Below are positions 1 through 64,000 of a DNA stretch of 64,000 bases, piece after piece. A program made the position numbers and the translations under genes. Positions within the stretch are counted from its first letter, which is position 1, and every line of letters starts with the position of its first letter. The notes beneath the pieces were generated by a model. The model was not told where the DNA came from and searched no databases. It saw only the letters and a program-made list of their open reading frames with translations. The DNA is from Alloalcanivorax gelatiniphagus. Its GTDB lineage: Bacteria > Pseudomonadota > Gammaproteobacteria > Pseudomonadales > Alcanivoracaceae. Location of the stretch: the NCBI RefSeq assembly GCF_005938655.1, contig NZ_VCQT01000020.1:62001-126000 (forward strand), read 5' to 3'.

Positions 1-186
1 CTCCGGCAACGGCACCTCCACATAGTAGAAGGCGCTGTCCGGCTTGTCGCTGGGGTAGTCGTATTCGCTGAAGTAGAGCCGCTCCGCCCGGGCGCCGGCG
101 CTGAGCAGCAGCAGGCCCAGGGTGAGCAGCGCGGCCCATGGCCGGGCCAGGGCCCGGCGGCGAGGTGACATCCGGGTCGCGGTCAT
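1..186 (-). CDS. Exported protein of unknown function (partial)
   Basis: Only the first 62 codons are inside the window; the gene runs off the left edge. The N-terminus has several arginines followed by a leucine-rich hydrophobic stretch and an Ala-x-Ala-type site (about residues 33-35), so a Sec signal peptide is likely; no lipobox cysteine is visible. The mature part begins with an acidic, aromatic-rich segment that I do not recognise. Its ATG overlaps the stop of the upstream lipoprotein gene by 4 bases (ATGA), which suggests translational coupling and a shared periplasmic or outer-membrane role. The function is unknown. Confidence 0.7.
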   Translation of the reverse strand, partial: MTATRMSPRRRALARPWAALLTLGLLLLSAGARAERLYFSEYDYPSDKPDSAFYYVEVPLPE

Positions 187-2303
187 TGCGGCACCTCCTC
201 GAAGCGGGCTTGCAGGTCGCGCTGCTGGTCGCCGTCGGCGCGCAGCAACCGCACTTTCTTGACCTTGCCCCAGAAGCGGCGCACGCCGTCGTCGTCCTCG
301 CCGAGCGGTTGCAGGGCCAGGCCGGTGTCGTCCAGGGCGGCGTAATCCAGGCCTTCGATGCCGCCGCAATCGTCGCCCAGCCGCACGCCGTTGTCGCCGT
401 CGAAGCGGGCGCAGCCGGGTTGTTCGCGGGTCAGGGTGACGGTTTCCACGGCGGTGGGGCAGCGGGCCTGGAAGTTCAGTTCACGGCCATAAAAATAGCG
501 AACCTGGTCGTCCTCGGTGCGCAGTTCGAAGCCCGGGTCCAGGTGCTCCTTGGCGTCGCCCTTGTCCCACACGAAGTGCAGCGGCGTGCCGTGGTAGTCG
601 GCGCCGTCCTCCGGGGTCAGGGTGCACAGCCGCAGACCCGGCGGGCCGGTGACCCGCAGGCGGTTGTCGTCGAGGCCTTGCAGGGTCAGGCCGTCCAGCA
701 GGGCACCGGTGTCGTCCGGAACCTCCGGCAGCGGCGAGGCCTGATGGCGCACGCCGCCCGGGTCGGTGCCGGGCTTACGGTCGTCCGGCAGCGGCCGCAC
801 GGTGAAGGTCAGGGGGCGTTCGCTCTCCCGCAGCGGCGTGAGGCGCAGGGTGGCGATGGGGTGCTCGGTGATCAGGGTCAGCTGGTCCAGGGGCGGGTCC
901 AGGGTCAGCCGCTCCACGAACACCCGGGCGGACGGGTCCGCCTGCTGGAAGGGCCGGTAGATCACCGCGTAGGGCAGCGGCTCGCCGTCGCCGTCCAGGG
1001 GCTGGGCCCGCCATTGGCCCAGGTCGCCGCCCAGCTGCAGGTCCACGCGCTGGTCCTGCCAGTCGAGGATCTTCAGTGACTCCGGCGCGCCGTCGCCGCG
1101 CTTCAGGGTGACCGGCTCGCCGTCGGTCCAGATGCGTGCCGCGCCGGTGAGTTTGATCGGCCCGTCGGCGTCGAATTTGCCGTCGCCGGTGAGCACCAGC
1201 GGATCGCGTCCCACGTCAGAGGGCATCGGCGTGGCCAGGCCATAGAAGCCGCCGGTTTCCCCCAGGCGGTTGAGCAGCAGGCCATCCGGCGCCGGCCCGT
1301 CGAAGCCGGTAAAGTGAAAGCTGGCCTGTTGCTGCAACGGATGGGCCAGGGACCAGTCGCCTTCGGTGAGCAGCCGGGCTTCTTCCAACTGGTCCGGTTG
1401 GTAGAACAGACTTTGCTCGGCGCTGTCGAGCAGGGTGTTCACATAGTCCTGGTCGCGCATCGACAGGCGCTGGTCCGGGTCGACGATGCGCGGGTCGTTC
1501 AGTTGCCGTTCGGTGGTTTCCGCGTACATCTCCACCCGCAGCGGGTCCACGTCCCAGTCCTGCACCGGATAGGGGTAGTGGCGCTGGCTGATCAGCAACA
1601 GACGTTGCTCCAGGGTGGCGTCCTGGTCCGGCACGCTGGCGGTGCTGTGCAGGCGCAGTGCTTCCGGCATGCCGGACGGCCAGCGCGCGATCATGCGTGC
1701 CTCGCCGTCGACGCCCTCGCCGGCCAGGGTCAGGGCGATCAGCACCCGGTCGCCGTCCCGGTCCAGCACCCGGTAGTCGGCGGTGACCTTGGGCAGCCCC
1801 CACAGGGAGGCGCTGGCTTGCCAGGTGTCGCCGGGCCGTGGGTCATTGGGCAACGGCACCGAGGTGGCGGTGGCCTGGTCGAGCAGCTGCTCCACCTTGT
1901 CGCCGAAGCGTTCCACCATTTCCTCGTGCAGGGCCGGATCGGCGATGCGGGTTTCGGCGATTTCGCCGTCTTCCACCCGGCTCAGCGTGCCGGTGTCGAG
2001 GAAGCGGCGCAGCGGTTTGGCGCGCTCGCCCAGCCTCTCCAGATGACGGGTGTCCAGCTGGCCGGAACCGATACGCAGCCAGGGCAGGGTGGTGCGGATC
2101 CACAGGCCGCTACCGGCGCCCTGGTCCACCCGGTTGCGCACGATTGCCTGCAGGCTCATGTCCTGGTCGTAGTCGCTGTCGTTGGGCGTCAGGGTTTGGT
2201 GGGCCACCAGCAGGAAGTCGTCTTCGTAATCGGCCTCGGGGGCACGGTTGTCCTGACAGGCGGCGAGCAGGAAAAGGCAGAAAAAAGGCAGTAGAAAACG
2301 CAT
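183..2303 (-). CDS. Large predicted lipoprotein, unknown function
   Basis: A 706-residue protein starting with a short lipoprotein signal: hydrophobic core and lipobox LAAC, with the lipidated cysteine near residue 16. The start at 2303 is preferred over an in-frame start 90 bases upstream because GGAGAG lies 9 bases before it and the longer form would bury the signal peptide. The rest is acidic and Asp/Pro-rich, with repeated charged turns, no membrane segments and a few cysteines near the C-terminus. I recognise no domain. It is coupled by a 4-base overlap to the next exported protein. It probably sits in the outer membrane facing the periplasm (inference from the signal). Confidence 0.75.
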   Translation of the reverse strand: MRFLLPFFCLFLLAACQDNRAPEADYEDDFLLVAHQTLTPNDSDYDQDMSLQAIVRNRVDQGAGSGLWIRTTLPWLRIGSGQLDTRHLERLGERAKPLRRFLDTGTLSRVEDGEIAETRIADPALHEEMVERFGDKVEQLLDQATATSVPLPNDPRPGDTWQASASLWGLPKVTADYRVLDRDGDRVLIALTLAGEGVDGEARMIARWPSGMPEALRLHSTASVPDQDATLEQRLLLISQRHYPYPVQDWDVDPLRVEMYAETTERQLNDPRIVDPDQRLSMRDQDYVNTLLDSAEQSLFYQPDQLEEARLLTEGDWSLAHPLQQQASFHFTGFDGPAPDGLLLNRLGETGGFYGLATPMPSDVGRDPLVLTGDGKFDADGPIKLTGAARIWTDGEPVTLKRGDGAPESLKILDWQDQRVDLQLGGDLGQWRAQPLDGDGEPLPYAVIYRPFQQADPSARVFVERLTLDPPLDQLTLITEHPIATLRLTPLRESERPLTFTVRPLPDDRKPGTDPGGVRHQASPLPEVPDDTGALLDGLTLQGLDDNRLRVTGPPGLRLCTLTPEDGADYHGTPLHFVWDKGDAKEHLDPGFELRTEDDQVRYFYGRELNFQARCPTAVETVTLTREQPGCARFDGDNGVRLGDDCGGIEGLDYAALDDTGLALQPLGEDDDGVRRFWGKVKKVRLLRADGDQQRDLQARFEEVPQ

Positions 2304-2425
2304 AATGGCAAACTCTCCGTAACGCATCGGAGTGTATCGAAAGGCGGTGTCTCCCGGGGTGCCGTAAACGAAAATTGTGAAAAAGCGCAGCATAAACGCC
2401 GTGATATTTCTTTTCGAGACAGACC

Positions 2426-3091
2426 ATGAGCGGTAACAGCCGGCCGGTGACCAGCAACCAGGCGGAGCCGCACCCGGCCCTGGCGGATACCGTGGGGCGT
2501 CATCTTGCTCACCCCTGGCGGGCGCCGTTGGCGGACCACGACCGGGAGGCGTTCCAACGGGCCCGGGACTGGCTGGGCGACTCCGACGCGCCGTTGATTC
2601 TGGATTCCGGTTGCGGCACCGGCCGTTCCTCGGTGCTGCTGGGGCAGCGCTACCCGCAAGCGCGGGTGCTGGGGCTGGACCAGTCCGCCCATCGCCTGGC
2701 GCGGGCGCCGCGCCGTTTTCCGATACCGGATAACGTGCTGCTGCTGCGCACCGACTGCGCCGGTTTTTGGCGTTTGGCGGAGGCCGCCGGCTGGCGGCCC
2801 TGGCGCCACTATGTGCTGTACCCGAACCCGTGGCCGAAGAGCGCCCACCTGAAACGCCGCTGGCACGGCCATCCGGTGTTTCCCCATTTACTCGGGTTGG
2901 GGGGCACGCTGGTGTTGCGCACCAACTGGGAACTGTATGCCCGGGAAATGGCCGGGGCTCTGGCCCTGGCGGGCCGGCAGGCGAGCGTGTCGGCGCTGGC
3001 CGGGGGCCAGCCGCCGGTCACCGATTTCGAGGAAAAATACCGCCACAGCGGCCACCGGCTCTGGGAGCTGGTGGCCGACCTGGATCACTGA
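2426..3091 (+). CDS. TrmB-family SAM-dependent methyltransferase
   Basis: A 221-residue class I methyltransferase. The SAM-binding glycine motif SGCGTGRSS is at about residues 61-69 and the family signature YPNPWPK at 132-138, followed by basic residues and a His. This corresponds to the FPDPWPK segment of TrmB, which makes 7-methylguanosine at tRNA position 46. The C-terminus keeps a TNWELYA segment as in TrmB. Whether it is the main TrmB or a paralogue cannot be decided here, because it departs from the canonical signature (Asn for Asp, SAHLKRR for KKRHxKRR). It is divergent from the lipoprotein gene, and its last 7 bases overlap the end of the opposing small membrane-protein gene. Confidence 0.75.
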   Translation: MSGNSRPVTSNQAEPHPALADTVGRHLAHPWRAPLADHDREAFQRARDWLGDSDAPLILDSGCGTGRSSVLLGQRYPQARVLGLDQSAHRLARAPRRFPIPDNVLLLRTDCAGFWRLAEAAGWRPWRHYVLYPNPWPKSAHLKRRWHGHPVFPHLLGLGGTLVLRTNWELYAREMAGALALAGRQASVSALAGGQPPVTDFEEKYRHSGHRLWELVADLDH

Positions 3092-3249
3092 ACGGTGAGG
3101 TAGATCTTGTAGCCGATGGTGGCCAGCATGCAGAGCGTGCCGACCGCCAGCAGGGCCAGGCCCCAGTTTGATTGGCGGGCGGCGAAGCCCACCCCCATGA
3201 GCATCAGTCCCACGACCATCAAGGCGATAAGACCATCGAAGGGCGCCAT
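3085..3249 (-). CDS. Small membrane protein, 54 aa
   Basis: A short gene of 54 codons plus stop. It has a perfect ribosome binding site (AAGGAGG, 4 bases before the ATG) and two hydrophobic segments: about residues 5-22, rich in Met, Val and Gly, and about 30-46, ending in a Tyr-Lys-containing tail. The segments are joined by a short polar loop with Arg and Asn. It is probably an inner-membrane protein of two helices; the family is not recognised. It lies between the TrpB2-type gene upstream on the same strand (45-base gap after re-annotation) and the convergent TrmB-like gene, whose stop it overlaps by 7 bases. Confidence 0.7.
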   Translation of the reverse strand: MAPFDGLIALMVVGLMLMGVGFAARQSNWGLALLAVGTLCMLATIGYKIYLTVQ

Positions 3250-3293
3250 GTTTCCTCCTTGCCGTTAAGGCGTGGTGTTGCTTGGCAGGGCGG

Positions 3294-4655
3294 TCAGCCC
3301 AGCTGCGGCAGGCGCGCCAGGGCGGCCTCGGCCCCCTCGGCATCGTAGTCGCCATCCTCCAGCTTGCCGTCGAAGTAATCGATATAGGCCTGCATGTCGA
3401 AATGTCCGTGGCCGGACAGATTGAAGAGAATGGTTTCCGACTTGCCTTCCTGCTTGCAGCGCAGCGCCTCGTCGATGGCGCCCTTGACCGCGTGGGTACA
3501 CTCCGGCGCCGGCACGATGCCCTCGTGGCGGGCGAATTGCACCGCCGCCTCGAAGCAGCCCAGCTGCTGATAGGCGCGCGCCTCGATCAGGCCCAGCTCC
3601 AGCACATGGGACACCTGGGCGCCCATGCCGTGATAGCGCAGACCACCGGCGTGGAAACCCGGCGGCGTAAAGCTGGAGCCCAGGGTGTGCATCTTGGTGA
3701 GCGGCGTCAGATGGGCGGTGTCGCCGAAATCGTAGGCGAAGCGGCCCTGGGTGAGGGTGGGGCAGGCCGCCGGTTCCACGGCGATGATGCGCCGGCGCTT
3801 GCCGCCGCGCAGCTGGGCGCCCAGGAACGGGAAGGCGATGCCGGCGAAGTTGGAGCCGCCGCCGGTGCAGCCGATGATGATGTCCGGGTCGTCGCCGGCC
3901 ATTTCGAACTGCTCCATGGCCTCCAGGCCGATCACGCTCTGGTGCAGCATCACATGGTTAAGCACCGAACCCAGGGCGTACTTGGTGCCCTCGTCCTGGG
4001 CCGCCAGTTCCACCGCCTCGCTGATGGCGATGCCCAGGCTGCCCGGGTGGTCCGGGTTTTCCGCCAGGATCGCGCGGCCGGACTCGGTGAGATTGGACGG
4101 TGACGCCACGCACTCGGCCCCGTAGGTGCGCATCAGCGCCTGCCGGTAGGGCTTCTGCTGGAACGACACCTTGACCTGGAACACCTTCACTTGCAGATCA
4201 AACAGGCTGCCGGCGAACGCCAGCGACGAGCCCCACTGGCCGGCGCCGGTTTCGGTGGTGAGCCGTTTGATGCCGGCCTCGGCGTTGTAATAGGCCTGGG
4301 CCACGGCGGTGTTGGGCTTGTGCGAGCCGGCCGGGCTGACGCCCTCGTACTTGAAGTAGATTTTCGCCGGGGTATCCAGGGCTTTCTCCAGCCGGCGCGC
4401 GCGGATCAGCGGGCTGGGCCGCCACAGGCGGTAGATCTCGCGCACCGCCTTGGGAATCTCCACATGGCGCTCGCTGGTCATCTCCTGGGCGATCAGGGTG
4501 TCCGGGAACAGCGGCGCCAGATCTTCCGGCGCCACCGGCTGATGGGTGGCGGGGTGCAGCACCGGCGCCATCGGGGTCGGCAGGTCCGCCATGATGTTGT
4601 ACCAGTCGCGGGGCAGGTGTTCTTCGGACAACAGGTATTTGGTGCTCTCGGCCAT
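3294..4655 (-). CDS. TrpB2-type tryptophan synthase beta-like PLP enzyme
   Basis: A 453-residue fold-type II PLP enzyme. The Schiff-base lysine is in GSHKPN (Lys about 113) and the phosphate-binding loop GCTGGGSN at about 262-269. Length and the N-terminal extension with DWYN fit the TrpB2 subfamily (about 420-450 aa) rather than the usual 400-aa TrpB1. TrpB2 enzymes condense indole with serine, or act as phosphoserine- or serine-dependent salvage enzymes. No trpA or other trp gene is adjacent, which fits a stand-alone, indole-salvaging TrpB2. The ATG at 4655 is the natural start of the conserved N-terminus. The exact substrate is uncertain. Confidence 0.88.
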
Positions 4656-4974
4656 GGTGCTCTCTTATTGGTCGTTTTTGTTCATGCCCAATGATGCCGC
4701 TTTTTGCCGCCCCGGATAAGGCCAAGGTGGCAATTGCCGCGGCACCGTGCCGTCGCCGGCTCCGGCGGTGGGCGTTGCTGTGTGATCAGGCTCCCACTTT
4801 CACGGTACTCGTCCCCGGGTGCGTTACCTGAGTTACCAACCCGGGGCGAATCCCGCCTCTGCTGTGATCGCCGCACGGGAAACGTCGCTTCTAGACTCCC
4901 TGATACTCCCACGATTCAGCACTGGATCGTTGGGGTGGGATCAATTCAATAGGGAAAATAAAAGGGACGAAGAC
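4656..4974. other. Intergenic region upstream of secreted hydrolase
   Basis: 319 bases between two divergent genes, so it should hold both promoters. The hydrolase has a purine-rich AT-biased leader (AAAATAAAAGGGACG) just before its ATG. No convincing sigma70 pair, tRNA or repeat was found. An open frame runs into the hydrolase from 4819, but its extra residues do not look like a protein N-terminus and would hide the signal peptide. Confidence 0.5.
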
Positions 4975-5787
4975 ATGAGAAATATAAAACTCTCCGCCCG
5001 TGGCGGTTCGCACTGGACCACTAAACTGGCGACGTTGATGGTTGGCACGGTGTTGAGCTGCGGCGTCGCCAACGCCGCGCCGCTCGATCCTTACGAGGAC
5101 GAAGGCCCCTACAGCACCACCCGTGAACTGGGCCTGAGCTGCACCGTGTTCCGGCCGTCCAACCTGACCGGCGATCACCCCATCGTGGTATGGGGCAACG
5201 GTACCGGCACCACGCCGACCGCCTATCGCCGCGGCCTGGAACACTGGGCATCCTGGGGGTTCGTGGTGGCCGCCGCCAACACCAGTAACGCCGGCACCGG
5301 ACAGGACATGCTCGACTGCATCGGTCATTTGCAGTCCCGTGGCTATGCCAGCCAGCTTGATTTCAGCGCCATTGGCGCCTCCGGCCATTCCCAGGGCGGT
5401 GGTGGCACCATCATGGCCGGGCGGGACAGCCGGATCACCGCCACCGCGCCGGTGCAGCCCTACATTCTCGGCCTCGGCCATGACACCACGTCGCAGTATC
5501 AGCAAACCGCGCCGATGCTGCTGCTGTCCGGCTCCTTTGATGTGTTGGCCGGTCCGCTGCTGAATCAGCGCCCGGTTTATCAGCGCGTGGATGTGCCGGT
5601 GTTCTGGGCGGAGCGTACCGCCGCCACCCATTTCGAGCCGGTGGGCGACTTTGGCGACTTCAAGGGCATCACCACCGCCTGGTGGCTGTATCAGTTGTCC
5701 GGGGACTCCAGCGCCGCCGACCTTTTCACCGGCCCCTGCACCGCCTGTAACCTGTTCGGTTGGGATATCGAACGCAAGAACTTCTGA
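4975..5787 (+). CDS. Secreted alpha/beta hydrolase (esterase/polyesterase-like)
   Basis: A 270-residue exported hydrolase. The signal peptide ends around VANA-A (residues 31-35). The nucleophile is Ser139 in GHSQGGGG; the likely acid is Asp189 (SGSFD) and the base His219 (ATHFEP), giving the order Ser-Asp-His. WGNGTGTTP at 73-81 is the probable oxyanion region. The C-terminal CTAC (255-258) suggests a disulfide. The layout resembles chlorophyllase/dienelactone-hydrolase-like secreted esterases and is distantly like cutinase/PETase-type polyesterases, but the nucleophile motif is GHSQG rather than the GWSMG or GHSMG of known PETases. It is followed by an AraC regulator and a lipase-chaperone-like gene, which fits a lipolytic or polyester role. 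Confidence 0.8.
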   Translation: MRNIKLSARGGSHWTTKLATLMVGTVLSCGVANAAPLDPYEDEGPYSTTRELGLSCTVFRPSNLTGDHPIVVWGNGTGTTPTAYRRGLEHWASWGFVVAAANTSNAGTGQDMLDCIGHLQSRGYASQLDFSAIGASGHSQGGGGTIMAGRDSRITATAPVQPYILGLGHDTTSQYQQTAPMLLLSGSFDVLAGPLLNQRPVYQRVDVPVFWAERTAATHFEPVGDFGDFKGITTAWWLYQLSGDSSAADLFTGPCTACNLFGWDIERKNF

Positions 5788-5883
5788 TCGGCGGAGCCGG
5801 GTCCTCACGGCGGTGTGGGCCCGGCGTCAGGCCGTCTATGGCATGCTAACCTTGATGGAAATAATAAAACCCGGGAGCAATCC

Positions 5884-6936
5884 ATGGAGACGGGATGGGA
5901 CCAACCGCAGGTGCCGCTGCACCTGCATCCGATGGGATTTATCGAGGCGTTTTGCGACCTGGGCGCCGATCAGACGGCGCTGCTGCGGGACACCGGCATT
6001 TCGCCGGTGCTGTTCGACATGCGGGATGTTCGCATCAGCCACGGGCAATTCGAGCGGCTGCTGTTAAACGGCATTGAGCTGTGTGACCGCCCGGCGCTGG
6101 GCATCTGGGCAGGGCTGCGTTTCGACTGGTCCTATTGGGGTACGGTGGGCTACGTGGTGCACTGCAGCCCGAGCCTCAAGCATGCCGGTGAGGCGTTCCG
6201 CCGCTACCTGGTGCTCTCTCAACCCGGTTTTGCCCTGCAGACCGCCAACTCCAATGCCTACCTGGACGCCGATAACCGGGTAGTGGAACCCATTGATTAC
6301 ATGACCGGCAGCGACACCGAACGTGTGCTGCGGACCTTTATCCGTGACTGGCGGCTGGCCATTACCCTGCGGGTATGGGATAGCTGCGGCAACAAAGCGG
6401 TGCAAGATCCCGGCGTCCATGTACGCCTTGATATTCCCCGCCCTGCGTCCACCGAGCCCTACGAGGCGCTGCCTTGCCAGAGCCTGCGTTTCGGCTGCGA
6501 CGATTCTTCCATTTCCGCCCATCGGGACTTTGTGTTCCGCCGTTTCCGGTTGCTGCGCAGGCGTGCCTTCGAGCAGCTGCTGCAGGACTGTGAGCGGCAA
6601 TTGGCCCGGTCACCGGAAGGCGTTTCATTCACCGAGCGGGTGCGCTGGCACCTGCGCGCCCACTTTCGTCCCGGGCTGAAGCTGGAAGTGGTCGCCCGTC
6701 AGTTGCGCGTGACCCCCCGGGGCCTGAGTCGGCGCCTGGCCACGGACGGCACCTCGTTCCGGCGGCTGATGCACTCGGTGCGCATGGAGATCGTGCGCCA
6801 CCAACTGCGCCATTCGCGGCTGCGGGTGGAGGAGGTGGCGGCGATGGCGGGCTTTTCCTGCGCCTCCAGTCTGCGCCGGGCGGTTAAGCGCTGGTCCGGC
6901 ACCACCGTGGGCGAGCTTCGCGAGCTGCCGCAATGA
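5884..6936 (+). CDS. AraC-family transcriptional regulator
   Basis: A 350-residue regulator. The N-terminal about 190 residues match the arabinose-binding-like domain of the OruR/ArgR type of AraC proteins. The C-terminal about 100 residues hold the double helix-turn-helix: the first is in the segment LEVVARQLRVTPRGLSRRL, the second is VEEVAAMAGFSCASSLRRA. The ATG at 5884 has GGGAG 6 bases upstream and is preferred to one 69 bases earlier. It lies 96 bases downstream of the secreted hydrolase and overlaps the next gene by 4 bases, so it probably controls the hydrolase and/or the chaperone-like gene (inference from context). The effector is unknown. Confidence 0.88.
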   Translation: METGWDQPQVPLHLHPMGFIEAFCDLGADQTALLRDTGISPVLFDMRDVRISHGQFERLLLNGIELCDRPALGIWAGLRFDWSYWGTVGYVVHCSPSLKHAGEAFRRYLVLSQPGFALQTANSNAYLDADNRVVEPIDYMTGSDTERVLRTFIRDWRLAITLRVWDSCGNKAVQDPGVHVRLDIPRPASTEPYEALPCQSLRFGCDDSSISAHRDFVFRRFRLLRRRAFEQLLQDCERQLARSPEGVSFTERVRWHLRAHFRPGLKLEVVARQLRVTPRGLSRRLATDGTSFRRLMHSVRMEIVRHQLRHSRLRVEEVAAMAGFSCASSLRRAVKRWSGTTVGELRELPQ

Positions 6937-7646
6937 GCGAGGCACGGGACCGGGCAGGCCTGGCCGCTGGCTCTGTGGTGGCCGCCGTGGTGCTGGCATT
7001 GGCCAGTGCGGTTCTGGTGGCCGGCGTAGTCTGGCTGGTGGTCACCGCGCCGCCGGAATCGCCCGTGGAACCGGCGATAAACCGGCCTGGCCCGGAGCCG
7101 GTTGAAGCTGTTGCCGCTGAACCCGTGGTGCCATCCCCACCGCCACGGCGCCCACCGGCAAGCACCGACAGCACGGAGAGCGCCGAGCCGTTGGCCCCGG
7201 AGCGGCTCGACCAGTTGTTGACGGCGTTCGCCTGGGAGGGCGACCGGTTGCGGGTCGACCATGGCACCCGGCGCACCCTGAACGCCTTGCTGGCGGGATC
7301 GTCGCCCGCCCTTGGGGAACGGATACTGACGCGCTTGCCGGACCCGCGCGGCCGCCAGGTGGTGGATCTGCTGGAGCGCTACCGGCAATACCTGGACATG
7401 CGCCAGGCGGTGGCGGACACCTTCGATTATCTGGATAACCCGGAGGCCATGGCCGGCGCCCAGCGCCAGCTGCACCAGTTGCGGCGCGATTACCTGGGCG
7501 CGGAGTTGGCGCGGGGGTTGTTTGGCGAAGAAGAACGGATGGTGAATGCCACCCTGGAAAACATGCGGATACAGAGCGACCCGACCCTGTCCGACGCGCG
7601 CAAGCGCGAGTTAACCCGTCCCATCAAGGCGCCCGGCGCCGAATAG
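6933..7646 (+). CDS. Lipase-chaperone-like membrane-anchored protein (short)
   Basis: A 237-residue protein with one N-terminal transmembrane segment (about 13-36), a Pro/Glu-rich linker (about 37-85) and a helical domain. The helical domain resembles lipase-specific foldases (LifO/Lif): LPDPRGRQVVDLLERYRQY matches their mini-domain helix, and LGAELARGLFGEEE matches the conserved LFGEEE segment near the end of the chaperone. Known foldases are about 320-350 residues and carry an RxxFDY motif. Here the equivalent position reads RRTLNALL and the C-terminal half is missing, so function as a true foldase is doubtful. It overlaps the araC-type stop by 4 bases (ATGA). Confidence 0.6.
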   Translation: MSEARDRAGLAAGSVVAAVVLALASAVLVAGVVWLVVTAPPESPVEPAINRPGPEPVEAVAAEPVVPSPPPRRPPASTDSTESAEPLAPERLDQLLTAFAWEGDRLRVDHGTRRTLNALLAGSSPALGERILTRLPDPRGRQVVDLLERYRQYLDMRQAVADTFDYLDNPEAMAGAQRQLHQLRRDYLGAELARGLFGEEERMVNATLENMRIQSDPTLSDARKRELTRPIKAPGAE

Positions 7647-7716
7647 CAGCGCCGGTCTCACAGGTGCGGTTCACGGGGCTCCGCGCTGCCGTGGCCCCGT
7701 TCCCAGTCCCGCTCGA

Positions 7717-8148
7717 TCAGTCCAGCAGCTTGAACATCTGCCGGTGGGGGATGTGGGCGTCCATGAAGATGCCGCCGGAGACGCTGAAGCCGGCGGTTTC
7801 ATAGAAGCTGGTGGCGTGGGTCTGGGCGTACAGGAAGATTTCGCCCATGCGGGCGGCGCGGGCGGCTTCCTCGGCGGCCACCAGCAGGGCGCGTCCAACG
7901 CCGCTGTTGCGGTGGGTTTCCAGCACGCACAGGCGGCTGATCTGACCGCTGCCCAGCAGGCGCAGGCAGCCAATCGGCCGTTGTTCCTGGTCCAGTGCCA
8001 GGAAGTGCCGGGCGGCGTGGTCGGCGCCGTCCCATTCCAGTTCCTCGGGGACGCCTTGCTCGCCGATGAAGACACGCTGGCGGAGCGCGCTCAGTTCGTC
8101 GCGGTGTTCGTCCCAGGAGGTTTCGATGATGGTAAAACTAAAGCCCAT
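7717..8148 (-). CDS. GNAT family N-acetyltransferase
   Basis: A 143-residue single-domain GNAT. The N-terminal RQRVFIGEQGVPEELEWDG segment is typical of the ElaA/YjcF-like subgroup. The acetyl-CoA pyrophosphate loop is in the region ETHRNSGVGRALL (about residues 77-89), followed by the YETAGF motif (about 115-120). The ATG at 8148 opens exactly at the conserved N-terminus; a longer frame upstream runs into roxA and is not plausible. It is the last gene of the nudJ-mnmA-hflD-purB-roxA run, 10 bases after roxA, as in related bacteria. The substrate is unknown. Confidence 0.88.
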   Translation of the reverse strand: MGFSFTIIETSWDEHRDELSALRQRVFIGEQGVPEELEWDGADHAARHFLALDQEQRPIGCLRLLGSGQISRLCVLETHRNSGVGRALLVAAEEAARAARMGEIFLYAQTHATSFYETAGFSVSGGIFMDAHIPHRQMFKLLD

Positions 8149-8158
8149 GGCGTTCTCG

Positions 8159-9307
8159 TCAAAGCTCGGCAAAGTAGCCCTGGTCCATCCAATGGTCCAG
8201 CAGGGCGCGGCCGTCGGCGTCGAGCACCGCGGCCAATTCCTTGTCGGTGTAGCGGCGTTGGCGGGCGAGCAGCCCGGCGAGGGCGAGTTGGCCGCCTTGC
8301 AGGGGCCAGGGCTCGCCGTTGAGCCAGGCGGTGTCGTCCACCAGCAGAAGACGCACGCCGCCATGGCGAACCAGGACGGCGTCGGAATCGGCGGCGCGAA
8401 TGTGCGCCGGGTCGACCAGAAAATCAAGTCCCGATTGACGGGGAGTGCTCAGCCAGCGGGCCAGAGCATTGCGTGCCGCGCCCCGGTCGAACAGGGCCAG
8501 CGCCTGCTCCAGCATGGCGTCGCGCTCGCCGGCATCGAGCCGGCCCGGGTCGCCGGGCAGGGCGCGGCCGGCGTCCTGGTACAGGGTCGGGGCGGCGTCG
8601 GCCAGGGTTTCGGCCACCATTTCCGCCAGCAGATCCCGGTAGTCCGGCGCCCGGAAGCCCACCGACCAGGTAATGCAGTCGCTGTCCAGGGCGACGCCGT
8701 GGTGGGCCACCCCGGGGGGCAGATAGAGCACGTCCCCGGGCCCGGCGATGTGCTCCTCGGTAACCGGCATGTCGGCCAGCATCTTCAGCGGCACGTCGCC
8801 GCGCAACCGGCTGCTGTCGTCGCACACCGGACCCAGCTGCCAGTGGCGCCGGCCGGCGGCCTGCACCAGGAACACATCGTACTGGTCGTAGTGCGGGCCC
8901 ACGCCGCCGCCCTCGGCGGCGTAGCTGATCATGATGTCTTCCAGGCGCCAGCCCGGCAGAAACCGGAAGTCGTCCAGCAGCAGCGACACCTCGGTGAGGT
9001 AGTGGTCCACCGATTGCACCAGCAGGGTCCAGTCCCGTTCACCCAGTTCCGCGAAGCGCTCCGCTTCCAGCGGGCCCTGTTCCAGGCTCCAGGGGCCGTC
9101 TCCGGCGCCCAGGATCAGCCGCGATTCCACCTCCGGCTCCAGCGCCAGGCCGGCCAGGGTGTCCGCGTCCGGGTGCGCCAGGCCGCTGGCGGCGCCGGGC
9201 ATGAACAGGGGCGCCCGCTGCCAGTGCCGGGCAAGAAAATCCTCCGGCGCCAGCGGTAGCGCGAAGCGCGGCAGGGCCGGCGCCTCCAATGAGGTGTCCT
9301 GGGTCAT
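8159..9307 (-). CDS. roxA: Ribosomal protein uL16 3-hydroxylase (JmjC cupin)
   Basis: A 382-residue Fe(II)/2-oxoglutarate oxygenase of the YcfD/RoxA type, which hydroxylates an arginine of 50S protein L16. The metal ligands are visible as HYD (PHYDQYD, about residue 135) and the distal His in LPPGVAHHG. The C-terminal part forms the dimerisation and winged-helix region expected for the family. The ATG at 9307 is chosen because GGAG lies 5 bases upstream; a GTG 6 bases earlier has no usable ribosome binding site. It is placed 31 bases after purB and just before the GNAT gene. Confidence 0.9.
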   Translation of the reverse strand: MTQDTSLEAPALPRFALPLAPEDFLARHWQRAPLFMPGAASGLAHPDADTLAGLALEPEVESRLILGAGDGPWSLEQGPLEAERFAELGERDWTLLVQSVDHYLTEVSLLLDDFRFLPGWRLEDIMISYAAEGGGVGPHYDQYDVFLVQAAGRRHWQLGPVCDDSSRLRGDVPLKMLADMPVTEEHIAGPGDVLYLPPGVAHHGVALDSDCITWSVGFRAPDYRDLLAEMVAETLADAAPTLYQDAGRALPGDPGRLDAGERDAMLEQALALFDRGAARNALARWLSTPRQSGLDFLVDPAHIRAADSDAVLVRHGGVRLLLVDDTAWLNGEPWPLQGGQLALAGLLARQRRYTDKELAAVLDADGRALLDHWMDQGYFAEL

Positions 9308-9338
9308 GACCACTCCGGGCCGGCCATCGCCGGCGCAG

Positions 9339-10802
<1,464 letters not shown>

Positions 10803-10819
10803 TTAAGAAAGTGGCTTAA

Positions 10820-11446
10820 TTATCTGATTTCTATACTGTTCAGAATTTCCAGGCGCTGCTTGCGCTGGAACAGAAGGCGCCAGCGGCGGCCGTCCAGCTG
10901 GTGCCACAGGAAGGCGGCGCGCACGCCGGCCAGGAACAGGGCGCGGATGCGCGCCGCGTTGTCCTCGTCCTGCAGCTTGGCCGGATCACCCTGCACCCGG
11001 ATGCGGAACCGGAAGGTGCCCAGGGTATCCAGGTAGATGCCCGCCAGCCGGTGGCAGAAGGTCGGGTTGGCGAGGCTGTCGAAATGCTCGCGCTGGCCCT
11101 GCAGGGCGATCAACCGGTGGCGCAGCAGGCTGATCACCTCTTCGTTCTTGCGCAGCTTCGAGGACAGGTGCAGCAGCGCCAGGGCATAGCTGAGCGGCCG
11201 CGCCGAGTCGCGGGTCTGCTCGCGGCCCAGGCTCTGGCGCAGCAGGCGCAGGCCATCGCCCAGGGCGGCCGGGTTCGGGTAGATCTGGTCGAAGTCGCTG
11301 GCGTCCATGGCCATCACCCCGCCCAGCAGGTGCTCCACCGCGCCGCTGTCGGCGTCGCCCCGGGTGGCGATGCGGTCGGCCAGCACGGCGGCCTGGAACA
11401 CCGCCGCCAGGGACAGCATTTGTTGTTGCTCGTGGTTAAAGGTCAT
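10820..11446 (-). CDS. hflD: High-frequency lysogenization protein HflD homologue
   Basis: A 208-residue, mostly helical cytoplasmic or peripheral membrane protein of the HflD family, recognised by length, the helical N-terminus ([14 protein letters not shown]), the segment [19 protein letters not shown] and its position between mnmA and purB. In E. coli HflD affects lambda CII stability, but its normal cell role is not settled. Its ATG overlaps the mnmA stop by 4 bases, so the two are co-translated. A gap of 110 bases separates it from purB, which may have its own promoter. Confidence 0.93.
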
Positions 11447-12555
11447 GCGGTTGCCTCGATTACGGCGCCGCCCAGGCAGGTGTCGCCATCGTAGAACACC
11501 ACCGATTGCCCCGGTGTCACCGCCCGTTGCGGTTGCTCGAACACCACCCGCACCCGGCCGCCGCCGGCGTCTTCCACCCGGCAGGCCTGGTCGGCCTGCC
11601 GGTAGCGGGTCTTGGCGGTGAGGCGGGCGGGCAGGGCCGGCGGCTGGCCGGCCACCCAGTCCACCTCGGCGCTGGTCAGCTCGTTGCTGAACAGCAGCGG
11701 GTGGTCCTGGCCCTGTACCGCCACCAGCACATTGCGGTCCAGGTCCTTGCCGGCCACGTACCAGGGCGCGTCGCCGGCGTCGGCGCGGCCGCCGATGCCC
11801 AGGCCCTGGCGCTGGCCCAGGGTGTAGTACATCAGGCCATCGTGGCGGCCGATCCGGTGGCCATGGTCGTCCTCGATGTCACCGGGCTGGGCCGGCAGGT
11901 AGGTCTCCAGGAAGTCCTTGAAGCGGCGCTCGCCGATAAAGCAGATGCCGGTGGAGTCCTTCTTTTTATGGTTGTCGAAGCCGCGCTCGGCGGCCAGCCG
12001 GCGCACCTCCGGTTTCTCCAGGTCGCCCAGGGGAAACAGGGTGCGGGCGAATTTGTCGCCGCCCACCGCGTGCAGGAAGTAGGTCTGGTCCTTATTGTGG
12101 TCCACGGCGCGCAGCAGCCGGCCGCGCTCGCCGTGGTGGCTGACTTGCGCATAGTGACCGGTGGCGATGTAGTCCGCGCCCAGGGTCAGGGCCCGGTCGA
12201 GAAAGGCGGCGAACTTGATTTCCTTGTTACAAAGGATGTCCGGATTGGGGGTGCGGCCGGCCCGGTATTCGGCCAGAAAATGCTCGAACACCCGGTCCCA
12301 GTATTCGCCGGCGAAATTGGCGGTGTGCAGCTCGATGCCGAGCACGCCGGCCACCTGCATGGCGTCCAGCAGGTCCTCCCGGGCGGTGCAGTAGTCGGTG
12401 CCGTCGTCCTCGTTCCAGTTCTTCATGAACAGCCCCTCGACCTGGTAGCCGGCGTCGAGCAGACGGGCGGCGGCCACCGACGAATCGACGCCGCCGGACA
12501 TGCCGACGATCACGCGGGTGTCTCCGGGGGCCCGGGACGGGGTATCGGACTTCAT
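11443..12555 (-). CDS. mnmA: tRNA-specific 2-thiouridylase MnmA
   Basis: A 370-residue PP-loop ATP pyrophosphatase that thiolates U34 of Glu, Gln and Lys tRNAs. The PP-loop SGGVDSS is about residues 20-26. The first catalytic cysteine lies in TPNPDILCN (about 107) and the second in [12 protein letters not shown] (about 203). The ATG at 12555 is preferred over a frame opening 81 bases upstream that overlaps nudJ. MnmA receives sulfur through the TusBCDE relay; tusD, tusC and tusB are found at 33.5-34.5 kb in this window but tusE is not beside them. Confidence 0.97.
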
Positions 12556-12562
12556 GGCGCTC

Positions 12563-13030
12563 TCAGCCTCGTTGCAGTGGCCAGGGGTGTTGATAGATGG
12601 CGTCCAGCGGCAGCCGGCGGCCGCCACGGTAGTCATCCACGCAGCGCTGTACCAGCGGGCTGCGGTGTTCGTCGGCGCGGGCCGCCAACTCCTCCGGGGT
12701 CAGCCACACCGCCTCCAGAATGCCGGTGTCCAGCTTCTGGTGCGGGTCGTGACCCAGCGGCCGGGCCAGGAAGCAGGTGCGGTAATAGACGCCACCACCG
12801 GGCTGCGGTTGAAAGATGTACCAGCCCAGCAGGTCGGTGATCTCCACCCGCCAGGCGGTCTCCTCCAGGGTTTCCCGGTAGGCGGCCTGCATCAGATCCT
12901 CACCGAATTCGGCGTGGCCGGCGGGCTGATTGAGCACCGCCTGGCCGGCCTGCATTTCGCGCACGAACAGCAGGCGGCCCTCTTGTTCCACGACGGTGGC
13001 CACAGTAATGTGCGGTTCGAAGCTGTTCAT
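12563..13030 (-). CDS. nudJ: Nudix hydrolase, NudJ-type
   Basis: A 155-residue Nudix protein. The Nudix box spans about residues 37-59: GHAEFGE, then RETLEE, with the usual penultimate Gly replaced by Ala (EETAW). E. coli NudJ hydrolyses thiamine pyrophosphate precursors and nucleoside tri/diphosphates, and is likewise directly upstream of mnmA. The ATG at 13030 has GGAG 6 bases before it; an ATG 24 bases further up has weaker support. It ends 7 bases before mnmA, so it is probably the first gene of the operon that continues to the GNAT gene. Confidence 0.88.
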
Positions 13031-13177
13031 CGAAGGCTCCAGCCGGGTGTCCATGATCGGTCAGCGGGCGCAGATGGTAGCGCACCGCCGGCCGCCGTGA
13101 CAGCCATTCGCCGGCACAATGCCCGGCCCGGGCACGATCCCACCGGGATGGGGCCGCCTCCGGGAGAATGCAATACC

Positions 13178-13660
13178 GTGAATGATACTTTCAGCCATCT
13201 GGATGACCAGGGCCGTGCCCGCATGGTCGACGTCAGCGACAAGGCGGAAACCGCCCGTACCGCCCATGCCCGGGCCCGGGTCCGCATGGCGCCGCGTACC
13301 CTGGCCATGATTCTCGACCAGCAACACCCCAAGGGCGACGTGCTGGCGGTGGCCCGGGTGGCCGGCATCCAGGCGGCCAAGAAAACCTGGGATCTGATTC
13401 CGCTTTGCCACCCGCTGATGCTCAGCGGCGTGCGCGTGATTCTGGAACCGGAGGGCGACGACGCCCTGCGCATCGATGCCCACTGCAAGCTGAAAGGGCT
13501 CACCGGGGTGGAGATGGAGGCGCTCACCGCCGCCTCGGTGGCGGCGCTGACGGTCTACGACATGTGCAAGGCGGTGGACCGGGCCATGGTCATCGAGCAG
13601 GTCTGCCTGGTGGAAAAGACCGGAGGCCGCAGCGGCGACTTCCGGCGGGAGGAGGCCTGA
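13178..13660 (+). CDS. moaC: Cyclic pyranopterin monophosphate synthase MoaC
   Basis: 160 residues from a GTG start, matching the usual 160 of MoaC. It makes cPMP, the first stable molybdopterin precursor. Family motifs seen are MVDVSDK near the N-terminus, the segment LIPLCHPL (about residues 70-77), GVEMEALTA and [11 protein letters not shown] 13178 is chosen because homologues begin about 15 residues before MVDVS; GGGAGA lies 10 bases upstream. An in-frame ATG at 13148 would add 10 residues. It heads the moaC-moaD-moaE operon; moaA and moaB are not in the window. Confidence 0.93.
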
Positions 13661-13664
13661 AGAC

Positions 13665-13919
13665 ATGATCGAAGTGGTGTTTTTCGCGGCCCTGCGCGAG
13701 CGGGTGGGCGAGGATTCCCTGCGCGTGACGCCGCCGGAGACGGTGACCACGGTGGCCGCCCTGTGCGACTGGCTGGCCGACCAGTATCCGGCGGTGGGGC
13801 GGGCCCTGGAGGCCACGCCCCGGCGCATGGTGGCTATAAATGAAGCACTGGCGGAGCCGGACAGTGCGGTGGCCGACGGCGACACCGTGGCGCTGTTTCC
13901 GCCGGTGACCGGGGGCTGA
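13665..13919 (+). CDS. moaD: Molybdopterin synthase sulfur carrier subunit MoaD
   Basis: An 84-residue ubiquitin-like protein ending in Gly-Gly (FPPVTGG), the C-terminus that is adenylated and thiocarboxylated. It also has the FFAALRERVG start typical of MoaD. It partners MoaE in the synthase that puts the dithiolene sulfurs into cPMP. It is 4 bases after moaC and 1 base before moaE, a tight operon. Confidence 0.95.
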   Translation: MIEVVFFAALRERVGEDSLRVTPPETVTTVAALCDWLADQYPAVGRALEATPRRMVAINEALAEPDSAVADGDTVALFPPVTGG

Positions 13920-13920
13920 G

Positions 13921-14388
13921 ATGACCCGCATCCATGTGGCGATTACCGCCGAACCCCTGGAATCCCACCTGTCCAGCGAGGGCCAGGACGGCCGCAGCGG
14001 CGCCGAAGTGCGCTTCTCCGGCCGGGTCCGTGACGAGTCCGGCCGGGTGCGGGCGCTGTTTCTGGAGCATTACCCGGGCATGACCGAGCGCGCCCTGCGC
14101 CGCATCGGCGAGCACGCGCAACAGCGCTGGGCTCTCAATGCCATTGAAATGATTCATCGGGTGGGTGAAATCCAGGTGGGTGAGGAGATCGTGCGGGTGG
14201 TGGTCTGGGCCGGTCACCGCCATGCCGCCTTCGAGGCCTGCGCCTTCCTGATGGACGTGCTGAAAAGCCAGGTGCCGCTGTGGAAGAAGGAACTCAGCGA
14301 CGACGGCTGGCACTGGGTCGAGGCCCGCGAGCGCGACGCCGAGGCGGCCGCCCGCTGGATGGCGCCGGCTTCGGAGCGTGCACGGTAA
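13921..14388 (+). CDS. moaE: Molybdopterin synthase catalytic subunit MoaE
   Basis: A 155-residue MoaE. The catalytic lysine region is PLWKKE near residue 120, with the typical EHYPGMTE and [14 protein letters not shown] motifs. It forms the heterotetramer with MoaD. It is the last gene of moaCDE. The final 95 bases overlap the 3' end of the opposing RluE-type gene, so the C-terminal residues of both proteins are encoded on complementary strands; the MoaE tail (EAAARWMAP...) remains plausible for the family. Confidence 0.95.
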
Positions 14389-14917
14389 GCTCCCGCCACT
14401 GACCCGGCGCCAGGCCCTCCAGGGTCCAGTCGCCGATGCGCCAGCGCACCAGCCGCAGGGTGGGGTGGCCGATGGCCGCGGTCATACGCCGCACCTGCCG
14501 GTTGCGACCTTCGTCCAGGATGATTTCCAGCCAGCGGTCGGCCACCGTGAGTCGCTGGCGCACCGGCGGATTCCGTGGCCACAGGGCCGGTTCCGGGATC
14601 AGCCGGGCCGGCGCCGGGCGGCAGGGGCCGTCCTTCAGGGTGACCCCCTGACGCAGGGGCGCCAGGTCCTGGTCCGCCGGGTCGCCTTCCACCTGGGCCC
14701 AGTAGGTCTTGGGCAGATGGAAGCGGGGGCTGGCGATGCGCGCCTGCAGGCCGCCGTCGTCGGTGAGCAGCAGCAGCCCCTCGGAATCCCAGTCCAGCCG
14801 GCCCGCCGGGTACACACCGGGCACCGGAATGTAGTCCTTCAGAGTGGGACGCCCCCGGTCGTCGCTGAACTGCGAGAGGACCTGAAAGGGTTTGTTAAAC
14901 AAAATCAGCCTTGCCAT
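14294..14917 (-). CDS. rluE: 23S rRNA pseudouridine synthase, RluE-type
   Basis: A 207-residue RsuA-family synthase without an S4 domain. The catalytic Asp is in [14 protein letters not shown] (about residues 40-53). The motifs [10 protein letters not shown] and [11 protein letters not shown] follow. The short length and the [14 protein letters not shown] start match RluE, which modifies U2457 of 23S rRNA. The last about 27 residues are a Pro/Arg/Ser-rich low-complexity tail that lies on the strand opposite moaE, so it is probably an accidental extension past the original stop. Confidence 0.88.
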
Positions 14918-14957
14918 GGTCGAAATCGTTCTCCGGCGGTCTCGAAGCCGAGCAAGG

Positions 14958-14978
14958 ATAGCACCTGGGTGCTATACT
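14958..14978 (+). promoter_or_regulatory. Palindrome overlapping a -10 box upstream of icd
   Basis: ATAGCACC-TG-GGTGCTAT is a perfect 8-base-arm palindrome (14958-14975) whose right end runs into TATACT (14973-14978), a good sigma70 -10. There is no good -35, which fits an activator-dependent promoter or a repressor operator. It lies 48-68 bases before the icd ATG. The protein that binds it is unknown. Confidence 0.5.
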
Positions 14979-15025
14979 CGCGCGGCGACCGAATACTACG
15001 GTTTTTCTCAGAGGGAGTAGTGTAG

Positions 15026-16288
15026 ATGGGATACCAAAAGATCACGGTTCCGGCGGATGGTGACAAAATCACCGTTAACGCGGACCTATCCCTGAATGTC
15101 CCCAACCACCCGATCATTCCGTATATCGAAGGGGACGGCATCGGCGTTGATATCTCGCCGGTGATGATAAAAGTGGTGAACGCCGCCGTGGAAAAAGCCT
15201 ACGGGGCGAAACGAGCGATCACGTGGATGGAAGTGTTCGCGGGCGAAAAGGCCACCAAGGTCTACGGCCCGGACACCTGGATGCCGGAAGAAACCCTGGA
15301 AGCCTTGCGGGAATTCACCGTGGGCATCAAGGGCCCGCTGACCACTCCGGTGAGCGGCGGCATCCGGTCCCTGAACGTATCGCTGCGTCAGGAACTTGAT
15401 CTGTACACCTGCATGCGTCCTGTACGCTGGTTCGAGGGCGTACCCAGTCCGGTACGGCATCCCGAGCTCACCGACATGGTGATTTTCCGGGAGAACTCCG
15501 AGGACATCTACGCCGGCATCGAATGGCCCGCAGACAGCCCGGAGGCCACCAAGCTGATCAAGTTCCTGCGCGAGGAAATGGGCGTTACCCAGATCCGTTT
15601 CCCGGAGAGCTGTGGCATCGGCATCAAGCCGGTTTCCCGGGAGGGCACCCAGCGCCTGGTGCGCAAGGCGATCCAGTACGCCATCGACAATGACAAGGAT
15701 TCCGTCACCCTGGTGCACAAAGGCAACATCATGAAGTTCACCGAGGGTTCGTTCAAGAACTGGGGCTACGAGCTGGCCCGTGACCGCTTCAACGCGGAGC
15801 TGCTGGACGGCGGCCCGTGGATGGTCATGAAGAACCCGCGTACCGGCAAGGACATCGTCATCAAGGACGTGATCGCCGACGCCTTCCTGCAGCAGATCCT
15901 GATGCGCCCCGCCGAGTACAGCGTGATCGCCACGCTGAACCTGAACGGTGACTACATTTCCGACGCCCTGGCGGCGGAAGTGGGCGGCATCGGTATCGCG
16001 CCGGGCGCCAACATCGGTGGTTCCGTGGCCCTGTTCGAGGCCACCCATGGCACCGCGCCGAAGTACGCCGGCCAGGACAAGGTGAACCCGGGTTCACTGA
16101 TTCTGTCCGCGGAAATGATGCTGCGCCACATGGGCTGGGAAGACGCCGCCGATCTGGTGATCAACGGCATGGAAGGTGCCATCGCCGCGAAGACCGTGAC
16201 CTACGACTTCGAGCGACTGATGCCCGACGCCACCCTGCTCAAGTGCTCTCAGTTCGGCGATGCCGTAATCGAGCACATGGGCGTATAA
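15026..16288 (+). CDS. icd: NADP-dependent isocitrate dehydrogenase
   Basis: 420 residues, the length of E. coli Icd. It oxidatively decarboxylates isocitrate to 2-oxoglutarate in the TCA cycle. Substrate and regulatory Ser is in the segment [13 protein letters not shown]-like region (here [15 protein letters not shown], near residue 115), and the metal/cofactor signature [19 protein letters not shown] is near 305-323. Lys/Tyr determinants of NADP use ([12 protein letters not shown]) are visible. The ATG is preceded by GAGGGAG. A palindromic element lies in its promoter region, and it is convergent with cspD. Confidence 0.97.
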
Positions 16289-16312
16289 CACCACGCCCCC
16301 GCGCCGCGCTCC

Positions 16313-16603
16313 TTATTGCGAGGAGACGGCGTTGCTTTCCTGATCCCGCCGCCGGGTTCGTGCCGGCCGGCGGGAAGACGGAGCTTCCCCTTTCTTCACG
16401 TCACCGGGTTTAAGATTGACCGCGTGGTAGCCTTTGGAGGCTTCGCGCAGTTCATATTCGACGCTTTGTCCGGCGTACAGGGTTTTGTATCCTTCTTCCT
16501 GAATGTAGGAATAATGGACGAACAGATCGTCGCCGCCCTCGTCGGGCCGCACGAATCCGTAACCCTTGGTGTTGTTAAACCACTTCACGGTACCCGTTGC
16601 CAT
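16313..16603 (-). CDS. cspD: Cold-shock domain protein CspD
   Basis: A 96-residue protein with one cold-shock domain (residues 1-67): RNA-binding motifs KGYGFV (RNP1) and DLFVHY (RNP2). The C-terminal tail of about 25 residues is basic and Ser/Arg-rich, as in CspD of pseudomonads. In E. coli CspD inhibits replication and is induced by stationary phase. The ATG at 16603 is preceded by AGAGGAAG; the frame opening 48 bases upstream is rejected because the domain begins at MATGTVKWF. It is divergent from clpS, sharing a 209-base promoter region. Confidence 0.93.
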   Translation of the reverse strand: MATGTVKWFNNTKGYGFVRPDEGGDDLFVHYSYIQEEGYKTLYAGQSVEYELREASKGYHAVNLKPGDVKKGEAPSSRRPARTRRRDQESNAVSSQ

Positions 16604-16812
16604 GGTGCTTCCTCTGGCCGCTGGTTGTGAAGTTGTTGTTATCGGCCACAACCACCCCCGGCTCGGTTAGAATAGGTTGGTTTTTGAACAACTGTTCCCT
16701 AAGGTCCTCGGGGTGTCAACCCCCGGGCGGTCGGGATTGAAAAACGTCGTGATACCCCTCATTTGTTGATTGCCTGCTGACGCCAGCGGGTATACAACCG
16801 TTAGAGAAGGTT

Positions 16813-17208
16813 ATGAAAAGGCAGCAAGACTCCAGATCCCGATACATGGACGCTACCGCGCCATCGGCACACGGCCCCCACCAGGGTCCGGAAAAACCCG
16901 AGGGCCCGGATCGTCACGGCGATGCCGCGGTCGAGGAGGCCAAACCCCGGCTGAAACGGCCGCCGATGTTCAAGGTGATGATGTTGAACGACGACTACAC
17001 GCCCATGGATTTCGTCGTCGAGGTGCTGGAGACCTTCTTTCGGATGGACCGTGAGCAGGCCACCCGGGTCATGTTGACGGTGCACACGAGAGGTAAGGCG
17101 GTGTGCGGGGTGTACCCCCAGGACATCGCTGAAACCAAGGCCGCGCTAGTGGTCGATTATGCCCGAGAACATCAGCATCCGCTGATGTGTCAGGTCGAAC
17201 GGGCCTGA
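16813..17208 (+). CDS. clpS: ATP-dependent Clp protease adaptor ClpS
   Basis: A 131-residue ClpS with an N-terminal extension of about 45 polar, Pro/Asp-rich residues and a folded domain with the N-degron pocket motifs [11 protein letters not shown] (about 58-68) and [12 protein letters not shown] (about 90-101). ClpS delivers N-end-rule substrates to ClpAP; the two transferases that create such N-degrons, bpt and aat, are also in this window. It is followed by clpA after 44 bases. The start has a short spacer (AGAAGG, 2 bases), and an ATG 33 bases later is possible but has no ribosome binding site. Confidence 0.95.
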
Positions 17209-17252
17209 CGCCGTCCGGTGACGGACAGGGCAACCAAGCAGTGAGGTAGCCT

Positions 17253-19517
17253 ATGCTCAGCAAAGAACTGGAACTGACTCTCAACGAGGCTTTCCACCAC
17301 GCCCGTAGCCATCGGCATGAGTTCATGACCGTGGAACATCTGCTGCTGGCGCTGCTCGACAATGAGGCGGCGGTGGAAGTGTTGCGCGCCTGCGGCGCCG
17401 ATCTGGAAGAGCTGCGCGAGGCCCTGACTCAGTTCATTGACGATTCCACCCCCTTGCTGTCGGAGGAGGGCGACCGGGATACCCAGCCGACCCTGGGCTT
17501 CCAGCGGGTACTCCAGCGCGCGGTGTTCAGCGTGCAGTCGTCCGGCAACAAGGAAGTCACCGGCGCCAATGTGCTGGTGGCGATCTTCAACGAGCAGGAG
17601 AGTCAGGCGGTTTACCTGCTCAACAGCCAGGACGTTCACCGTCTCGACGTGGTCAATTTCATCGCCCACGGCATTTCCCAGGTGGAAGACGGCGAAGCCG
17701 CCGACGAACAGCGTGACGAAGCCGAGGTGACCGGTGAAAGCGCCCCGGCCAGCGCCCTGGAAAGCTATGCCTCCAACCTGAACGAACTGGCCCGCGCGGA
17801 TCGCATCGACCCGCTGGTCGGTCGTGCCTTTGAAATCGAGCGCGCCGCGCAGATCCTGTGCCGTCGCCGCAAGAACAATCCGCTGCTGGTGGGCGAGCCG
17901 GGGGTCGGCAAGACCGCCATCGCCGAAGGGCTGGCGCGGATGATCGTGGAAGAGCAGGTGCCCGAGCCGCTGCTCGACGCCGTGGTCTACTCCCTGGACC
18001 TGGGCGCGCTGCTGGCCGGCACCAAATACCGGGGTGATTTCGAGAAGCGCCTGAAAACGCTGCTGGCGGAATTGCGCAAGAAGGACAACGCCATCCTGTT
18101 CATCGATGAGATTCACACCATCATCGGTGCCGGCGCCGCGTCCGGCGGCGTGATGGACGCCTCCAACCTGCTCAAGCCGCTGCTCGCCTCCGGTGACCTC
18201 AAGTGCATGGGCTCCACCACCTTCACCGAATACCGCACCATCTTCGAGAAGGACCGGGCCCTGTCCCGCCGCTTCCAGAAGATCGACGTGGTGGAACCGA
18301 CCGTGGAAGACACCGTGGGCATTCTCAAGGGGCTCAAGAGCCGCTTCGAGAAGCACCACAATGTGAGCTACACGGACGCCGCCCTGAAGAGCGCCGCGGA
18401 ACTCAGCGCCCGCTATATCAATGACCGCTTCCTGCCGGACAAGGCCATCGACGTGATCGACGAGGTGGGCGCCTGGCAGCGGCTGCGGCCGGAGGGCGAG
18501 CGCAAGGAAACCATCGACCAGGACGACGTGGAAGCCATCGTCGCCAAGATCGCGCGGATTCCGCCCAAGCAGGTATCGTCCTCCGACAAGGAAGTGCTGC
18601 AGAACCTGGAGCGCGACCTGAAGATGACGGTGTTCGGCCAGGAAGACGCCATCGAGACCATCTCCGCGGCGATCAAACTGTCCCGGGCCGGCCTCAAGGC
18701 GGACAACAAGCCGATCGGTTCCTTTATGTTCGCCGGCCCCACCGGGGTGGGCAAAACCGAGGTCAGCCGTCAGCTGGCGCGGGCCCTGGGCGTGGAGCTG
18801 GTGCGCTTCGACATGTCCGAGTACATGGAACGGCACACCGTCAGCCGGCTGATCGGCGCGCCTCCGGGCTACGTCGGTTACGACCAGGGCGGCCTGCTCA
18901 CCGAGGCGGTCACCAAGACGCCGCACTGCGTGCTGTTGCTGGACGAGATCGAGAAGGCGCACCCGGAAGTGTTCAATATCCTGCTGCAGGTGATGGACAA
19001 CGCCACGCTCACCGACAACAACGGTCGCAAGGCGGACTTCCGCAACGTGATCCTGATCATGACCACCAACGCCGGCGCCGAGGTGCTCAACAAGCGCAGC
19101 ATCGGCTTCACCGAGCAGGACCCGTCCTCGGATGGCATGGAAATGCTCAAGAAGGTGTTCACGCCGGAGTTCCGCAACCGGCTGGACGGCATCATCCAGT
19201 TCAACCCGCTCACCACCGAGGTGATCCTGGGCGTGGTCGACAAGTTCCTGGTGGAACTGCAGGCCCAGCTGGATGAGAAAGCGGTGGTTCTGGACGTGGA
19301 CGATCAGGCCCGCCGCTGGCTGGCCGAGAAGGGCTACGACAAGGACATGGGTGCCCGCCCGATGGCGCGCTTGATCCAGGAACAGATCAAGAAGCCGCTG
19401 GCCGAGAAGCTGCTGTTCGGCGAACTGGCCGGCAAGGGTGGCCAGGTGCACATCGCCGTTGGCGACGACGGCCTGGTGCTCACCGTGGACGCCTCGGAAG
19501 AGGAAGCCACCTGCTGA
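17253..19517 (+). CDS. clpA: ATP-dependent Clp protease ATP-binding subunit ClpA
   Basis: A 754-residue double AAA+ unfoldase (E. coli ClpA is 758). It has the N-terminal Clp repeat domain (about 1-145), Walker A GEPGVGKT in the first module (near 213) and GPTGVGKT in the second (near 494), Walker B LFIDEIHT and [10 protein letters not shown], and the ClpP-docking IGF loop (SIGFTEQD, near 617). It works with ClpP and ClpS. It is co-directional with clpS and followed by a strong intrinsic terminator 27 bases after the stop. Confidence 0.98.
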
Positions 19518-19543
19518 CCCGGCGAACCCATCCGCCCACCATC

Positions 19544-19570
19544 AAGCCCGGCCTCGCGCCGGGCTTTTTT
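19544..19570 (+). terminator. Rho-independent terminator after clpA
   Basis: A perfect 9-bp stem (AAGCCCGGC / GCCGGGCTT, 19544-19552 and 19558-19566) with a 5-base loop and a T6 run. Confidence 0.9.
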
Positions 19571-19625
19571 ATGGTGGAGCGTTGGTTGGCCGCGATCCCT
19601 GGATTTGCCTGGGCCGGGGATTGCT

Positions 19626-19705
19626 GTAGGAGCGACTTCAGTCGCGATCCCCTCCGGCACCATTTTCATCGCGACTGAAGCGGAGTGCCGCCCAGTCGCT
19701 CCTAC
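19626..19705. repeat. REP-like palindromic element, type with extended right arm
   Basis: It starts GTAGGAGCGACTTCAGTCGC and ends in the inverted CGCTCCTAC. The right arm has an extra GCGGAGTGCCGCCCAGTC insert. The same variant recurs at 37507-37592. It lies between the clpA and infA terminators. Confidence 0.85.
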
Positions 19706-19780
19706 TACACAAGGAACACCCACGCGGATTCGCGTCCCGGGGCGTCCTGGAACGATGAAGCTTATCGCTGAACACAAAGC

Positions 19781-19803
19781 AAAAAACCCGGCGGGGCCGG
19801 GTT
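19781..19803 (-). terminator. Rho-independent terminator after infA
   Basis: Read on the minus strand: AACCCGGC / GCCGGGTT arms (8 bp) with a 3-base loop, followed by a T run (A6 on the plus strand at 19781-19786). It is about 37 bases beyond the infA stop. Together with the clpA terminator and the REP element it accounts for most of the 323-base gap. Confidence 0.88.
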
Positions 19804-19840
19804 CGTGGGGGCGCTTCACACCGCGCGGGGTGTGAAGGGA

Positions 19841-20059
19841 TTATTTCATGCGGAAGGTGATGCGGCCCTTGCTCAGATCATAGGGCGACATTTCCACTTT
19901 CACCCGATCACCGGTGAGGATGCGGATGTAGAACTTGCGCATCTTGCCGGAGATGTGGGCGGTAATCACATGACCATTGTCCAGCTTAACGCGGAACATG
20001 GTGTTGGGAAGGGTTTCGAGGACGACCCCTTCCAGCTCGATCTGCTCTTCTTTCGCCAT
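19841..20059 (-). CDS. infA: Translation initiation factor IF-1
   Basis: 72 residues, the standard IF-1 length, one S1/OB-fold domain: [13 protein letters not shown] start, [12 protein letters not shown] and the C-terminal SKGRITFR. It blocks the ribosomal A site during initiation. It sits between clpA and bpt as in Pseudomonas, 75 bases after bpt, and has its own terminator. Confidence 0.98.
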
Positions 20060-20134
20060 TCAGTGACTGTCCTGATACGTGTCGGCTTGAGAGGGAGCGC
20101 AATTGTGCCGGAAATGCCGCCGGGCTGCAAAGGC

Positions 20135-20869
20135 TTATGCACCGGTGTCCCGGTCGGGCTCCTCAAGCTCCCGCCATTGACCCTGAATCAGCACTTCCAG
20201 CGGACGATACTGGCTCTTGTAGCGCATTTTCTGACACTGGCGAATCCAGTAACCCAGATAGAGGTAGGGCAGGCCCCGGCGATGGCTGGCCTGAATCTGC
20301 CAGAGCAGGGCGTTGACGCCAAGACCGCGCTCGCCCCGGTCCGGATCGAAGAAGGTGTAGACCGCCGACAGCCCGTCGTCCAGATGGTCGGTGACCGCCA
20401 CCGCCAGCAGTTGATCGTCACCGTCGCGGAAACAGTGGAAGCGGGTGTCCGCCCAATCGCAGGTGAGAAAGCTGGTGAACTGTTCCTCGGAGGGCGGGTA
20501 CATGTCGCCGTCGCCGTGGCGCTGGTCGATATAGCGGGCGTAGAGCCGGTAAATCTCGCGGGTATAGCGGGCCGGTTCCTCGCTGACGCGCAGGTCGGCG
20601 TTGCGCTGCATCAGCCGCTTGTGGCGGCGGCGGGGCTGAAAATCCGCCACCCGCACCCGGGCGGGAATGCACGCCTGGCAGCCTTCGCAGTGGGGGCGAT
20701 AGAGGTAATCGCCGCTGCGCCGGAAGCCCAGCCGTGACAGCTCGCTGTACAGGGCCGCGTCCAGCCGCGTCTGCGGATCGACGAACAGGGTGGCGGCCTG
20801 CTGCCCCTCCAGATAGCTGCAAGGGTGAGCCGGGGTACGGAAGAAGCGCAATTCGGAAAGATCACTCAT
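20135..20869 (-). CDS. bpt: Aspartate/glutamate leucyltransferase (Bpt)
   Basis: A 244-residue bacterial arginyltransferase-like protein that moves leucine from Leu-tRNA to N-terminal Asp or Glu, creating N-degrons for ClpS/ClpAP. Seen: the N-terminal cysteine cluster PHCEGCQACIPAR (about 59-71) and the C-terminal GNAT-like core with YLGYWIRQCQKMRYKSQYRP. Its normal partner aat lies about 2.2 kb away, separated by an acetoacetyl-CoA synthetase gene on the other strand. It is divergent from that gene. Confidence 0.95.
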   Translation of the reverse strand: MSDLSELRFFRTPAHPCSYLEGQQAATLFVDPQTRLDAALYSELSRLGFRRSGDYLYRPHCEGCQACIPARVRVADFQPRRRHKRLMQRNADLRVSEEPARYTREIYRLYARYIDQRHGDGDMYPPSEEQFTSFLTCDWADTRFHCFRDGDDQLLAVAVTDHLDDGLSAVYTFFDPDRGERGLGVNALLWQIQASHRRGLPYLYLGYWIRQCQKMRYKSQYRPLEVLIQGQWRELEEPDRDTGA

Positions 20870-21064
20870 GGACTTAGTGTAGCGGATACGCGGATAACGG
20901 GAATACCGGCAAGCCGGCTGAAGCCGGGGCGGGGACCGGCGGCTTCAGCGGTGACTTGTGTTCATTTCCACGGTTATAGTGTGGCCGGCGTAATGACAAC
21001 GACAAGGCCGGAAGCGGATCGGCCGCCCCTTTGGCGGCCGCCGCCCGGTACCGGGAGAGCAATA

Positions 21065-23041
21065 ATGACAACTACCACGCCGGCGCCACTGTGGCGCCCG
21101 GACGCCGAGCGCGTCGCCAATGCCCGCATCACCGACTACCAGCGCTGGCTGGAACACGGCAAAGGTCTGGTGTTCGAGGATTATCAGCAGCTTTGGGAAT
21201 GGTCGGTGGAGCATATCGAGGATTTCTACGCCTCGCTGTGGGACTACTTCGATATCCGCCATTCCGCCCCCTATGAACGGGTGCTGGATGGCCACGCCAT
21301 GCCCGGCGCCAAATGGTTCGAAGGCGCCCGCCTGAATCTGGCCGAGCAGGTGTTCCGCCATCACGACAACGAGCCGGAGCGGCCGGCGATTCTGTCGCGC
21401 TCGGAGTTGCGCGAGCTGCGCACCCTGACCTGGGGCGAACTGCGCGAACAGATCGCCGCCCTGGCGCACAGCCTCCGTGAGATGGGCGTGGGCCCCGGTG
21501 ACCGGGTGGTGGCCTATCTGCCGAATCTGCCGGAAACCATGGTGGCGTTCTTCGCGGTTAGCAGCCTGGGCGCGATCTGGTCCAGCTGTTCCCCGGACAT
21601 GGGCACGCGCAGCGTGCTCGACCGCTTCCGCCAGATCGACCCCAAGGTGATGATCGCCGTGGACGGCTACCGCTACGGCGGCAAGGACTTCGACCGGCTG
21701 TCGGTGGTGGCGGGCCTGCGCGAGCAACTGCCCACCCTGGAACAGCTGGTGCTGCTGCCGTATCTGAACGCCGACGCGGAACTGCCGGACAGCCGCCGCT
21801 GGGACGACCTGGTGCGCGAGCCGGCGCCCATGCGCTTTGAACAGGTGCCGTTCGATCATCCCCTGTGGGTGGTGTATTCCTCCGGCACCACCGGCATGCC
21901 CAAGCCCATCGTCCACGGCCATGGCGGCGCGCTGCTGGAGGGGCTGCAGGACCACGCCCTGCAGCTGGATCTGGGGCCCAAGGACCGCTACATGTGGTTC
22001 ACCACCACCGGCTGGATCATGTGGAACTCGCAGATGTCCGGCCTGCTCACCGGCGCCACCATCTGCCTCTACGACGGCAACCCGGGCTACCCGGACCTGG
22101 GCACCCTGTGGCGTTTCGCGGAAGAGACCGAGATGACCTTCTTCGGTGCCGGCGCCGCCTATTTCCTCAACTGCAAGAAGGCCGACATCCGCCCCGGCGA
22201 GTGGGTGGACACCGGCCGTATCCGTTCCATCGGTTCCACCGGTTCACCGTTGCCGGAGGAGGGCTACCGCTGGCTGATGGAGCAGTTCGACGATGTGATG
22301 GTGGCCGCCATCAGCGGCGGCACCGATGTGGCCAGCGCCTACGTGGGCGGCTGCCCGACGGTGCCGGTCTATCCCGGCGAGATGCAGTGCCGCTACCTGG
22401 GCACGGCGGTGTACGCCATGGGCGACAACGGCGAGCTGCTGGACGATGAGGTGGGCGAGCTGGTGGTCACCAAGCCGATGCCGTCCATGCCGTTGTACTT
22501 CTGGAACGACGAAGGCGGCGAACGCTACCGGGACAGCTATTTCGACGTGTTCCCGGGCATCTGGCGCCACGGCGACTGGATTCGCATCACGCCGCGGGGC
22601 GGGGCGATCATCTACGGCCGCTCCGACACCACCATCAACCGCCACGGCATCCGCATGGGCACCGCCGAGATCTACCGGGTGGTGGAGGAATTCGACGAGG
22701 TGCTGGACAGCCTGGTGGTGGACCTGGAGTACCTGGGCCGGGAATCCTATATGCCCCTGTTCGTGGTGCTGCGCGAAGGCGCGACCCTGGACGATGGGCT
22801 CAGCGGACGCATCAAGGCGGCGATCCGCGACCACCTGTCCGCCCGTCATGTGCCCAATGACATCATCGCCGCGCCGGACGTGCCGCGCACCCTTACCGGC
22901 AAGAAGATGGAACTGCCGATCAAGAAGCTGCTGCTGGGTCAGACCATCGACAAGGTGGCCAACCCGGATGCCATGGCCAACCCGGACAGCATCGCTTTCT
23001 ACAGTGATTTCGCGGAGCGGAAGGGTACCGCCGGGCGTTGA
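21065..23041 (+). CDS. Acetoacetyl-CoA synthetase
   Basis: A 658-residue ANL-superfamily ligase of the acetoacetate-CoA ligase subgroup (about 650 aa). It has an ACS-type N-terminal cap, the P-loop YSSGTTGMPKPIVHG (near 268), the GRSDTTINRHGIRMGTAEIY hinge region and the C-terminal GKKMELPIK with the catalytic lysine. It activates acetoacetate with ATP. The ATG at 21065 has GGGAGAG 5 bases upstream; 80 extra codons in the open frame are rejected. It is inserted in the otherwise conserved bpt-aat neighbourhood and faces aat, with REP palindromes between them. Confidence 0.9.
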   Translation: MTTTTPAPLWRPDAERVANARITDYQRWLEHGKGLVFEDYQQLWEWSVEHIEDFYASLWDYFDIRHSAPYERVLDGHAMPGAKWFEGARLNLAEQVFRHHDNEPERPAILSRSELRELRTLTWGELREQIAALAHSLREMGVGPGDRVVAYLPNLPETMVAFFAVSSLGAIWSSCSPDMGTRSVLDRFRQIDPKVMIAVDGYRYGGKDFDRLSVVAGLREQLPTLEQLVLLPYLNADAELPDSRRWDDLVREPAPMRFEQVPFDHPLWVVYSSGTTGMPKPIVHGHGGALLEGLQDHALQLDLGPKDRYMWFTTTGWIMWNSQMSGLLTGATICLYDGNPGYPDLGTLWRFAEETEMTFFGAGAAYFLNCKKADIRPGEWVDTGRIRSIGSTGSPLPEEGYRWLMEQFDDVMVAAISGGTDVASAYVGGCPTVPVYPGEMQCRYLGTAVYAMGDNGELLDDEVGELVVTKPMPSMPLYFWNDEGGERYRDSYFDVFPGIWRHGDWIRITPRGGAIIYGRSDTTINRHGIRMGTAEIYRVVEEFDEVLDSLVVDLEYLGRESYMPLFVVLREGATLDDGLSGRIKAAIRDHLSARHVPNDIIAAPDVPRTLTGKKMELPIKKLLLGQTIDKVANPDAMANPDSIAFYSDFAERKGTAGR

Positions 23042-23050
23042 CCGGGGGTT

Positions 23051-23105
23051 ATCGCGGCTGAAGCCGCTCCTACAGCGCCCCTGTAGGAGCGACTTTAGTC
23101 GCGAT
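23051..23105. repeat. Pair of REP-like palindromes
   Basis: ATCGCGGCTGAAGCCGCTCC and, after a 6-base spacer, GTAGGAGCGACTTTAGTCGC in opposite orientation. They lie between the convergent acetoacetyl-CoA synthetase and aat genes, where they may also terminate transcription. Confidence 0.85.
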
Positions 23106-23111
23106 GGGGTC

Positions 23112-24835
<1,724 letters not shown>

Positions 24836-24985
24836 CTATGGCCGCGATAGCCATCGCCAGGCCGCCATCGAGCGCTGGTTCATGGCCTTCGGATTGACTA
24901 CAATCCCAAGGTTTTCAAGTCTTTAGAATAAGGAGCCGGCGCCGATAGGGCGTGTCCGGCGGCTCCTCAACCCCAGAGGCCCGCA

Positions 24986-27307
24986 GTGTCCAAGGCAAAG
25001 GCAGCAACCGGCGGCAACCCCTCCGGGTTTTCCCGCCATCTCAAAAAAGGCCTGGTGGAAGGCATGGTGATCGCGCTGATCGCCCTGTCCCTGTACCTGG
25101 TATTGGCACTGGTCACCTATGACAGCGGCGACCCGGGCTACACCTTCGTGTCCCGCCCCGGCGACGTCAGCAACGCCGGCGGCCGGGCAGGGGCCTTCTG
25201 CGCCGACCTGCTGCTCAGCCTGTTCGGCTTCATGGCCTATGTGTTCCCGGTGCTGGTGGCGTTCTGGGCCTTCAAGGTGCTGCGCGAGCGCCACGCCGGC
25301 CTGGCCGGCAACTGGCCGCTGTTCAGCCTGCGGCTGGTGGGCTTCGTGCTGACCATGATGAGCGGCACGGCGCTGGCCTATATGCATTTCGCCGGCGTCG
25401 ATCTGCCGCTGCCGGAGGACGCCGGCGGCATTCTCGGCCAGGTGGTCGGCGATGCCTCCCTGGACGCCTTCAACGCGCTCGGCGGCACCCTGATCATGGT
25501 GGCCCTGTTCCTGATCGGCGTCACCGTGTTCACCGACCTGTCCTGGATCGCCCTCACCGAGCGCCTGGGCGCGGCGGTACTGGCGGTGGGCGAGAAGGGG
25601 CCGGCCTGGTTCGCCGCCCGCCGCGAGCGCAAGGCGGAGCAGAAAGCCGCCCGGGAAGCCCGCCAGAAGCGGGCCCAGGTGGTCACCGAGGCGAGGAAGA
25701 AGCAGGAAAACCGCACCCCGCCCAAGATCGCCCAGCCGGCCCGGCCGGTGGAAAAAAGCGAGCGGGTGCAAAAAGAGAAGCAGCAGCCCCTGTTCACCGC
25801 CCAGGTCACCGGCGATCTGCCGCCGCTGGCCCTGCTCGACGCGGTGGACGAGAGCAAGGGCGGCTACTCCGAGGAAGCCCTGGACGGCATGTCCCGGCTG
25901 CTGGAGATCAAGCTCAAGGACTTCAACATCGACGCCGAAGTGGTGGCGGTGCAGCCCGGCCCGGTGATCACTCGCTTCGAGATTCAGCCGGCGGCGGGCA
26001 TCAAGGTCTCGAAAATCTCCAACCTGGCCAAGGACCTGGCCCGCTCCCTGGCGGTGATCAGCGTGCGGGTGGTGGAGGTGATTCCCGGCAAGACCACCGT
26101 GGGCATCGAGATTCCCAACGAGCAGCGCGAGATGATCCGCCTTACCGAGGTGGTGGGCTCGCGCATGTTCGACGACGCCGCCTCGCCGCTTACCCTGGCC
26201 CTGGGCAAGGACATTTCCGGTAATCCGGTGATGGCCGATCTGGGCAAGATGCCGCACTTGCTGGTGGCCGGCACCACCGGCTCCGGTAAGTCCGTGGGCC
26301 TGAACGCCATGCTGCTGTCGATCATGTTCAAGGCCAGCCCGGAAGAGGTGCGGCTGATCATGATCGACCCCAAAATGCTTGAACTGGCGGTCTACGACGG
26401 CATCCCCCATCTGCTCACCCCGGTGGTCACCGACATGAAGGAAGCGGCCAGCGCGCTGCGCTGGGGTGTCGGTGAGATGGAGCGCCGCTACAAGTTGATG
26501 GCGGCCATGGGGGTGAGGAACCTGGCCGGCTACAACCGCAAAATCAGCGACGCCGAGAAGAAGGGCGAGCCGCTCAAGGACCCGCTGTGGAAGCCGAACG
26601 ACCCCATGGACCTGAGCGAGGAAGCGCCGCTGGCGGTGAAGCTGCCCTATATCGTCATCGTCATCGACGAGTTCGCCGACATGATGATGATCGTCGGCAA
26701 GAAGGTGGAAGAGCTGATCGCGCGCATCGCCCAGAAGGCCCGCGCCGCCGGCATCCACCTGATTCTCGCCACCCAGCGCCCGTCGGTGGACGTGATCACC
26801 GGCCTGATCAAGGCCAACGTGCCGTCGCGGATCGGCTTCCAGGTGTCGTCCAAGATCGACTCGCGCACGGTGCTCGACCAGGGTGGGGCGGAGCAGCTGC
26901 TCGGCCACGGTGACATGCTTTATTTGCCCGCCGGCACCAGCATGCCGGAACGGGTGCACGGCGCCTTTGTCTCAGATGAAGAGGTGCACCGGGTGTGCGA
27001 CGACTGGCGCAAACGGGGCGAGCCCAATTACCTGGAGGAAATCCTGGAAGGCGGCGGCGACCTGAACGCGCCGCTGCCCGGCATGGAGAGCCCGGAAGGC
27101 GGTGGCGAGGAGGACGACCCGCTCTACGACGAGGCGGTGGCCTATGTGACCGAGTCCCGCCGGGCCTCGATTTCCTCGGTGCAACGTAAACTGAAGATTG
27201 GTTACAACCGGGCGGCGCGCCTGGTGGAGGCCATGGAAATGGCCGGCGTTGTGTCCGAGGCCGGGCACAACGGTCAGCGTGAAGTGCTGGCACCACCGCC
27301 TTCCTGA
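24986..27307 (+). CDS. ftsK: DNA translocase FtsK
   Basis: A 773-residue septal DNA pump that resolves chromosome dimers with XerCD. About four transmembrane segments lie in the first 190 residues, then a Lys/Arg/Ala-rich linker (about 205-260). The RecA-like motor has Walker A GTTGSGKS near 430 and Walker [14 protein letters not shown] near 553. A C-terminal winged-helix gamma domain (about 710-770) binds KOPS. The start is GTG with AGAGG 6 bases upstream. It is followed by lolA, 24 bases on. Confidence 0.96.
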
Positions 27308-27331
27308 CGCCGCCCACTGCAAGGACCTGAT

Positions 27332-27943
27332 ATGCGACTTTTTTGTATCATCGCGCTGCTGTTGCCCGCCCTGGCCCTGGCCGGCCCCACCGAGGACCTG
27401 CTGGGCAAGCTGAACGGGCTGCGCACCCTGAGCGGGGGCTTCCAGCAGACCGTGGTGGGCGAGAGCGGCGAACGCACCCGCGACAGCGCCGGCACCCTGG
27501 AAGTGGCCCGTGGCAACCGCTTCTACTGGCACACCGAGAGCCCCTACGAGCAACTGGCGGTGTCCGACGGCCAGTCCGTGTGGGTCTATGACCCGGACCT
27601 GGAACAGGTGGTGGTGCGCCCGCTCACCCAGGACCTGAGCCAGACCCCGGCGCTGCTGTTCGGCGGCGACCCCCAGGCGGTGTCCAAGGCGTTCTCCATC
27701 AGTGAGCAAAGCCGCAGCGGCCAGCGCGTGACCTATCGCCTCAAGCCCAAGGGCGGCGACCCGCTGTTCGATATTCTGGACGTGACCTTCGAGGGTGAAA
27801 CGCCCCGTTCCATGCGGCTGGAGGATGCGCTCGGCCAGAAAACCATCATCGACTTCCGCGATCTGACGCTGAATGGCGAGCCCACGCCGGGCCGTTTTCA
27901 CTTCGAGCCGCCGGAAGGGACCGACGTTATCCGGCAGCAATGA
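27332..27943 (+). CDS. lolA: Outer-membrane lipoprotein carrier LolA
   Basis: A 203-residue periplasmic chaperone moving lipoproteins from LolCDE to LolB. A Sec signal peptide ends at ALA-G (about residue 17). The mature protein shows the LolA pattern LRTLSGGFQQTV, NRFYWHTESPYEQLAVSDG and the DxLGQxTxIxFxD segment (DALGQKTIIDFRDL). Its stop overlaps the rarA start by 4 bases. Confidence 0.96.
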   Translation: MRLFCIIALLLPALALAGPTEDLLGKLNGLRTLSGGFQQTVVGESGERTRDSAGTLEVARGNRFYWHTESPYEQLAVSDGQSVWVYDPDLEQVVVRPLTQDLSQTPALLFGGDPQAVSKAFSISEQSRSGQRVTYRLKPKGGDPLFDILDVTFEGETPRSMRLEDALGQKTIIDFRDLTLNGEPTPGRFHFEPPEGTDVIRQQ

Positions 27944-29271
27944 GCGACCTGTTCGAGAACCAGCACCGCGCCGAGGCCCAGCCTCTGGCGGCGCGCCTGC
28001 GCCCGGCCAATCTGGACCAGTACGTGGGCCAGCGCCATCTGGTGGGCCCCGGCAAGCCGCTGCGCCAGGCCGCCGAACGGGGCCAGCTCCATTCCATGAT
28101 CCTGTGGGGCCCGCCGGGCACCGGCAAGACCACCCTGGCATTGATTCTGGCCAGCGTGGTGGACGCCGAGTTCATCACTCTTTCGGCGGTGCTGTCCGGG
28201 GTCAAGGACATCCGCGCCGCCGTCGATCAGGCCAAGGCGCGGCTCGGCCAGGGCCGCCGCACGGTGCTGTTCGTGGACGAGGTGCACCGCTTCAACAAGG
28301 CCCAGCAGGACGCCTTTCTGCCCCACGTGGAAGAGGGCACGGTGATCTTTATCGGTGCCACCACCGAGAACCCGTCCTTTGAACTGAACAACGCGCTGCT
28401 GTCCCGGGCCCGGGTCTATCGCCTGCGCTCGCTGGAGCGCGAGGATCTGGCCGGGCTGCTGGAGCGGGCCCTGCGCGAGCCGGAACTGGCCGATATCGAG
28501 CTGGCCGACGACGCCCGCGACCTGCTGCTGGGCTACGCCGACGGCGACGCCCGGCGCCTGCTCAATATGCTGGAAATCGCCGTGGACCTGGCCGAGGGCA
28601 GCGGCGATGCCGCCGTCATCGACCGGCCGCTGATGGAAGAGGTGCTGCGCGACGCGGTGCGCCGCTTCGACAAGGGCGGCGACGTGTTCTACGACCAGAT
28701 CAGCGCCCTGCACAAGGCGGTGCGCGGCTCCGACCCGGACGCCGCCCTGTACTGGTTCGCGCGCATGCTGGACGGCGGCTGCGACCCGCTCTACATCGCC
28801 CGCCGGGTGGTGCGCATGGCCAGCGAGGACATCGGCAACGCCGACCCCCGCGCGCTCACCCTGTGCCTCAACGCCTGGGACGTGCAGGAGCGCCTGGGCA
28901 GCCCGGAAGGGGAACTGGCGGTGGCCCAGGCAATCGCCTACCTGGCGGTGGCGCCCAAGAGCAACGCGGTCTACAACGCCTACAACCGGGCCCGGGACCT
29001 GGTGGCCCGCAACCCCAGCAACGAGGTGCCCCTGCACCTGCGCAACGCCCCCACCAAACTGATGAAAAACGAAGGCTACGGCGCCGAATACCACTACGCC
29101 CACGACTTCCCCGACGCCTTCGTGGCCGGCGAGAACTACTTCCCCGCCGAACTTCGGGACACCCGCCTCTACGAGCCGGTGGAGCGCGGCCTGGAAATCC
29201 GCATCGCCGAAAAACTCCGCCGCCTCCGCCAGCAAAACGCCGACGCGGATTGGCGGCGGTATGACGACTGA
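27940..29271 (+). CDS. rarA: Replication-associated recombination protein RarA
   Basis: A 443-residue AAA+ ATPase of the RarA/MgsA/WRNIP1 family that acts at stalled forks. It has Walker A GPPGTGKT (near 57), Walker [16 protein letters not shown] (near 107), sensor 1 [12 protein letters not shown], and the C-terminal tetramerisation region with [13 protein letters not shown]. It is translationally coupled to lolA (ATGA overlap), as in many gammaproteobacteria. It is followed by a repeat-rich gap before serS. Confidence 0.96.
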
Positions 29272-29324
29272 TGCGGGACGATGGGGGCGGTGGCGGTTTT
29301 GGGGGGCTGGGTAGGGGTTGCTGA

Positions 29325-29470
29325 GTTGAAAGTTGAAAGTTAAAAGTTAAAACGCGGGTGGGCGCCAGGAGGTCTAGGGGGCCGTGCCCGCGCTTCAGGC
29401 GCTGGGCGGCGTCAGCCGCGGGAAGGCGTTTCAGCCACGACCTTTCAACTTTTAACTTTCAACTTTCAAC
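29325..29470. repeat. Heptamer-built 24-base inverted repeat with 98-base spacer
   Basis: The left arm (29325-29348) is GTTGAAA GTTGAAA GTTAAAA GTT, continuing in phase to 29352. The right arm (29447-29470) is its exact reverse complement. The arms are AT-rich in a GC-rich genome. The spacer is GC-rich and non-coding. Confidence 0.9.
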
Positions 29471-29500
29471 CGCCCGCTACTCCCGCCACGCCTGTCCACG

Positions 29501-29542
29501 GCTTGTAGCTTGTAGCTTGCGGCTTGCAGCTTGAAGCTTCGC
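29501..29542. repeat. Six tandem 7-base repeats, GCTTGNN type
   Basis: Units GCTTGTA, GCTTGTA, GCTTGCG, GCTTGCA, GCTTGAA and GCTTCGC follow directly on one another, 77 bases before the serS start. The period (7) equals that of the neighbouring inverted-repeat array, though the unit differs. Confidence 0.88.
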
Positions 29543-29588
29543 TTTTTGCTAAGCTTTGCACCCCGGCGCCCAGGCGCCCGACCCATGA

Positions 29589-30911
<1,323 letters not shown>

Positions 30912-30932
30912 GCCGGCGCTAACGGAGCAGCC

Positions 30933-32324
30933 ATGGACTTTCTGCCCCTGGGGCTGAAACTGAAAGGCGCCACCGTGCTAGTGGCCGGCGGCGGCGACAC
31001 GGCGCTGCGCAAGGCGCGGCTGCTGGACAATGCCGGCGCCCGCCTGCGGCTGGTGGCGCCGCGCTGCCGTGACGATCTGGCGCGGCTGGTGGAGCAGGGC
31101 GGCGGCCAGTGGCTGCGCCGGGCGGTGCAGGACCGGGACCTGGACGGCGTGCGCCTGGCGGTGGCCGCCACCGACGACGCCACCGTCAACGAGCACCTGG
31201 CCCGGGCCGCCGAGGCCCGTGGCCTGCCGGTGAACGTGGTCGGCGAACCTGCGCTGAGCAGCTTTGTGTTCCCGGCCCTGATCGACCGCGACCCCCTGTT
31301 TATCGCCATCAGTTCCTCCGGGGTATCGCCGGTGCTGGTGCGGCGCCTGCGCGCCCGCCTGGAAGCCTGGCTGCCGGCCCGCTGGGGCCGGCTGGCGGCG
31401 CTGCTGGGGCGCTTCCGGGGGCCGCTGCGGCAACGGCTGCCGGCGCGCCGGGACCGGCAGGCGTTCTGGGAAGCCCAGCTGGATGGGCCGCTGGAGGAGC
31501 GGGTGCTGTCCGGTCATGAATCCGAGGCCGAGGAAGGGCTGCGCCGGGCCATCGAACAGGCCACCGCGCCGGCGGACGGCAACGCCGGGGAAGTCTATCT
31601 GGTGGGCGCCGGCCCCGGTGATCCGGACCTGCTCACCTTCCGCGCCCTGCACCTGATCGACAAGGCGGAGGTGGTGCTCTACGACCGGCTGGTGGCGCCG
31701 GAAATCGTTGCCCTGGCCCGCGCCGACGCGGAGAAGGTCTATGTGGGCAAGGCCCGGGATCAGCACACCTTGCCCCAGGACAATATCAACGACCTGCTGG
31801 TGCACTACGCCCGCCAGGGCAAGAAAGTGTGCCGTTTGAAGGGCGGCGACCCCTTTATCTTCGGCCGGGGCGGCGAGGAACTGGAAAAGGTGGTGGCCGC
31901 CGGCATCGACTTTCAGGTGGTGCCCGGCATCACCGCCGCCAGCGGCTGCGCCGCCTACGCCGGCATTCCGCTGACCCACCGGGACCACGCCCAGTCGGTG
32001 CGCTTCGTCACCGGCCACCGCAAGGACGGCAGCGTGGACCTGGACTGGGCCGGGCTGATGGCCCCCAGCGAAACCCTGGTGTTCTATATGGGGCTGGTGG
32101 GGCTGCGGCAGATCTGCGCCCGGCTGATCGAGCACGGCCGCGACCCGGCCACCCCCATTGCCCTGGTATCCCGGGGCACCACCGACCTCCAGGAAGTAAT
32201 CACCGGCACCCTGGCCGACCTGCCGGACACCGTGGAAGGCCGGGAAATCCACGCCCCCACCCTGATCATCGTCGGCAGCGTGGTCAGCCTGCACCCGCGC
32301 TATCGCTGGTTCGGGCAAAGCTGA
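30933..32324 (+). CDS. cysG: Siroheme synthase CysG (trifunctional)
   Basis: 463 residues. The N-terminal CysG(B) half (about 1-205) has the NAD motif [15 protein letters not shown] and the [15 protein letters not shown] segment; it does precorrin-2 oxidation and iron insertion. The C-terminal CysG(A) half (about 213-460) is a uroporphyrinogen III C-methyltransferase with [24 protein letters not shown] and [15 protein letters not shown]. Siroheme serves sulfite and nitrite reductases. It directly follows serS, the usual gammaproteobacterial order, and is followed by two REP units. Confidence 0.95.
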
Positions 32325-32345
32325 AAACCGGCCGGAAAGGAAGCG

Positions 32346-32496
32346 GTAGGAGCGATTTCAATCGCGATCAACGGCGGTGCCAGCGTCATCGCGGCTAAAG
32401 CCGCTCCTACCCGAAATTCCCTGCCCCTGTTGTAGGAGCGATTTCAATCGCGATCAACGGCGGTGCCAGCTTCATCGCGGCTGAAGCCGCTCCTAC
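32346..32496. repeat. Tandem duplicate of a 65-base REP pair
   Basis: Two 65-base units (32346-32410, 32432-32496) differ at only two positions. Each is two facing palindromes, GTAGGAGCGATTTCAATCGC and GCGGCT(A/G)AAGCCGCTCC. They fill the gap between convergent cysG and the TrpD2-type gene. Confidence 0.9.
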
Positions 32497-32514
32497 GACA
32501 ACACGACCCGGGTT

Positions 32515-33501
32515 TTAGAGCGCCGCGCGGTCGCGGGCTTCCCAGAGGGCTTCGGCGGCCTTCAGGCCCTGTTCCAGGGATTCCACCTTCTCCAGCCCCC
32601 ACAGCACCGTGGCCACGGTGCCGCGAATCGCCGCCACGCCGTAATCGTCCTGCGCCTCGCCGCGCCACACCGCACGCACGTGCAAGGGTGACACCTCACC
32701 GGGCGGGGTCTGGCGGGGCAGGGCGGCGTCCAGCACCGCTTCCGCCGGGTCCCCATGGCGCAGGCCGGTGAGGGCGGTGCGCGCATCAGGGCGTATCTCC
32801 GGCTCGCCGCCTTCGCCCTTGAACAGCAGCAGATCCCGGTCACCGCACAGCTGGGACGCGCCCAGGTGCAGCGCCAGATAGGCGGGATGGAACACGCTCT
32901 GCATGCTCAGCGGCGCCCCCGCCGGGTTAAGGCTGCGCGCCAGGGTATTGATCGGTGAGCGCAGGCCCAGCTCGAAGCGCATCATCAGCAAGGGTGCGAG
33001 GGGCGCGCAGAAGTGCTTCAGATCCAGGAAGGTGAAGCCGTCTTCGCGGAGCTGGTCGCCGGCCTCGGCCACCGAGCCGGGCAGGGCGACGCCCAGCTCC
33101 GCCAGCATGTCGTCGCTGTAACGGCGGTTCGGGGTATGGGCGGGGCCGCCGTGCATCAGGATGCGCACGCCGTGGCCGGCCAGCAGCCGGGCGGCGGCCA
33201 GGTACCAGGGATGGTGTTTCTTCTTGCCGGCGTAGCTGGGCCAGTCCACGTCCACCGGCGGCAGATCCGCCAGCTGCTCGGCGCAGCGCGGCCGGCAGGC
33301 GTCCAGAAAGCCGGCCAGCTCCTCCGGGGTTTCTTCCTTGACGCGCAGCAGCATCAAAAAGGCGCCCATCTGGGCGTCGGTGGCCTGGCCGTCCAGGATC
33401 AGGCCCATGGCCTCGGCGGCCTCGTGCCGGGTCAGGTCCCGGCGGGCGCGCTTGCCGCGACCCAGGGTACGTACATAGGGGGCAAAAGCATGTTCAGTCA
33501 T
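32515..33501 (-). CDS. TrpD2/YbiB-type glycosyltransferase-fold protein
   Basis: A 328-residue member of the anthranilate phosphoribosyltransferase-like family. The helical N-terminal domain contains DLTRHEAAEAMGLILDG and QMGAFLMLLRVKEET. The phosphoribosyl loop of TrpD is replaced by MHGGPAHTPNRRY. YbiB proteins bind nucleic acids and are not tryptophan enzymes, so that role is more likely than trpD. It lies 3 bases after tusB on the same strand. In pseudomonads tusE stands between these two genes; here it is missing. Confidence 0.83.
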   Translation of the reverse strand: MTEHAFAPYVRTLGRGKRARRDLTRHEAAEAMGLILDGQATDAQMGAFLMLLRVKEETPEELAGFLDACRPRCAEQLADLPPVDVDWPSYAGKKKHHPWYLAAARLLAGHGVRILMHGGPAHTPNRRYSDDMLAELGVALPGSVAEAGDQLREDGFTFLDLKHFCAPLAPLLMMRFELGLRSPINTLARSLNPAGAPLSMQSVFHPAYLALHLGASQLCGDRDLLLFKGEGGEPEIRPDARTALTGLRHGDPAEAVLDAALPRQTPPGEVSPLHVRAVWRGEAQDDYGVAAIRGTVATVLWGLEKVESLEQGLKAAEALWEARDRAAL

Positions 33502-33504
33502 GGT

Positions 33505-33762
33505 TCAAGGATACCAGCTGGTGACCGGGCCATGGGCCGCCATCAGCTCGACGAAGCGGGCATGATCGATGGTCTCCAGGTTCCCGGGGCGGGCGGCGGG
33601 GGCGGCGTCCTCCAGCAGGTAGCCCGGCCCGCGCAGCGGAAACGCCGCCGCCACCAGAGCGCCGCCGTCGGCGAACACGCAGACATCGCCGTCCCGGTAC
33701 AGGCCCAGGCAGGCTTCCGCCAGGGGCGAGTCCAGGGTCTCGAAGGCAATCACATGCAGCAT
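33505..33762 (-). CDS. tusB: Sulfurtransferase complex subunit TusB (DsrH-like)
   Basis: 85 residues, matching TusB/DsrH: starts MLHVIAF and ends in the typical aromatic tail (TSWYP). The ATG at 33762 has GGAG 5 bases upstream. TusB forms a heterohexamer with TusC and TusD that passes sulfur to TusE and then MnmA for s2U34 of tRNA. It is 24 bases after tusC and 3 bases before the TrpD2-type gene. Confidence 0.8.
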   Translation of the reverse strand: MLHVIAFETLDSPLAEACLGLYRDGDVCVFADGGALVAAAFPLRGPGYLLEDAAPAARPGNLETIDHARFVELMAAHGPVTSWYP

Positions 33763-33786
33763 GCCGGCTCCGTCACGGATCAAGGG

Positions 33787-34101
33787 TCACAGCACGATAA
33801 CGCGCTCGGCGTCATCGCGGAGGGCGGCCAGGGCGGTCCGGTCCAGCCATTGGATGGCGGCCGGCGCGCCGTCCTGTTGGTGGGCCCGGTCGGCCACGCA
33901 GGTCACGCCAAAGCCGGTCAATTCCGCCAGCAATTCCCCGCCGTCGGCGCGCCGGGCCAGCACCGCCACCACCTCCGGGGCCAGCCACACCCGCGTGGGC
34001 AGGGCGAAGGCGGCGCCGGTCAGCGCCATCTCCACGCTTTCCCGCCAACGGCCGTCGCGGCCGGGTACGCCCTGGATCAGATAGAGCACGCCGTCAGCCA
34101 A
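33787..34101 (-). CDS. tusC: Sulfurtransferase complex subunit TusC (DsrF-like)
   Basis: About 104 residues. The body (YLIQGVPGRDGRWRESVEMAL..., ending in ERVIVL) fits TusC/DsrF in length and place. No ATG is available: either TTG at 34101 (overlapping the tusD stop by 8 bases, with GGTGGT upstream) or GTG at 34089 must be used, so the start is uncertain by 4 codons. It works with TusB and TusD. Confidence 0.72.
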   Translation of the reverse strand: MADGVLYLIQGVPGRDGRWRESVEMALTGAAFALPTRVWLAPEVVAVLARRADGGELLAELTGFGVTCVADRAHQQDGAPAAIQWLDRTALAALRDDAERVIVL

Positions 34102-34450
34102 AATGCACCACCCGGCCGCCGTGATTGAGGGCGTCCACCCAGTCGCCCAGGCCCACCAGTTGAAAGCCCCCGGCCAGGGTCTCGGCGGTGACGCCACGCT
34201 TATGGGCGGCGCCCACGCACACCGTCGCCGGTGCCGAGGTGTCCCGCACCCAGTGCTGCCAGGCACGGGCGGTTTCGCTGGCGGGATCGCCGGCGTCCAA
34301 CAGCCGGTGGGCCAGCAGCACACCTTCGCCGTAGAAGAACAAACGGTAGATCGGGTAGGGGGAAGCCTGGAGGGCGCGGGCGGTGCGCAGGGCGGTGAGG
34401 GCGCCGGGCCGCTGGGGCCCGGCGGTCACGAGAAGACTGAACTCAGTCAT
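34094..34450 (-). CDS. tusD: Sulfurtransferase TusD (DsrE-like)
   Basis: A 118-residue DsrE-family protein. The persulfide-carrying cysteine lies in TVCVGAAHKRGV (about residue 78), matching Cys78 of E. coli TusD (NICVAAALRRGV). The FFYGEGV motif is also conserved. It accepts sulfur from TusA for tRNA 2-thiolation via MnmA. The start overlaps the end of the YccA gene by 8 bases, and it overlaps tusC, so the set is one operon. Confidence 0.9.
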   Translation of the reverse strand: MTEFSLLVTAGPQRPGALTALRTARALQASPYPIYRLFFYGEGVLLAHRLLDAGDPASETARAWQHWVRDTSAPATVCVGAAHKRGVTAETLAGGFQLVGLGDWVDALNHGGRVVHFG

Positions 34451-35141
34451 TCCCGCTGAGTGCGGTGAGAATATTCAGCAGGGACAGGAACAGGTTATAG
34501 ATGGACACGAACAGAGTGACCGTGGCCATGATGTAGTTGGTTTCGCCGCCGTGGATGATGGCGCTGGTCTGCCACAGGATCAGCAGGGAAGACAGCAGCA
34601 CGAAAGCGGCGGACACCGCCAGGGCCAGGGCCGGGATATTGAAGAACATGGCCGCCAGACCGGCCAGGAACGCCACCAGCACGCCAACCATGATGAAGTT
34701 GGTCATGAAGCTGAAGTCCTTGCGGCTCACCAGGGCGATGGCGGACATGGCCACGAAGATGGTGGCGGTGCCGCCCAGGGCCAGGGACACGATTTCCATG
34801 CCGCCCTGGATCTGGGCGTACATGTTGATCAGCGGCCCGGTGGTGAAGCCCAGCCAGCTGGTCAGGGCGAACACGGCAACGATGCCCCAGCCGCTGTTGC
34901 GCAGTTTGTTGGTGGCGAACAGCAGACCGAAGTAGACCGCGATGGTGATCAGCGGGCTCACATAGCCGATGCCCGCCGACATGGCGAACATGGCCGCGCC
35001 GGTGGCGGCCATCAGGGACAGGCCGAGCAACATGTAGGTGTTCTTCAGGACCTGAGCGGCACGCTCGCCGGTGACCTGGAGGCCGCTGCCGCGCAGCGGG
35101 GAGGCGTAGGGATTCTGCTGGTTGCTCATAATCGGGCTCAT
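34443..35141 (-). CDS. yccA: Bax inhibitor-1/YccA family inner-membrane protein
   Basis: A 232-residue protein with seven hydrophobic segments between about residues 35 and 230, and the family's conserved pore-region residues near the C-terminus (YNLFLSLLNIL). E. coli YccA is an FtsH substrate and modulator. Two ATGs are possible, 35141 and 35129; neither has an ideal ribosome binding site, so the first 4 residues are uncertain. It heads the tusDCB operon, as in Pseudomonas. Confidence 0.9.
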   Translation of the reverse strand: MSPIMSNQQNPYASPLRGSGLQVTGERAAQVLKNTYMLLGLSLMAATGAAMFAMSAGIGYVSPLITIAVYFGLLFATNKLRNSGWGIVAVFALTSWLGFTTGPLINMYAQIQGGMEIVSLALGGTATIFVAMSAIALVSRKDFSFMTNFIMVGVLVAFLAGLAAMFFNIPALALAVSAAFVLLSSLLILWQTSAIIHGGETNYIMATVTLFVSIYNLFLSLLNILTALSGND

Positions 35142-35241
35142 TGCTTCGGGGGACTCCCCTGGATAATAGGGACACCCGCGCCAAAATCAAGATTTTCCCG
35201 TTGAATCACACAGTTAGGGCAGGTTTCTTGACGTGCGGGCG

Positions 35242-35269
35242 TTGACTGCCGGAGCGTCTCAGGTATCAT
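35242..35269 (+). promoter_or_regulatory. Sigma70 promoter of tRNA-Ser
   Basis: TTGACT (35242-35247), 16-base spacer, TATCAT (35264-35269), 11 bases before the tRNA. It is one of the clearest promoters in the window. Confidence 0.75.
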
Positions 35270-35280
35270 GTGCGCCGACC

Positions 35281-35370
35281 GGAGAGGTGGCAGAGTGGTC
35301 GAATGCAGCGGTCTTGAAAACCGCCGAGGATTTGCGTCCTCCGTGGGTTCAAATCCCACCCTCTCCGCCA
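35281..35370 (+). tRNA. tRNA-Ser (anticodon TGA)
   Basis: A 90-base class II tRNA. The acceptor stem GGAGAGG pairs with CCTCTCC, followed by G and an encoded CCA end. The anticodon TGA is at 35315-35317 in the loop CTTGAAA. The variable arm (CGAGGATTTGCGTCCTCCG) is long as expected for serine, and the T arm GGGTTCAAATCCC is perfect. It reads UCA and, with modification, other UCN codons. A terminator follows 6 bases later. Confidence 0.97.
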
Positions 35371-35376
35371 AACAGG

Positions 35377-35404
35377 AAAGGCGCCCTCGCGGCGCCTTTT
35401 TTTA
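35377..35404 (+). terminator. Rho-independent terminator after tRNA-Ser
   Basis: Perfect 9-bp stem AAAGGCGCC / GGCGCCTTT with a 5-base loop, running into T7. Confidence 0.92.
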
Positions 35405-35447
35405 TTTGCGCCCCGGGCGAGGGCGGACAGCGGAGGTGACCACCGCC

Positions 35448-36122
35448 ATGGTGGAAGCGAAGGCATCGGGCAAGCGACGCGGGCCGGGACGTCCCAAGGA
35501 CGACCAGGCGGTGCGCGAGGTGATTCTGGATCAGGCGGAGCTGGCCTTCGCCGAGCATGGTTTCGCCGGCACCAAGGTGCGCGACATCGCCCGGGCGGCG
35601 GACGTGAACCAGAACATGATCCGCTATTACTTCGGCACCAAGGACGAGCTGTTCGACGCGGTTTACCGGCGCCACGGCGGCGTCATCTCCCGGGGCCGCC
35701 ATGAACGGCTGGATGCGCTGCTGGCCGACGACGGCCGGCCCACCGTGCCGCAATTGATCCACGCCTACCTCAAGCCCCAGTGGGACATGAAGTACAGCGG
35801 CCCCGGCGGCGCCGCCTTCGTGCGGCTGCAGGCGCGCCTGCACGCGGAGCCCGCCGAGTACGCCCTGCGCCTGCGCCGGGAAGTGTACGACGACTCCCTG
35901 CGCCGCTATATCCAGGCCCTGTCCGAGGCGCTGCCCGGCATTCCCCGGCAGGTGATCAGCGTGCGCATGGCGTTCCTGGTGGGCACCTATATGTTCATGC
36001 TCAATGATCTGGGCCGCCTCAACGACCTCACCGAAGGGCAGATCGGCGAACCGGGCCGGGACGAAATGCTGCGCCAGCTGGTGCTGTTCCTCACCGCCGG
36101 GCTGACCGCGCCGCTGGAATAG
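35448..36122 (+). CDS. TetR-family transcriptional regulator
   Basis: 224 residues. The N-terminal TetR helix-turn-helix is about 25-71: FAEHGFAGTKVRDIARAADVNQNMIRYYFGTKDELFDAV is the classic pattern. A ligand-binding C-terminal domain follows. The ATG at 35448 has GGAGGTGA 8 bases upstream; upstream codons in the same frame read through the tRNA and are rejected. It stands 235 bases upstream of the NicX-like gene and may control it (context only). Effector unknown. Confidence 0.92.
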   Translation: MVEAKASGKRRGPGRPKDDQAVREVILDQAELAFAEHGFAGTKVRDIARAADVNQNMIRYYFGTKDELFDAVYRRHGGVISRGRHERLDALLADDGRPTVPQLIHAYLKPQWDMKYSGPGGAAFVRLQARLHAEPAEYALRLRREVYDDSLRRYIQALSEALPGIPRQVISVRMAFLVGTYMFMLNDLGRLNDLTEGQIGEPGRDEMLRQLVLFLTAGLTAPLE

Positions 36123-36174
36123 CGCTCCCCCCGGCGCCCTCGATACACCCGCTACCCCGGCACGCCGATACCCC

Positions 36175-36247
36175 GTAGGAGCGGCTTCAGCCGCGATCAG
36201 CCTTTCAGGAAACTTCGTGGCTGAATCGCGGCTGAAGCCGCTCCTAC
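36175..36247. repeat. REP-like palindrome pair
   Basis: GTAGGAGCGGCTTCAGCCGC and its inverted copy ending CGCTCCTAC, with an additional GGCTGAATCGCGGCTGAAGC overlap. It lies between the TetR and NicX-like genes. Confidence 0.87.
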
Positions 36248-36285
36248 GGGGGCTGGCGGGAACCACATCGTGGCTTCAGGCTTGT

Positions 36286-36305
36286 AATTATACGAAATTA
36301 TAATT
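36286..36305. promoter_or_regulatory. AT-rich palindrome upstream of the NicX-like gene
   Basis: AATTATA-CGAAAT-TATAATT, a perfect inverted repeat with 7-base arms, 52 bases before the ATG. TATAAT is also a consensus -10. It is strikingly AT-rich for this genome. It could be an operator for the neighbouring TetR protein (inference). Confidence 0.5.
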
Positions 36306-36357
36306 TATGCTCGGAGGCAATGGTTATCCCCATAACGACGACTCCGGGAGAAATATC

Positions 36358-37389
36358 ATGGATCCCATCAGCTTCGCGGATATCTGCCTGCACCAGCTCA
36401 AGATGTCCGGCGTCCATGAGGGCGAGAAAGTGGTTGTCCTGACCCAGGGCAACGAACGACTGGACTATGCCGACGCCTTCATGGCCGCCGGGCAAAAGCT
36501 GGGCGCGCGCATGTACCACATGCGCCTGCCGGCGCCGCCGCCGATGGGCGGCTGGGTGGTGGGCCAGACCGGTCTGGCGGCGTTGCCGGACGCGGTGGAA
36601 GCGCTCAAGCAGGCGGATATGCTGATCGACTGCATGTTCCTGCTGTTCTCGCCGGAGCAGATGGCGATCCAGGCCGCCGGCACCCGCGTGCTCACCGCCG
36701 TGGAACCGCCGGAGCTGCTGGCGCGCATGCTGCCCTCCAAGGAACTGCGCGAGAAGGTGGAAATCGCCGGTGAACTGCTGGCCAAGGCCAAGGTGATGCG
36801 CATCACCTCGCCCCACGGCACCGACGTGACCTACAAGCTCAATACCTACCCGACCATCATGGAATACGCCTGCACCGACGAGCCCGGCCGCTGGGACCAC
36901 TGGCCCTCCGGTTTCGTGTTCACCGGCGGCGATGACGATGGCGTGGACGGGCAGATCGTGGTGGCCCCGGGCGACGTGCTGCTGCCGCAGAACATGTACG
37001 TGCGCGACCCGATCACCTACACCATCGAGAAGGGCTGGATCACCGATATCCGTGGCGGCCTCGACGCGGACCTGGTGAAGTCCTACATGGACAGCTTCAA
37101 CGACGAGCGCGGCAAGGGCATGAGCCACGTGGGCTGGGGCATGAACCCGGACGCCAAATGGCACCGCATGACCCCGGGCGAGTTCCCCGGCGGCATGGGC
37201 ATGGAACCGCGCAGCTTCTACGGCAACGTGATGTTCTCCACCGGCCCCAACAACGAACTGGGCGGCACCAACGACACCGCCTGCCACCTGGACATCCCGA
37301 TGCGGGATTGCTCCCTGTTCCTGGACGACGAGCCGGTGGTTATCGACGGCGATATCGTGGTCAAGGAAATCCAGATGGAACGCCGCTAG
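36358..37389 (+). CDS. NicX-like metalloenzyme (2,5-dihydroxypyridine dioxygenase/M29 fold)
   Basis: 343 residues, close to Pseudomonas putida NicX (350), which opens the ring of 2,5-dihydroxypyridine. Shared segments include AVEPPELLARMLP, DEPGRWDHWPSGF, FYGN.MFSTGPN and CHLDIPMR.C. The likely Fe ligands His257, His310 and Asp312 have the spacing of the NicX ligands (His265, His318, Asp320, from memory). His181 matches the NicX second-shell His189, but NicX His105 is Phe97 here. No nicD, nicF or nicE is nearby, so the substrate may differ. The family also includes M29 aminopeptidases. The ATG at 36358 has GGGAGA upstream. A terminator follows. Confidence 0.8.
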   Translation: MDPISFADICLHQLKMSGVHEGEKVVVLTQGNERLDYADAFMAAGQKLGARMYHMRLPAPPPMGGWVVGQTGLAALPDAVEALKQADMLIDCMFLLFSPEQMAIQAAGTRVLTAVEPPELLARMLPSKELREKVEIAGELLAKAKVMRITSPHGTDVTYKLNTYPTIMEYACTDEPGRWDHWPSGFVFTGGDDDGVDGQIVVAPGDVLLPQNMYVRDPITYTIEKGWITDIRGGLDADLVKSYMDSFNDERGKGMSHVGWGMNPDAKWHRMTPGEFPGGMGMEPRSFYGNVMFSTGPNNELGGTNDTACHLDIPMRDCSLFLDDEPVVIDGDIVVKEIQMERR

Positions 37390-37406
37390 GCGCGCCGTCC
37401 GGCTCC

Positions 37407-37438
37407 CGAAAAAAGCGGCCCTGGTGGCCGCTTTTTTA
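37407..37438 (+). terminator. Rho-independent terminator after the NicX-like gene
   Basis: Stem AAAAGCGGCC / GGCCGCTTTT (10 bp) with 5-base loop CTGGT and a T tail. Confidence 0.92.
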
Positions 37439-37506
37439 TCCATCGCGGTTTGGCGGGAAATGCGCTCCACCGGCGCGCGCCCTGAGCCGCGTAAGACCCT
37501 TATTAT

Positions 37507-37592
37507 GTAGGAGCGACTTCAGTCGCGATGGCGATGACGATAGCGCCGGAGCGGATCGCGACTGAAGCGGAGTGCCGCCCAGTCGCTCCTAC
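37507..37592. repeat. REP-like element, same variant as at 19.6 kb
   Basis: Begins GTAGGAGCGACTTCAGTCGC and ends with the GCGGAGTGCCGCCCAGTC insert followed by GCTCCTAC, as in the copy at 19626-19705. The central spacer differs. Confidence 0.87.
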
Positions 37593-37715
37593 AGTAATCC
37601 ACCACCCACACAGAGCCGCTTCGAGGTAGCGGAACCGTTCCGGGTTACCAACAACGATGTACCAGGGTGGGGGTGGTGGCTCTGTAGAGCCCGTGGCGCG
37701 GAAGATCACTGCTAA

Positions 37716-37826
37716 GCGGCTCAGGGCGCGACGCCCTTCCGGGAACGCCGTGAACCCGTCCATGGGGGCTCCCTTTCGAACGTCCTGTTCTCAAGGGTCC
37801 CGGAAGGGCGTCGCGCCCTGAGCCGC
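37716..37826. repeat. Perfect 29-base inverted repeat (53-base loop)
   Basis: Arms 37716-37744 and 37798-37826 are exact reverse complements (GCGGCTCAGGGCGCGACGCC... on the left). RNA from either strand would fold into a very stable hairpin. Confidence 0.92.
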
Positions 37827-37995
37827 GCCCCGGCTGGAGCGAAATTTCCCGCCAAAGCACGATGAACCCTTTTACACACACCCTCGGGATCGTATTTGCC
37901 CCGATCAACGACGCAACAGGCCATGGCCGGCGGCGACGGGTGCTGCCAGTATGCGGAACATCATTTCAATAAAACTGTTGCGAAAACGGGAGAGC

Positions 37996-38280
37996 ATGAT
38001 GATCGGAATTACCGCCGTAATGACCGCCACGCCGGGCCAGGGTGACCAGCTGGTGGCCGCCATGCAAAAGATCGCCGCCGAAGTGGTCAAGGAAGAGGGC
38101 AACCATTGCTACCTGGTGCACCAGTCCCTGGACGACGCCGACACCCTGCTGATCTACGAGCAATACAGTGACGAAGCGGCTCTGCAGGCCCATCGGGAGC
38201 ACATGAAGGAACTGGGCGGCGGCCTCAAGGGCCTGCTGGCCGGCCGCCCGGACGTGAAGCTGTTCGCGCTGAAGGACTGA
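37996..38280 (+). CDS. Antibiotic biosynthesis monooxygenase (ABM) domain protein
   Basis: A 94-residue single ABM/ferredoxin-like fold protein, like YgiN quinol monooxygenase. Pattern: ITAVMTATPGQGDQLVAAMQ, then a conserved CYLVHQSLDDADTLLIYEQYSDEAALQAH with the His of the family near residue 68. Such proteins form dimers and oxidise quinols or act on small aromatic or CoA intermediates. Two adjacent ATGs (37996, 37999) follow GGGAG. The stop abuts the stop of the convergent CitE-like gene with no gap. Confidence 0.8.
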   Translation: MMIGITAVMTATPGQGDQLVAAMQKIAAEVVKEEGNHCYLVHQSLDDADTLLIYEQYSDEAALQAHREHMKELGGGLKGLLAGRPDVKLFALKD

Positions 38281-39102
38281 TCACGGGTCCTGCGGACCCC
38301 ACCATCGACGGGCCCGGCGTAGCACCGGCTCGTCGATCATCTCACCGTCCAGCTGGAACGGCAGGGCCCGGTGCCCGGCGGCTTCCAGCACCCGCCGGGC
38401 CCAGTCCCGTTGTGCCTCGCTCAGGGTAAAGGCCTGGTGCACCGGCTCGATCTGTGCCGGGTGAATGCAGAGCATGCCACCGAACCCCATCTGCGCCGCC
38501 CGGCGCGCCCGATCACGGACCGGTTGCGGGTCCCGGAACCCGGGCACCACACTTTCCAGGGGCGGGGCCAGACCCCGGGCGCGGCTGTGCAGCAGCACTT
38601 GCACACGCAGCTGGTCGAGCACCGTGTCGGCGCCTTCGCTTTGGTCTTCCAGGCCCAGGTCCAGGGCGCTGTCCAGGGCGCCGAAGGCGAGCCGTTCCAG
38701 CCCCGGCGTGGCGGTCAGCGCCGCCAGGGCGAGCACGCCGGCGGCGCTTTCCACCAGCGCCCAGAGCGGCTTGCCAAGGGCGGCCACGGTGGCCAGGTCG
38801 GTGCTCCGTTCCGCCTTGGGCAGCATCACGCCGTGCACCGCCGGCCAGGCCGCGCACAGCGCCAGGTCGTCCTCGAACCAGGGGCTGTCGGCGGCGTTGA
38901 CGCGCACCCACAGGGGCGCGCCGCCGGGGTCGTCGGCCAGCGCCCGGGCCAGGTCCGCCCGGGCGGCGTCCTTGTGCTCCGGGGCCAGCGCGTCCTCCAG
39001 GTCCAGGATGATGGCGTCGGCGCCGCTGGCGCGGGCCCGGGCGATCCGGTCCGGGCGGCTGGCGGGCACGAACAGGGCGGAGCGCACCACCGGGGCGGTC
39101 AT
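38281..39102 (-). CDS. ccl: CitE-like CoA lyase (HpcH/HpaI family), citramalyl-CoA lyase candidate
   Basis: A 273-residue TIM-barrel lyase. Start RSALFVPASRPDRIARA and DAIILDLEDAL (about 28-38) match the CitE/Mcl/Ccl group; metal-binding Glu lies in ALVESAAG (about 116-123) and Asp in FGALDSALDLG (about 140-150), and IHPAQIEP is near the end. The predicted reaction is citramalyl-CoA to pyruvate and acetyl-CoA. The start overlaps the CoA transferase stop by 4 bases. It is the last gene of an operon matching Pseudomonas ich-...-ict-ccl. The lyase function is inferred from family and context. Confidence 0.82.
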   Translation of the reverse strand: MTAPVVRSALFVPASRPDRIARARASGADAIILDLEDALAPEHKDAARADLARALADDPGGAPLWVRVNAADSPWFEDDLALCAAWPAVHGVMLPKAERSTDLATVAALGKPLWALVESAAGVLALAALTATPGLERLAFGALDSALDLGLEDQSEGADTVLDQLRVQVLLHSRARGLAPPLESVVPGFRDPQPVRDRARRAAQMGFGGMLCIHPAQIEPVHQAFTLSEAQRDWARRVLEAAGHRALPFQLDGEMIDEPVLRRARRWWGPQDP

Positions 39103-40295
39103 CCGATCACCCCCTGCCGGCGCAGCCGGTCCCGGTGGTCGGGGTCGAAGCCCAGGCCACCGAGGATGGCGTCGGTGTGCTCGCCCAGATCCGGCACCGC
39201 GCCCATGCGCGGCGCCCAGGCGTTGCTGACGCCGGGGGGCAGCAACGCCGGCAGCGGGCCCTTGGGGCTGCCGATTTCGGTCCAGCGGCACCGTGCCGCC
39301 AGCTGCGGATGCCGCCACACGCCGTCCATGTCGTTGACGTGGGCATTGGCGATGCCGGCCCGGTCCAGCCGCCCCAGCACCTCCTCCGCGTCCAGCCCGG
39401 CGAACTCGGTGAGGATCAGCGCCTTGAGCGCGGCCCGGTGGCGTACCCGCAGGGAGTTGGAGGCGAAGCGCGGGTCCCCGGCCAGCTCCGGCTGGCCCAG
39501 TACCTGGTCGCAGAACAGGTTCCATTCCCGCTCGTTCTGCAGGCCCAGCATCACGGTGCCGCCGTCCCCGGTGTCGAACGGGCCGTAGGGGTAGATGGTG
39601 GCGTGGGCGGCGCCGCTGCGCGGCGGTGGCGCGGCGCCCTCGAAGGCGTAGTAGAGCGGGTAGCCCATCCATTCCACCAGGCTTTCCAGCATGGACACGT
39701 CGATGCGGCTGCCCTGGCCGGTGTGCTGGCGCATCAACAGGGCGGACAGAATGTGGCTGTAGGCGTACATGCCGGCGGCGATATCGGCGATGGAACAGCC
39801 GGCCTTGGCCATCTGCTCGTCGTTGCCGGTCACCGAAAGAAAGCCGCCTTCGCTCTGGATCAGCAGGTCGTAGGCTTTTTTGTCCTGGTAGGGGCCGCCT
39901 TCACCGTAGCCGGAAATATCGCACACGATCAGTGCCGGATGGCGGGCGTGCAGGGTGTCGAAATCCAGCCCCAGGCGGGCGGCGGCGCCGGGGGCCAGGT
40001 TCTGCACCAGCACGTCGGCCTGCTCCAGCAGCCGCTCCAGCACCGGCCCGGCATCGCCGTGTTTGAGGTCCAGGGTGAGGCTCTCCTTGGAGCGGTTGGT
40101 CCACACGAAGTGGGACGCCAGGCCGCGCACCCGCTCGTCGTAGCCACGGGCGAAATCGCCCACGCCGGGCCGCTCGATCTTGATCACCCGGGCGCCCAGG
40201 TCCGCCAGTTGCCGGGTGCAGAAGGGCGCGGCGATGGCATGCTCCAGGCTGACCACGGTGACGCCCTCCAGGGGGCGCGAAGGGGAGTCGGTCAT
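39099..40295 (-). CDS. ict: Class III CoA transferase (CaiB/BaiF), itaconate CoA-transferase candidate
   Basis: A 398-residue family III transferase. EGVTVVSLEHAIAAPFCTRQLADLGARVIKIE is the typical start. The catalytic Asp is Asp171 in CSIADIAAGMYA, and GYGEGGPY is near 130. In Pseudomonas the homologue in this gene set (Ict/RipA) transfers CoA from succinyl-CoA to itaconate. It is coupled to the CitE-like gene and 23 bases downstream of the dehydrogenase gene. A different C5 or branched dicarboxylate cannot be excluded. Confidence 0.8.
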   Translation of the reverse strand: MTDSPSRPLEGVTVVSLEHAIAAPFCTRQLADLGARVIKIERPGVGDFARGYDERVRGLASHFVWTNRSKESLTLDLKHGDAGPVLERLLEQADVLVQNLAPGAAARLGLDFDTLHARHPALIVCDISGYGEGGPYQDKKAYDLLIQSEGGFLSVTGNDEQMAKAGCSIADIAAGMYAYSHILSALLMRQHTGQGSRIDVSMLESLVEWMGYPLYYAFEGAAPPPRSGAAHATIYPYGPFDTGDGGTVMLGLQNEREWNLFCDQVLGQPELAGDPRFASNSLRVRHRAALKALILTEFAGLDAEEVLGRLDRAGIANAHVNDMDGVWRHPQLAARCRWTEIGSPKGPLPALLPPGVSNAWAPRMGAVPDLGEHTDAILGGLGFDPDHRDRLRRQGVIG

Positions 40296-40318
40296 GGTGG
40301 AATCTCCTCGGCGGGCGT

Positions 40319-41482
40319 TCAGAACGAGCGTGGCAGTTCGAGCAGATGCTCGGCCACGTAGGACAGAATCAGATTGGTGGAGATCGGCGCCACCTGGTAG
40401 AGCCGGGTCTCGCGGAACTTGCGCTCCACGTCGTACTCGCAGGCGAAGCCGAAACCGCCGTGGGTTTGCAGGCAGGCGTTGGCCGCTTCCCAGGAGGCCT
40501 TGGCGGCCAGGTATTTGGCCATGTTGGCGCTGGCGCCGGCGGGCTGGCCGGCGTCGTATTCCCGGCAGGCGCGCCAGCGCATCAGGTCGGCGGCCTCCAC
40601 CTCGATGTGCGCTTCGGCGATGGGGAATTGAATGCCCTGGTTCTGACCGATGGGGCGGCCGAACACTTCCCGCTGGCGGGCATAGTCACTGGCCTTTTCG
40701 ATGAACCAGCGGCCATCGCCGATGCACTCGGCGGCGATCAGGGTGCGCTCCGCGTTGAGGCCGTCGAGGATATAGCGGAAGCCCTTGCCTTCCTCGCCGA
40801 TCAGATTTTCCGCCGGAATTTTCAGGTCGTCGAAGAACAGCTCGTTGGTGATGTGGTGCACCATGTTCTCGATGGGCCGCACGGTGAGGCCATTGCCGAT
40901 GGCCTGGTGCAGATTCACCAGAAAGATCGACATACCGTCGGTTTTTTTCTTCACCTGATCCAGTGGCGTGGTGCGCGCCAGCAGGATCATCAGGTCGGAA
41001 TACTGAACCCGGGAGATCCACACCTTCTGGCCGTTGATCCGGTAGTGGTCGCCCTGGCGAACGGCGGTGGTTTTGATCTTGGTGGTGTCGGTGCCGGTGG
41101 TGGGTTCGGTGACCGCCATGGATTGCAGCCGCAGCTCTCCGCTGGCCAGGCGCGGCAGGTACTCGCGTTTCTGCGCCTCGGAGCCGTTCCGCAGCAAGGT
41201 GAACATGTTGTACATCTGGCCGTGCACGGTGCCGGAGTTGCCGCCGCAGCGGTTGACCTCCTCAAGGATCACCGAGGCCTCCGCCAGGCCCAGGCCGGAG
41301 CCGCCATATTCCTCGGGGATCATCGCCGCCAGCCAGCCGGCCTGGGTGAGGGCGGCGACGAATTCCTCCGGGAACCCCTTGGCCTGGTCGATGCGGCGCC
41401 AGTAGTCGTCGCCGAAGCGCTCGCACAGGCCGCGCACCCCTTCCCGAATCTGTGCCAGGGCCTGGGCATCGTGCTCAATCAT
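40319..41482 (-). CDS. Acyl-CoA dehydrogenase of the itaconate-type cluster
   Basis: A 387-residue FAD flavoenzyme: MAVTEPTTGTDTTKIKTTA for the acyl-CoA/FAD site (about 130-148) and CLQTHGGFGFACEYDVERKFRETRL near 340-364. The usual catalytic Glu of the YEGT motif is absent (here QVAPIST). A Glu is present at the alternative position used by isovaleryl-CoA and long-chain enzymes (LNAERTLIAAE, about 246), so it is probably active. It matches the dehydrogenase found between the hydratase and the PrpD-like gene in the Pseudomonas itaconate cluster. The exact substrate is unknown, perhaps methylsuccinyl-CoA. Confidence 0.85.
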   Translation of the reverse strand: MIEHDAQALAQIREGVRGLCERFGDDYWRRIDQAKGFPEEFVAALTQAGWLAAMIPEEYGGSGLGLAEASVILEEVNRCGGNSGTVHGQMYNMFTLLRNGSEAQKREYLPRLASGELRLQSMAVTEPTTGTDTTKIKTTAVRQGDHYRINGQKVWISRVQYSDLMILLARTTPLDQVKKKTDGMSIFLVNLHQAIGNGLTVRPIENMVHHITNELFFDDLKIPAENLIGEEGKGFRYILDGLNAERTLIAAECIGDGRWFIEKASDYARQREVFGRPIGQNQGIQFPIAEAHIEVEAADLMRWRACREYDAGQPAGASANMAKYLAAKASWEAANACLQTHGGFGFACEYDVERKFRETRLYQVAPISTNLILSYVAEHLLELPRSF

Positions 41483-41503
41483 GTGTCTCTCCCGATCTTG
41501 TTG

Positions 41504-42856
41504 TTAGCTCTGAAAACGCACCGGACCACCGGCGCCCAGGCTCCAGACCCGGGCGATCAGCTGGTCGGCGCGCGCCGCGTTGGTGTTGCCGCCGAAGGCG
41601 GCCAGGCGCCGGAACTTGTCTTCCAGTTCCGGGCGCGAAAGGGTGTTGCCCGGGTCGCCCTTGGGCTCGTCGATGGCGCCGTGCAGGGTGCGTCCGTCCA
41701 CGGTTTCCACGGTGATCCGGCCCAGCCAGCGGGCCGGGTAGGCCTGGTCCACCTCCGCGTCCAGGGTCATGCGCACCCGGTCACGGAACGCCGCCACCGC
41801 CGGGTCGTCCAGGGGAATGCCGTGGAATTCCCCGAGCCCGGCGCGGCCGTGCAGGGCGATCAGCGCCAGCACCGTGCCCATGGAAAACTTGGCCTGATGG
41901 ACGGTGCGCGGGGTGTCCACCCGGCCCAGCACGTCCAGGGCGCCCTGGTGCACCCGGGCGGTGACGCCATGGATCTGGTCGGCCACCAGGTGTTCCCGGG
42001 CCATCAGGTCGAGCAGGGCATCCGCCGCCGGATGGGTGTGGCGGCAGGAGGCGTGGAACTTGAAGGAGGTCTCCGCCAGTGCCCAGCGCTGGCCCAGGCG
42101 ATCGTCGAGAAAAGCGGGCTCGGCCTGGTCGGAGAGGCCGGCGGCCAGGCCCTGGTCCCCTTCCAGAATGTCGCGGGCGCCGGTCAGACCGTCGGCGGTG
42201 AGACTGGCGGCGAGCACGCCGTCCGCCGCCGCCTTGGCGGTGTGCAGCTGTTTGGAGTCGGCCGCGTCGCGCAGAAATTCCCACAGCCCGGCGGCCTGGG
42301 TGCCGGCGGTGCCGAGCAGATGGGTGAAGCGCTCCTGGTCGAAGTCCAGCAGCTTGCCGGCGGCCACCGCCGCCGCCAGGGTGCCCACGGTGCCGGTGGT
42401 GTGGAACACCCGGTAATGGGAGCGCCCCAGAAACTCACCGATGCGAATGCCCGCCTCGTAGCCGGCCACCGCCGCCGTGATCAGGTCGCGGCCATCGCGG
42501 CCTCGGTCCTGGGCCAGGGCCAGGGCGGCGGGGAACACCACGGTGGCCGGGTGCAGCACCGAGCTGTTGTGCAGGTCGTCCTGCTCCACCACATGGGAGG
42601 CGGCGCCGTTCACCAGGGCGGCGAAGTAGGGCGAGGTGGTGGTGCCGTCCACCAGGTTTTCGCAAGGCCCTTTGGCCGGCCCCATGCGCCGGGCGTAGCC
42701 CGCGAACAGGGGCACCGGCGGTTGCCCCGCACCGGCCAGCAGCGAGCCCAGCCAGTCGAGAAACAAATCCTCCGCCCGTGCCACCACCGCGTCGGGCAGA
42801 TCTTCAAAACGCAGGGCGGCCAGGAAGGCGGTGAGGTTTTCCGTGTGTTGGCTCAT
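41504..42856 (-). CDS. MmgE/PrpD family protein
   Basis: A 450-residue member of the 2-methylcitrate dehydratase/cis-aconitate decarboxylase fold. The all-helical domain I has DLFLDWLGSLLAGAG and GAASHVVEQDDLHNSSVLHPATVVFPAALALAQ, and the lid domain has KFHASCRHTHPAADAL. The family includes PrpD and IrgI/CAD (which makes itaconate), so in this cluster a role in making or handling a methylated tricarboxylate is possible. Its ATG shares one base with the MaoC gene's TAA, and it lies 21 bases before the dehydrogenase gene. Confidence 0.85.
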   Translation of the reverse strand: MSQHTENLTAFLAALRFEDLPDAVVARAEDLFLDWLGSLLAGAGQPPVPLFAGYARRMGPAKGPCENLVDGTTTSPYFAALVNGAASHVVEQDDLHNSSVLHPATVVFPAALALAQDRGRDGRDLITAAVAGYEAGIRIGEFLGRSHYRVFHTTGTVGTLAAAVAAGKLLDFDQERFTHLLGTAGTQAAGLWEFLRDAADSKQLHTAKAAADGVLAASLTADGLTGARDILEGDQGLAAGLSDQAEPAFLDDRLGQRWALAETSFKFHASCRHTHPAADALLDLMAREHLVADQIHGVTARVHQGALDVLGRVDTPRTVHQAKFSMGTVLALIALHGRAGLGEFHGIPLDDPAVAAFRDRVRMTLDAEVDQAYPARWLGRITVETVDGRTLHGAIDEPKGDPGNTLSRPELEDKFRRLAAFGGNTNAARADQLIARVWSLGAGGPVRFQS

Positions 42857-43695
42857 TAAGTCTGTTCCTCGAATTGCACCTGGGCGGTCTGCGACTGGCC
42901 GCCCTGATCGGCGGCGAACAACCGGGCCCGGCCCGGCTCTTCATCCAGGCCGCCCACCACCAAGGCGCCCGGGCACAACAAGGGCCGCAGGCCGCGAAAG
43001 CGGAAGTCGGTGGGCCGTGCCCCTGGGTGGGCTTGAAGGAAGGCCTCCAGCACCAGGGTGGCGATCAGCGGGCCGTGCACCACCAGGCCGGCGTAACCCT
43101 CGGTGGCGGTGGCGTAGGGCCAGTCGTAGTGAATCCGGTGGCTGTTGAAGGTCACCGCGGAGTAGCGGAACAGCAGGGTCGGGTCCGGTTCGACGGTGCG
43201 CCGCCATTGCAGGGCGGGCAGGGGCTCGCCGGGCCGGGCCGGCAGGGCACGGGGCTCCCGGTAGACCAGATCCTGCTGTTCATGGATCGCTTCCTCGCCG
43301 TCCTGCTCGTAACGGTGCTCCACGGTCACGAAGATCATGGCGCCGGCGTCACGGCCCTCCTTGCGCTCAATCCGGGTCACCCGGCTGTGACGCAGGGCCG
43401 GCTGGCCGACCCGCAACGGTCGCCGGAAGCTCAGCCGGCCACCGGCCCACATCCGCTGCAGACCGGGCATCGGCGGCAGGAAGTCGCCGCCCAGGGTGTG
43501 ACCGTCCGGGGACAGACGCTCCGCCGGCGCCGCCGGCTGAAAAAAGGCCCAATGCCACAGCCAGGGCAGCGCCTCCCCCTGGCCCGGCGCGGGCCGTCCC
43601 AGGGTGGCGGCCACCCGGGCCACGGCGCCGGGATCGAGGGCATCTACCTGATGCTGTTCGGCCCCCAGCCAGGCCTCCGGTTGATCAGAACCCAT
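42856..43695 (-). CDS. ich: MaoC/HTD2-type hydratase, itaconyl-CoA hydratase candidate
   Basis: A 279-residue double-hotdog protein. The N-terminal FAS1-like dehydratase hotdog carries PMPGLQRMWAGGRLSF. The C-terminal hotdog has RYSAVTFNSHRIHYDWPYATATEGYAGLVVHGPL (split motif FNSHRIHYD, about 183-191). This is the pattern of mesaconyl-C4-CoA and itaconyl-CoA hydratases, where Asn replaces the MaoC Asp. Predicted reaction: itaconyl-CoA to citramalyl-CoA. It is the first gene of the minus-strand operon; a triple GTATAC element lies 32-51 bases upstream. Confidence 0.82.
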   Translation of the reverse strand: MGSDQPEAWLGAEQHQVDALDPGAVARVAATLGRPAPGQGEALPWLWHWAFFQPAAPAERLSPDGHTLGGDFLPPMPGLQRMWAGGRLSFRRPLRVGQPALRHSRVTRIERKEGRDAGAMIFVTVEHRYEQDGEEAIHEQQDLVYREPRALPARPGEPLPALQWRRTVEPDPTLLFRYSAVTFNSHRIHYDWPYATATEGYAGLVVHGPLIATLVLEAFLQAHPGARPTDFRFRGLRPLLCPGALVVGGLDEEPGRARLFAADQGGQSQTAQVQFEEQT

Positions 43696-43726
43696 GCACG
43701 AATCCTTTTCCGTCTCGCTTTCTTTC

Positions 43727-43746
43727 GTATACTGTATACGGTATAC
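43727..43746. promoter_or_regulatory. Three tandem GTATAC hexamers (candidate GntR operator)
   Basis: GTATAC occurs at 43727-43732, 43734-43739 and 43741-43746, a 7-base period with one-base spacers T and G. It sits in the 114-base region between the divergent ich-type and SDR genes. Palindromic GTATAC cores are typical of GntR/FCD repressors. A further GTATAC lies at 61660-61665 beside the gntR gene. Confidence 0.65.
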
Positions 43747-43809
43747 ATTGAGCGCTTCAACAAGAATAGCTTCAACAGAAATGAACGGCACAAACGAACG
43801 GGAGGAGTT

Positions 43810-44730
43810 ATGTCGAACAGCAATCTGCTCGACGGCAAGGCGGTGGTGGTCACCGGCGCCGGCGGTGGCATCGGCCGGGATATCGCCCTGGCCATGGCGG
43901 CCCGGGGCGCCCGGGTGGTGGTCAACGACATCGGCGCATCGTTGAGCGGCGAGGGCAACGACGCCGGCCCGGCGCAACAGGTGGTGGAAGCGATCCGCGC
44001 CGCCGGCGGCGAAGCGGTGGCCAGCACCGACAGCGTGTCCGAGGCGGCCAGCGCCAACGCGGTGATCCAGACCGCCCTGGATCATTTCGGCCGCATCGAC
44101 GGCGTGGTCAACAACGCCGGCATTCTCCGGGACCGTTTCTTTCACAAGATGAGCGTGGACGAATGGGATGCGGTGCTCAGGGTGCATCTCTACGGTGCCT
44201 TCTACATGAGCCGGGCGGCGGCGCCCCATTTCAAGGCCCAGGACGGCGGCGCCTTCGTGCACATGACCTCCACCTCCGGGCTGATCGGCAACCTGGGGCA
44301 AGCCAACTATTCCGCCGCCAAGCTGGGCGTGGCGGCGCTGTCCAAGTCCATCGCCCTGGATATGCAGCGCTTCAATGTGCGCTCCAACTGCATTGCCCCA
44401 TTCGCCTGGAGTCGCATGACCGGCTCGGTACCGGCGGACAGCGAGGAAGAAAAACAGCGCGTGGAGCGCTTCAAACAGATGACCCCGGCCAAGATCGCGC
44501 CGTTGGCGGTGGCCCTGGTGGGCGACGCCACCGCCGATGTGAGCGGTCAGATTTTCGCGGTGCGCAACAACGAGATTTTCCTGATCAGCCAGCCCCGGCC
44601 GGTGCGCTCGGTGCACAACAGCGATGGCTGGACGCCGGAGACCGTGTTGTCCCAGGCGCTGCCCGCGCTGCGCGCCAGCTTCCACCACCTGGACAAGTCC
44701 GCGGACGTGTTCTGCTGGGACCCGATCTGA
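43810..44730 (+). CDS. SDR dehydrogenase, MFE-2-like 3-hydroxyacyl-CoA dehydrogenase
   Basis: A 306-residue short-chain dehydrogenase resembling the N-terminal unit of peroxisomal multifunctional enzyme 2: TGAGGGIGRDIALAMAARGARVVVNDIG (NAD motif about 13-20, Asp for NAD preference), NNAGILRDRFFHKM, and the catalytic triad Ser in TSTSGL, Tyr and Lys in YSAAK. It probably oxidises a 3-hydroxyacyl-CoA. GGAGGAGTT precedes the ATG. It is the first gene of the 17-kb plus-strand run and divergent from the itaconate-type operon. Confidence 0.87.
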   Translation: MSNSNLLDGKAVVVTGAGGGIGRDIALAMAARGARVVVNDIGASLSGEGNDAGPAQQVVEAIRAAGGEAVASTDSVSEAASANAVIQTALDHFGRIDGVVNNAGILRDRFFHKMSVDEWDAVLRVHLYGAFYMSRAAAPHFKAQDGGAFVHMTSTSGLIGNLGQANYSAAKLGVAALSKSIALDMQRFNVRSNCIAPFAWSRMTGSVPADSEEEKQRVERFKQMTPAKIAPLAVALVGDATADVSGQIFAVRNNEIFLISQPRPVRSVHNSDGWTPETVLSQALPALRASFHHLDKSADVFCWDPI

Positions 44731-44755
44731 CCCCGCTTTTCGGAGACAACCGACC

Positions 44756-45175
44756 ATGAACGACCACGCAGTGAGCCGGCCCGCGCCGGCGGCCCGTGTT
44801 TACGCCGACGCCCTGGCGGAGGGCCAATTCCGGATTCAACGTTGCCGCGCCTGTGGCAGCGCCATTTTCTATCCCCGCGAACTGTGCCCGGAGTGCGGCG
44901 CCGGCGAGCTGGACTGGTTCGCCCCCAGCGGCCGGGGCACGGTCCATGCCACCACCACCGTGCGCCGCAAGCCGGAGGCCGGCGGCGACTACAACGTGGC
45001 GCTGATCGACCTGGAAGAGGGCCCCAGACTGATGAGCAGGGTGGAAGGGATCGCCGCCGAGGCGGTGCGCATCGGCCTGCCGGTACAGGCCCGGGTGGCG
45101 GTAACGGAAGGTGAGGGGCTGCTGCTGTTCGACGCGGTGGCATCCAACAACGCCGGGGAGAGCGACCATGAATAA
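44756..45175 (+). CDS. DUF35 (ChsH2-like) OB-fold zinc-ribbon protein
   Basis: A 139-residue protein. A rubredoxin-like zinc ribbon has four Cys (Cys30, Cys33, Cys44, Cys47: CRAC...CPEC), followed by an OB fold with GRGTVHATTTVRR. DUF35 proteins bind acyl-CoA and form complexes with thiolase-fold enzymes, for example the Ltp2 retro-aldolase of steroid side-chain breakdown. Its stop overlaps the start of the next gene, a thiolase-fold protein without the active cysteine, by 8 bases, the usual arrangement for such a pair. Confidence 0.88.
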   Translation: MNDHAVSRPAPAARVYADALAEGQFRIQRCRACGSAIFYPRELCPECGAGELDWFAPSGRGTVHATTTVRRKPEAGGDYNVALIDLEEGPRLMSRVEGIAAEAVRIGLPVQARVAVTEGEGLLLFDAVASNNAGESDHE

Positions 45176-46349
45176 TGCCAGCCTGAGCCAGCTGCGCGGC
45201 AAGACCGCCATCGCCGGCGTCGCCACCTTCGGTTGCGGTGAAGCCCCCGGCTACAGCGATATGGACCTGCTGGCCAACGCTGCCCGCCGGGCGGTGGCCG
45301 ACGCCGGCCTGACCATGAACGACATCGACGGCCTCTGTACCGCCAGCGTGCTGGCCACCATGTGGCCCATGGAAGTGGTGGAGCACCTGGGCATCAACGC
45401 CCGTTTTATCGACGGCACCATGATCGGCGGTTCCAGCTTCGTGGCCCATCTGATGCCGGCCATGCTGGCGCTGGAAGCCGGCCAGTGTGACGCCGTGCTG
45501 GTGTGCTACGGCAGCGCCCAGCGCACCTCCACGCTGAACCGCAAGGAAGTGGCCAAGGCCCGCCGCCGCATGGACCCGCAACCCTACGAGCATCCCTATG
45601 AGCCGATTCTGCCGTTGTCCGCCTATGCCCTGGCGGCGTCCCGGCACATGCACGAATTCGGCACCACCCGGGCGCAACTGGCGGAGGTGGCGGTGTCCGC
45701 CCGGGAATGGGCGCGGCTCAATCCGGACGCCTTCATGCGCGACCCGCTCACCGTGGACCAGGTGCTCGCCTCGCGGATGGTGTCCGACCCGCTCACGGTG
45801 CGGGATTCCTGCCTGGTCACCGACGGTGGCGGCGCCTATGTGCTGGTGCGCGCCGAGCGCGCCCGGGACCTGCCCAGGCCGCCGGTGTACGTGCTGGGTA
45901 GCGGCACGGCGGTGTGGCACCGGCAGATTTCCTCAATGCCGGACCTGACCGTCACCGCCGCCCGGCAATCCGGCGAGCAGGCCTATGCCATGGCCGGGCT
46001 GGCCGCCGCCGACATGGACATGGCGCAACTCTATGACGCCTTCACCATCAACACGCTGCTGTTCCTGGAGGACCTGGGGTTCTGCGCCAAAGGGGAGGGC
46101 GGTGCCTTCGTCGCCGATGGCCATATCCGTCCCGGCGGCAGCTTGCCGGTGAACACCAACGGGGGCGGCCTGTCCTGGGGCCACCCGGGCATGTACGGCA
46201 TCTTCGCCACCATCGAAGCGGTGCGTCAGTTGCGTGGCGAGGCCGGCGACCGCCAGGTGGCCGCACCGGCCACCGCCATCGTGCAAGGCAATGGCGGCAC
46301 CCTGTCGAGCCAGTCCACCGCGATCCTGGGCACCGGCGACACGCTCTGA
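45168..46349 (+). CDS. Thiolase-fold protein lacking the nucleophilic Cys (Ltp-type aldolase candidate)
   Basis: A 393-residue SCP-x-thiolase-like protein. Where active thiolases have the nucleophile Cys, it reads MIGGSSFVAHL (about 85-95). The second cysteine near the C-terminus is also replaced (GNGGTLSSQS). The GHPGMYG segment and the overall lipid-transfer-thiolase pattern remain. Cysteine-free thiolases coupled to a DUF35 partner include Ltp2, Ltp3 and SAL, which cleave tertiary beta-hydroxyacyl-CoA by retro-aldol reaction. The same role is inferred here. The ATG at 45168 follows AGAG in the DUF35 gene. Confidence 0.8.
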   Translation: MNNASLSQLRGKTAIAGVATFGCGEAPGYSDMDLLANAARRAVADAGLTMNDIDGLCTASVLATMWPMEVVEHLGINARFIDGTMIGGSSFVAHLMPAMLALEAGQCDAVLVCYGSAQRTSTLNRKEVAKARRRMDPQPYEHPYEPILPLSAYALAASRHMHEFGTTRAQLAEVAVSAREWARLNPDAFMRDPLTVDQVLASRMVSDPLTVRDSCLVTDGGGAYVLVRAERARDLPRPPVYVLGSGTAVWHRQISSMPDLTVTAARQSGEQAYAMAGLAAADMDMAQLYDAFTINTLLFLEDLGFCAKGEGGAFVADGHIRPGGSLPVNTNGGGLSWGHPGMYGIFATIEAVRQLRGEAGDRQVAAPATAIVQGNGGTLSSQSTAILGTGDTL

Positions 46350-46386
46350 TCGCGCTTTTGGGCTGAGTACTTTTGGCGGAATCCGG

Positions 46387-46445
46387 TTGGCGGAACCCTT
46401 CATGCCGGCGCCGGCAACACACCGGTCGATGAACGGTTCCGCCAA
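46387..46445. repeat. Imperfect inverted repeat between the aldolase-like gene and tctB
   Basis: TTGGCGGAACCCTTCAT (46387-46403) pairs with ATGAACGGTTCCGCCAA (46429-46445), 16 of 17 positions, with a 25-base loop. TTGGCGG/TTTGGCGG also occurs just outside both arms. It occupies the 200-base gap and may attenuate transcription or stabilise the 3' end. Confidence 0.7.
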
Positions 46446-46549
46446 GCGCTTTGGCGGCTATCGCCATAGGCGTATTCGTGGGCCCCGGACCATGCTTAGC
46501 GGTGCGCCAAACCAACCATAACGATCGAATAACAATGAGGAGGTGCATC

Positions 46550-47044
46550 TTGAGCACCGATACCCGCGCGTCGCAAACGGCGCCGCTCCGGTCGCCGTCC
46601 CCCGGCCGGCGTTTCAATCGCGGCGAGATCCTGGTGGCGGTCGCGTTCACCCTGGTGGGCCTGGCGGTGGCGGGCATCGCCGGCGGCTATGATCTGGGCG
46701 ATCTGCGTCGCATGGGGCCGGGTTATTTCCCGATGATTCTCGGGCTGCTGCTGGCCGCCATCGGCGTGGCGCTGATCATCGAGGTGGTGCGCTCGGACAA
46801 TCCGCCGCCGCCGCTGTTGATGCGTCCCTTCGTGATGCTGTCCCTGGGCATCATCAGTTTTGCCCAGCTGGTGGAGCGGGCCGGGATGGTGCCGGCGGTG
46901 TTCAGTCTGGTGGTGCTCAGTGCCCTGGGTGAACGCACCCTGCGGCCCCTGTCGATCCTGGTGATCGCGGTGCTGATGTCGGCGGTGAGCGTGCTGTTGT
47001 TCATTGAGGCGCTCGGCATTCCGGTGCCGGTGTTTCCGGAGTAG
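46550..47044 (+). CDS. tctB: Tripartite tricarboxylate transporter small membrane subunit TctB
   Basis: A 164-residue protein with four transmembrane segments (about 30-48, 63-83, 93-112, 118-150), with LRRMGPGYFPMILGLLL typical of TctB. Start: TTG at 46550, because GAGGAGG lies 8 bases upstream. An in-frame ATG at 46535 contains that Shine-Dalgarno itself. It is the small subunit of a Na+-coupled importer for carboxylates. It is followed after 5 bases by tctA; tctC is 7 kb further on. Confidence 0.85.
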   Translation: MSTDTRASQTAPLRSPSPGRRFNRGEILVAVAFTLVGLAVAGIAGGYDLGDLRRMGPGYFPMILGLLLAAIGVALIIEVVRSDNPPPPLLMRPFVMLSLGIISFAQLVERAGMVPAVFSLVVLSALGERTLRPLSILVIAVLMSAVSVLLFIEALGIPVPVFPE

Positions 47045-47049
47045 CGGCC

Positions 47050-48561
47050 ATGGATCTGTGGAACAATATTGTGCTCGGGCTCAACGAAGCCCTGACCCTG
47101 GAAACCTTCCTGTTCTGTTTTATCGGCGTGACCATCGGCACCTTTGTCGGCGTGTTGCCGGGCATCGGTGCCCTGGCGGCGATTTCCCTGGCGTTGCCGA
47201 TCACCCACCATTTTGATCCCACCGCCGCCCTGGTGATGCTGGCGGGTATTTTCTACGGCACCATGTACGGCGGCTCCACCGCCGCCATTCTGCTGAACCT
47301 GCCGGGCAGCATCACATCGGCGGTGACCTGCATCGACGGTTTTCCCATGGCCCGTAACGGCCGCGCCGGCATTGCCCTGTTCGTCACCGCCATCGCTTCC
47401 TTCGTGGGCAGTTCCTTCGCCATCGTGGTGGTGATGGGGTTCGCCCCGGTGGTGGCGGCGTTCGCGGTGAAGTTCAGCGCCTATGAATACTTCGCGATCA
47501 TGCTGCTGGGGTTGATGGCGGCGTCGTCCCTGGCCAGTGGCTCGCCGCTCAAGGGCGTGGCCATGGTGATCGTGGGCGTGGTGTTGGGGCTGATCGGCAC
47601 CGACGTGACCTCCGGCCAGTACCGCTTCACCTTCGGTTTGGAAGGCCTCGCCGACGGCGTCAATCTGATCGCCATCGCCATGGGTCTGTTCGGCATCGGC
47701 GAGATTCTCGCCAACGTTGGGCGAGACCCCGGCGAACGGCGGCGCCCGGAGAAGGTAACCCTGCGTTCGATGATGCCGGACCGGGACGATTGGCGGCGAT
47801 TCTGGATGCCCGCCGGCCGGGGTTCCCTGCTGGGCACGGTGATCGGCGTGCTGCCCGGCGTTGGCGCGGTGCTGTCGTCTTTTCTTGCCTACATTGGCGA
47901 GAAAAAGATTTCCCGTCAGCCGGAGCGTTTCGGCAAGGGCGCCATCGAAGGGGTGGTGGCGCCGGAGGCCGCCAATAACGCGGCCACCCAGAGTGGTTTT
48001 ATTCCCACCCTGACCCTGGGCATTCCCGGCGACGCGGTGATGGCGCTGCTGCTTGGCGCCATGATGCTGCACGGTATCGTGCCGGGCCCGCGCTTTATCA
48101 CCGAGAACCCGGAAATGTTCTGGGGACTGATCATGAGCTTTTGGGTGGGCAATCTCTTATTGTTGGTGCTTAACATTCCGTTGATCGGTTTATGGGTACG
48201 GATGGTGTCCATTCCCTACCAGATTCTCTATCCGATTATTCTGGTGTTCGTGTGCGTGGGCGTGTACAGCGCGCGCAACAATGTGTTCGATCTTTATGTG
48301 GCGCTGTTTTTCGGGTTGGTGGGCTATGTGCTCAACGCCTTTCGTTATCCGGCGGCGCCGCTGTTGCTGGGCTTCGTGCTGGGGCCGGCGCTGGAGGAAC
48401 ACCTGCGCCGCGCGCTGTTATTGTCGAGGGGGGATTTCATGGTGTTCATGGAACGGCCGCTGAGTGCCACCCTGATCGTCGTCAGCATTCTGATTTTCCT
48501 GTTTTCCCTGCGCCATCTGGTCGGGCGCGGTATCCGGGTGGCCAGGGGGGCGGACGGATGA
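47050..48561 (+). CDS. tctA: Tripartite tricarboxylate transporter large subunit TctA
   Basis: A 503-residue protein with about 10-12 transmembrane segments. Conserved TctA motifs: GVLPGIGALAAISLALP (about 36-52), GIFYGTMYGGSTAAILLNLPG (about 67-87), its repeat GVLPGVGAVLSSFLAYIGE and GVVAPEAANNAATQSGFIPTLTLGIPG (about 300-326). It forms the channel with TctB; TctC captures the substrate in the periplasm. TctA proteins import citrate or other organic acids. Its stop overlaps the following AraC gene by 4 bases. Confidence 0.93.
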   Translation: MDLWNNIVLGLNEALTLETFLFCFIGVTIGTFVGVLPGIGALAAISLALPITHHFDPTAALVMLAGIFYGTMYGGSTAAILLNLPGSITSAVTCIDGFPMARNGRAGIALFVTAIASFVGSSFAIVVVMGFAPVVAAFAVKFSAYEYFAIMLLGLMAASSLASGSPLKGVAMVIVGVVLGLIGTDVTSGQYRFTFGLEGLADGVNLIAIAMGLFGIGEILANVGRDPGERRRPEKVTLRSMMPDRDDWRRFWMPAGRGSLLGTVIGVLPGVGAVLSSFLAYIGEKKISRQPERFGKGAIEGVVAPEAANNAATQSGFIPTLTLGIPGDAVMALLLGAMMLHGIVPGPRFITENPEMFWGLIMSFWVGNLLLLVLNIPLIGLWVRMVSIPYQILYPIILVFVCVGVYSARNNVFDLYVALFFGLVGYVLNAFRYPAAPLLLGFVLGPALEEHLRRALLLSRGDFMVFMERPLSATLIVVSILIFLFSLRHLVGRGIRVARGADG

Positions 48562-49643
48562 CCCCGAGCTGCGCGCCACCCACTCACACCATCGCCATTT
48601 CCCATGTGATCGAGATCACCGAGGGCGCCCGCGACCAGGGCGTGGACGTGCGCCGGCTACTGCGGCGTGCCGGTATCTCGCCGTCGCTGCTGGAAACGCC
48701 CCTGTCGCGGGTGTCCCAGGAGCAGTACGCCCGTCTGTTGTCACTGCTCGGGCGCACCCTGCGGGATGAATATTTCGGCTTGTGCAGTCAGCCGGTGCGG
48801 CTGGGCGCGTTCGCCCATATATGCCGGGAACTGATCGATTGCGGCACCCTGGGCGAAGCCATGCGCAAGGGCTTCTCGTTCTATCATCTGATGCTCGATG
48901 ATTTCGTGGCGCGGCTCACCGTGCAACGGGGGGTGGCCAGGGTGATGATTCATCAGGACGGCCCGGACCCCCTGGCGGCCCATTACGCCCGCCGCACCTT
49001 TATGTTTTTTTCCTGGGGGCTGGCCTCCTGGCTGGTGGCTCGGCGTCTGCCGCTGCGGGCGGTGCACTATCAGCAGCCGGGGCCGGGCAGCGGCACCGAC
49101 CCCTATGTGATGTTCCAGGCGCCGGTGTTTTATGACCAGCCGCGCTTCGGTTACGAATTCGATGCCCGCTGGCTGGACCTGCCGGTGGTGCAGAACCGGC
49201 TCAGCGTGGAGGAATTTTTCCAGCAGGCGCCGGCCAATCTGCTGGTGCGTTATCGGGACGAAACTTCGGTCACCGAGCGCATTCGCCGCCTGCTGCGCAA
49301 GCACCTGGACAGCGGCCTGCCGACCCTGGAGCAGGTCGGCGACACCCTTGGTATGACGCCGCAGACCCTGCGTCGGCGGCTGCGCGCGGAGGGTCAGACC
49401 TATCAGGGACTGAAGGATCGCCTGCGCCGCGACGCGGCCATTGAATACCTTTCCAATCCGGAACTGCAATTGCAGGACGTGGCGTTCCGGCTGGGCTTTT
49501 CCGAGCTCAGCACCTTCCATCGTGCGTTCAAGAAATGGACCGGGCTGCCCCCCGGTGAATACCGCTACACCCATCTCAGCTACACCCATCTCAAAACCCG
49601 TGCCCATCGCGGCCAGATTGTTGAGTTCGGCCAATCAATTTGA
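48558..49643 (+). CDS. AraC-family transcriptional regulator
   Basis: A 361-residue regulator of the arabinose-binding-like/OruR type. It has an N-terminal sensing domain (about 20-215), a double helix-turn-helix from about 260 (LEQVGDTLGMTPQTLRRRL and LQDVAFRLGFSELSTFHRAFKKWTG), and a short C-terminal tail with two YTHL units. It overlaps tctA by 4 bases (ATGA) and therefore belongs to the catabolic run. It may be an activator that senses the imported substrate (inference). Confidence 0.9.
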   Translation: MTPSCAPPTHTIAISHVIEITEGARDQGVDVRRLLRRAGISPSLLETPLSRVSQEQYARLLSLLGRTLRDEYFGLCSQPVRLGAFAHICRELIDCGTLGEAMRKGFSFYHLMLDDFVARLTVQRGVARVMIHQDGPDPLAAHYARRTFMFFSWGLASWLVARRLPLRAVHYQQPGPGSGTDPYVMFQAPVFYDQPRFGYEFDARWLDLPVVQNRLSVEEFFQQAPANLLVRYRDETSVTERIRRLLRKHLDSGLPTLEQVGDTLGMTPQTLRRRLRAEGQTYQGLKDRLRRDAAIEYLSNPELQLQDVAFRLGFSELSTFHRAFKKWTGLPPGEYRYTHLSYTHLKTRAHRGQIVEFGQSI

Positions 49644-49709
49644 GGGGTCGCGCCATGCCCCCGGTTAAGGCCCCACGGCAACATGACCCCAATGAGATGG
49701 GAGACAACA

Positions 49710-50894
49710 ATGAAAGAACGCGTGTACGTGGCCGGGGTCGGCATGATCCCGTTCAGCAAGCCGGGAAAAAGTGAGTCCTATCACCTGATGGCGGCCCAGG
49801 CCGCCAGCGCCGCCCTGAAGGACGCCGGCATCGAATACCACCAGGTGCAGCAGGCCTACGCCAGCTATGTGTACGGGGATTCCACCAGCGGCCAGGCCGG
49901 TCTTTACCAGGTTGGCCTCACCGGCATTCCCATCGTCAACGTCAACAATAACTGCGCCAGCGGTTCCACCGCCCTGTTTCTGGCCCGCCAGGCGGTGGCC
50001 GCCGGTGCCGTGGAATGTGCCCTGGCGGTGGGCTTTGAGCAGATGACCCCGGGCGCCCTGAGCAGCCCGTTCAGCGACCGCCGTTCGGCGGTGGCCGGGC
50101 TGGTGGACGCCATGGTCGAGGTGCAGGACTACGACGACCAGGCGCCCCGGGCGGCGCAGTTTTTTGGCGGCGCCGGCCGCGATTACATGCGCGAGTACGG
50201 TGCCTCGCCGGAGACCTTCGCGCGGATTTCGGTGAAGGCCCGCCGCCACGCCGCCAACAATCCCTACGCGGTGTTCCGCGACGCCGTGACCCTGGAGCAG
50301 GTGCTGGACGCGCCGATGATTTTCGAGCCTCTGACCCGGCTGCAATGTTGCCCGCCCACCTGCGGCGCCGCCGCGGCGGTGGTGTGCTCGCCGGCCTTCG
50401 CCGCCCGCCATGGCCTGCGGGGCGCGGTACATATCGTCGCCCAGTCGATGACCACCGATATGCCCGGCACCTTCGAGAGCAAGGACATGCGCAAGGTGGT
50501 CGGCTATGAGATGACCGAGGTGGCCGCCGGCCAGGTCTACGAAGAGGCGGGTATCGGGCCCGGGGAGGTGGACGTGGTGGAACTGCACGACTGTTTCACC
50601 GCCAACGAACTGATCACCTACGAGGGCCTGGGCCTGACCGCGCCGGGCACCGCCGAGCGCTTCATTCTCGATGGCGACAACACCTACGGCGGCCGGGTGG
50701 TCACCAACCCCTCCGGTGGCCTGCTTTCCAAGGGCCACCCCCTGGGCGCCACCGGGCTGGCGCAATGCACCGAACTGGTCTGGCAGTTGCGCGGCGACGC
50801 CGGCCCCCGGCAGGTGGACGGTGCCCGGGTGGCGTTGCAGCACAACCTGGGCCTGGGTGGCGCCTGCGTGGTGACCCTGTACGGCAAGGACTGA
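49710..50894 (+). CDS. SCP-x-type thiolase (active-site residues present)
   Basis: A 394-residue thiolase. The nucleophile Cys is in NNCASGSTALF (about 81), the base His in SKGHPLGATG (about 335) and the second Cys in GGACVV near the end. This is the lipid-transfer (SCP-2/SCP-x) thiolase group, which can act on branched acyl-CoA. It contrasts with the cysteine-free paralogue 4.5 kb upstream. The ATG at 49710 has GGGAGA upstream. It is followed after 9 bases by the MaoC pair. Confidence 0.9.
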   Translation: MKERVYVAGVGMIPFSKPGKSESYHLMAAQAASAALKDAGIEYHQVQQAYASYVYGDSTSGQAGLYQVGLTGIPIVNVNNNCASGSTALFLARQAVAAGAVECALAVGFEQMTPGALSSPFSDRRSAVAGLVDAMVEVQDYDDQAPRAAQFFGGAGRDYMREYGASPETFARISVKARRHAANNPYAVFRDAVTLEQVLDAPMIFEPLTRLQCCPPTCGAAAAVVCSPAFAARHGLRGAVHIVAQSMTTDMPGTFESKDMRKVVGYEMTEVAAGQVYEEAGIGPGEVDVVELHDCFTANELITYEGLGLTAPGTAERFILDGDNTYGGRVVTNPSGGLLSKGHPLGATGLAQCTELVWQLRGDAGPRQVDGARVALQHNLGLGGACVVTLYGKD

Positions 50895-50903
50895 GGAACG
50901 GCC

Positions 50904-51362
50904 ATGATCGATACGTCTCATATCGGCGCCGCCTTGCCGGCGTTCGAGGTGGAGGTGGAGCGTGGCCGGCTGGCCCTGTTCGCCAAGGCCATCGGCCAGA
51001 CCGACCCGCTCTATAGCGACCTGGAGGCGGCCCGCGCCGCCGGTCATCCGGATCTGCCGGTGCCGCCCACCTTCCTGTTTTGCCTGGAAATGGACGCCCC
51101 GGACCCGGCGGCGCTGCGCAAACGTCTGGATATCGACATCGCCCGGGTACTGCACGGCGAGCAGCGCTTCCGCTATCACCGCCCGGCCCATGCCGGCGAC
51201 CGGCTGCGCTTCGAGCCGGTGATCGCGGACATCTATGCCAAGAAAGGCGGCGCCCTGGAATTCGTGGTGCGCGATACCCGGGTCAGTAACCAGCACGGTG
51301 AGGCGGTGGCGGACCTGCGCTGCGTCACCGTGGTGAGAAACCCGCAAGGAGCCGAGTCATGA
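50904..51362 (+). CDS. MaoC-like hydratase, N-terminal-type (HadA-like) subunit
   Basis: A 152-residue single hotdog of the FAS1-like/MaoC_dehydrat_N type: FAKAIGQTDPLYSDLEAARAAGHPDLPVPPTFLF (about 27-60), without the catalytic Asp/His. Such subunits pair with an active MaoC subunit (HadA/HadB arrangement) to form an enoyl-CoA hydratase for long or branched chains. The stop overlaps the active subunit gene by 4 bases. Confidence 0.87.
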   Translation: MIDTSHIGAALPAFEVEVERGRLALFAKAIGQTDPLYSDLEAARAAGHPDLPVPPTFLFCLEMDAPDPAALRKRLDIDIARVLHGEQRFRYHRPAHAGDRLRFEPVIADIYAKKGGALEFVVRDTRVSNQHGEAVADLRCVTVVRNPQGAES

Positions 51363-51823
51363 GCGCCACCGCCACCTTCAAGCTGCCCGCCGCCGATCAG
51401 GCGCTGCCGGAACTGGCCGTGGGGCCGGTGTCGCGGCTCGATCTGGCGCTGTATTGCGGTGCCTCCGGCGATCACAACCCGATCCATGTGGACATCGACT
51501 TCGCCCGCCGGGCGGGCATGGACGATGTGTTCGCCCACGGCATGTTGTCGATGGCCTATCTGGGCCGGGTGCTCACCGACTGGGTGCCGCAATCCTGGAT
51601 CGAGGACTACGCGGTGCGTTTCTCCGCCATCACGCCGGTGGGCGCGCGGCTCAGATGCAGCGCACGGGTGTCCGGGGTCAGCGCGCTGGACCACGGCTGG
51701 CGGCTGCGCCTGGTGCTGGCGGTGCTGGACCAGAACGACGAATTGAAGATCAAGGGCGAGGCCACCGTGCGGGTGCCCGCCGAGGCGATCAACACAGTGG
51801 AGAACGACCATGGGGAAGCTTGA
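51359..51823 (+). CDS. MaoC-like hydratase, catalytic (HadB-like) subunit
   Basis: A 154-residue single hotdog with the R-hydratase motif YCGASGDHNPIHVD: catalytic Asp38 and His43. Together with the preceding subunit it forms an (R)-specific 2-enoyl-CoA hydratase. Overlaps of 4 bases upstream and 14 bases downstream (with the SDR) show tight coupling. An (R)-specific hydratase suits an SDR of the MFE-2 kind. Confidence 0.88.
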   Translation: MSATATFKLPAADQALPELAVGPVSRLDLALYCGASGDHNPIHVDIDFARRAGMDDVFAHGMLSMAYLGRVLTDWVPQSWIEDYAVRFSAITPVGARLRCSARVSGVSALDHGWRLRLVLAVLDQNDELKIKGEATVRVPAEAINTVENDHGEA

Positions 51824-52631
51824 CGGCAAGGTGGCGCTGGTCACCGGTTCCGGCCGGGGTATCGGCCGGGAAATCGCCCTGAAACTGGCGGAGGAGGGCG
51901 CCGCGGTGGTGGTCAACGATCTGGACCCGGCGCCGGCCCAAGACACGGTGGCCGCCATCGAGGCCGCCGGCGGCCGGGCGGTGAGTTTCCCCGGCAGCGT
52001 CACCGACCCGGCGTTCGCCGAGGGGTTCGTGGCCACCGCCGTGGAATCCCTGGGCGGCCTGGACATTATCGTCAACAACGCTGGTTACACCTGGGACAAC
52101 GTGATCCAGAAGATGGATGACGAACAGTGGTCGGCGATGCTCGACGTGCACCTGACCGCGCCGTTCCGGATTCTGCGCGCCGCCGCCCCCTACCTGCGCG
52201 AAAGCGCCAAGCGGGAAGCGGAGCAGGGCCGCGAGGTGTTCCGCAAGGTGGTCAATATCTCCTCCACCTCCGGGGTCATGGGCAACGCCGGCCAGGCCAA
52301 CTATTCCGCCGCCAAGGCCGGGGTGATGGGCTTCACCAAGGCGATGGCCAAGGAGTGGGGACGCTACAAGGTGAACGTGAACTGCGTGGCCTTCGCGCTG
52401 ATCAGCACCCGGCTCACCCAGGCCACCGAGGAACAGAAGACCGTCAACATCGAAGGCCGCGATATCAAGGTGGGCGTGTCCGGCAAAAACCTGCGCGCCG
52501 CCGAGGCCGGCATTCCCCTGGGCCGGGCCGGCACGCCCCGGGAAGCGGCGGACGCGGTCTATCTGTTCTGCACCCCGGAATCCAACTACATCAGCGGCCA
52601 GACCGTCATTTGCGGCGGCGGCCGCCCGTAA
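51810..52631 (+). CDS. SDR family 3-hydroxyacyl-CoA dehydrogenase/FabG-like
   Basis: A 273-residue SDR. NAD(P) motif TGSGRGIGREIAL with VVVNDLD (Asp at the end of strand 2, NAD preference), NNAGYTWDNVIQKM, and the catalytic Ser in SSTSGVMGN, Tyr and Lys in YSAAKAG. The long insert near 200-230 separates it from plain FabG. It should oxidise the hydroxyacyl-CoA made by the MaoC pair. It is followed after 9 bases by a dehydrogenase gene. Confidence 0.87.
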   Translation: MGKLDGKVALVTGSGRGIGREIALKLAEEGAAVVVNDLDPAPAQDTVAAIEAAGGRAVSFPGSVTDPAFAEGFVATAVESLGGLDIIVNNAGYTWDNVIQKMDDEQWSAMLDVHLTAPFRILRAAAPYLRESAKREAEQGREVFRKVVNISSTSGVMGNAGQANYSAAKAGVMGFTKAMAKEWGRYKVNVNCVAFALISTRLTQATEEQKTVNIEGRDIKVGVSGKNLRAAEAGIPLGRAGTPREAADAVYLFCTPESNYISGQTVICGGGRP

Positions 52632-52640
52632 GGAGCGAGG

Positions 52641-53807
52641 ATGAGCACTCCAGCACCCGCATGGATGAACGAGGACCTGCGCATTTTCCAGAGTTCCGTG
52701 CGCCGCATCTTCGAGAACGAGTTCGTGCCCCGTGAATCGCGCTGGCTGGCCCAGGGCTACCCGGACCGGGAGGTATGGCGGGAACTGGGCCGGCTGGGCC
52801 TGCTGTGCGCCGGTATTCCGGAACAGTACGGCGGCGCCGGCGGCGGCTTCGGCCACGAGGCGGTGATCTGCCAGGAGCAGTTCCGCGCCCAGTTGAACAG
52901 CTTCAGCCTCAACGTGCACAGCAATATCGTCGGCCACTACCTGCTCAACTACGGCAGCGAGGAGCAACGTCAGCACTGGCTGCCGTCCATGGCCAGCGGC
53001 GACACCGTGGCGGCCATCGCCATGAGCGAGCCCGGCGCCGGCTCCGACCTGCAGGCGGTGCGCACCACGGCGGTGGCGGACGGCGACGACTATGTGATCA
53101 ACGGCGCCAAGACCTTCATCACCAACGGCTACCACGCCGAGTTGATCTGTGTGGTGGCCAAGACCGACCGGCAGGCCAAGGGCAGCCGTGGCATCTCCCT
53201 GATCCTGGTGGACACCCGGGAAGTGGAAGGTTTCCGGCGCGGCCGGCTGCTCAAGAAAATCGGCCAACGCGGCCAGGACACCGCCGAATTGTTTTTCGAC
53301 AACGTGCGGGTGCCACGCCGGCAGTTGCTGGGCGGAGAGGAAGGGCGCGGTTTCGCCCAGCTGATGGAGCAGCTGCCCCGGGAACGCCTGCTGATCGCCA
53401 TTGGCGCGGCGGCGGCCATGCGCCGGGCCATCGACGAGACCCTGGAGTACGTCAACCAGCGCCAGGTGTTCGGCCAGCGGCTTCTGGAGATGCAGAACAC
53501 CCGCTTCAAACTCGCCGAGGCGCACACCCAGGCCACCGTGGCCGACTGCTTTATCGACCGCTGCATCCAGGGCGTTATCGACGGCACGCTGGATGTGCCC
53601 ACCGCCGCCATGGCGAAGTGGTGGACCACCCAGCTGCATTGCCAGGTGGTGGACGAATGTCTGCAGCTGCACGGCGGCTACGGCTACATGGAAGAGTATC
53701 CGATCTCACGCATGTACACGGATGCCCGGGTGGGCAAGGTCTATGGCGGCGCCAACGAAATCATGAAGGAAGTGATCGCCCGGGACCTGGAACGTCGCTT
53801 CAACTGA
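52641..53807 (+). CDS. Long-chain-type acyl-CoA dehydrogenase
   Basis: A 388-residue flavoenzyme similar to LCAD. AIAMSEPGAGSDLQAVRTTA forms the FAD/acyl site (about 115-134). The catalytic Glu is at the LCAD/IVD position in LPRERLLIAIG (about 250). The usual YEGT site reads VYGGANEIMKEVIAR, exactly as in LCAD. Enzymes with Glu in this place often accept branched or long chains. It lies 18 bases before the acyl-CoA ligase gene. Confidence 0.9.
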   Translation: MSTPAPAWMNEDLRIFQSSVRRIFENEFVPRESRWLAQGYPDREVWRELGRLGLLCAGIPEQYGGAGGGFGHEAVICQEQFRAQLNSFSLNVHSNIVGHYLLNYGSEEQRQHWLPSMASGDTVAAIAMSEPGAGSDLQAVRTTAVADGDDYVINGAKTFITNGYHAELICVVAKTDRQAKGSRGISLILVDTREVEGFRRGRLLKKIGQRGQDTAELFFDNVRVPRRQLLGGEEGRGFAQLMEQLPRERLLIAIGAAAAMRRAIDETLEYVNQRQVFGQRLLEMQNTRFKLAEAHTQATVADCFIDRCIQGVIDGTLDVPTAAMAKWWTTQLHCQVVDECLQLHGGYGYMEEYPISRMYTDARVGKVYGGANEIMKEVIARDLERRFN

Positions 53808-53824
53808 GCGCCCTTGGAGACACC

Positions 53825-55501
53825 ATGAATAACAATCATCTCCGCTTTTATCCCCGTGGCCTGGGCCACCCCATGACGGTGCCGTCGCTGACGCTGGCGG
53901 ACAGCCTGGCGCAAATGGCCAGCCGTTTTCCGGACAAGCCGGCGCTGGTTTTTTACGACGCGGTGCTCAGCTATGCCCAGGTCCAGGACCGGGTGGAGCG
54001 GCTGGCCGGCTATCTGCGCCAGCGCTGGGGCGTGGTGCGCGGCGACCGGGTGCTGTTGCTGAGTCAGAATTGCCCGCAGTTCGTGATCGCCTTCTATGCG
54101 GTGACCGCCATCGGCGCGGCGGTGGTGCCGGTGAACGCCATGAGCACCACCGACGAACTGCGGCACTATGTGGACGACAGCGGCGCCCGGGTGGCGATCT
54201 GTGCCGAGGAGTTGTACCCGGCCCTGCGCGGCTGCGTGGACAACGGCAGCCTGGCGCGCACCCTGGTGTTCCATTACAGCGATGGCCTGGACGGTCTCGA
54301 CCACGGCGACCTGAGCCCGCCCACCTGGGTCACCGGCCCGCCGCGCCCGCCCCGGGACCCGGCGGTGACGTTCTGGAACGATGCCCTGGCGGAGGGCGGC
54401 CGGCTGGCGGCTCAACCGTTCGGCCCGGACCAGCTGTGCGTGCTGCCGTACACCTCCGGTACCACCGGCAAGCCCAAGGGCTGCCGGCACAGTCACCGTA
54501 CCCTGATCACCGCCCTGTACGCGTCCAGCCTGTGGCGTGCCTTTAATCCGGAGGCGGTGTTTCTGTCGGTGGCGCCCATGTTCCATATGCTGGGCCTGCA
54601 GAATTCCATGAACCTGCCGCTGTTCCTGGGCGGCACCCTGGTGATCCTGCCCCGCTGGGACCGCCACACCGCCGCCCGTCTGATCGAGCGCTGGCGGGTA
54701 ACGGTATGGGGCGCGCCACCGTCCATGGTGATGGGCTTCTTTGGCGACCCGGACGTGGAAAACCACGACCTCTCCAGCCTGTCGCTGATTTTCGGCGGCG
54801 GTGCCGCCATGCCCGAGGCGGTGTCGCGCAAGCTCAATGACGAACACGGCATCGTCTTCAACGAGTCCTACGGTCTCACCGAGACCGCCGCCTTCCTGCA
54901 CGCCAACCCGGTGCATCGCAACAAGCGCCAGTGTCTCGGCGTGCCCACCTTCGACGTGCACTCGCTGATCATCGACCCGGACAGCGGCGAACCGCTGGCG
55001 GACAACGAGCGCGGTGAACTGGTCACCAGCGGCGGCCAGGTGATGGACGGCTACTGGAACAATGACCAGGCCAACCGGGAAGCCTTTATCGAGATCGACG
55101 GCCGCCGTTACTTCCGCACCGGCGATCTGGCCTACCGGGACGAGGACGGCTACTTCTTCCTCACCGACCGCCTCAAACGAATGATCAGCGTGTCCGGCTA
55201 CAAGGTCTGGCCCGCCGAGGTGGAAAACCTGATGTACCGCCACCCGGCGGTGCGCGAAGCCTGCGTGGTGGGCGTGCCGGACCGGGAAAAAGGCGAGCGG
55301 GTGGAAGCGGTGCTGGTGATCGATCCGGCCTACCGGGAGCGCCTGGACGAGGCCGCCATGATCGAATGGGCGCGCTCGGAGATGGCCGTTTACAAGGCCC
55401 CCCGGGCGGTCAGCTTTGTGGACGAACTGCCCAAATCCGCCGCCGGCAAGATTCTCTGGCGGCATGTACAGGAGGAGTACGCGGCCCGTGCCGCCCAGTG
55501 A
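53825..55501 (+). CDS. Acyl-CoA synthetase (AMP-forming)
   Basis: A 558-residue ANL-family ligase. The P-loop is YTSGTTGKPKGCRHS (about 210-224), the A5 motif NESYGLTET (about 350), the A8 hinge DRLKRMISVSGYKVWPAEVE (about 460) and the A10 lysine in PKSAAGKILWR. It activates a carboxylic acid to its CoA thioester; the substrate class (medium, long or cyclic) cannot be read from the motifs. It has GGAG 5 bases before the ATG. It probably activates the acid imported by the Tct transporter. Confidence 0.9.
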   Translation: MNNNHLRFYPRGLGHPMTVPSLTLADSLAQMASRFPDKPALVFYDAVLSYAQVQDRVERLAGYLRQRWGVVRGDRVLLLSQNCPQFVIAFYAVTAIGAAVVPVNAMSTTDELRHYVDDSGARVAICAEELYPALRGCVDNGSLARTLVFHYSDGLDGLDHGDLSPPTWVTGPPRPPRDPAVTFWNDALAEGGRLAAQPFGPDQLCVLPYTSGTTGKPKGCRHSHRTLITALYASSLWRAFNPEAVFLSVAPMFHMLGLQNSMNLPLFLGGTLVILPRWDRHTAARLIERWRVTVWGAPPSMVMGFFGDPDVENHDLSSLSLIFGGGAAMPEAVSRKLNDEHGIVFNESYGLTETAAFLHANPVHRNKRQCLGVPTFDVHSLIIDPDSGEPLADNERGELVTSGGQVMDGYWNNDQANREAFIEIDGRRYFRTGDLAYRDEDGYFFLTDRLKRMISVSGYKVWPAEVENLMYRHPAVREACVVGVPDREKGERVEAVLVIDPAYRERLDEAAMIEWARSEMAVYKAPRAVSFVDELPKSAAGKILWRHVQEEYAARAAQ

Positions 55502-55543
55502 CTCCGCCACCCAGGTTCCATTCAATTCAAAAAGGTGACGACC

Positions 55544-56533
55544 ATGCCAATAACAACACTGAAAACCGCCATTCCCACTTTGCTGTGCGGTCTGCTGCTG
55601 AGCGGCGCCGCCCTCGGCGAGACGGTCAGCGCCGAGCAGTATCCCCAGCGCGAGATCGAGATCGTGGTGCCGTATCCCCCCGGCGGGGCCACCGACACCC
55701 TGGCCCGCGCCGTGTCCCAGAAGCTGTCCGAGCGCTGGAATCAGGCGGTGGTGGTGGACAACCGCCCCGGCGCCAGCGGCAATATCGGCGCCTCCTACGT
55801 GGCCCGGGACCAGGGCAACCCCTATAAGCTGCTGTTCGGCATCAACCTGCTGGTGCAGGCCCCGGCGCTGTTCGACAACCTGGGCTACGACGTGCGCACC
55901 GACCTGACACCGCTGTCGCTGGTGGCGCGCTCCCAGAGCCTGTTCGTGGCCACCCCGGGCGTGCCGGCGGACAGCTTCGAAGCGCTGGTGCAGCAAGTAC
56001 TCGACCACCCGGGGGAGTACGAGCTGGGCAACTACGGCATGGGCACCTCCGCCCATATTCAGGGCCAGTCCCTGAACCTGCAGACCGGCATGGATCTGCT
56101 GCACGTGCCGTACCCGGGTTCGGCGCCGTTGCTTAACGCCATTCTCGGCGAGCAGGTGCGCCTGGCGATCATCGACGCCGCCAGTTCCCGTTCCCATCTC
56201 GATACCGGCGCCTTCAAGGTGCTGGCGGTGACCGGTTCCGAGCGCCTGCCCACCCAGCCGGACGTGCCCACCTTCAAGGAACTGGGCTTCGAGGGCATGG
56301 ACGCCTACGGCTGGTTCGGGGTGCTGGCGCCGGCGGGCATTCCCGACGACGTGCGTGACAAATTGTCCGAGGCGATTTCCGAGATCGTGCAATCCGAGGA
56401 AGTCTCTTCACTGCTGATCCGGCTGGGGCTGATCCCGGTGGGCAACCGCAGCGAGGCGTTCGCCGAGGTCATCGAGGATGACCTGCAAACCTGGCAAAAC
56501 CTGGTCGACGAGACCGGCATCAGCATTCGGTGA
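55544..56533 (+). CDS. tctC: Tripartite tricarboxylate transporter binding protein TctC (Bug family)
   Basis: A 329-residue periplasmic binding protein: a signal peptide (about 1-26, ALG-E), then YPQREIEIVVPYPPGGATDTLARAV and VVDNRPGASGNIG, the hallmarks of Bug proteins. The domain for carboxylate binding ends with FGVLAPAGIPDDVRDKLS. The ATG at 55544 is preceded by AAGGTGA, and an in-frame GTG at 55535 lies inside that ribosome binding site. It is separated from tctB and tctA by six genes but in the same run, so one importer is likely. Confidence 0.92.
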   Translation: MPITTLKTAIPTLLCGLLLSGAALGETVSAEQYPQREIEIVVPYPPGGATDTLARAVSQKLSERWNQAVVVDNRPGASGNIGASYVARDQGNPYKLLFGINLLVQAPALFDNLGYDVRTDLTPLSLVARSQSLFVATPGVPADSFEALVQQVLDHPGEYELGNYGMGTSAHIQGQSLNLQTGMDLLHVPYPGSAPLLNAILGEQVRLAIIDAASSRSHLDTGAFKVLAVTGSERLPTQPDVPTFKELGFEGMDAYGWFGVLAPAGIPDDVRDKLSEAISEIVQSEEVSSLLIRLGLIPVGNRSEAFAEVIEDDLQTWQNLVDETGISIR

Positions 56534-56538
56534 CTGGC

Positions 56539-57321
56539 ATGAGTGAATTGACCTTCGAGAACAGCTCGGTGTTCGTGGCCGGTGGCAGCAGCGGCATTAA
56601 CCTGGGCATCGCCCGGGCGTTCGCCGAGCGCGGCGCCCGCGTATTCCTGATCAGCCGCGACCCGGAGCGGGTGGCGGCGGCGGTGGCCGGGCTCCGCGAG
56701 AGCGGCGGCGAGGCCCGGGGCTGCGCCGCCGACGTGCGCGATCCGGCGGCGCTGGACGCCGCCTACCGGCAGGCCACGGACTGGTTCGGCGAGATCGACG
56801 TGCTGATCTCCGGGGCGGCGGGCAACTTCCTGGCCAGCGCCCTGGATATGTCCTGCAACGCCTTCAAGACGGTGGTGGACATCGACCTGCTGGGCACCTT
56901 CAACGTGCTGCGTTGTGGCCACGCCTGGCTGCGCAAACCCGGCGCGGCGGTGCTCAATATCTCCGCGCCCCAGGCGTTCAACCCGACCCGCAATCAGGTC
57001 CATGCCTGCGCCGCCAAGGCCGGCGTGGACATGATCACCAAGGTGTTGGCGATGGAGTGGGGCGACCAGGGTATCCGCGTCAATTCCCTGGTACCCGGGC
57101 CGATCGGTGACACCGAGGGCATCCGCCGGCTGGCGCCCAACGAGCAGGCGCTGGAGCGGATGCGCGCCACGGTGCCGCTGCGCCGGCTGGGGGCGCTGGC
57201 CGATGTGGCCAACATGGCCATGACCCTGTGTTCGCCCGGGGCCGGGTTCGTCACCGGCGCGGTGCTCACCGTGGACGGCGGCAGCTCGCTACAGGGCGGC
57301 CGTGATCTGAAACCGGAGTAG
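56539..57321 (+). CDS. DECR2-like SDR (2,4-dienoyl-CoA reductase candidate)
   Basis: A 260-residue SDR with the pattern of peroxisomal 2,4-dienoyl-CoA reductases: AGGSSGINLGIARAFAERGA, SGAAGNFLASALDMSCNAFKTVVDIDLLGTF, and HACAAKAGVDMITKVLAMEWG where the usual SDR Tyr is replaced but Lys is kept. PGPIGDTEGIRRL is also DECR-like. DECR removes one double bond of a 2,4-dienoyl-CoA. The start is ATG 56539; a GTG at 56530 overlapping tctC is possible. An enoyl-CoA isomerase candidate follows after 3 bases. Confidence 0.85.
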   Translation: MSELTFENSSVFVAGGSSGINLGIARAFAERGARVFLISRDPERVAAAVAGLRESGGEARGCAADVRDPAALDAAYRQATDWFGEIDVLISGAAGNFLASALDMSCNAFKTVVDIDLLGTFNVLRCGHAWLRKPGAAVLNISAPQAFNPTRNQVHACAAKAGVDMITKVLAMEWGDQGIRVNSLVPGPIGDTEGIRRLAPNEQALERMRATVPLRRLGALADVANMAMTLCSPGAGFVTGAVLTVDGGSSLQGGRDLKPE

Positions 57322-57324
57322 CCC

Positions 57325-58134
57325 ATGGAAGCGTTGCGTTTACAGCGGGACGGCGGCGTGGCGGTGCTGACCCTGGCCCGCCCGGCCAGCCGTAATGCCC
57401 TGGACGAGGTGTTGCGGGAGGAACTGTTGGCGGTGCTGCCGCGACTGTCCGAGGACGACAGCCTGCGCGCCCTGGTGATCCAGGGGGAAGGCGGCGCCTT
57501 CTGCGCGGGAGGCGATCTGAAAGGTATCGGCGGCGCGCGCCTGGACGCGGACGGCTGGCGCCGCCGCATGGCCCGGGGCCACCAATGGCTCAAGCCGCTG
57601 CTGGCCCTGGATTGCCCGATCATCACGGCGGTGGACGGCGCCGCCTATGGCGCCGGTTTCAGCCTGGCCCTGTGCGGCGACTTTCTGCTGGTGGGGCCCC
57701 GAGCCCGCTTCTGCATGTCGTTTCTGCGCGTCGGGCTGATGCCGGACCTGGGCGGTCTGCCGGCGCTGTGCGCCGCCCTCGGGCCGCGCCGTGCCCGGGA
57801 ACTGGTGCTCAGCGCCCGGGAAGTGTCCGCCGACGAGGCCCTGCGCCTGGGGCTGGCCAGTGAAGCCCTGGACAGCGACCGCCTGCCCGGGCGCGCACTG
57901 GAGATCGCCAAGGCGTTCGAAGGCGCCTCACCGGCGGCGGTGGCCATGATCAAGAACGAAATCCGGCATCTGACCGCCGGCGACAGCGATGATCTGCTGC
58001 ACCGTGAGGCGGTGGGTCAGGCGGTGCTGTTCGACACCTCGGCGCACCGCGACGCGGTGGACCGGTTCCTCAATAAAAAGCCCGCCGCTTTTCAGTGGCC
58101 GCGGGATCGCTCGGGAGAACAACATGATTCGTGA
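57325..58134 (+). CDS. Crotonase-family protein, PaaG/isomerase-like
   Basis: A 269-residue crotonase. Oxyanion-hole segments are FCAGGDLKGIG (about 58-68) and GAAYGAGFSLALCGD (about 108-122). The hydratase glutamates are not in place: Ser stands in GAGFSLAL and the second site reads FLRVGLMPDLGG. The PD.GG form with Asp is typical of PaaG-type and Delta3,Delta2-enoyl-CoA isomerases. An isomerase role is inferred, and it would complement the DECR2-like enzyme upstream. It overlaps the following dehydrogenase gene by 11 bases. Confidence 0.85.
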   Translation: MEALRLQRDGGVAVLTLARPASRNALDEVLREELLAVLPRLSEDDSLRALVIQGEGGAFCAGGDLKGIGGARLDADGWRRRMARGHQWLKPLLALDCPIITAVDGAAYGAGFSLALCGDFLLVGPRARFCMSFLRVGLMPDLGGLPALCAALGPRRARELVLSAREVSADEALRLGLASEALDSDRLPGRALEIAKAFEGASPAAVAMIKNEIRHLTAGDSDDLLHREAVGQAVLFDTSAHRDAVDRFLNKKPAAFQWPRDRSGEQHDS

Positions 58135-59275
58135 TCAGGAAACCATGACGGCGCTGCTGGATACGGTGCGCCGCTTTGTGCGCGACACCCTGGTGCCCAG
58201 GGAGGAATGGGTGGCGGAGCACGACCGCATTCCCGAGGACGTGGTCCGGCAGATGAAGGAGATCGGGCTGTTCGGCCTCACCGTGCCGGAGGAGTACGGC
58301 GGCCTGGGCGTGACCATGGAAGAGGAAGCGCTGGTGATGATCGAGATGGGCAAGACCTCGCCGGCGTTCCGTTCCCTGTTCGGCACAACCGTGGGCATCG
58401 GTTCCCAGGGCATCCTGATGGACGGCACCGAGCAGCAGAAAAAGGAGTGGCTGCCGCGACTGGCCAGCGGTGAGCTGATCGCCTCGTTCGCGCTCACCGA
58501 ACCGGAGGCCGGTTCCGACGCGGCGTCCCTGACCACCCGGGCGGTCCGTGACGGCGACGACTATGTGATTCACGGCACCAAACGCTACATCACCAACGCG
58601 CCCCACGCCGGCCTGTTCACCCTGATGGCGCGCAGCGAACCGGACCAGCCCGGCCACAAGGGCGTGTCCGCCTTTATCGTCGACGCGCGCAGCCCTGGCA
58701 TCACCCTGGGCAAGCCGGACCGCAAGATGGGCCAGCGCGGCGCGCACACCTGCGACGTGGTGTTCGACGGCTGCCGGGTGCCGGCGGCCAACATTATCGG
58801 CGGCGTGCCCGGACGCGGCTTCACCACCGCCATGAAGGTGCTGGAGAAGGGCCGTATCCACATCGCCGCGATCTGCGTGGGCGTGGCCCAGCGCATGCTC
58901 GACGATGCCCTGCGCTATGCCATGGAACGCAAGCAGTTCGGCCAGCCGGTGGCGGAATTCCAACTGGTGCAGGCGTTGCTCGCCGATTGCCGCACCGAAC
59001 TGTACGCCGCCCAAAGCATGGTAATGGACGCGGCCCGGCGCCGGGACCTGGGCGAGAACGTGGCCACCGAGGCGTCCTGCTGCAAGTACTACGCCTCGGA
59101 AATGTGCGGCCGGGTGGCGGACCGGGCGGTGCAGATTCACGGCGGCGCCGGCTACATGGCCGAGTACGGCATCGAACGTTTCTACCGGGACGTGCGGCTG
59201 TTCCGGATCTACGAGGGCACCAGCCAGATCCAGCAGCTGGTGATTGCCCGGAACATGATGCGCGAGGCCGGCTGA
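58124..59275 (+). CDS. Acyl-CoA dehydrogenase (short/medium-chain type)
   Basis: A 383-residue flavoenzyme of the SCAD/MCAD type. FALTEPEAGSDAASLTTRA (about 121-139), QIHGGAGYMAEYGIERFYRDVRL near 336-358 and the catalytic Glu in IYEGTSQIQ (about 365). The ATG at 58124 has GGGAG 6-8 bases upstream; the frame that opens 135 bases earlier belongs to the crotonase region. It is the third dehydrogenase in the island, each with a different catalytic arrangement. Confidence 0.92.
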   Translation: MIRDQETMTALLDTVRRFVRDTLVPREEWVAEHDRIPEDVVRQMKEIGLFGLTVPEEYGGLGVTMEEEALVMIEMGKTSPAFRSLFGTTVGIGSQGILMDGTEQQKKEWLPRLASGELIASFALTEPEAGSDAASLTTRAVRDGDDYVIHGTKRYITNAPHAGLFTLMARSEPDQPGHKGVSAFIVDARSPGITLGKPDRKMGQRGAHTCDVVFDGCRVPAANIIGGVPGRGFTTAMKVLEKGRIHIAAICVGVAQRMLDDALRYAMERKQFGQPVAEFQLVQALLADCRTELYAAQSMVMDAARRRDLGENVATEASCCKYYASEMCGRVADRAVQIHGGAGYMAEYGIERFYRDVRLFRIYEGTSQIQQLVIARNMMREAG

Positions 59276-59315
59276 CCGGCCCGTTGCGCTCATCGCCATG
59301 ATAAGGAGAAGGACA

Positions 59316-59369
59316 ATGATGGCTCGTACCCTGGCGGCCCTGATCGGTGCCGGTCTGACGCTGGATTAA
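59316..59369 (+). CDS. 17-codon ORF resembling a truncated signal peptide
   Basis: ATG ATG ... TAA encoding 17 residues: Met-Met-Ala-Arg, then a hydrophobic Leu/Ala/Gly stretch, ending Leu-Asp. It is preceded by a strong ribosome binding site (AAGGAGAAGG) and followed 10 bases later by the ATG of the ligase. It looks like the start of an exported protein (for example a TctC-like binding protein) left by a deletion, or a leader peptide. Not a recognised gene. Confidence 0.35.
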   Translation: MMARTLAALIGAGLTLD

Positions 59370-59379
59370 GGAGCACGCC

Positions 59380-60936
59380 ATGTATCTGACCCAGGGTCTG
59401 CACCGGGCGGTGCAGCAGTTTCCGCAACGGGCGGTGACCGTGGAAGACGGTCGCCGCCGGGATTACCGCACCCAGATGGACCGCTGCGCGCGGCTGGCCG
59501 GCGCGCTCGCCGGCGCCGGTCTGGTGCCCGGCGACCGGGTGGCGATTCTGGCCCTCAACGGCGCGGTCCATTGGGATTACTTTCCGGGGCTGTGGTGGGG
59601 CGGCTTGGTGGCCAACCCGGTGAATACCCGCTGGAGCCTGAAGGAGATGGCCTATTCCCTGTCCGACAGCGGCGCCCGGGTGTTGTTGGTGGACGATGCC
59701 TTCCTGGAACGGATTCCGGAACTGCGCCGGCTGTGTCCCGGCCTGCAGCAGGTGATTCATGTGGGCGCGGCGCCGACACCGGCGGAGCTGACCGCCTATG
59801 AACCCTGGCTGGCCGCCGCCGAGGCGGTGCCCGACCGCCGGGTCGGCGGCGACCAGCTGGCGGTGATTCTCTACACCGGCGGCACCACCGGTTTTCCCAA
59901 GGGGGTGATGCTGTCCCATTCCAATCTGTGGAGTTCGGCGGTGGGACGGCTGGCGGAAACCGAGGTGCCGTCGCCGTTCGTCACCCTGATGGCGGTGCCC
60001 CTGTTTCACACCGCCGGTCTGGCCAAGCTGGTCACCCAGTTGATCGTCGGCGGCACCGCGGTGGTGGAAGCGGGCTTCCGGGTGGACACGGTGCTCGCCG
60101 ACATGGCGGCGGAGCGCGTCACCGATGTGATTCTGGTGCCCAGCATGATCCAGATGCTGATCGACCACCCGACCTTCGCCGACCACGATCTGAGCGCCCT
60201 GGAAGCGCTCACCTATGGCGCCTCGCCGATCTCCCAGGCACTGCTGGAACGGGCCATGGCGGCGTTGCCCGGGGCCCGCTTCATGCAGTCCTACGGCATG
60301 ACCGAGGCGTCGCCGGTGATCACCGTGAACCCCTGGTGGAATCACCGGGGCGAGGCGCTGCGCAATGGCCGGGTGAGATCCGCCGGGCGCGCCGGCTGGG
60401 GGCTGGAGGTGCGGGTCGTCGATCCGCAAGGCAAGGAGCTGCCGCCGGGCACGGTGGGTGAGGTGATCGCCCGGGGCGACAACGTCATGCTAGGTTACTG
60501 GAACCAGCCGGAGCAGACCGCCGAGGTGCTGCGTGACGGCTGGCTGCACACCGGCGACGGCGGCTATATGGACGAGGAGGGCTACCTCTACATCGTCGAC
60601 CGTCTCAAGGACATGATCGTCAGCGGCGGCGAGAACGTGTTCTGCGCGGAGGTGGAAAACCGCCTGGCCCGCCATCCGGCGGTGGCCAGCTGCGCGGTGA
60701 TCGGCGTGCCCCACGACCAGTGGGGGGAGAGCGTCCACGCGGTGGTGGTGCTGCGGCCGGACAGTGAGGTCAGCGAAGCGGCGCTGTGTGATTTTTGCCG
60801 TGAGGAGTTGGCCGGCTACAAGTGCCCGCGTTCGGTGGAATACCGGGACTCGCTGCCCCTGTCCGGAGCCGGCAAGGTGCTCAAGAACGTGCTGCGCGAG
60901 CCCCATTGGCGGGGCCGCGACCGGCGCGTGTCCTGA
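59380..60936 (+). CDS. Acyl-CoA synthetase (long-chain-fatty-acid CoA ligase-like)
   Basis: A 518-residue ANL ligase. P-loop YTGGTTGFPKGVMLSHSN (about 165-182), A5 MQSYGMTEASP (about 304-314), A7 GDGGYMDEEGYLYIVDRLKDMI (about 388-409), A10 lysine in LSGAGKVLK. It is a different subgroup from the 53.8-kb ligase. The ATG follows AAGGAG. It is the last gene of the plus-strand run, ending 6 bases before the convergent gntR gene. Confidence 0.9.
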   Translation: MYLTQGLHRAVQQFPQRAVTVEDGRRRDYRTQMDRCARLAGALAGAGLVPGDRVAILALNGAVHWDYFPGLWWGGLVANPVNTRWSLKEMAYSLSDSGARVLLVDDAFLERIPELRRLCPGLQQVIHVGAAPTPAELTAYEPWLAAAEAVPDRRVGGDQLAVILYTGGTTGFPKGVMLSHSNLWSSAVGRLAETEVPSPFVTLMAVPLFHTAGLAKLVTQLIVGGTAVVEAGFRVDTVLADMAAERVTDVILVPSMIQMLIDHPTFADHDLSALEALTYGASPISQALLERAMAALPGARFMQSYGMTEASPVITVNPWWNHRGEALRNGRVRSAGRAGWGLEVRVVDPQGKELPPGTVGEVIARGDNVMLGYWNQPEQTAEVLRDGWLHTGDGGYMDEEGYLYIVDRLKDMIVSGGENVFCAEVENRLARHPAVASCAVIGVPHDQWGESVHAVVVLRPDSEVSEAALCDFCREELAGYKCPRSVEYRDSLPLSGAGKVLKNVLREPHWRGRDRRVS

Positions 60937-60942
60937 GCGCCT

Positions 60943-61629
60943 TCAGCGCAGGTTCACGTCGCCGCGGGCCACGTGTTCCAGCAGGGCGCGGCCGGCGGTG
61001 GCCACATGGGCGCGCATGGCGGTGGCGGCGCGGGGCGCGTCCCGGTCGCGCAGGGCTTCGATAATGGCCAGGTGCTCGCGGCTGGACTCGTCCATGCGGT
61101 GCTCGATGGTCAGCGGCGTCAGCGGCGGAATGCCCTGCCAGAGAGACAGAATGATTTTCTCCGTGCGCGGCTGGTCGGCGGCGTCGTAGAGCGCCCGGTG
61201 AAAGCGCTGGTTAAGCGCCACATAGGCCTCCGGGTCCTGGTCGGCGCGGGCCTGCTCCATGTCCTGGTGAAGCTGCTCAAGCTCCTCCAGCACCTCGCCG
61301 GTCAGGTGTTCGCAGGCGTGCTCGACCAGATGGCCCTCCAGCAGTTCTCGCAGGGCGTAGACCTCCTTGAGGTCGTCCGGGCCGAAGCGGGTGACGCTGT
61401 ACACGCCCCGGGCTCCGGCCTCCACCAGGCCATCCGCCTCCAGGCGGCGCAGGGCATCACGCACCGGGATGCGGCTGGTGCCGAAACGCTGGGCGATGTC
61501 CTCCTGGACCAGACGTTCGCCGCCGGGCAGGTCCCCCTGCAGGATCGCCTCGCGCATCCGCAGGTACACCTCTTCCTCCATGGAGCGGCGGCGGACCGGG
61601 GTGAAGGGGCTGCTTTTGGACGCGGGCAT
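60943..61629 (-). CDS. GntR-family (FCD domain) transcriptional regulator
   Basis: 228 residues. An N-terminal winged helix (about 17-85) has QEDIAQRFGTSRIPVRDALRRLEADGLVE, the standard GntR HTH. A helical FCD ligand domain (about 95-220) has the metal/ligand His and Asp pattern NQRFHRALYDAA and AMRAHVATAG. FCD regulators usually sense organic acids or acyl-CoA. A GTATAC site lies 31 bases upstream of its start. It is convergent to the catabolic run and probably its repressor (inference). Confidence 0.92.
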   Translation of the reverse strand: MPASKSSPFTPVRRRSMEEEVYLRMREAILQGDLPGGERLVQEDIAQRFGTSRIPVRDALRRLEADGLVEAGARGVYSVTRFGPDDLKEVYALRELLEGHLVEHACEHLTGEVLEELEQLHQDMEQARADQDPEAYVALNQRFHRALYDAADQPRTEKIILSLWQGIPPLTPLTIEHRMDESSREHLAIIEALRDRDAPRAATAMRAHVATAGRALLEHVARGDVNLR

Positions 61630-61659
61630 AACTACCTCGAAAACGTGGCTTGGGCGACA

Positions 61660-61665
61660 GTATAC
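61660..61665. promoter_or_regulatory. Single GTATAC beside gntR
   Basis: GTATAC in the 74-base gap between the gntR start (61629) and the divergent thioesterase (61704). It matches the three hexamers at 43727-43746 and suggests autoregulation, with the thioesterase in the same regulon. Confidence 0.5.
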
Positions 61666-61703
61666 GCGCTCCGGCCGTGAAGTAATGAACGGTGGAGAAC
61701 CCC

Positions 61704-62132
61704 ATGGGCTGGACCCTCGACGACGAACGCGCCTGGAACCGGCGTAACCCTTTCCGAACCTATCTGGGCATCGAAGTGAACCGGGTGGGCGACGGTGGCG
61801 CGGAAATCGCGCTGCCGGTCACCGAGACCCTGCTGCAGGCCTACGGCATGGTGCACGGCGGTATTTACTGCGTGCTGATCGACACGGTGCTGGGCACCTG
61901 CGCCCGTTCCGCCCTGCGCCGGGACTGCGGCCCGATGACCATTGATCTCAATGTGAGCTTCCTGCGGCCCAGCGGGCTGGGGCGGCTGATCTGCCGGGGC
62001 GAAACCGTCAAGGCCGGTCGCTCGGTGGTGGTGGGCGTGGCCGATGTGCTGGATGCGGAGGGGCGCAAGCTGGCCACCGGGCGCGGCTCCTTTCTGCTGC
62101 GCGAACAGGATGCCTATCGGGGCACCGGCTAA
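61704..62132 (+). CDS. PaaI-like hotdog thioesterase
   Basis: A 142-residue single-hotdog thioesterase of the PaaI/4HBT type with the signature AYGMVHGGIYCVLIDTVLG (His-Gly-Gly, about 50-68) and the later NVSFLRPSG segment. It probably hydrolyses acyl-CoA to free CoA, which fits the adjoining catabolic island. The ATG at 61704 has GGAG 6 bases upstream. Its last 4 bases overlap the end of the opposing ArsA-like gene. Confidence 0.88.
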   Translation: MGWTLDDERAWNRRNPFRTYLGIEVNRVGDGGAEIALPVTETLLQAYGMVHGGIYCVLIDTVLGTCARSALRRDCGPMTIDLNVSFLRPSGLGRLICRGETVKAGRSVVVGVADVLDAEGRKLATGRGSFLLREQDAYRGTG

Positions 62133-63151
62133 CCAAGCAAGCGGGCGGCGAACGCCTCCAGAGCGGCGACACCCTCGATATCGTCGGCCAGCAGCGGCAG
62201 ATGGTGGCGGGGCAGGGCGCCCAGGCGGGTTTCGATGTCCGCCAGATGACGCTGTTCCCGCTCCCGGCGGGCGCGGAAAAAGGCGCCCTCGGCGTCGTCC
62301 GGCAGCACCCGGTTGACGATGGCGCCGGCCACCGGGATGCCCGCGTCGGTGAGGCTGTGCACCGCCCGCTCGGTTTCCAGGATCGGCAGTTTTTCCGGCG
62401 TCAGCACGAACAGAAAGGCGCTGTGCGCCGGGTCCTGCAGCCGCCGGCGGGCCCGGTGGAAGCGCCGTTGCCGTTCCAGCAACGGTGCCGCCAGACCCCG
62501 GGCGCGCTCGTCCAGGCCCTCCAGTTCCCGTTCTTCCGGTTCGGCGGTGAGGCTTTCCACGTCGCGGCCCGGGCTCAGGTGGCCGAGCACCTTGCCGAGC
62601 TGTTCGCTGCGCCGGTTCTGGCGCAGCAGGCCCTCGGTCCAGGCGGCCATCACTTCCGGCAGGCTGAGCAGCCGCAGGGTGTGGCCGGTGGGGGCGGTGT
62701 CGAACACGATCAGATCGTAGCGCTGGTCCTCGTCCATCAGGGTGGTCAGGCGTTCCAGCAGAGCCGCTTCCTGGGCCCCCGGCGACTGCCGGCTGAGCCG
62801 CAGCTGGCGCTCCAGTTCCGGGCGCTGGTCGGCGGCGGCGAACCGCGCCATGCGCGCGCGTACCGTCTCCAGGTGGGCGTCCACCTCCCGGTCCGGGTCG
62901 ATCTCCAGGCCAAACAGGTTTTCCGCCAGGGCGGTTTCCCGGTCGCCGATGGGGCGGCCGAAGGCGTCGGCCAGGCTGTGCGCCGGATCGGTGGACACCA
63001 GCAGCACCCGGCGGCCTCGGCCGGCGGCGGCCAGCGCCAGGGCGGAGGCGGTGGTGGTCTTGCCGACCCCGCCCTTGCCGCCGACCATCAGCAGGCGGCG
63101 GCTGTCCAGCAGGGCGGTGATGTTCAGTTCGGTGGGGTTGGCTTCAGGCAT
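62129..63151 (-). CDS. ArsA/Get3-type ATPase
   Basis: A 340-residue single ATPase domain. The deviant P-loop GGKGGVGKTT (about 24-33), switch I STDPAHSLADAFG, and DTAPTGHTLRLL (about 151-162) are the ArsA/Get3 pattern. There is no metal-binding cysteine triad of arsenite pumps, and no ars gene is nearby. Related bacteria have such ATPases in membrane-protein or other targeting roles. It sits 3 bases after a small protein gene and a CstA-type transporter, so a partner role with these is possible. Confidence 0.85.
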   Translation of the reverse strand: MPEANPTELNITALLDSRRLLMVGGKGGVGKTTTASALALAAAGRGRRVLLVSTDPAHSLADAFGRPIGDRETALAENLFGLEIDPDREVDAHLETVRARMARFAAADQRPELERQLRLSRQSPGAQEAALLERLTTLMDEDQRYDLIVFDTAPTGHTLRLLSLPEVMAAWTEGLLRQNRRSEQLGKVLGHLSPGRDVESLTAEPEERELEGLDERARGLAAPLLERQRRFHRARRRLQDPAHSAFLFVLTPEKLPILETERAVHSLTDAGIPVAGAIVNRVLPDDAEGAFFRARREREQRHLADIETRLGALPRHHLPLLADDIEGVAALEAFAARLLG

Positions 63152-63154
63152 GGC

Positions 63155-63439
63155 TCAACAGCAGCGGAACTGGTCCAGCGGCGAATGGGGCAGGCCCATG
63201 CGCCGGTGCCAGTCGTGGAAACGGTCCAGCAGCAGGGGCTGCAGTTCCAGAGTGTACCAGCCCGCCGGGTTGGGAATGCCCAGGGTCTCGGCGAACACCA
63301 GCAGCATGAACAGGTCTTCCTCGTCGCGGCGGGCGCGGGCGATGGCGGCCCGGTAGGGGGCGTTGTAGTACTCCGCCCCCAAACGGCTGGCCTGCCGGCT
63401 CCAGTGCTTCAGCCGGCCGAGGATGCGGGGCCCGCTCAA
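63155..63439 (-). CDS. Small uncharacterised protein linked to CstA
   Basis: A 94-residue basic, soluble-looking protein ending in Arg-Cys-Cys. Middle part EDLFMLLVFAETLGIPNPAGWYTLELQPLL. I recognise no named family. The only plausible start is TTG at 63439, supported by AGGAGGT 6-7 bases upstream and overlapping the transporter stop by 4 bases (TTGA). The coupled order CstA-type, this gene, ArsA-like ATPase suggests a shared function. Confidence 0.72.
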   Translation of the reverse strand: MSGPRILGRLKHWSRQASRLGAEYYNAPYRAAIARARRDEEDLFMLLVFAETLGIPNPAGWYTLELQPLLLDRFHDWHRRMGLPHSPLDQFRCC

Positions 63440-64000
63440 GAGCGGACCTCCTCCTCGCGCAGTTTCTTGTGCCGGCGCAGGGCGGCGGTGCACTCCAGGG
63501 TCACCAGAACCGCCGCCACCAGCACCACCAGATCCAGCCCCAGCAGGAACCAGTTCTCCTTCATGTAGAAGCCCTTCAGCTGGATCAGCAGCGCCAGCAG
63601 GGTCATCACCAGCAGGAAGATCAGCGGCAGCAGGGTGAACAGGGTGGGGCGCCCACGGCGCACCAGCATCACCGTCACCACCAGCAGGGTGAGGCCGGCC
63701 AGCAGCTGGTTGGTGGTGCCGAACAGCGGCCAGATCAGCAGGCCGCCGGAACCGTCCGCGCCGCCGGCGCCGAACGCCAGCACCAGGCAGCTGATCACCG
63801 CCAGGGCGGTGGCCGGGAACGGCTTGCGCATCCATTCCTGGTTATAGATCTCGCCCCACTCCTGGAAGATGTAGCGCTGCAGGCGCAGGCCGGTGTCCAT
63901 GGTGGTGCCGGCGAACAGCGCCGCCATCACGGTGAGCAGGGTGGCGGCCACCTCGTTGTTGAGGCCGGTGCCGGCGGACAGAATGCGGGCGCCGCCGTCC
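63436..64000 (-). CDS. Carbon starvation protein CstA-family transporter (C-terminal part)
   Basis: The gene enters from the right edge; at least 188 C-terminal residues are present. They contain DTGLRLQRYIFQEW and PLFGTTNQLLAGLTLLVVTVML, strong CstA/BtsT signatures, with about four transmembrane segments, ending in a basic tail. CstA proteins import pyruvate or peptides under starvation. The small TTG-started gene overlaps its stop. The start is outside the window. Confidence 0.9.
   Translation of the reverse strand, partial: DGGARILSAGTGLNNEVAATLLTVMAALFAGTTMDTGLRLQRYIFQEWGEIYNQEWMRKPFPATALAVISCLVLAFGAGGADGSGGLLIWPLFGTTNQLLAGLTLLVVTVMLVRRGRPTLFTLLPLIFLLVMTLLALLIQLKGFYMKENWFLLGLDLVVLVAAVLVTLECTAALRRHKKLREEEVRS

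Follow-up and report, generated by a model that had tools for sequence, protein, structure and literature searches.

Within the window, the 64,000-nucleotide stretch of Alloalcanivorax gelatiniphagus DNA that we analyzed, a five-gene operon on the minus strand (38281-43695) is separated by a gap of 114 bp from a divergent plus-strand run (43810-60936; Table 1). Domain matches confirmed the genes named in a first-pass annotation, and the divergent promoter that it had proposed corresponds to this gap, which carries a sequence motif. The plus-strand run, previously counted as 15 genes, comprises 17, including two acyl-CoA dehydrogenases and one AraC regulator; the third dehydrogenase that had been assigned to it lies inside the minus operon. 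A complete tripartite tricarboxylate transporter set is encoded (TctA, TctB and TctC domains), with TctC located 7 kb from TctA. The run ends at 60936, as annotated, but the conserved unit extends further, adding an FCD-GntR gene (60943-61629, minus strand) and a hotdog thioesterase gene (61692-62132, plus strand).

Table 1. Features of the locus, with positions in the window; "clusters" refers to the 11 family genomes that carry it.
Feature	Position	Strand	Evidence
Ccl, CitE-type (S)-citramalyl-CoA lyase (predicted)	38281..39102	-	PF03328; 251 bits vs solved lyase 8khl
Ict, class III CoA transferase	39099..40295	-	PF02515; 70-76% vs counterpart in Pseudomonas five-gene loci
Mcd, predicted methylsuccinyl-C4-CoA dehydrogenase	40319..41482	-	acyl-CoA dehydrogenase domains; 82-87% vs counterpart in Pseudomonas five-gene loci
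Msi, MmgE/PrpD, predicted (S)-(R)-methylsuccinate isomerase	41504..42856	-	PF03972, PF19305; His102, Tyr148, Lys266
Ich, predicted itaconyl-/mesaconyl-C4-CoA hydratase	42856..43695	-	305 bits vs solved itaconyl-CoA hydratase 8khg
GTATACTGTATACGGTATAC, predicted GntR operator, divergent promoter	43727..43746	.	tracks GntR gene across genomes
SDR1, short-chain dehydrogenase	43810..44730	+	PF00106; 7/11 clusters
DUF35 protein, zinc ribbon + OB fold, predicted THL1 partner	44756..45175	+	PF12172, PF01796; Cys 30, 33, 44, 47; 11/11 clusters
THL1, thiolase-fold protein lacking thiolase cysteines, retro-aldolase candidate	45168..46349	+	PF22691; YDAF, HPGMYG, TMIGGSS; 11/11 clusters
TctB	46535..47044	+	PF07331; 7/11 clusters
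TctA	47050..48561	+	PF01970; 7/11 clusters
AraC-type regulator	48558..49643	+	PF12625, PF12833; 11/11 clusters
THL2, SCP-2 type thiolase, Cys + HDCF	49710..50894	+	NCBIfam PRK08256, 682 of 436 bits; 7/11 clusters
HadA-like hydratase subunit	50904..51362	+	PF13452; 7/11 clusters
HadB-like MaoC hydratase subunit	51359..51823	+	PF01575; 7/11 clusters
SDR2, predicted 3-hydroxyacyl-CoA dehydrogenase	51810..52631	+	PF00106; 7/11 clusters
ACAD2, acyl-CoA dehydrogenase	52641..53807	+	PF00441; 11/11 clusters
LIG1, AMP-forming acyl-CoA ligase	53825..55501	+	PF00501; NCBIfam PRK08314, 765 of 705 bits; 11/11 clusters
TctC, solute-binding protein	55544..56533	+	PF03401; 7/11 clusters at at least 47%
SDR3, short-chain dehydrogenase (DECR2-like candidate in first-pass annotation)	56539..57321	+	PF13561; 7/11 clusters
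ECH, enoyl-CoA hydratase/isomerase	57325..58134	+	PF00378; 6/11 clusters
ACAD3, acyl-CoA dehydrogenase	58124..59275	+	PF00441; 11/11 clusters
LIG2, AMP-forming acyl-CoA ligase	59380..60936	+	PF00501; 11/11 clusters
FCD-GntR regulator, predicted GTATAC-site binder	60943..61629	-	PF00392, PF07729; 9/11 clusters
Hotdog (4HBT) thioesterase	61692..62132	+	PF03061; 10/11 clusters

Judged by its gene content, the minus operon is the already published itaconate/methylsuccinate cluster (Ich, Msi, Mcd, Ict, Ccl; PMC12290011, PMC9875883), and since PMC12290011 describes the same gene set, we ruled out that it encodes an undescribed pathway. As in P. aeruginosa and C. necator, all five families are contiguous on one strand, and the Msi residues His102, Tyr148 and Lys266 are the published isomerase residues with identical numbering (PMC12290011). 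That 2025 study assigned the functions of Mcd and Msi and reported free methylsuccinate as a substrate of Ict and Msi; given these published activities of the acyl-CoA dehydrogenase and MmgE/PrpD proteins, the operon is predicted to handle methylsuccinate as well as itaconate. It differs from the published clusters in its swapped mcd and msi genes, its fusion to the plus-strand island and, in agreement with the first-pass annotation, the absence of a glyoxalase-type (PA0880-type) gene. The gene order ich-msi-mcd-ict-ccl, noted earlier as differing from Pseudomonas, is shared only with two of the other cluster genomes (G012 and G001), whereas the remaining 8/11 have the Pseudomonas order ich-mcd-msi-ict-ccl. 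Regulators differ too, with GntR and AraC genes in the window and a LysR-type gene near 36/39 of the named five-gene loci. An NCBIfam scan reached no equivalog cut-off for four of the operon's proteins (Ccl scored 133.4 bits against the 375-bit curated cut-off of Yersinia-type RipC, NF038242, RipC_Ccl) and gave no match for Ich. The solved enzymes 8khg and 8khl presumably originate from P. aeruginosa.

Among 46 family genomes, the sets carrying orthologues of Ich, of THL1 and of LIG1 were identical, 11 genomes each, with zero discordant genomes, after exclusion of partial or paralogous matches (Ich-like 29-47%, THL1-like 34-53%, LIG1-like 42-50%), and all 11 clusters share a 12-gene core drawn from both strands, across three arrangements. 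Because these genomes are related, their co-occurrence counts few events. The coupling of the five-gene operon to the island is well supported, and it is this coupling, not the operon itself, that appears to be new. The Tct importer and the beta-oxidation set are present in 7/11 clusters and absent from the cluster in the other four, placing the importer, correctly recognized in the first pass, outside the conserved core and ruling it out as an essential part. A second TctA (59% alike; loci L081-L084) was rejected as marking a paralogous island, as only Tct-like and LIG2-like matches accompany it.

Independent halves, which the first-pass annotation would have taken as evidence against its reading, are not seen within the family, where the two occur together in 11/11 clusters. 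Outside the family they are not bound to each other: 38/39 named five-gene loci lacked orthologues of THL1, ACAD2, LIG1 and ACAD3 in the flanks examined, and 10/13 other loci with THL1-DUF35 pairs lacked dicarboxylate genes (matches with query coverage below 35%, or below 50% in the comparison of named five-gene loci, were excluded from the locus tables). Independent pairings nevertheless exist, with ACAD2-LIG1 alongside Ich-Mcd-Ict-Ccl in Marinobacter and THL1-DUF35 alongside Ich-Ict-Ccl in Achromobacter/Bordetella. In the latter (loci L097, L098, L102 and L116), THL1 (69-71%) and DUF35 (59-66%) lie near Ich, Ict and Ccl, accompanied as in the window by ligase and acyl-CoA dehydrogenase genes and TctC, but there is no Mcd/Msi orthologue and no GTATAC motif, and the dehydrogenase and ligase matches are at 26-34%.

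The 114-bp divergent promoter contains GTATACTGTATACGGTATAC, which holds the only matches to GTATACNGTATAC in its own genome at up to one mismatch; the reversed pattern, used as a control for this search, gave one match per strand. At up to two mismatches, the window contains two matches to GTATACNGTATAC against 0.14 expected. Across 57 relatives, the motif was found in 9/9 genomes with the far-end FCD-GntR gene and in 1/48 without it, and 21/22 forward matches fell within the cluster. Motif and gene are both present in nine cluster genomes and both lost in the other two (G028 and G032). The encoded protein combines a GntR helix-turn-helix (PF00392) with an FCD domain (PF07729), and is the predicted regulator of the GTATAC sites, apparently one regulator for both halves; we infer that it binds these sites and acts as a repressor. 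In the sister genus the motif occurs before ich only, and 2/4 genomes have neither motif nor GntR gene, such that shared control is indicated for one genus only.

The usual isolation of the five-gene operon elsewhere is compatible with two separate catabolons, in which Tct and the minus operon would serve external methylsuccinate/itaconate, the other plus-strand genes would serve an unrelated acid, and the promoter would be shared through an insertion accident. The same can be said of the TctC gene of unknown function near the C. necator cluster (PMC12290011), of the dedicated importer in the P. aeruginosa operon (PMC9875883), and of the sister genus, where the five-gene side has TctB-TctA as its divergent neighbors. 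We consider such an accident quite improbable, however, as the halves are split in 0/46 genomes over three arrangements, Tct is missing while the rest is kept in 4/11 clusters, and in all cluster genomes of the genus (7/7) the triple GTATAC site occupies the gap separating ich from the divergent gene.

Both thiolase cysteines are absent from THL1, which carries TMIGGSS and YDAF where THL2 has CASGS and HDCF; this rules out a plain thiolase and agrees with its earlier designation as a retro-aldolase candidate. Its gene adjoins that of the DUF35 protein, an arrangement resembling that of Ltp2 and Sal, aldolases acting on steroid side chains, and their DUF35 partners (PMC12329534); the zinc ribbon C-x2-C-x10-C-x2-C and the tyrosine base of the YD motif (YDAF at 289) are likewise retained. 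In contrast to these systems, the DUF35 protein has no hydratase domain, THL1 is distant from Ltp2 and Sal (187 and 218 bits), and the second catalytic residue, Tyr344 in Ltp2 or Cys304 in Sal, is missing, with alanine in the motif instead. His339 aligns at Gln352 of CtSal, and the Ltp2 alignment is gapped there. As YDAF with His at the Tyr344/Gln352 position differs from YDHF/Tyr or YDCY/Gln in Ltp2/Sal, retro-aldol activity is not assured. NCBIfam labels the subfamily to which THL1 belongs as acetyl-CoA acetyltransferase (670 of 421 bits), which counts against such an activity. The four compact cluster genomes retain THL1-DUF35 while THL2, HadAB and the SDRs are missing from their clusters, as is any obvious feeder hydratase. 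A THL2 homologue (67%) in 3/4 and an SDR1 homologue (63%) in 4/4 of them lie outside the cluster, so that beta-oxidation could still run there.

Taken together, we propose that region 38281-62132 is probably one catabolic regulon, a methylsuccinate/itaconate pathway with a feeder island under FCD-GntR. The domain identities, co-occurrence, conserved core, motif and motif-GntR tracking are read directly from sequence; we infer all feeder-half reactions and the substrate. LIG1/LIG2 would activate a larger acid, a substituted C5-dicarboxylate, ACAD2/ACAD3 would desaturate it, and a hydratase would add water. THL1-DUF35 would then cleave the 3-hydroxyacyl-CoA by retro-aldol reaction into an aldehyde or ketone and a C5 unit, released as methylsuccinyl-C4-CoA or itaconyl-C4-CoA; this step is suggested by the cysteine loss, the tyrosine base motif, the DUF35 neighbor and the retention in compact genomes. 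The Tct importer, HadAB, SDR2 and THL2 (7/11 genomes) would plausibly provide uptake and the rest of the chain. On the minus-operon side, Ict would activate the acid at C4, Msi would interconvert free (S)- and (R)-methylsuccinate, Mcd would yield mesaconyl-C4-CoA, Ich would hydrate it to citramalyl-CoA, and Ccl would split this into acetyl-CoA and pyruvate, in line with the first-pass suggestion that citramalyl-CoA is where the breakdown of a larger acid leads. The complete breakdown of a methyl-branched or unsaturated acid, also put forward in the first pass, would be a candidate reading. Binding of the far-end repressor to the triple GTATAC site would switch both halves.

The bacterial counterpart of D-bifunctional protein plus SCP-2 thiolase is a known system, and peroxisomal pristanic acid breakdown employs a MaoC hydratase, an SDR and an SCP-2 thiolase. 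The window likewise has a MaoC hydratase, an SDR and an SCP-2 type thiolase in one block, but on separate genes and outside the conserved core. It is possible, if doubtful, that the island performs pristanic-acid-like beta-oxidation of a branched-chain/isoprenoid (di)acid, with the thioesterase (kept in 10/11 clusters) freeing the last fragment, methylsuccinate, Ict re-activating it, and THL1-DUF35 serving 3-methyl-branched positions. In 7/11 genomes HadA-HadB-SDR2-THL2-ACAD2-LIG1 make up a complete set within a single block. HadA has a match to the hydratase domain of MFE-2, THL2 belongs by its match to the SCP-2 type family, Ict and Msi work on free methylsuccinate (PMC12290011), and relatives degrade hydrocarbons (PMC6850023). 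Yet the block is dispensable, being absent from 4/11 clusters, and we reason that a regular isoprenoid diacid, if cleaved step by step, would end up as the C1-CoA ester, whereas Mcd uses the C4 ester; a literature search on isoprenoid routes to methylsuccinate found no such pathway by title or abstract opening. Proteomics of A. borkumensis on pristane was dropped as direct evidence because a text search found neither "citramalyl" nor "dioic", and PMC3982105 was set aside because its term, naphthyl-2-methylsuccinyl-CoA, is unrelated.

Within the proposed regulon, we put forward one specific substrate class as a speculative and, as it stands, unlikely suggestion: 2-alkyl-3-methyl- or 3-methylene-succinates (alkylitaconate, roccellic-/paraconic-type fungal/lichen acids), cleaved by THL1-DUF35, which would represent a third group (YDAF/His) among the aldolases that depend on DUF35, into a fatty aldehyde and methylsuccinyl-C4-CoA or itaconyl-C4-CoA. 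The ligase would activate the carboxyl beside the alkyl chain, dehydrogenase and hydratase would introduce a hydroxyl group at the first carbon of the chain, and the released esters would have the regiochemistry on which Mcd and Ich act. Titles and abstract openings retrieved on alkylitaconate breakdown contained no such pathway. If true, alkylated itaconates would have a new pathway, and methylsuccinate a biological source.

The environmental origin of methylsuccinate was unclear until recently, the route now known being itaconate reduction, found in gut bacteria (PMC12290011). The feeder island, conserved and apparently under common control with the operon, points to another source, in which the C5 unit would be released intracellularly from a larger acid, and its coupling to the operon in a family of oil degraders suggests a natural methylsuccinate source that is open to testing. 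THL1 would represent an aldolase-like group whose substrate class is predicted by its operon, and the predicted regulator-operator pair allows the inducer to be sought with a reporter.

The window lies in contig G000:C13 of a 4.2 Mb host genome, and its layout of a minus-strand operon facing a divergent plus-strand run, as described in the first-pass annotation, stands. Across the family (46 genomes, G000-G045), exactly the same 11 carry orthologues of Ich (at least 54%), THL1 (at least 75%) and LIG1 (at least 57%): 7 of 13 genomes in the window's genus and 4 of 7 in its sister genus. Twelve genes form a core present in all 11 clusters (Ccl, Ict, Mcd, Msi, Ich, DUF35, THL1, AraC, ACAD2, LIG1, ACAD3 and LIG2), while TctB, TctA, TctC, THL2, HadA, HadB, SDR1, SDR2 and SDR3 belong to the cluster in 7 genomes but not in the remaining 4, which we call compact. 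ECH is a member in 6, the GntR gene in 9 and the thioesterase in 10, with the latter undetected in G012 (L065 1653-1851). Three gene arrangements of the cluster exist, so the linkage has outlived rearrangement; since these genomes are related, they represent fewer than 11 independent events.

Layout of the methylsuccinate/itaconate operon, the divergent run and the adjoining genes
Feature	Position in the window (nt)	Strand
Minus-strand operon, five genes	38281-43695	-
Divergent run, 17 genes	43810-60936	+
FCD-GntR gene	beyond end of plus run	-
Hotdog thioesterase gene	beyond plus run, after FCD-GntR gene	+

The minus half corresponds to a described pathway. Ich and Ccl matched the solved itaconyl-CoA hydratase 8khg (305 bits) and the solved lyase 8khl (251 bits), respectively, and the MmgE/PrpD protein Msi contains His102, Tyr148 and Lys266, the residues proposed for methylsuccinate isomerase. 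The acyl-CoA dehydrogenase Mcd shares 82-87% identity with the corresponding protein of the Pseudomonas five-gene loci; the assignments of Mcd, Msi and Ict are predicted ones. Gonner et al. 2025 (PMC12290011) report assays of C. necator and P. aeruginosa proteins, with (RS)-methylsuccinyl-C4-CoA dehydrogenase and (S)-(R)-methylsuccinate isomerase activities and an Ict that is efficient with (R)-methylsuccinate, and De Witt et al. 2023 (PMC9875883) came to a matching view from P. putida genetics. The gene list drawn up for this operon from the sequence alone was correct, but the pathway is already in the literature, and the operon should be named a methylsuccinate/itaconate operon rather than an itaconate operon.

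At least 80 named loci carry Ich, and 39 of the 80 listed have all five operon genes. Among the matches listed, THL1, ACAD2, LIG1 and ACAD3 were absent from the fetched flanks of 38 of these 39 loci (the exception being A. limicola), and 36 of the 39 carried a LysR-type gene; the absences are limited to the fetched flanks, since 64 of the 80 named loci listed are at least 15 kb. Partial combinations were found elsewhere: four Achromobacter/Bordetella loci hold THL1 (69-71%) and DUF35 alongside Ich-Ict-Ccl, with neither Mcd nor Msi, and two Marinobacter loci hold Ich-Mcd-Ict-Ccl followed by ACAD2 and LIG1, L126 having two further genes in between. A further 13 THL1 loci were compared: class III CoA transferase, CitE-like and PrpD-like genes accompany THL1 in two (L208, L217), a PrpD-like gene alone in L207, and none of the three in 10, some loci being short (L210 only 4.9 kb). 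In a class sample of 369 genomes, THL1-like proteins occurred in 18, Ich-like proteins in 16 and both in 4, including the window's own genome. Distant homologues of Ich (40%), DUF35 (35%) and THL1 (40%) are directly adjacent in G304 (L236 1384-3719), an arrangement that would suit a hydratase and an aldolase acting together. The coupling of the methylsuccinate/itaconate operon to the island appears to be new. Weighing the island-free five-gene loci together with the identical distribution of both halves in the family, we regard it as quite improbable that these are two separate catabolons.

The two halves also share a candidate control region. Within the 114 bp that separate ich from SDR1 lies GTATACTGTATACGGTATAC (43727-43746), and the motif GTATACNGTATAC matched twice in the window against 0.14 expected (up to two mismatches), with no further match in its own genome at up to one mismatch; a backwards-pattern control gave one match per strand. 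In all 7 cluster genomes of the window's genus, a triple site lies between ich and the gene divergent from it, which is SDR1 or, in compact clusters, AraC; a double site lies beside the GntR gene in 5 of them, the window and G012 having just a single GTATAC there. The exact motif occurred in 10 of 57 relatives, with 21 of 22 forward matches in the cluster, while the reversed control occurred in 3, once each. Nine of the 57 have the GntR gene, and these are the same nine cluster genomes that carry the motif; in G028 and G032 the cluster is present without either. Among the matches listed, none of the 80 named Ich loci had the GntR gene or the motif. Judged from sequence, the GTATAC motif is a candidate operator and the FCD-GntR protein its candidate regulator, and the shared divergent promoter suggested earlier gains both. 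In the sister genus (G025, G014) the motif stands before ich alone, so the predicted control of the island applies to the window's genus. The sole GTATACNGTATAC outside the cluster among the 57 relatives is at G050:C1:1969288-1969300.

THL1, whose NCBIfam subfamily is named acetyl-CoA acetyltransferase, matched the DUF35-partnered thiolase-fold structures 4u4e (380 bits), 9myr (Sal; 218 bits) and 6ok1 (187 bits), the last of which we take to be Ltp2. The CASGS and HDCF motifs of THL2 are replaced in THL1 by TMIGGSS and YDAF, respectively. Homologues of at least 56% identity all have YDAF, and HPGMYG where the match covered it (one HPNMYG); of the remoter homologues, two retain YDAF, the rest showing YDSF, YDCF, YDCY or YDHF. 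According to PMC12329534, the base in Ltp2 and Sal is a tyrosine, and the YDHF tyrosine of 6ok1 falls at 294 in agreement with it. The second residue is Tyr344 in Ltp2 or Cys304 in Sal. THL1 shares the YD-motif tyrosine but not this second residue, and may thus be a retro-aldolase that uses another acid group.

THL1-DUF35 and two each of ligases and ACADs remain in the compact clusters, which lack THL2, HadAB and the SDRs; the invariant island chemistry would then be activation, desaturation and, putatively, retro-aldol cleavage. THL2 homologues (67%) occur elsewhere in 3 of the 4 compact genomes, with none in G007, and SDR1 homologues (63%) elsewhere in all 4. Branched-chain beta-oxidation as the feeder seems unlikely to us. 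We consider it fairly probable that the locus is a single regulon whose island delivers a C5 unit via retro-aldol cleavage. Cleaved in this way, 2-(1-hydroxyalkyl)-3-methylsuccinyl-CoA would yield methylsuccinyl-C4-CoA, an ester accepted by Mcd, with the regiochemistry following our own reasoning. LIG1 scores above the cut-off of an NCBIfam family of long-chain fatty acid ligases; this is in keeping with an alkyl chain in the substrate but proves nothing. Alkylitaconic acids are fungal products.

Seven Burkholderiales-type loci (L125, L128, L130, L132, L136, L139 and L145), where Ich and Ict adjoin ACAD genes, hold no Mcd, Msi or Ccl orthologues and may represent another Ich pathway; four have an SDR1 homologue (66-69%). 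Beside ccl, compact genomes carry an ACAD (30% to ACAD3) and an SDR (31% to SDR3), possibly a further acid pathway (G005, L076 2971-6052; similar in L077-L079), joined in G005 by a presumably phosphotransferase-like protein. Between ACAD3 and LIG2 (59316-59369) lies an open frame of 18 codons, 17 for residues plus the stop. Its start resembles the beginning of a second TctC gene, and its end (AGLTLD, stop) the end of that gene; G012 and G001 have this gene intact there, and the frame has the look of a remnant left by an internal deletion. Near ccl, the gene at 36358-37389 has no Pfam match and its product is, we assume, M29-like, and an ABM-domain monooxygenase gene (37999-38280) adjoins ccl, with ABM near the cluster in 4 of the 11 genomes.
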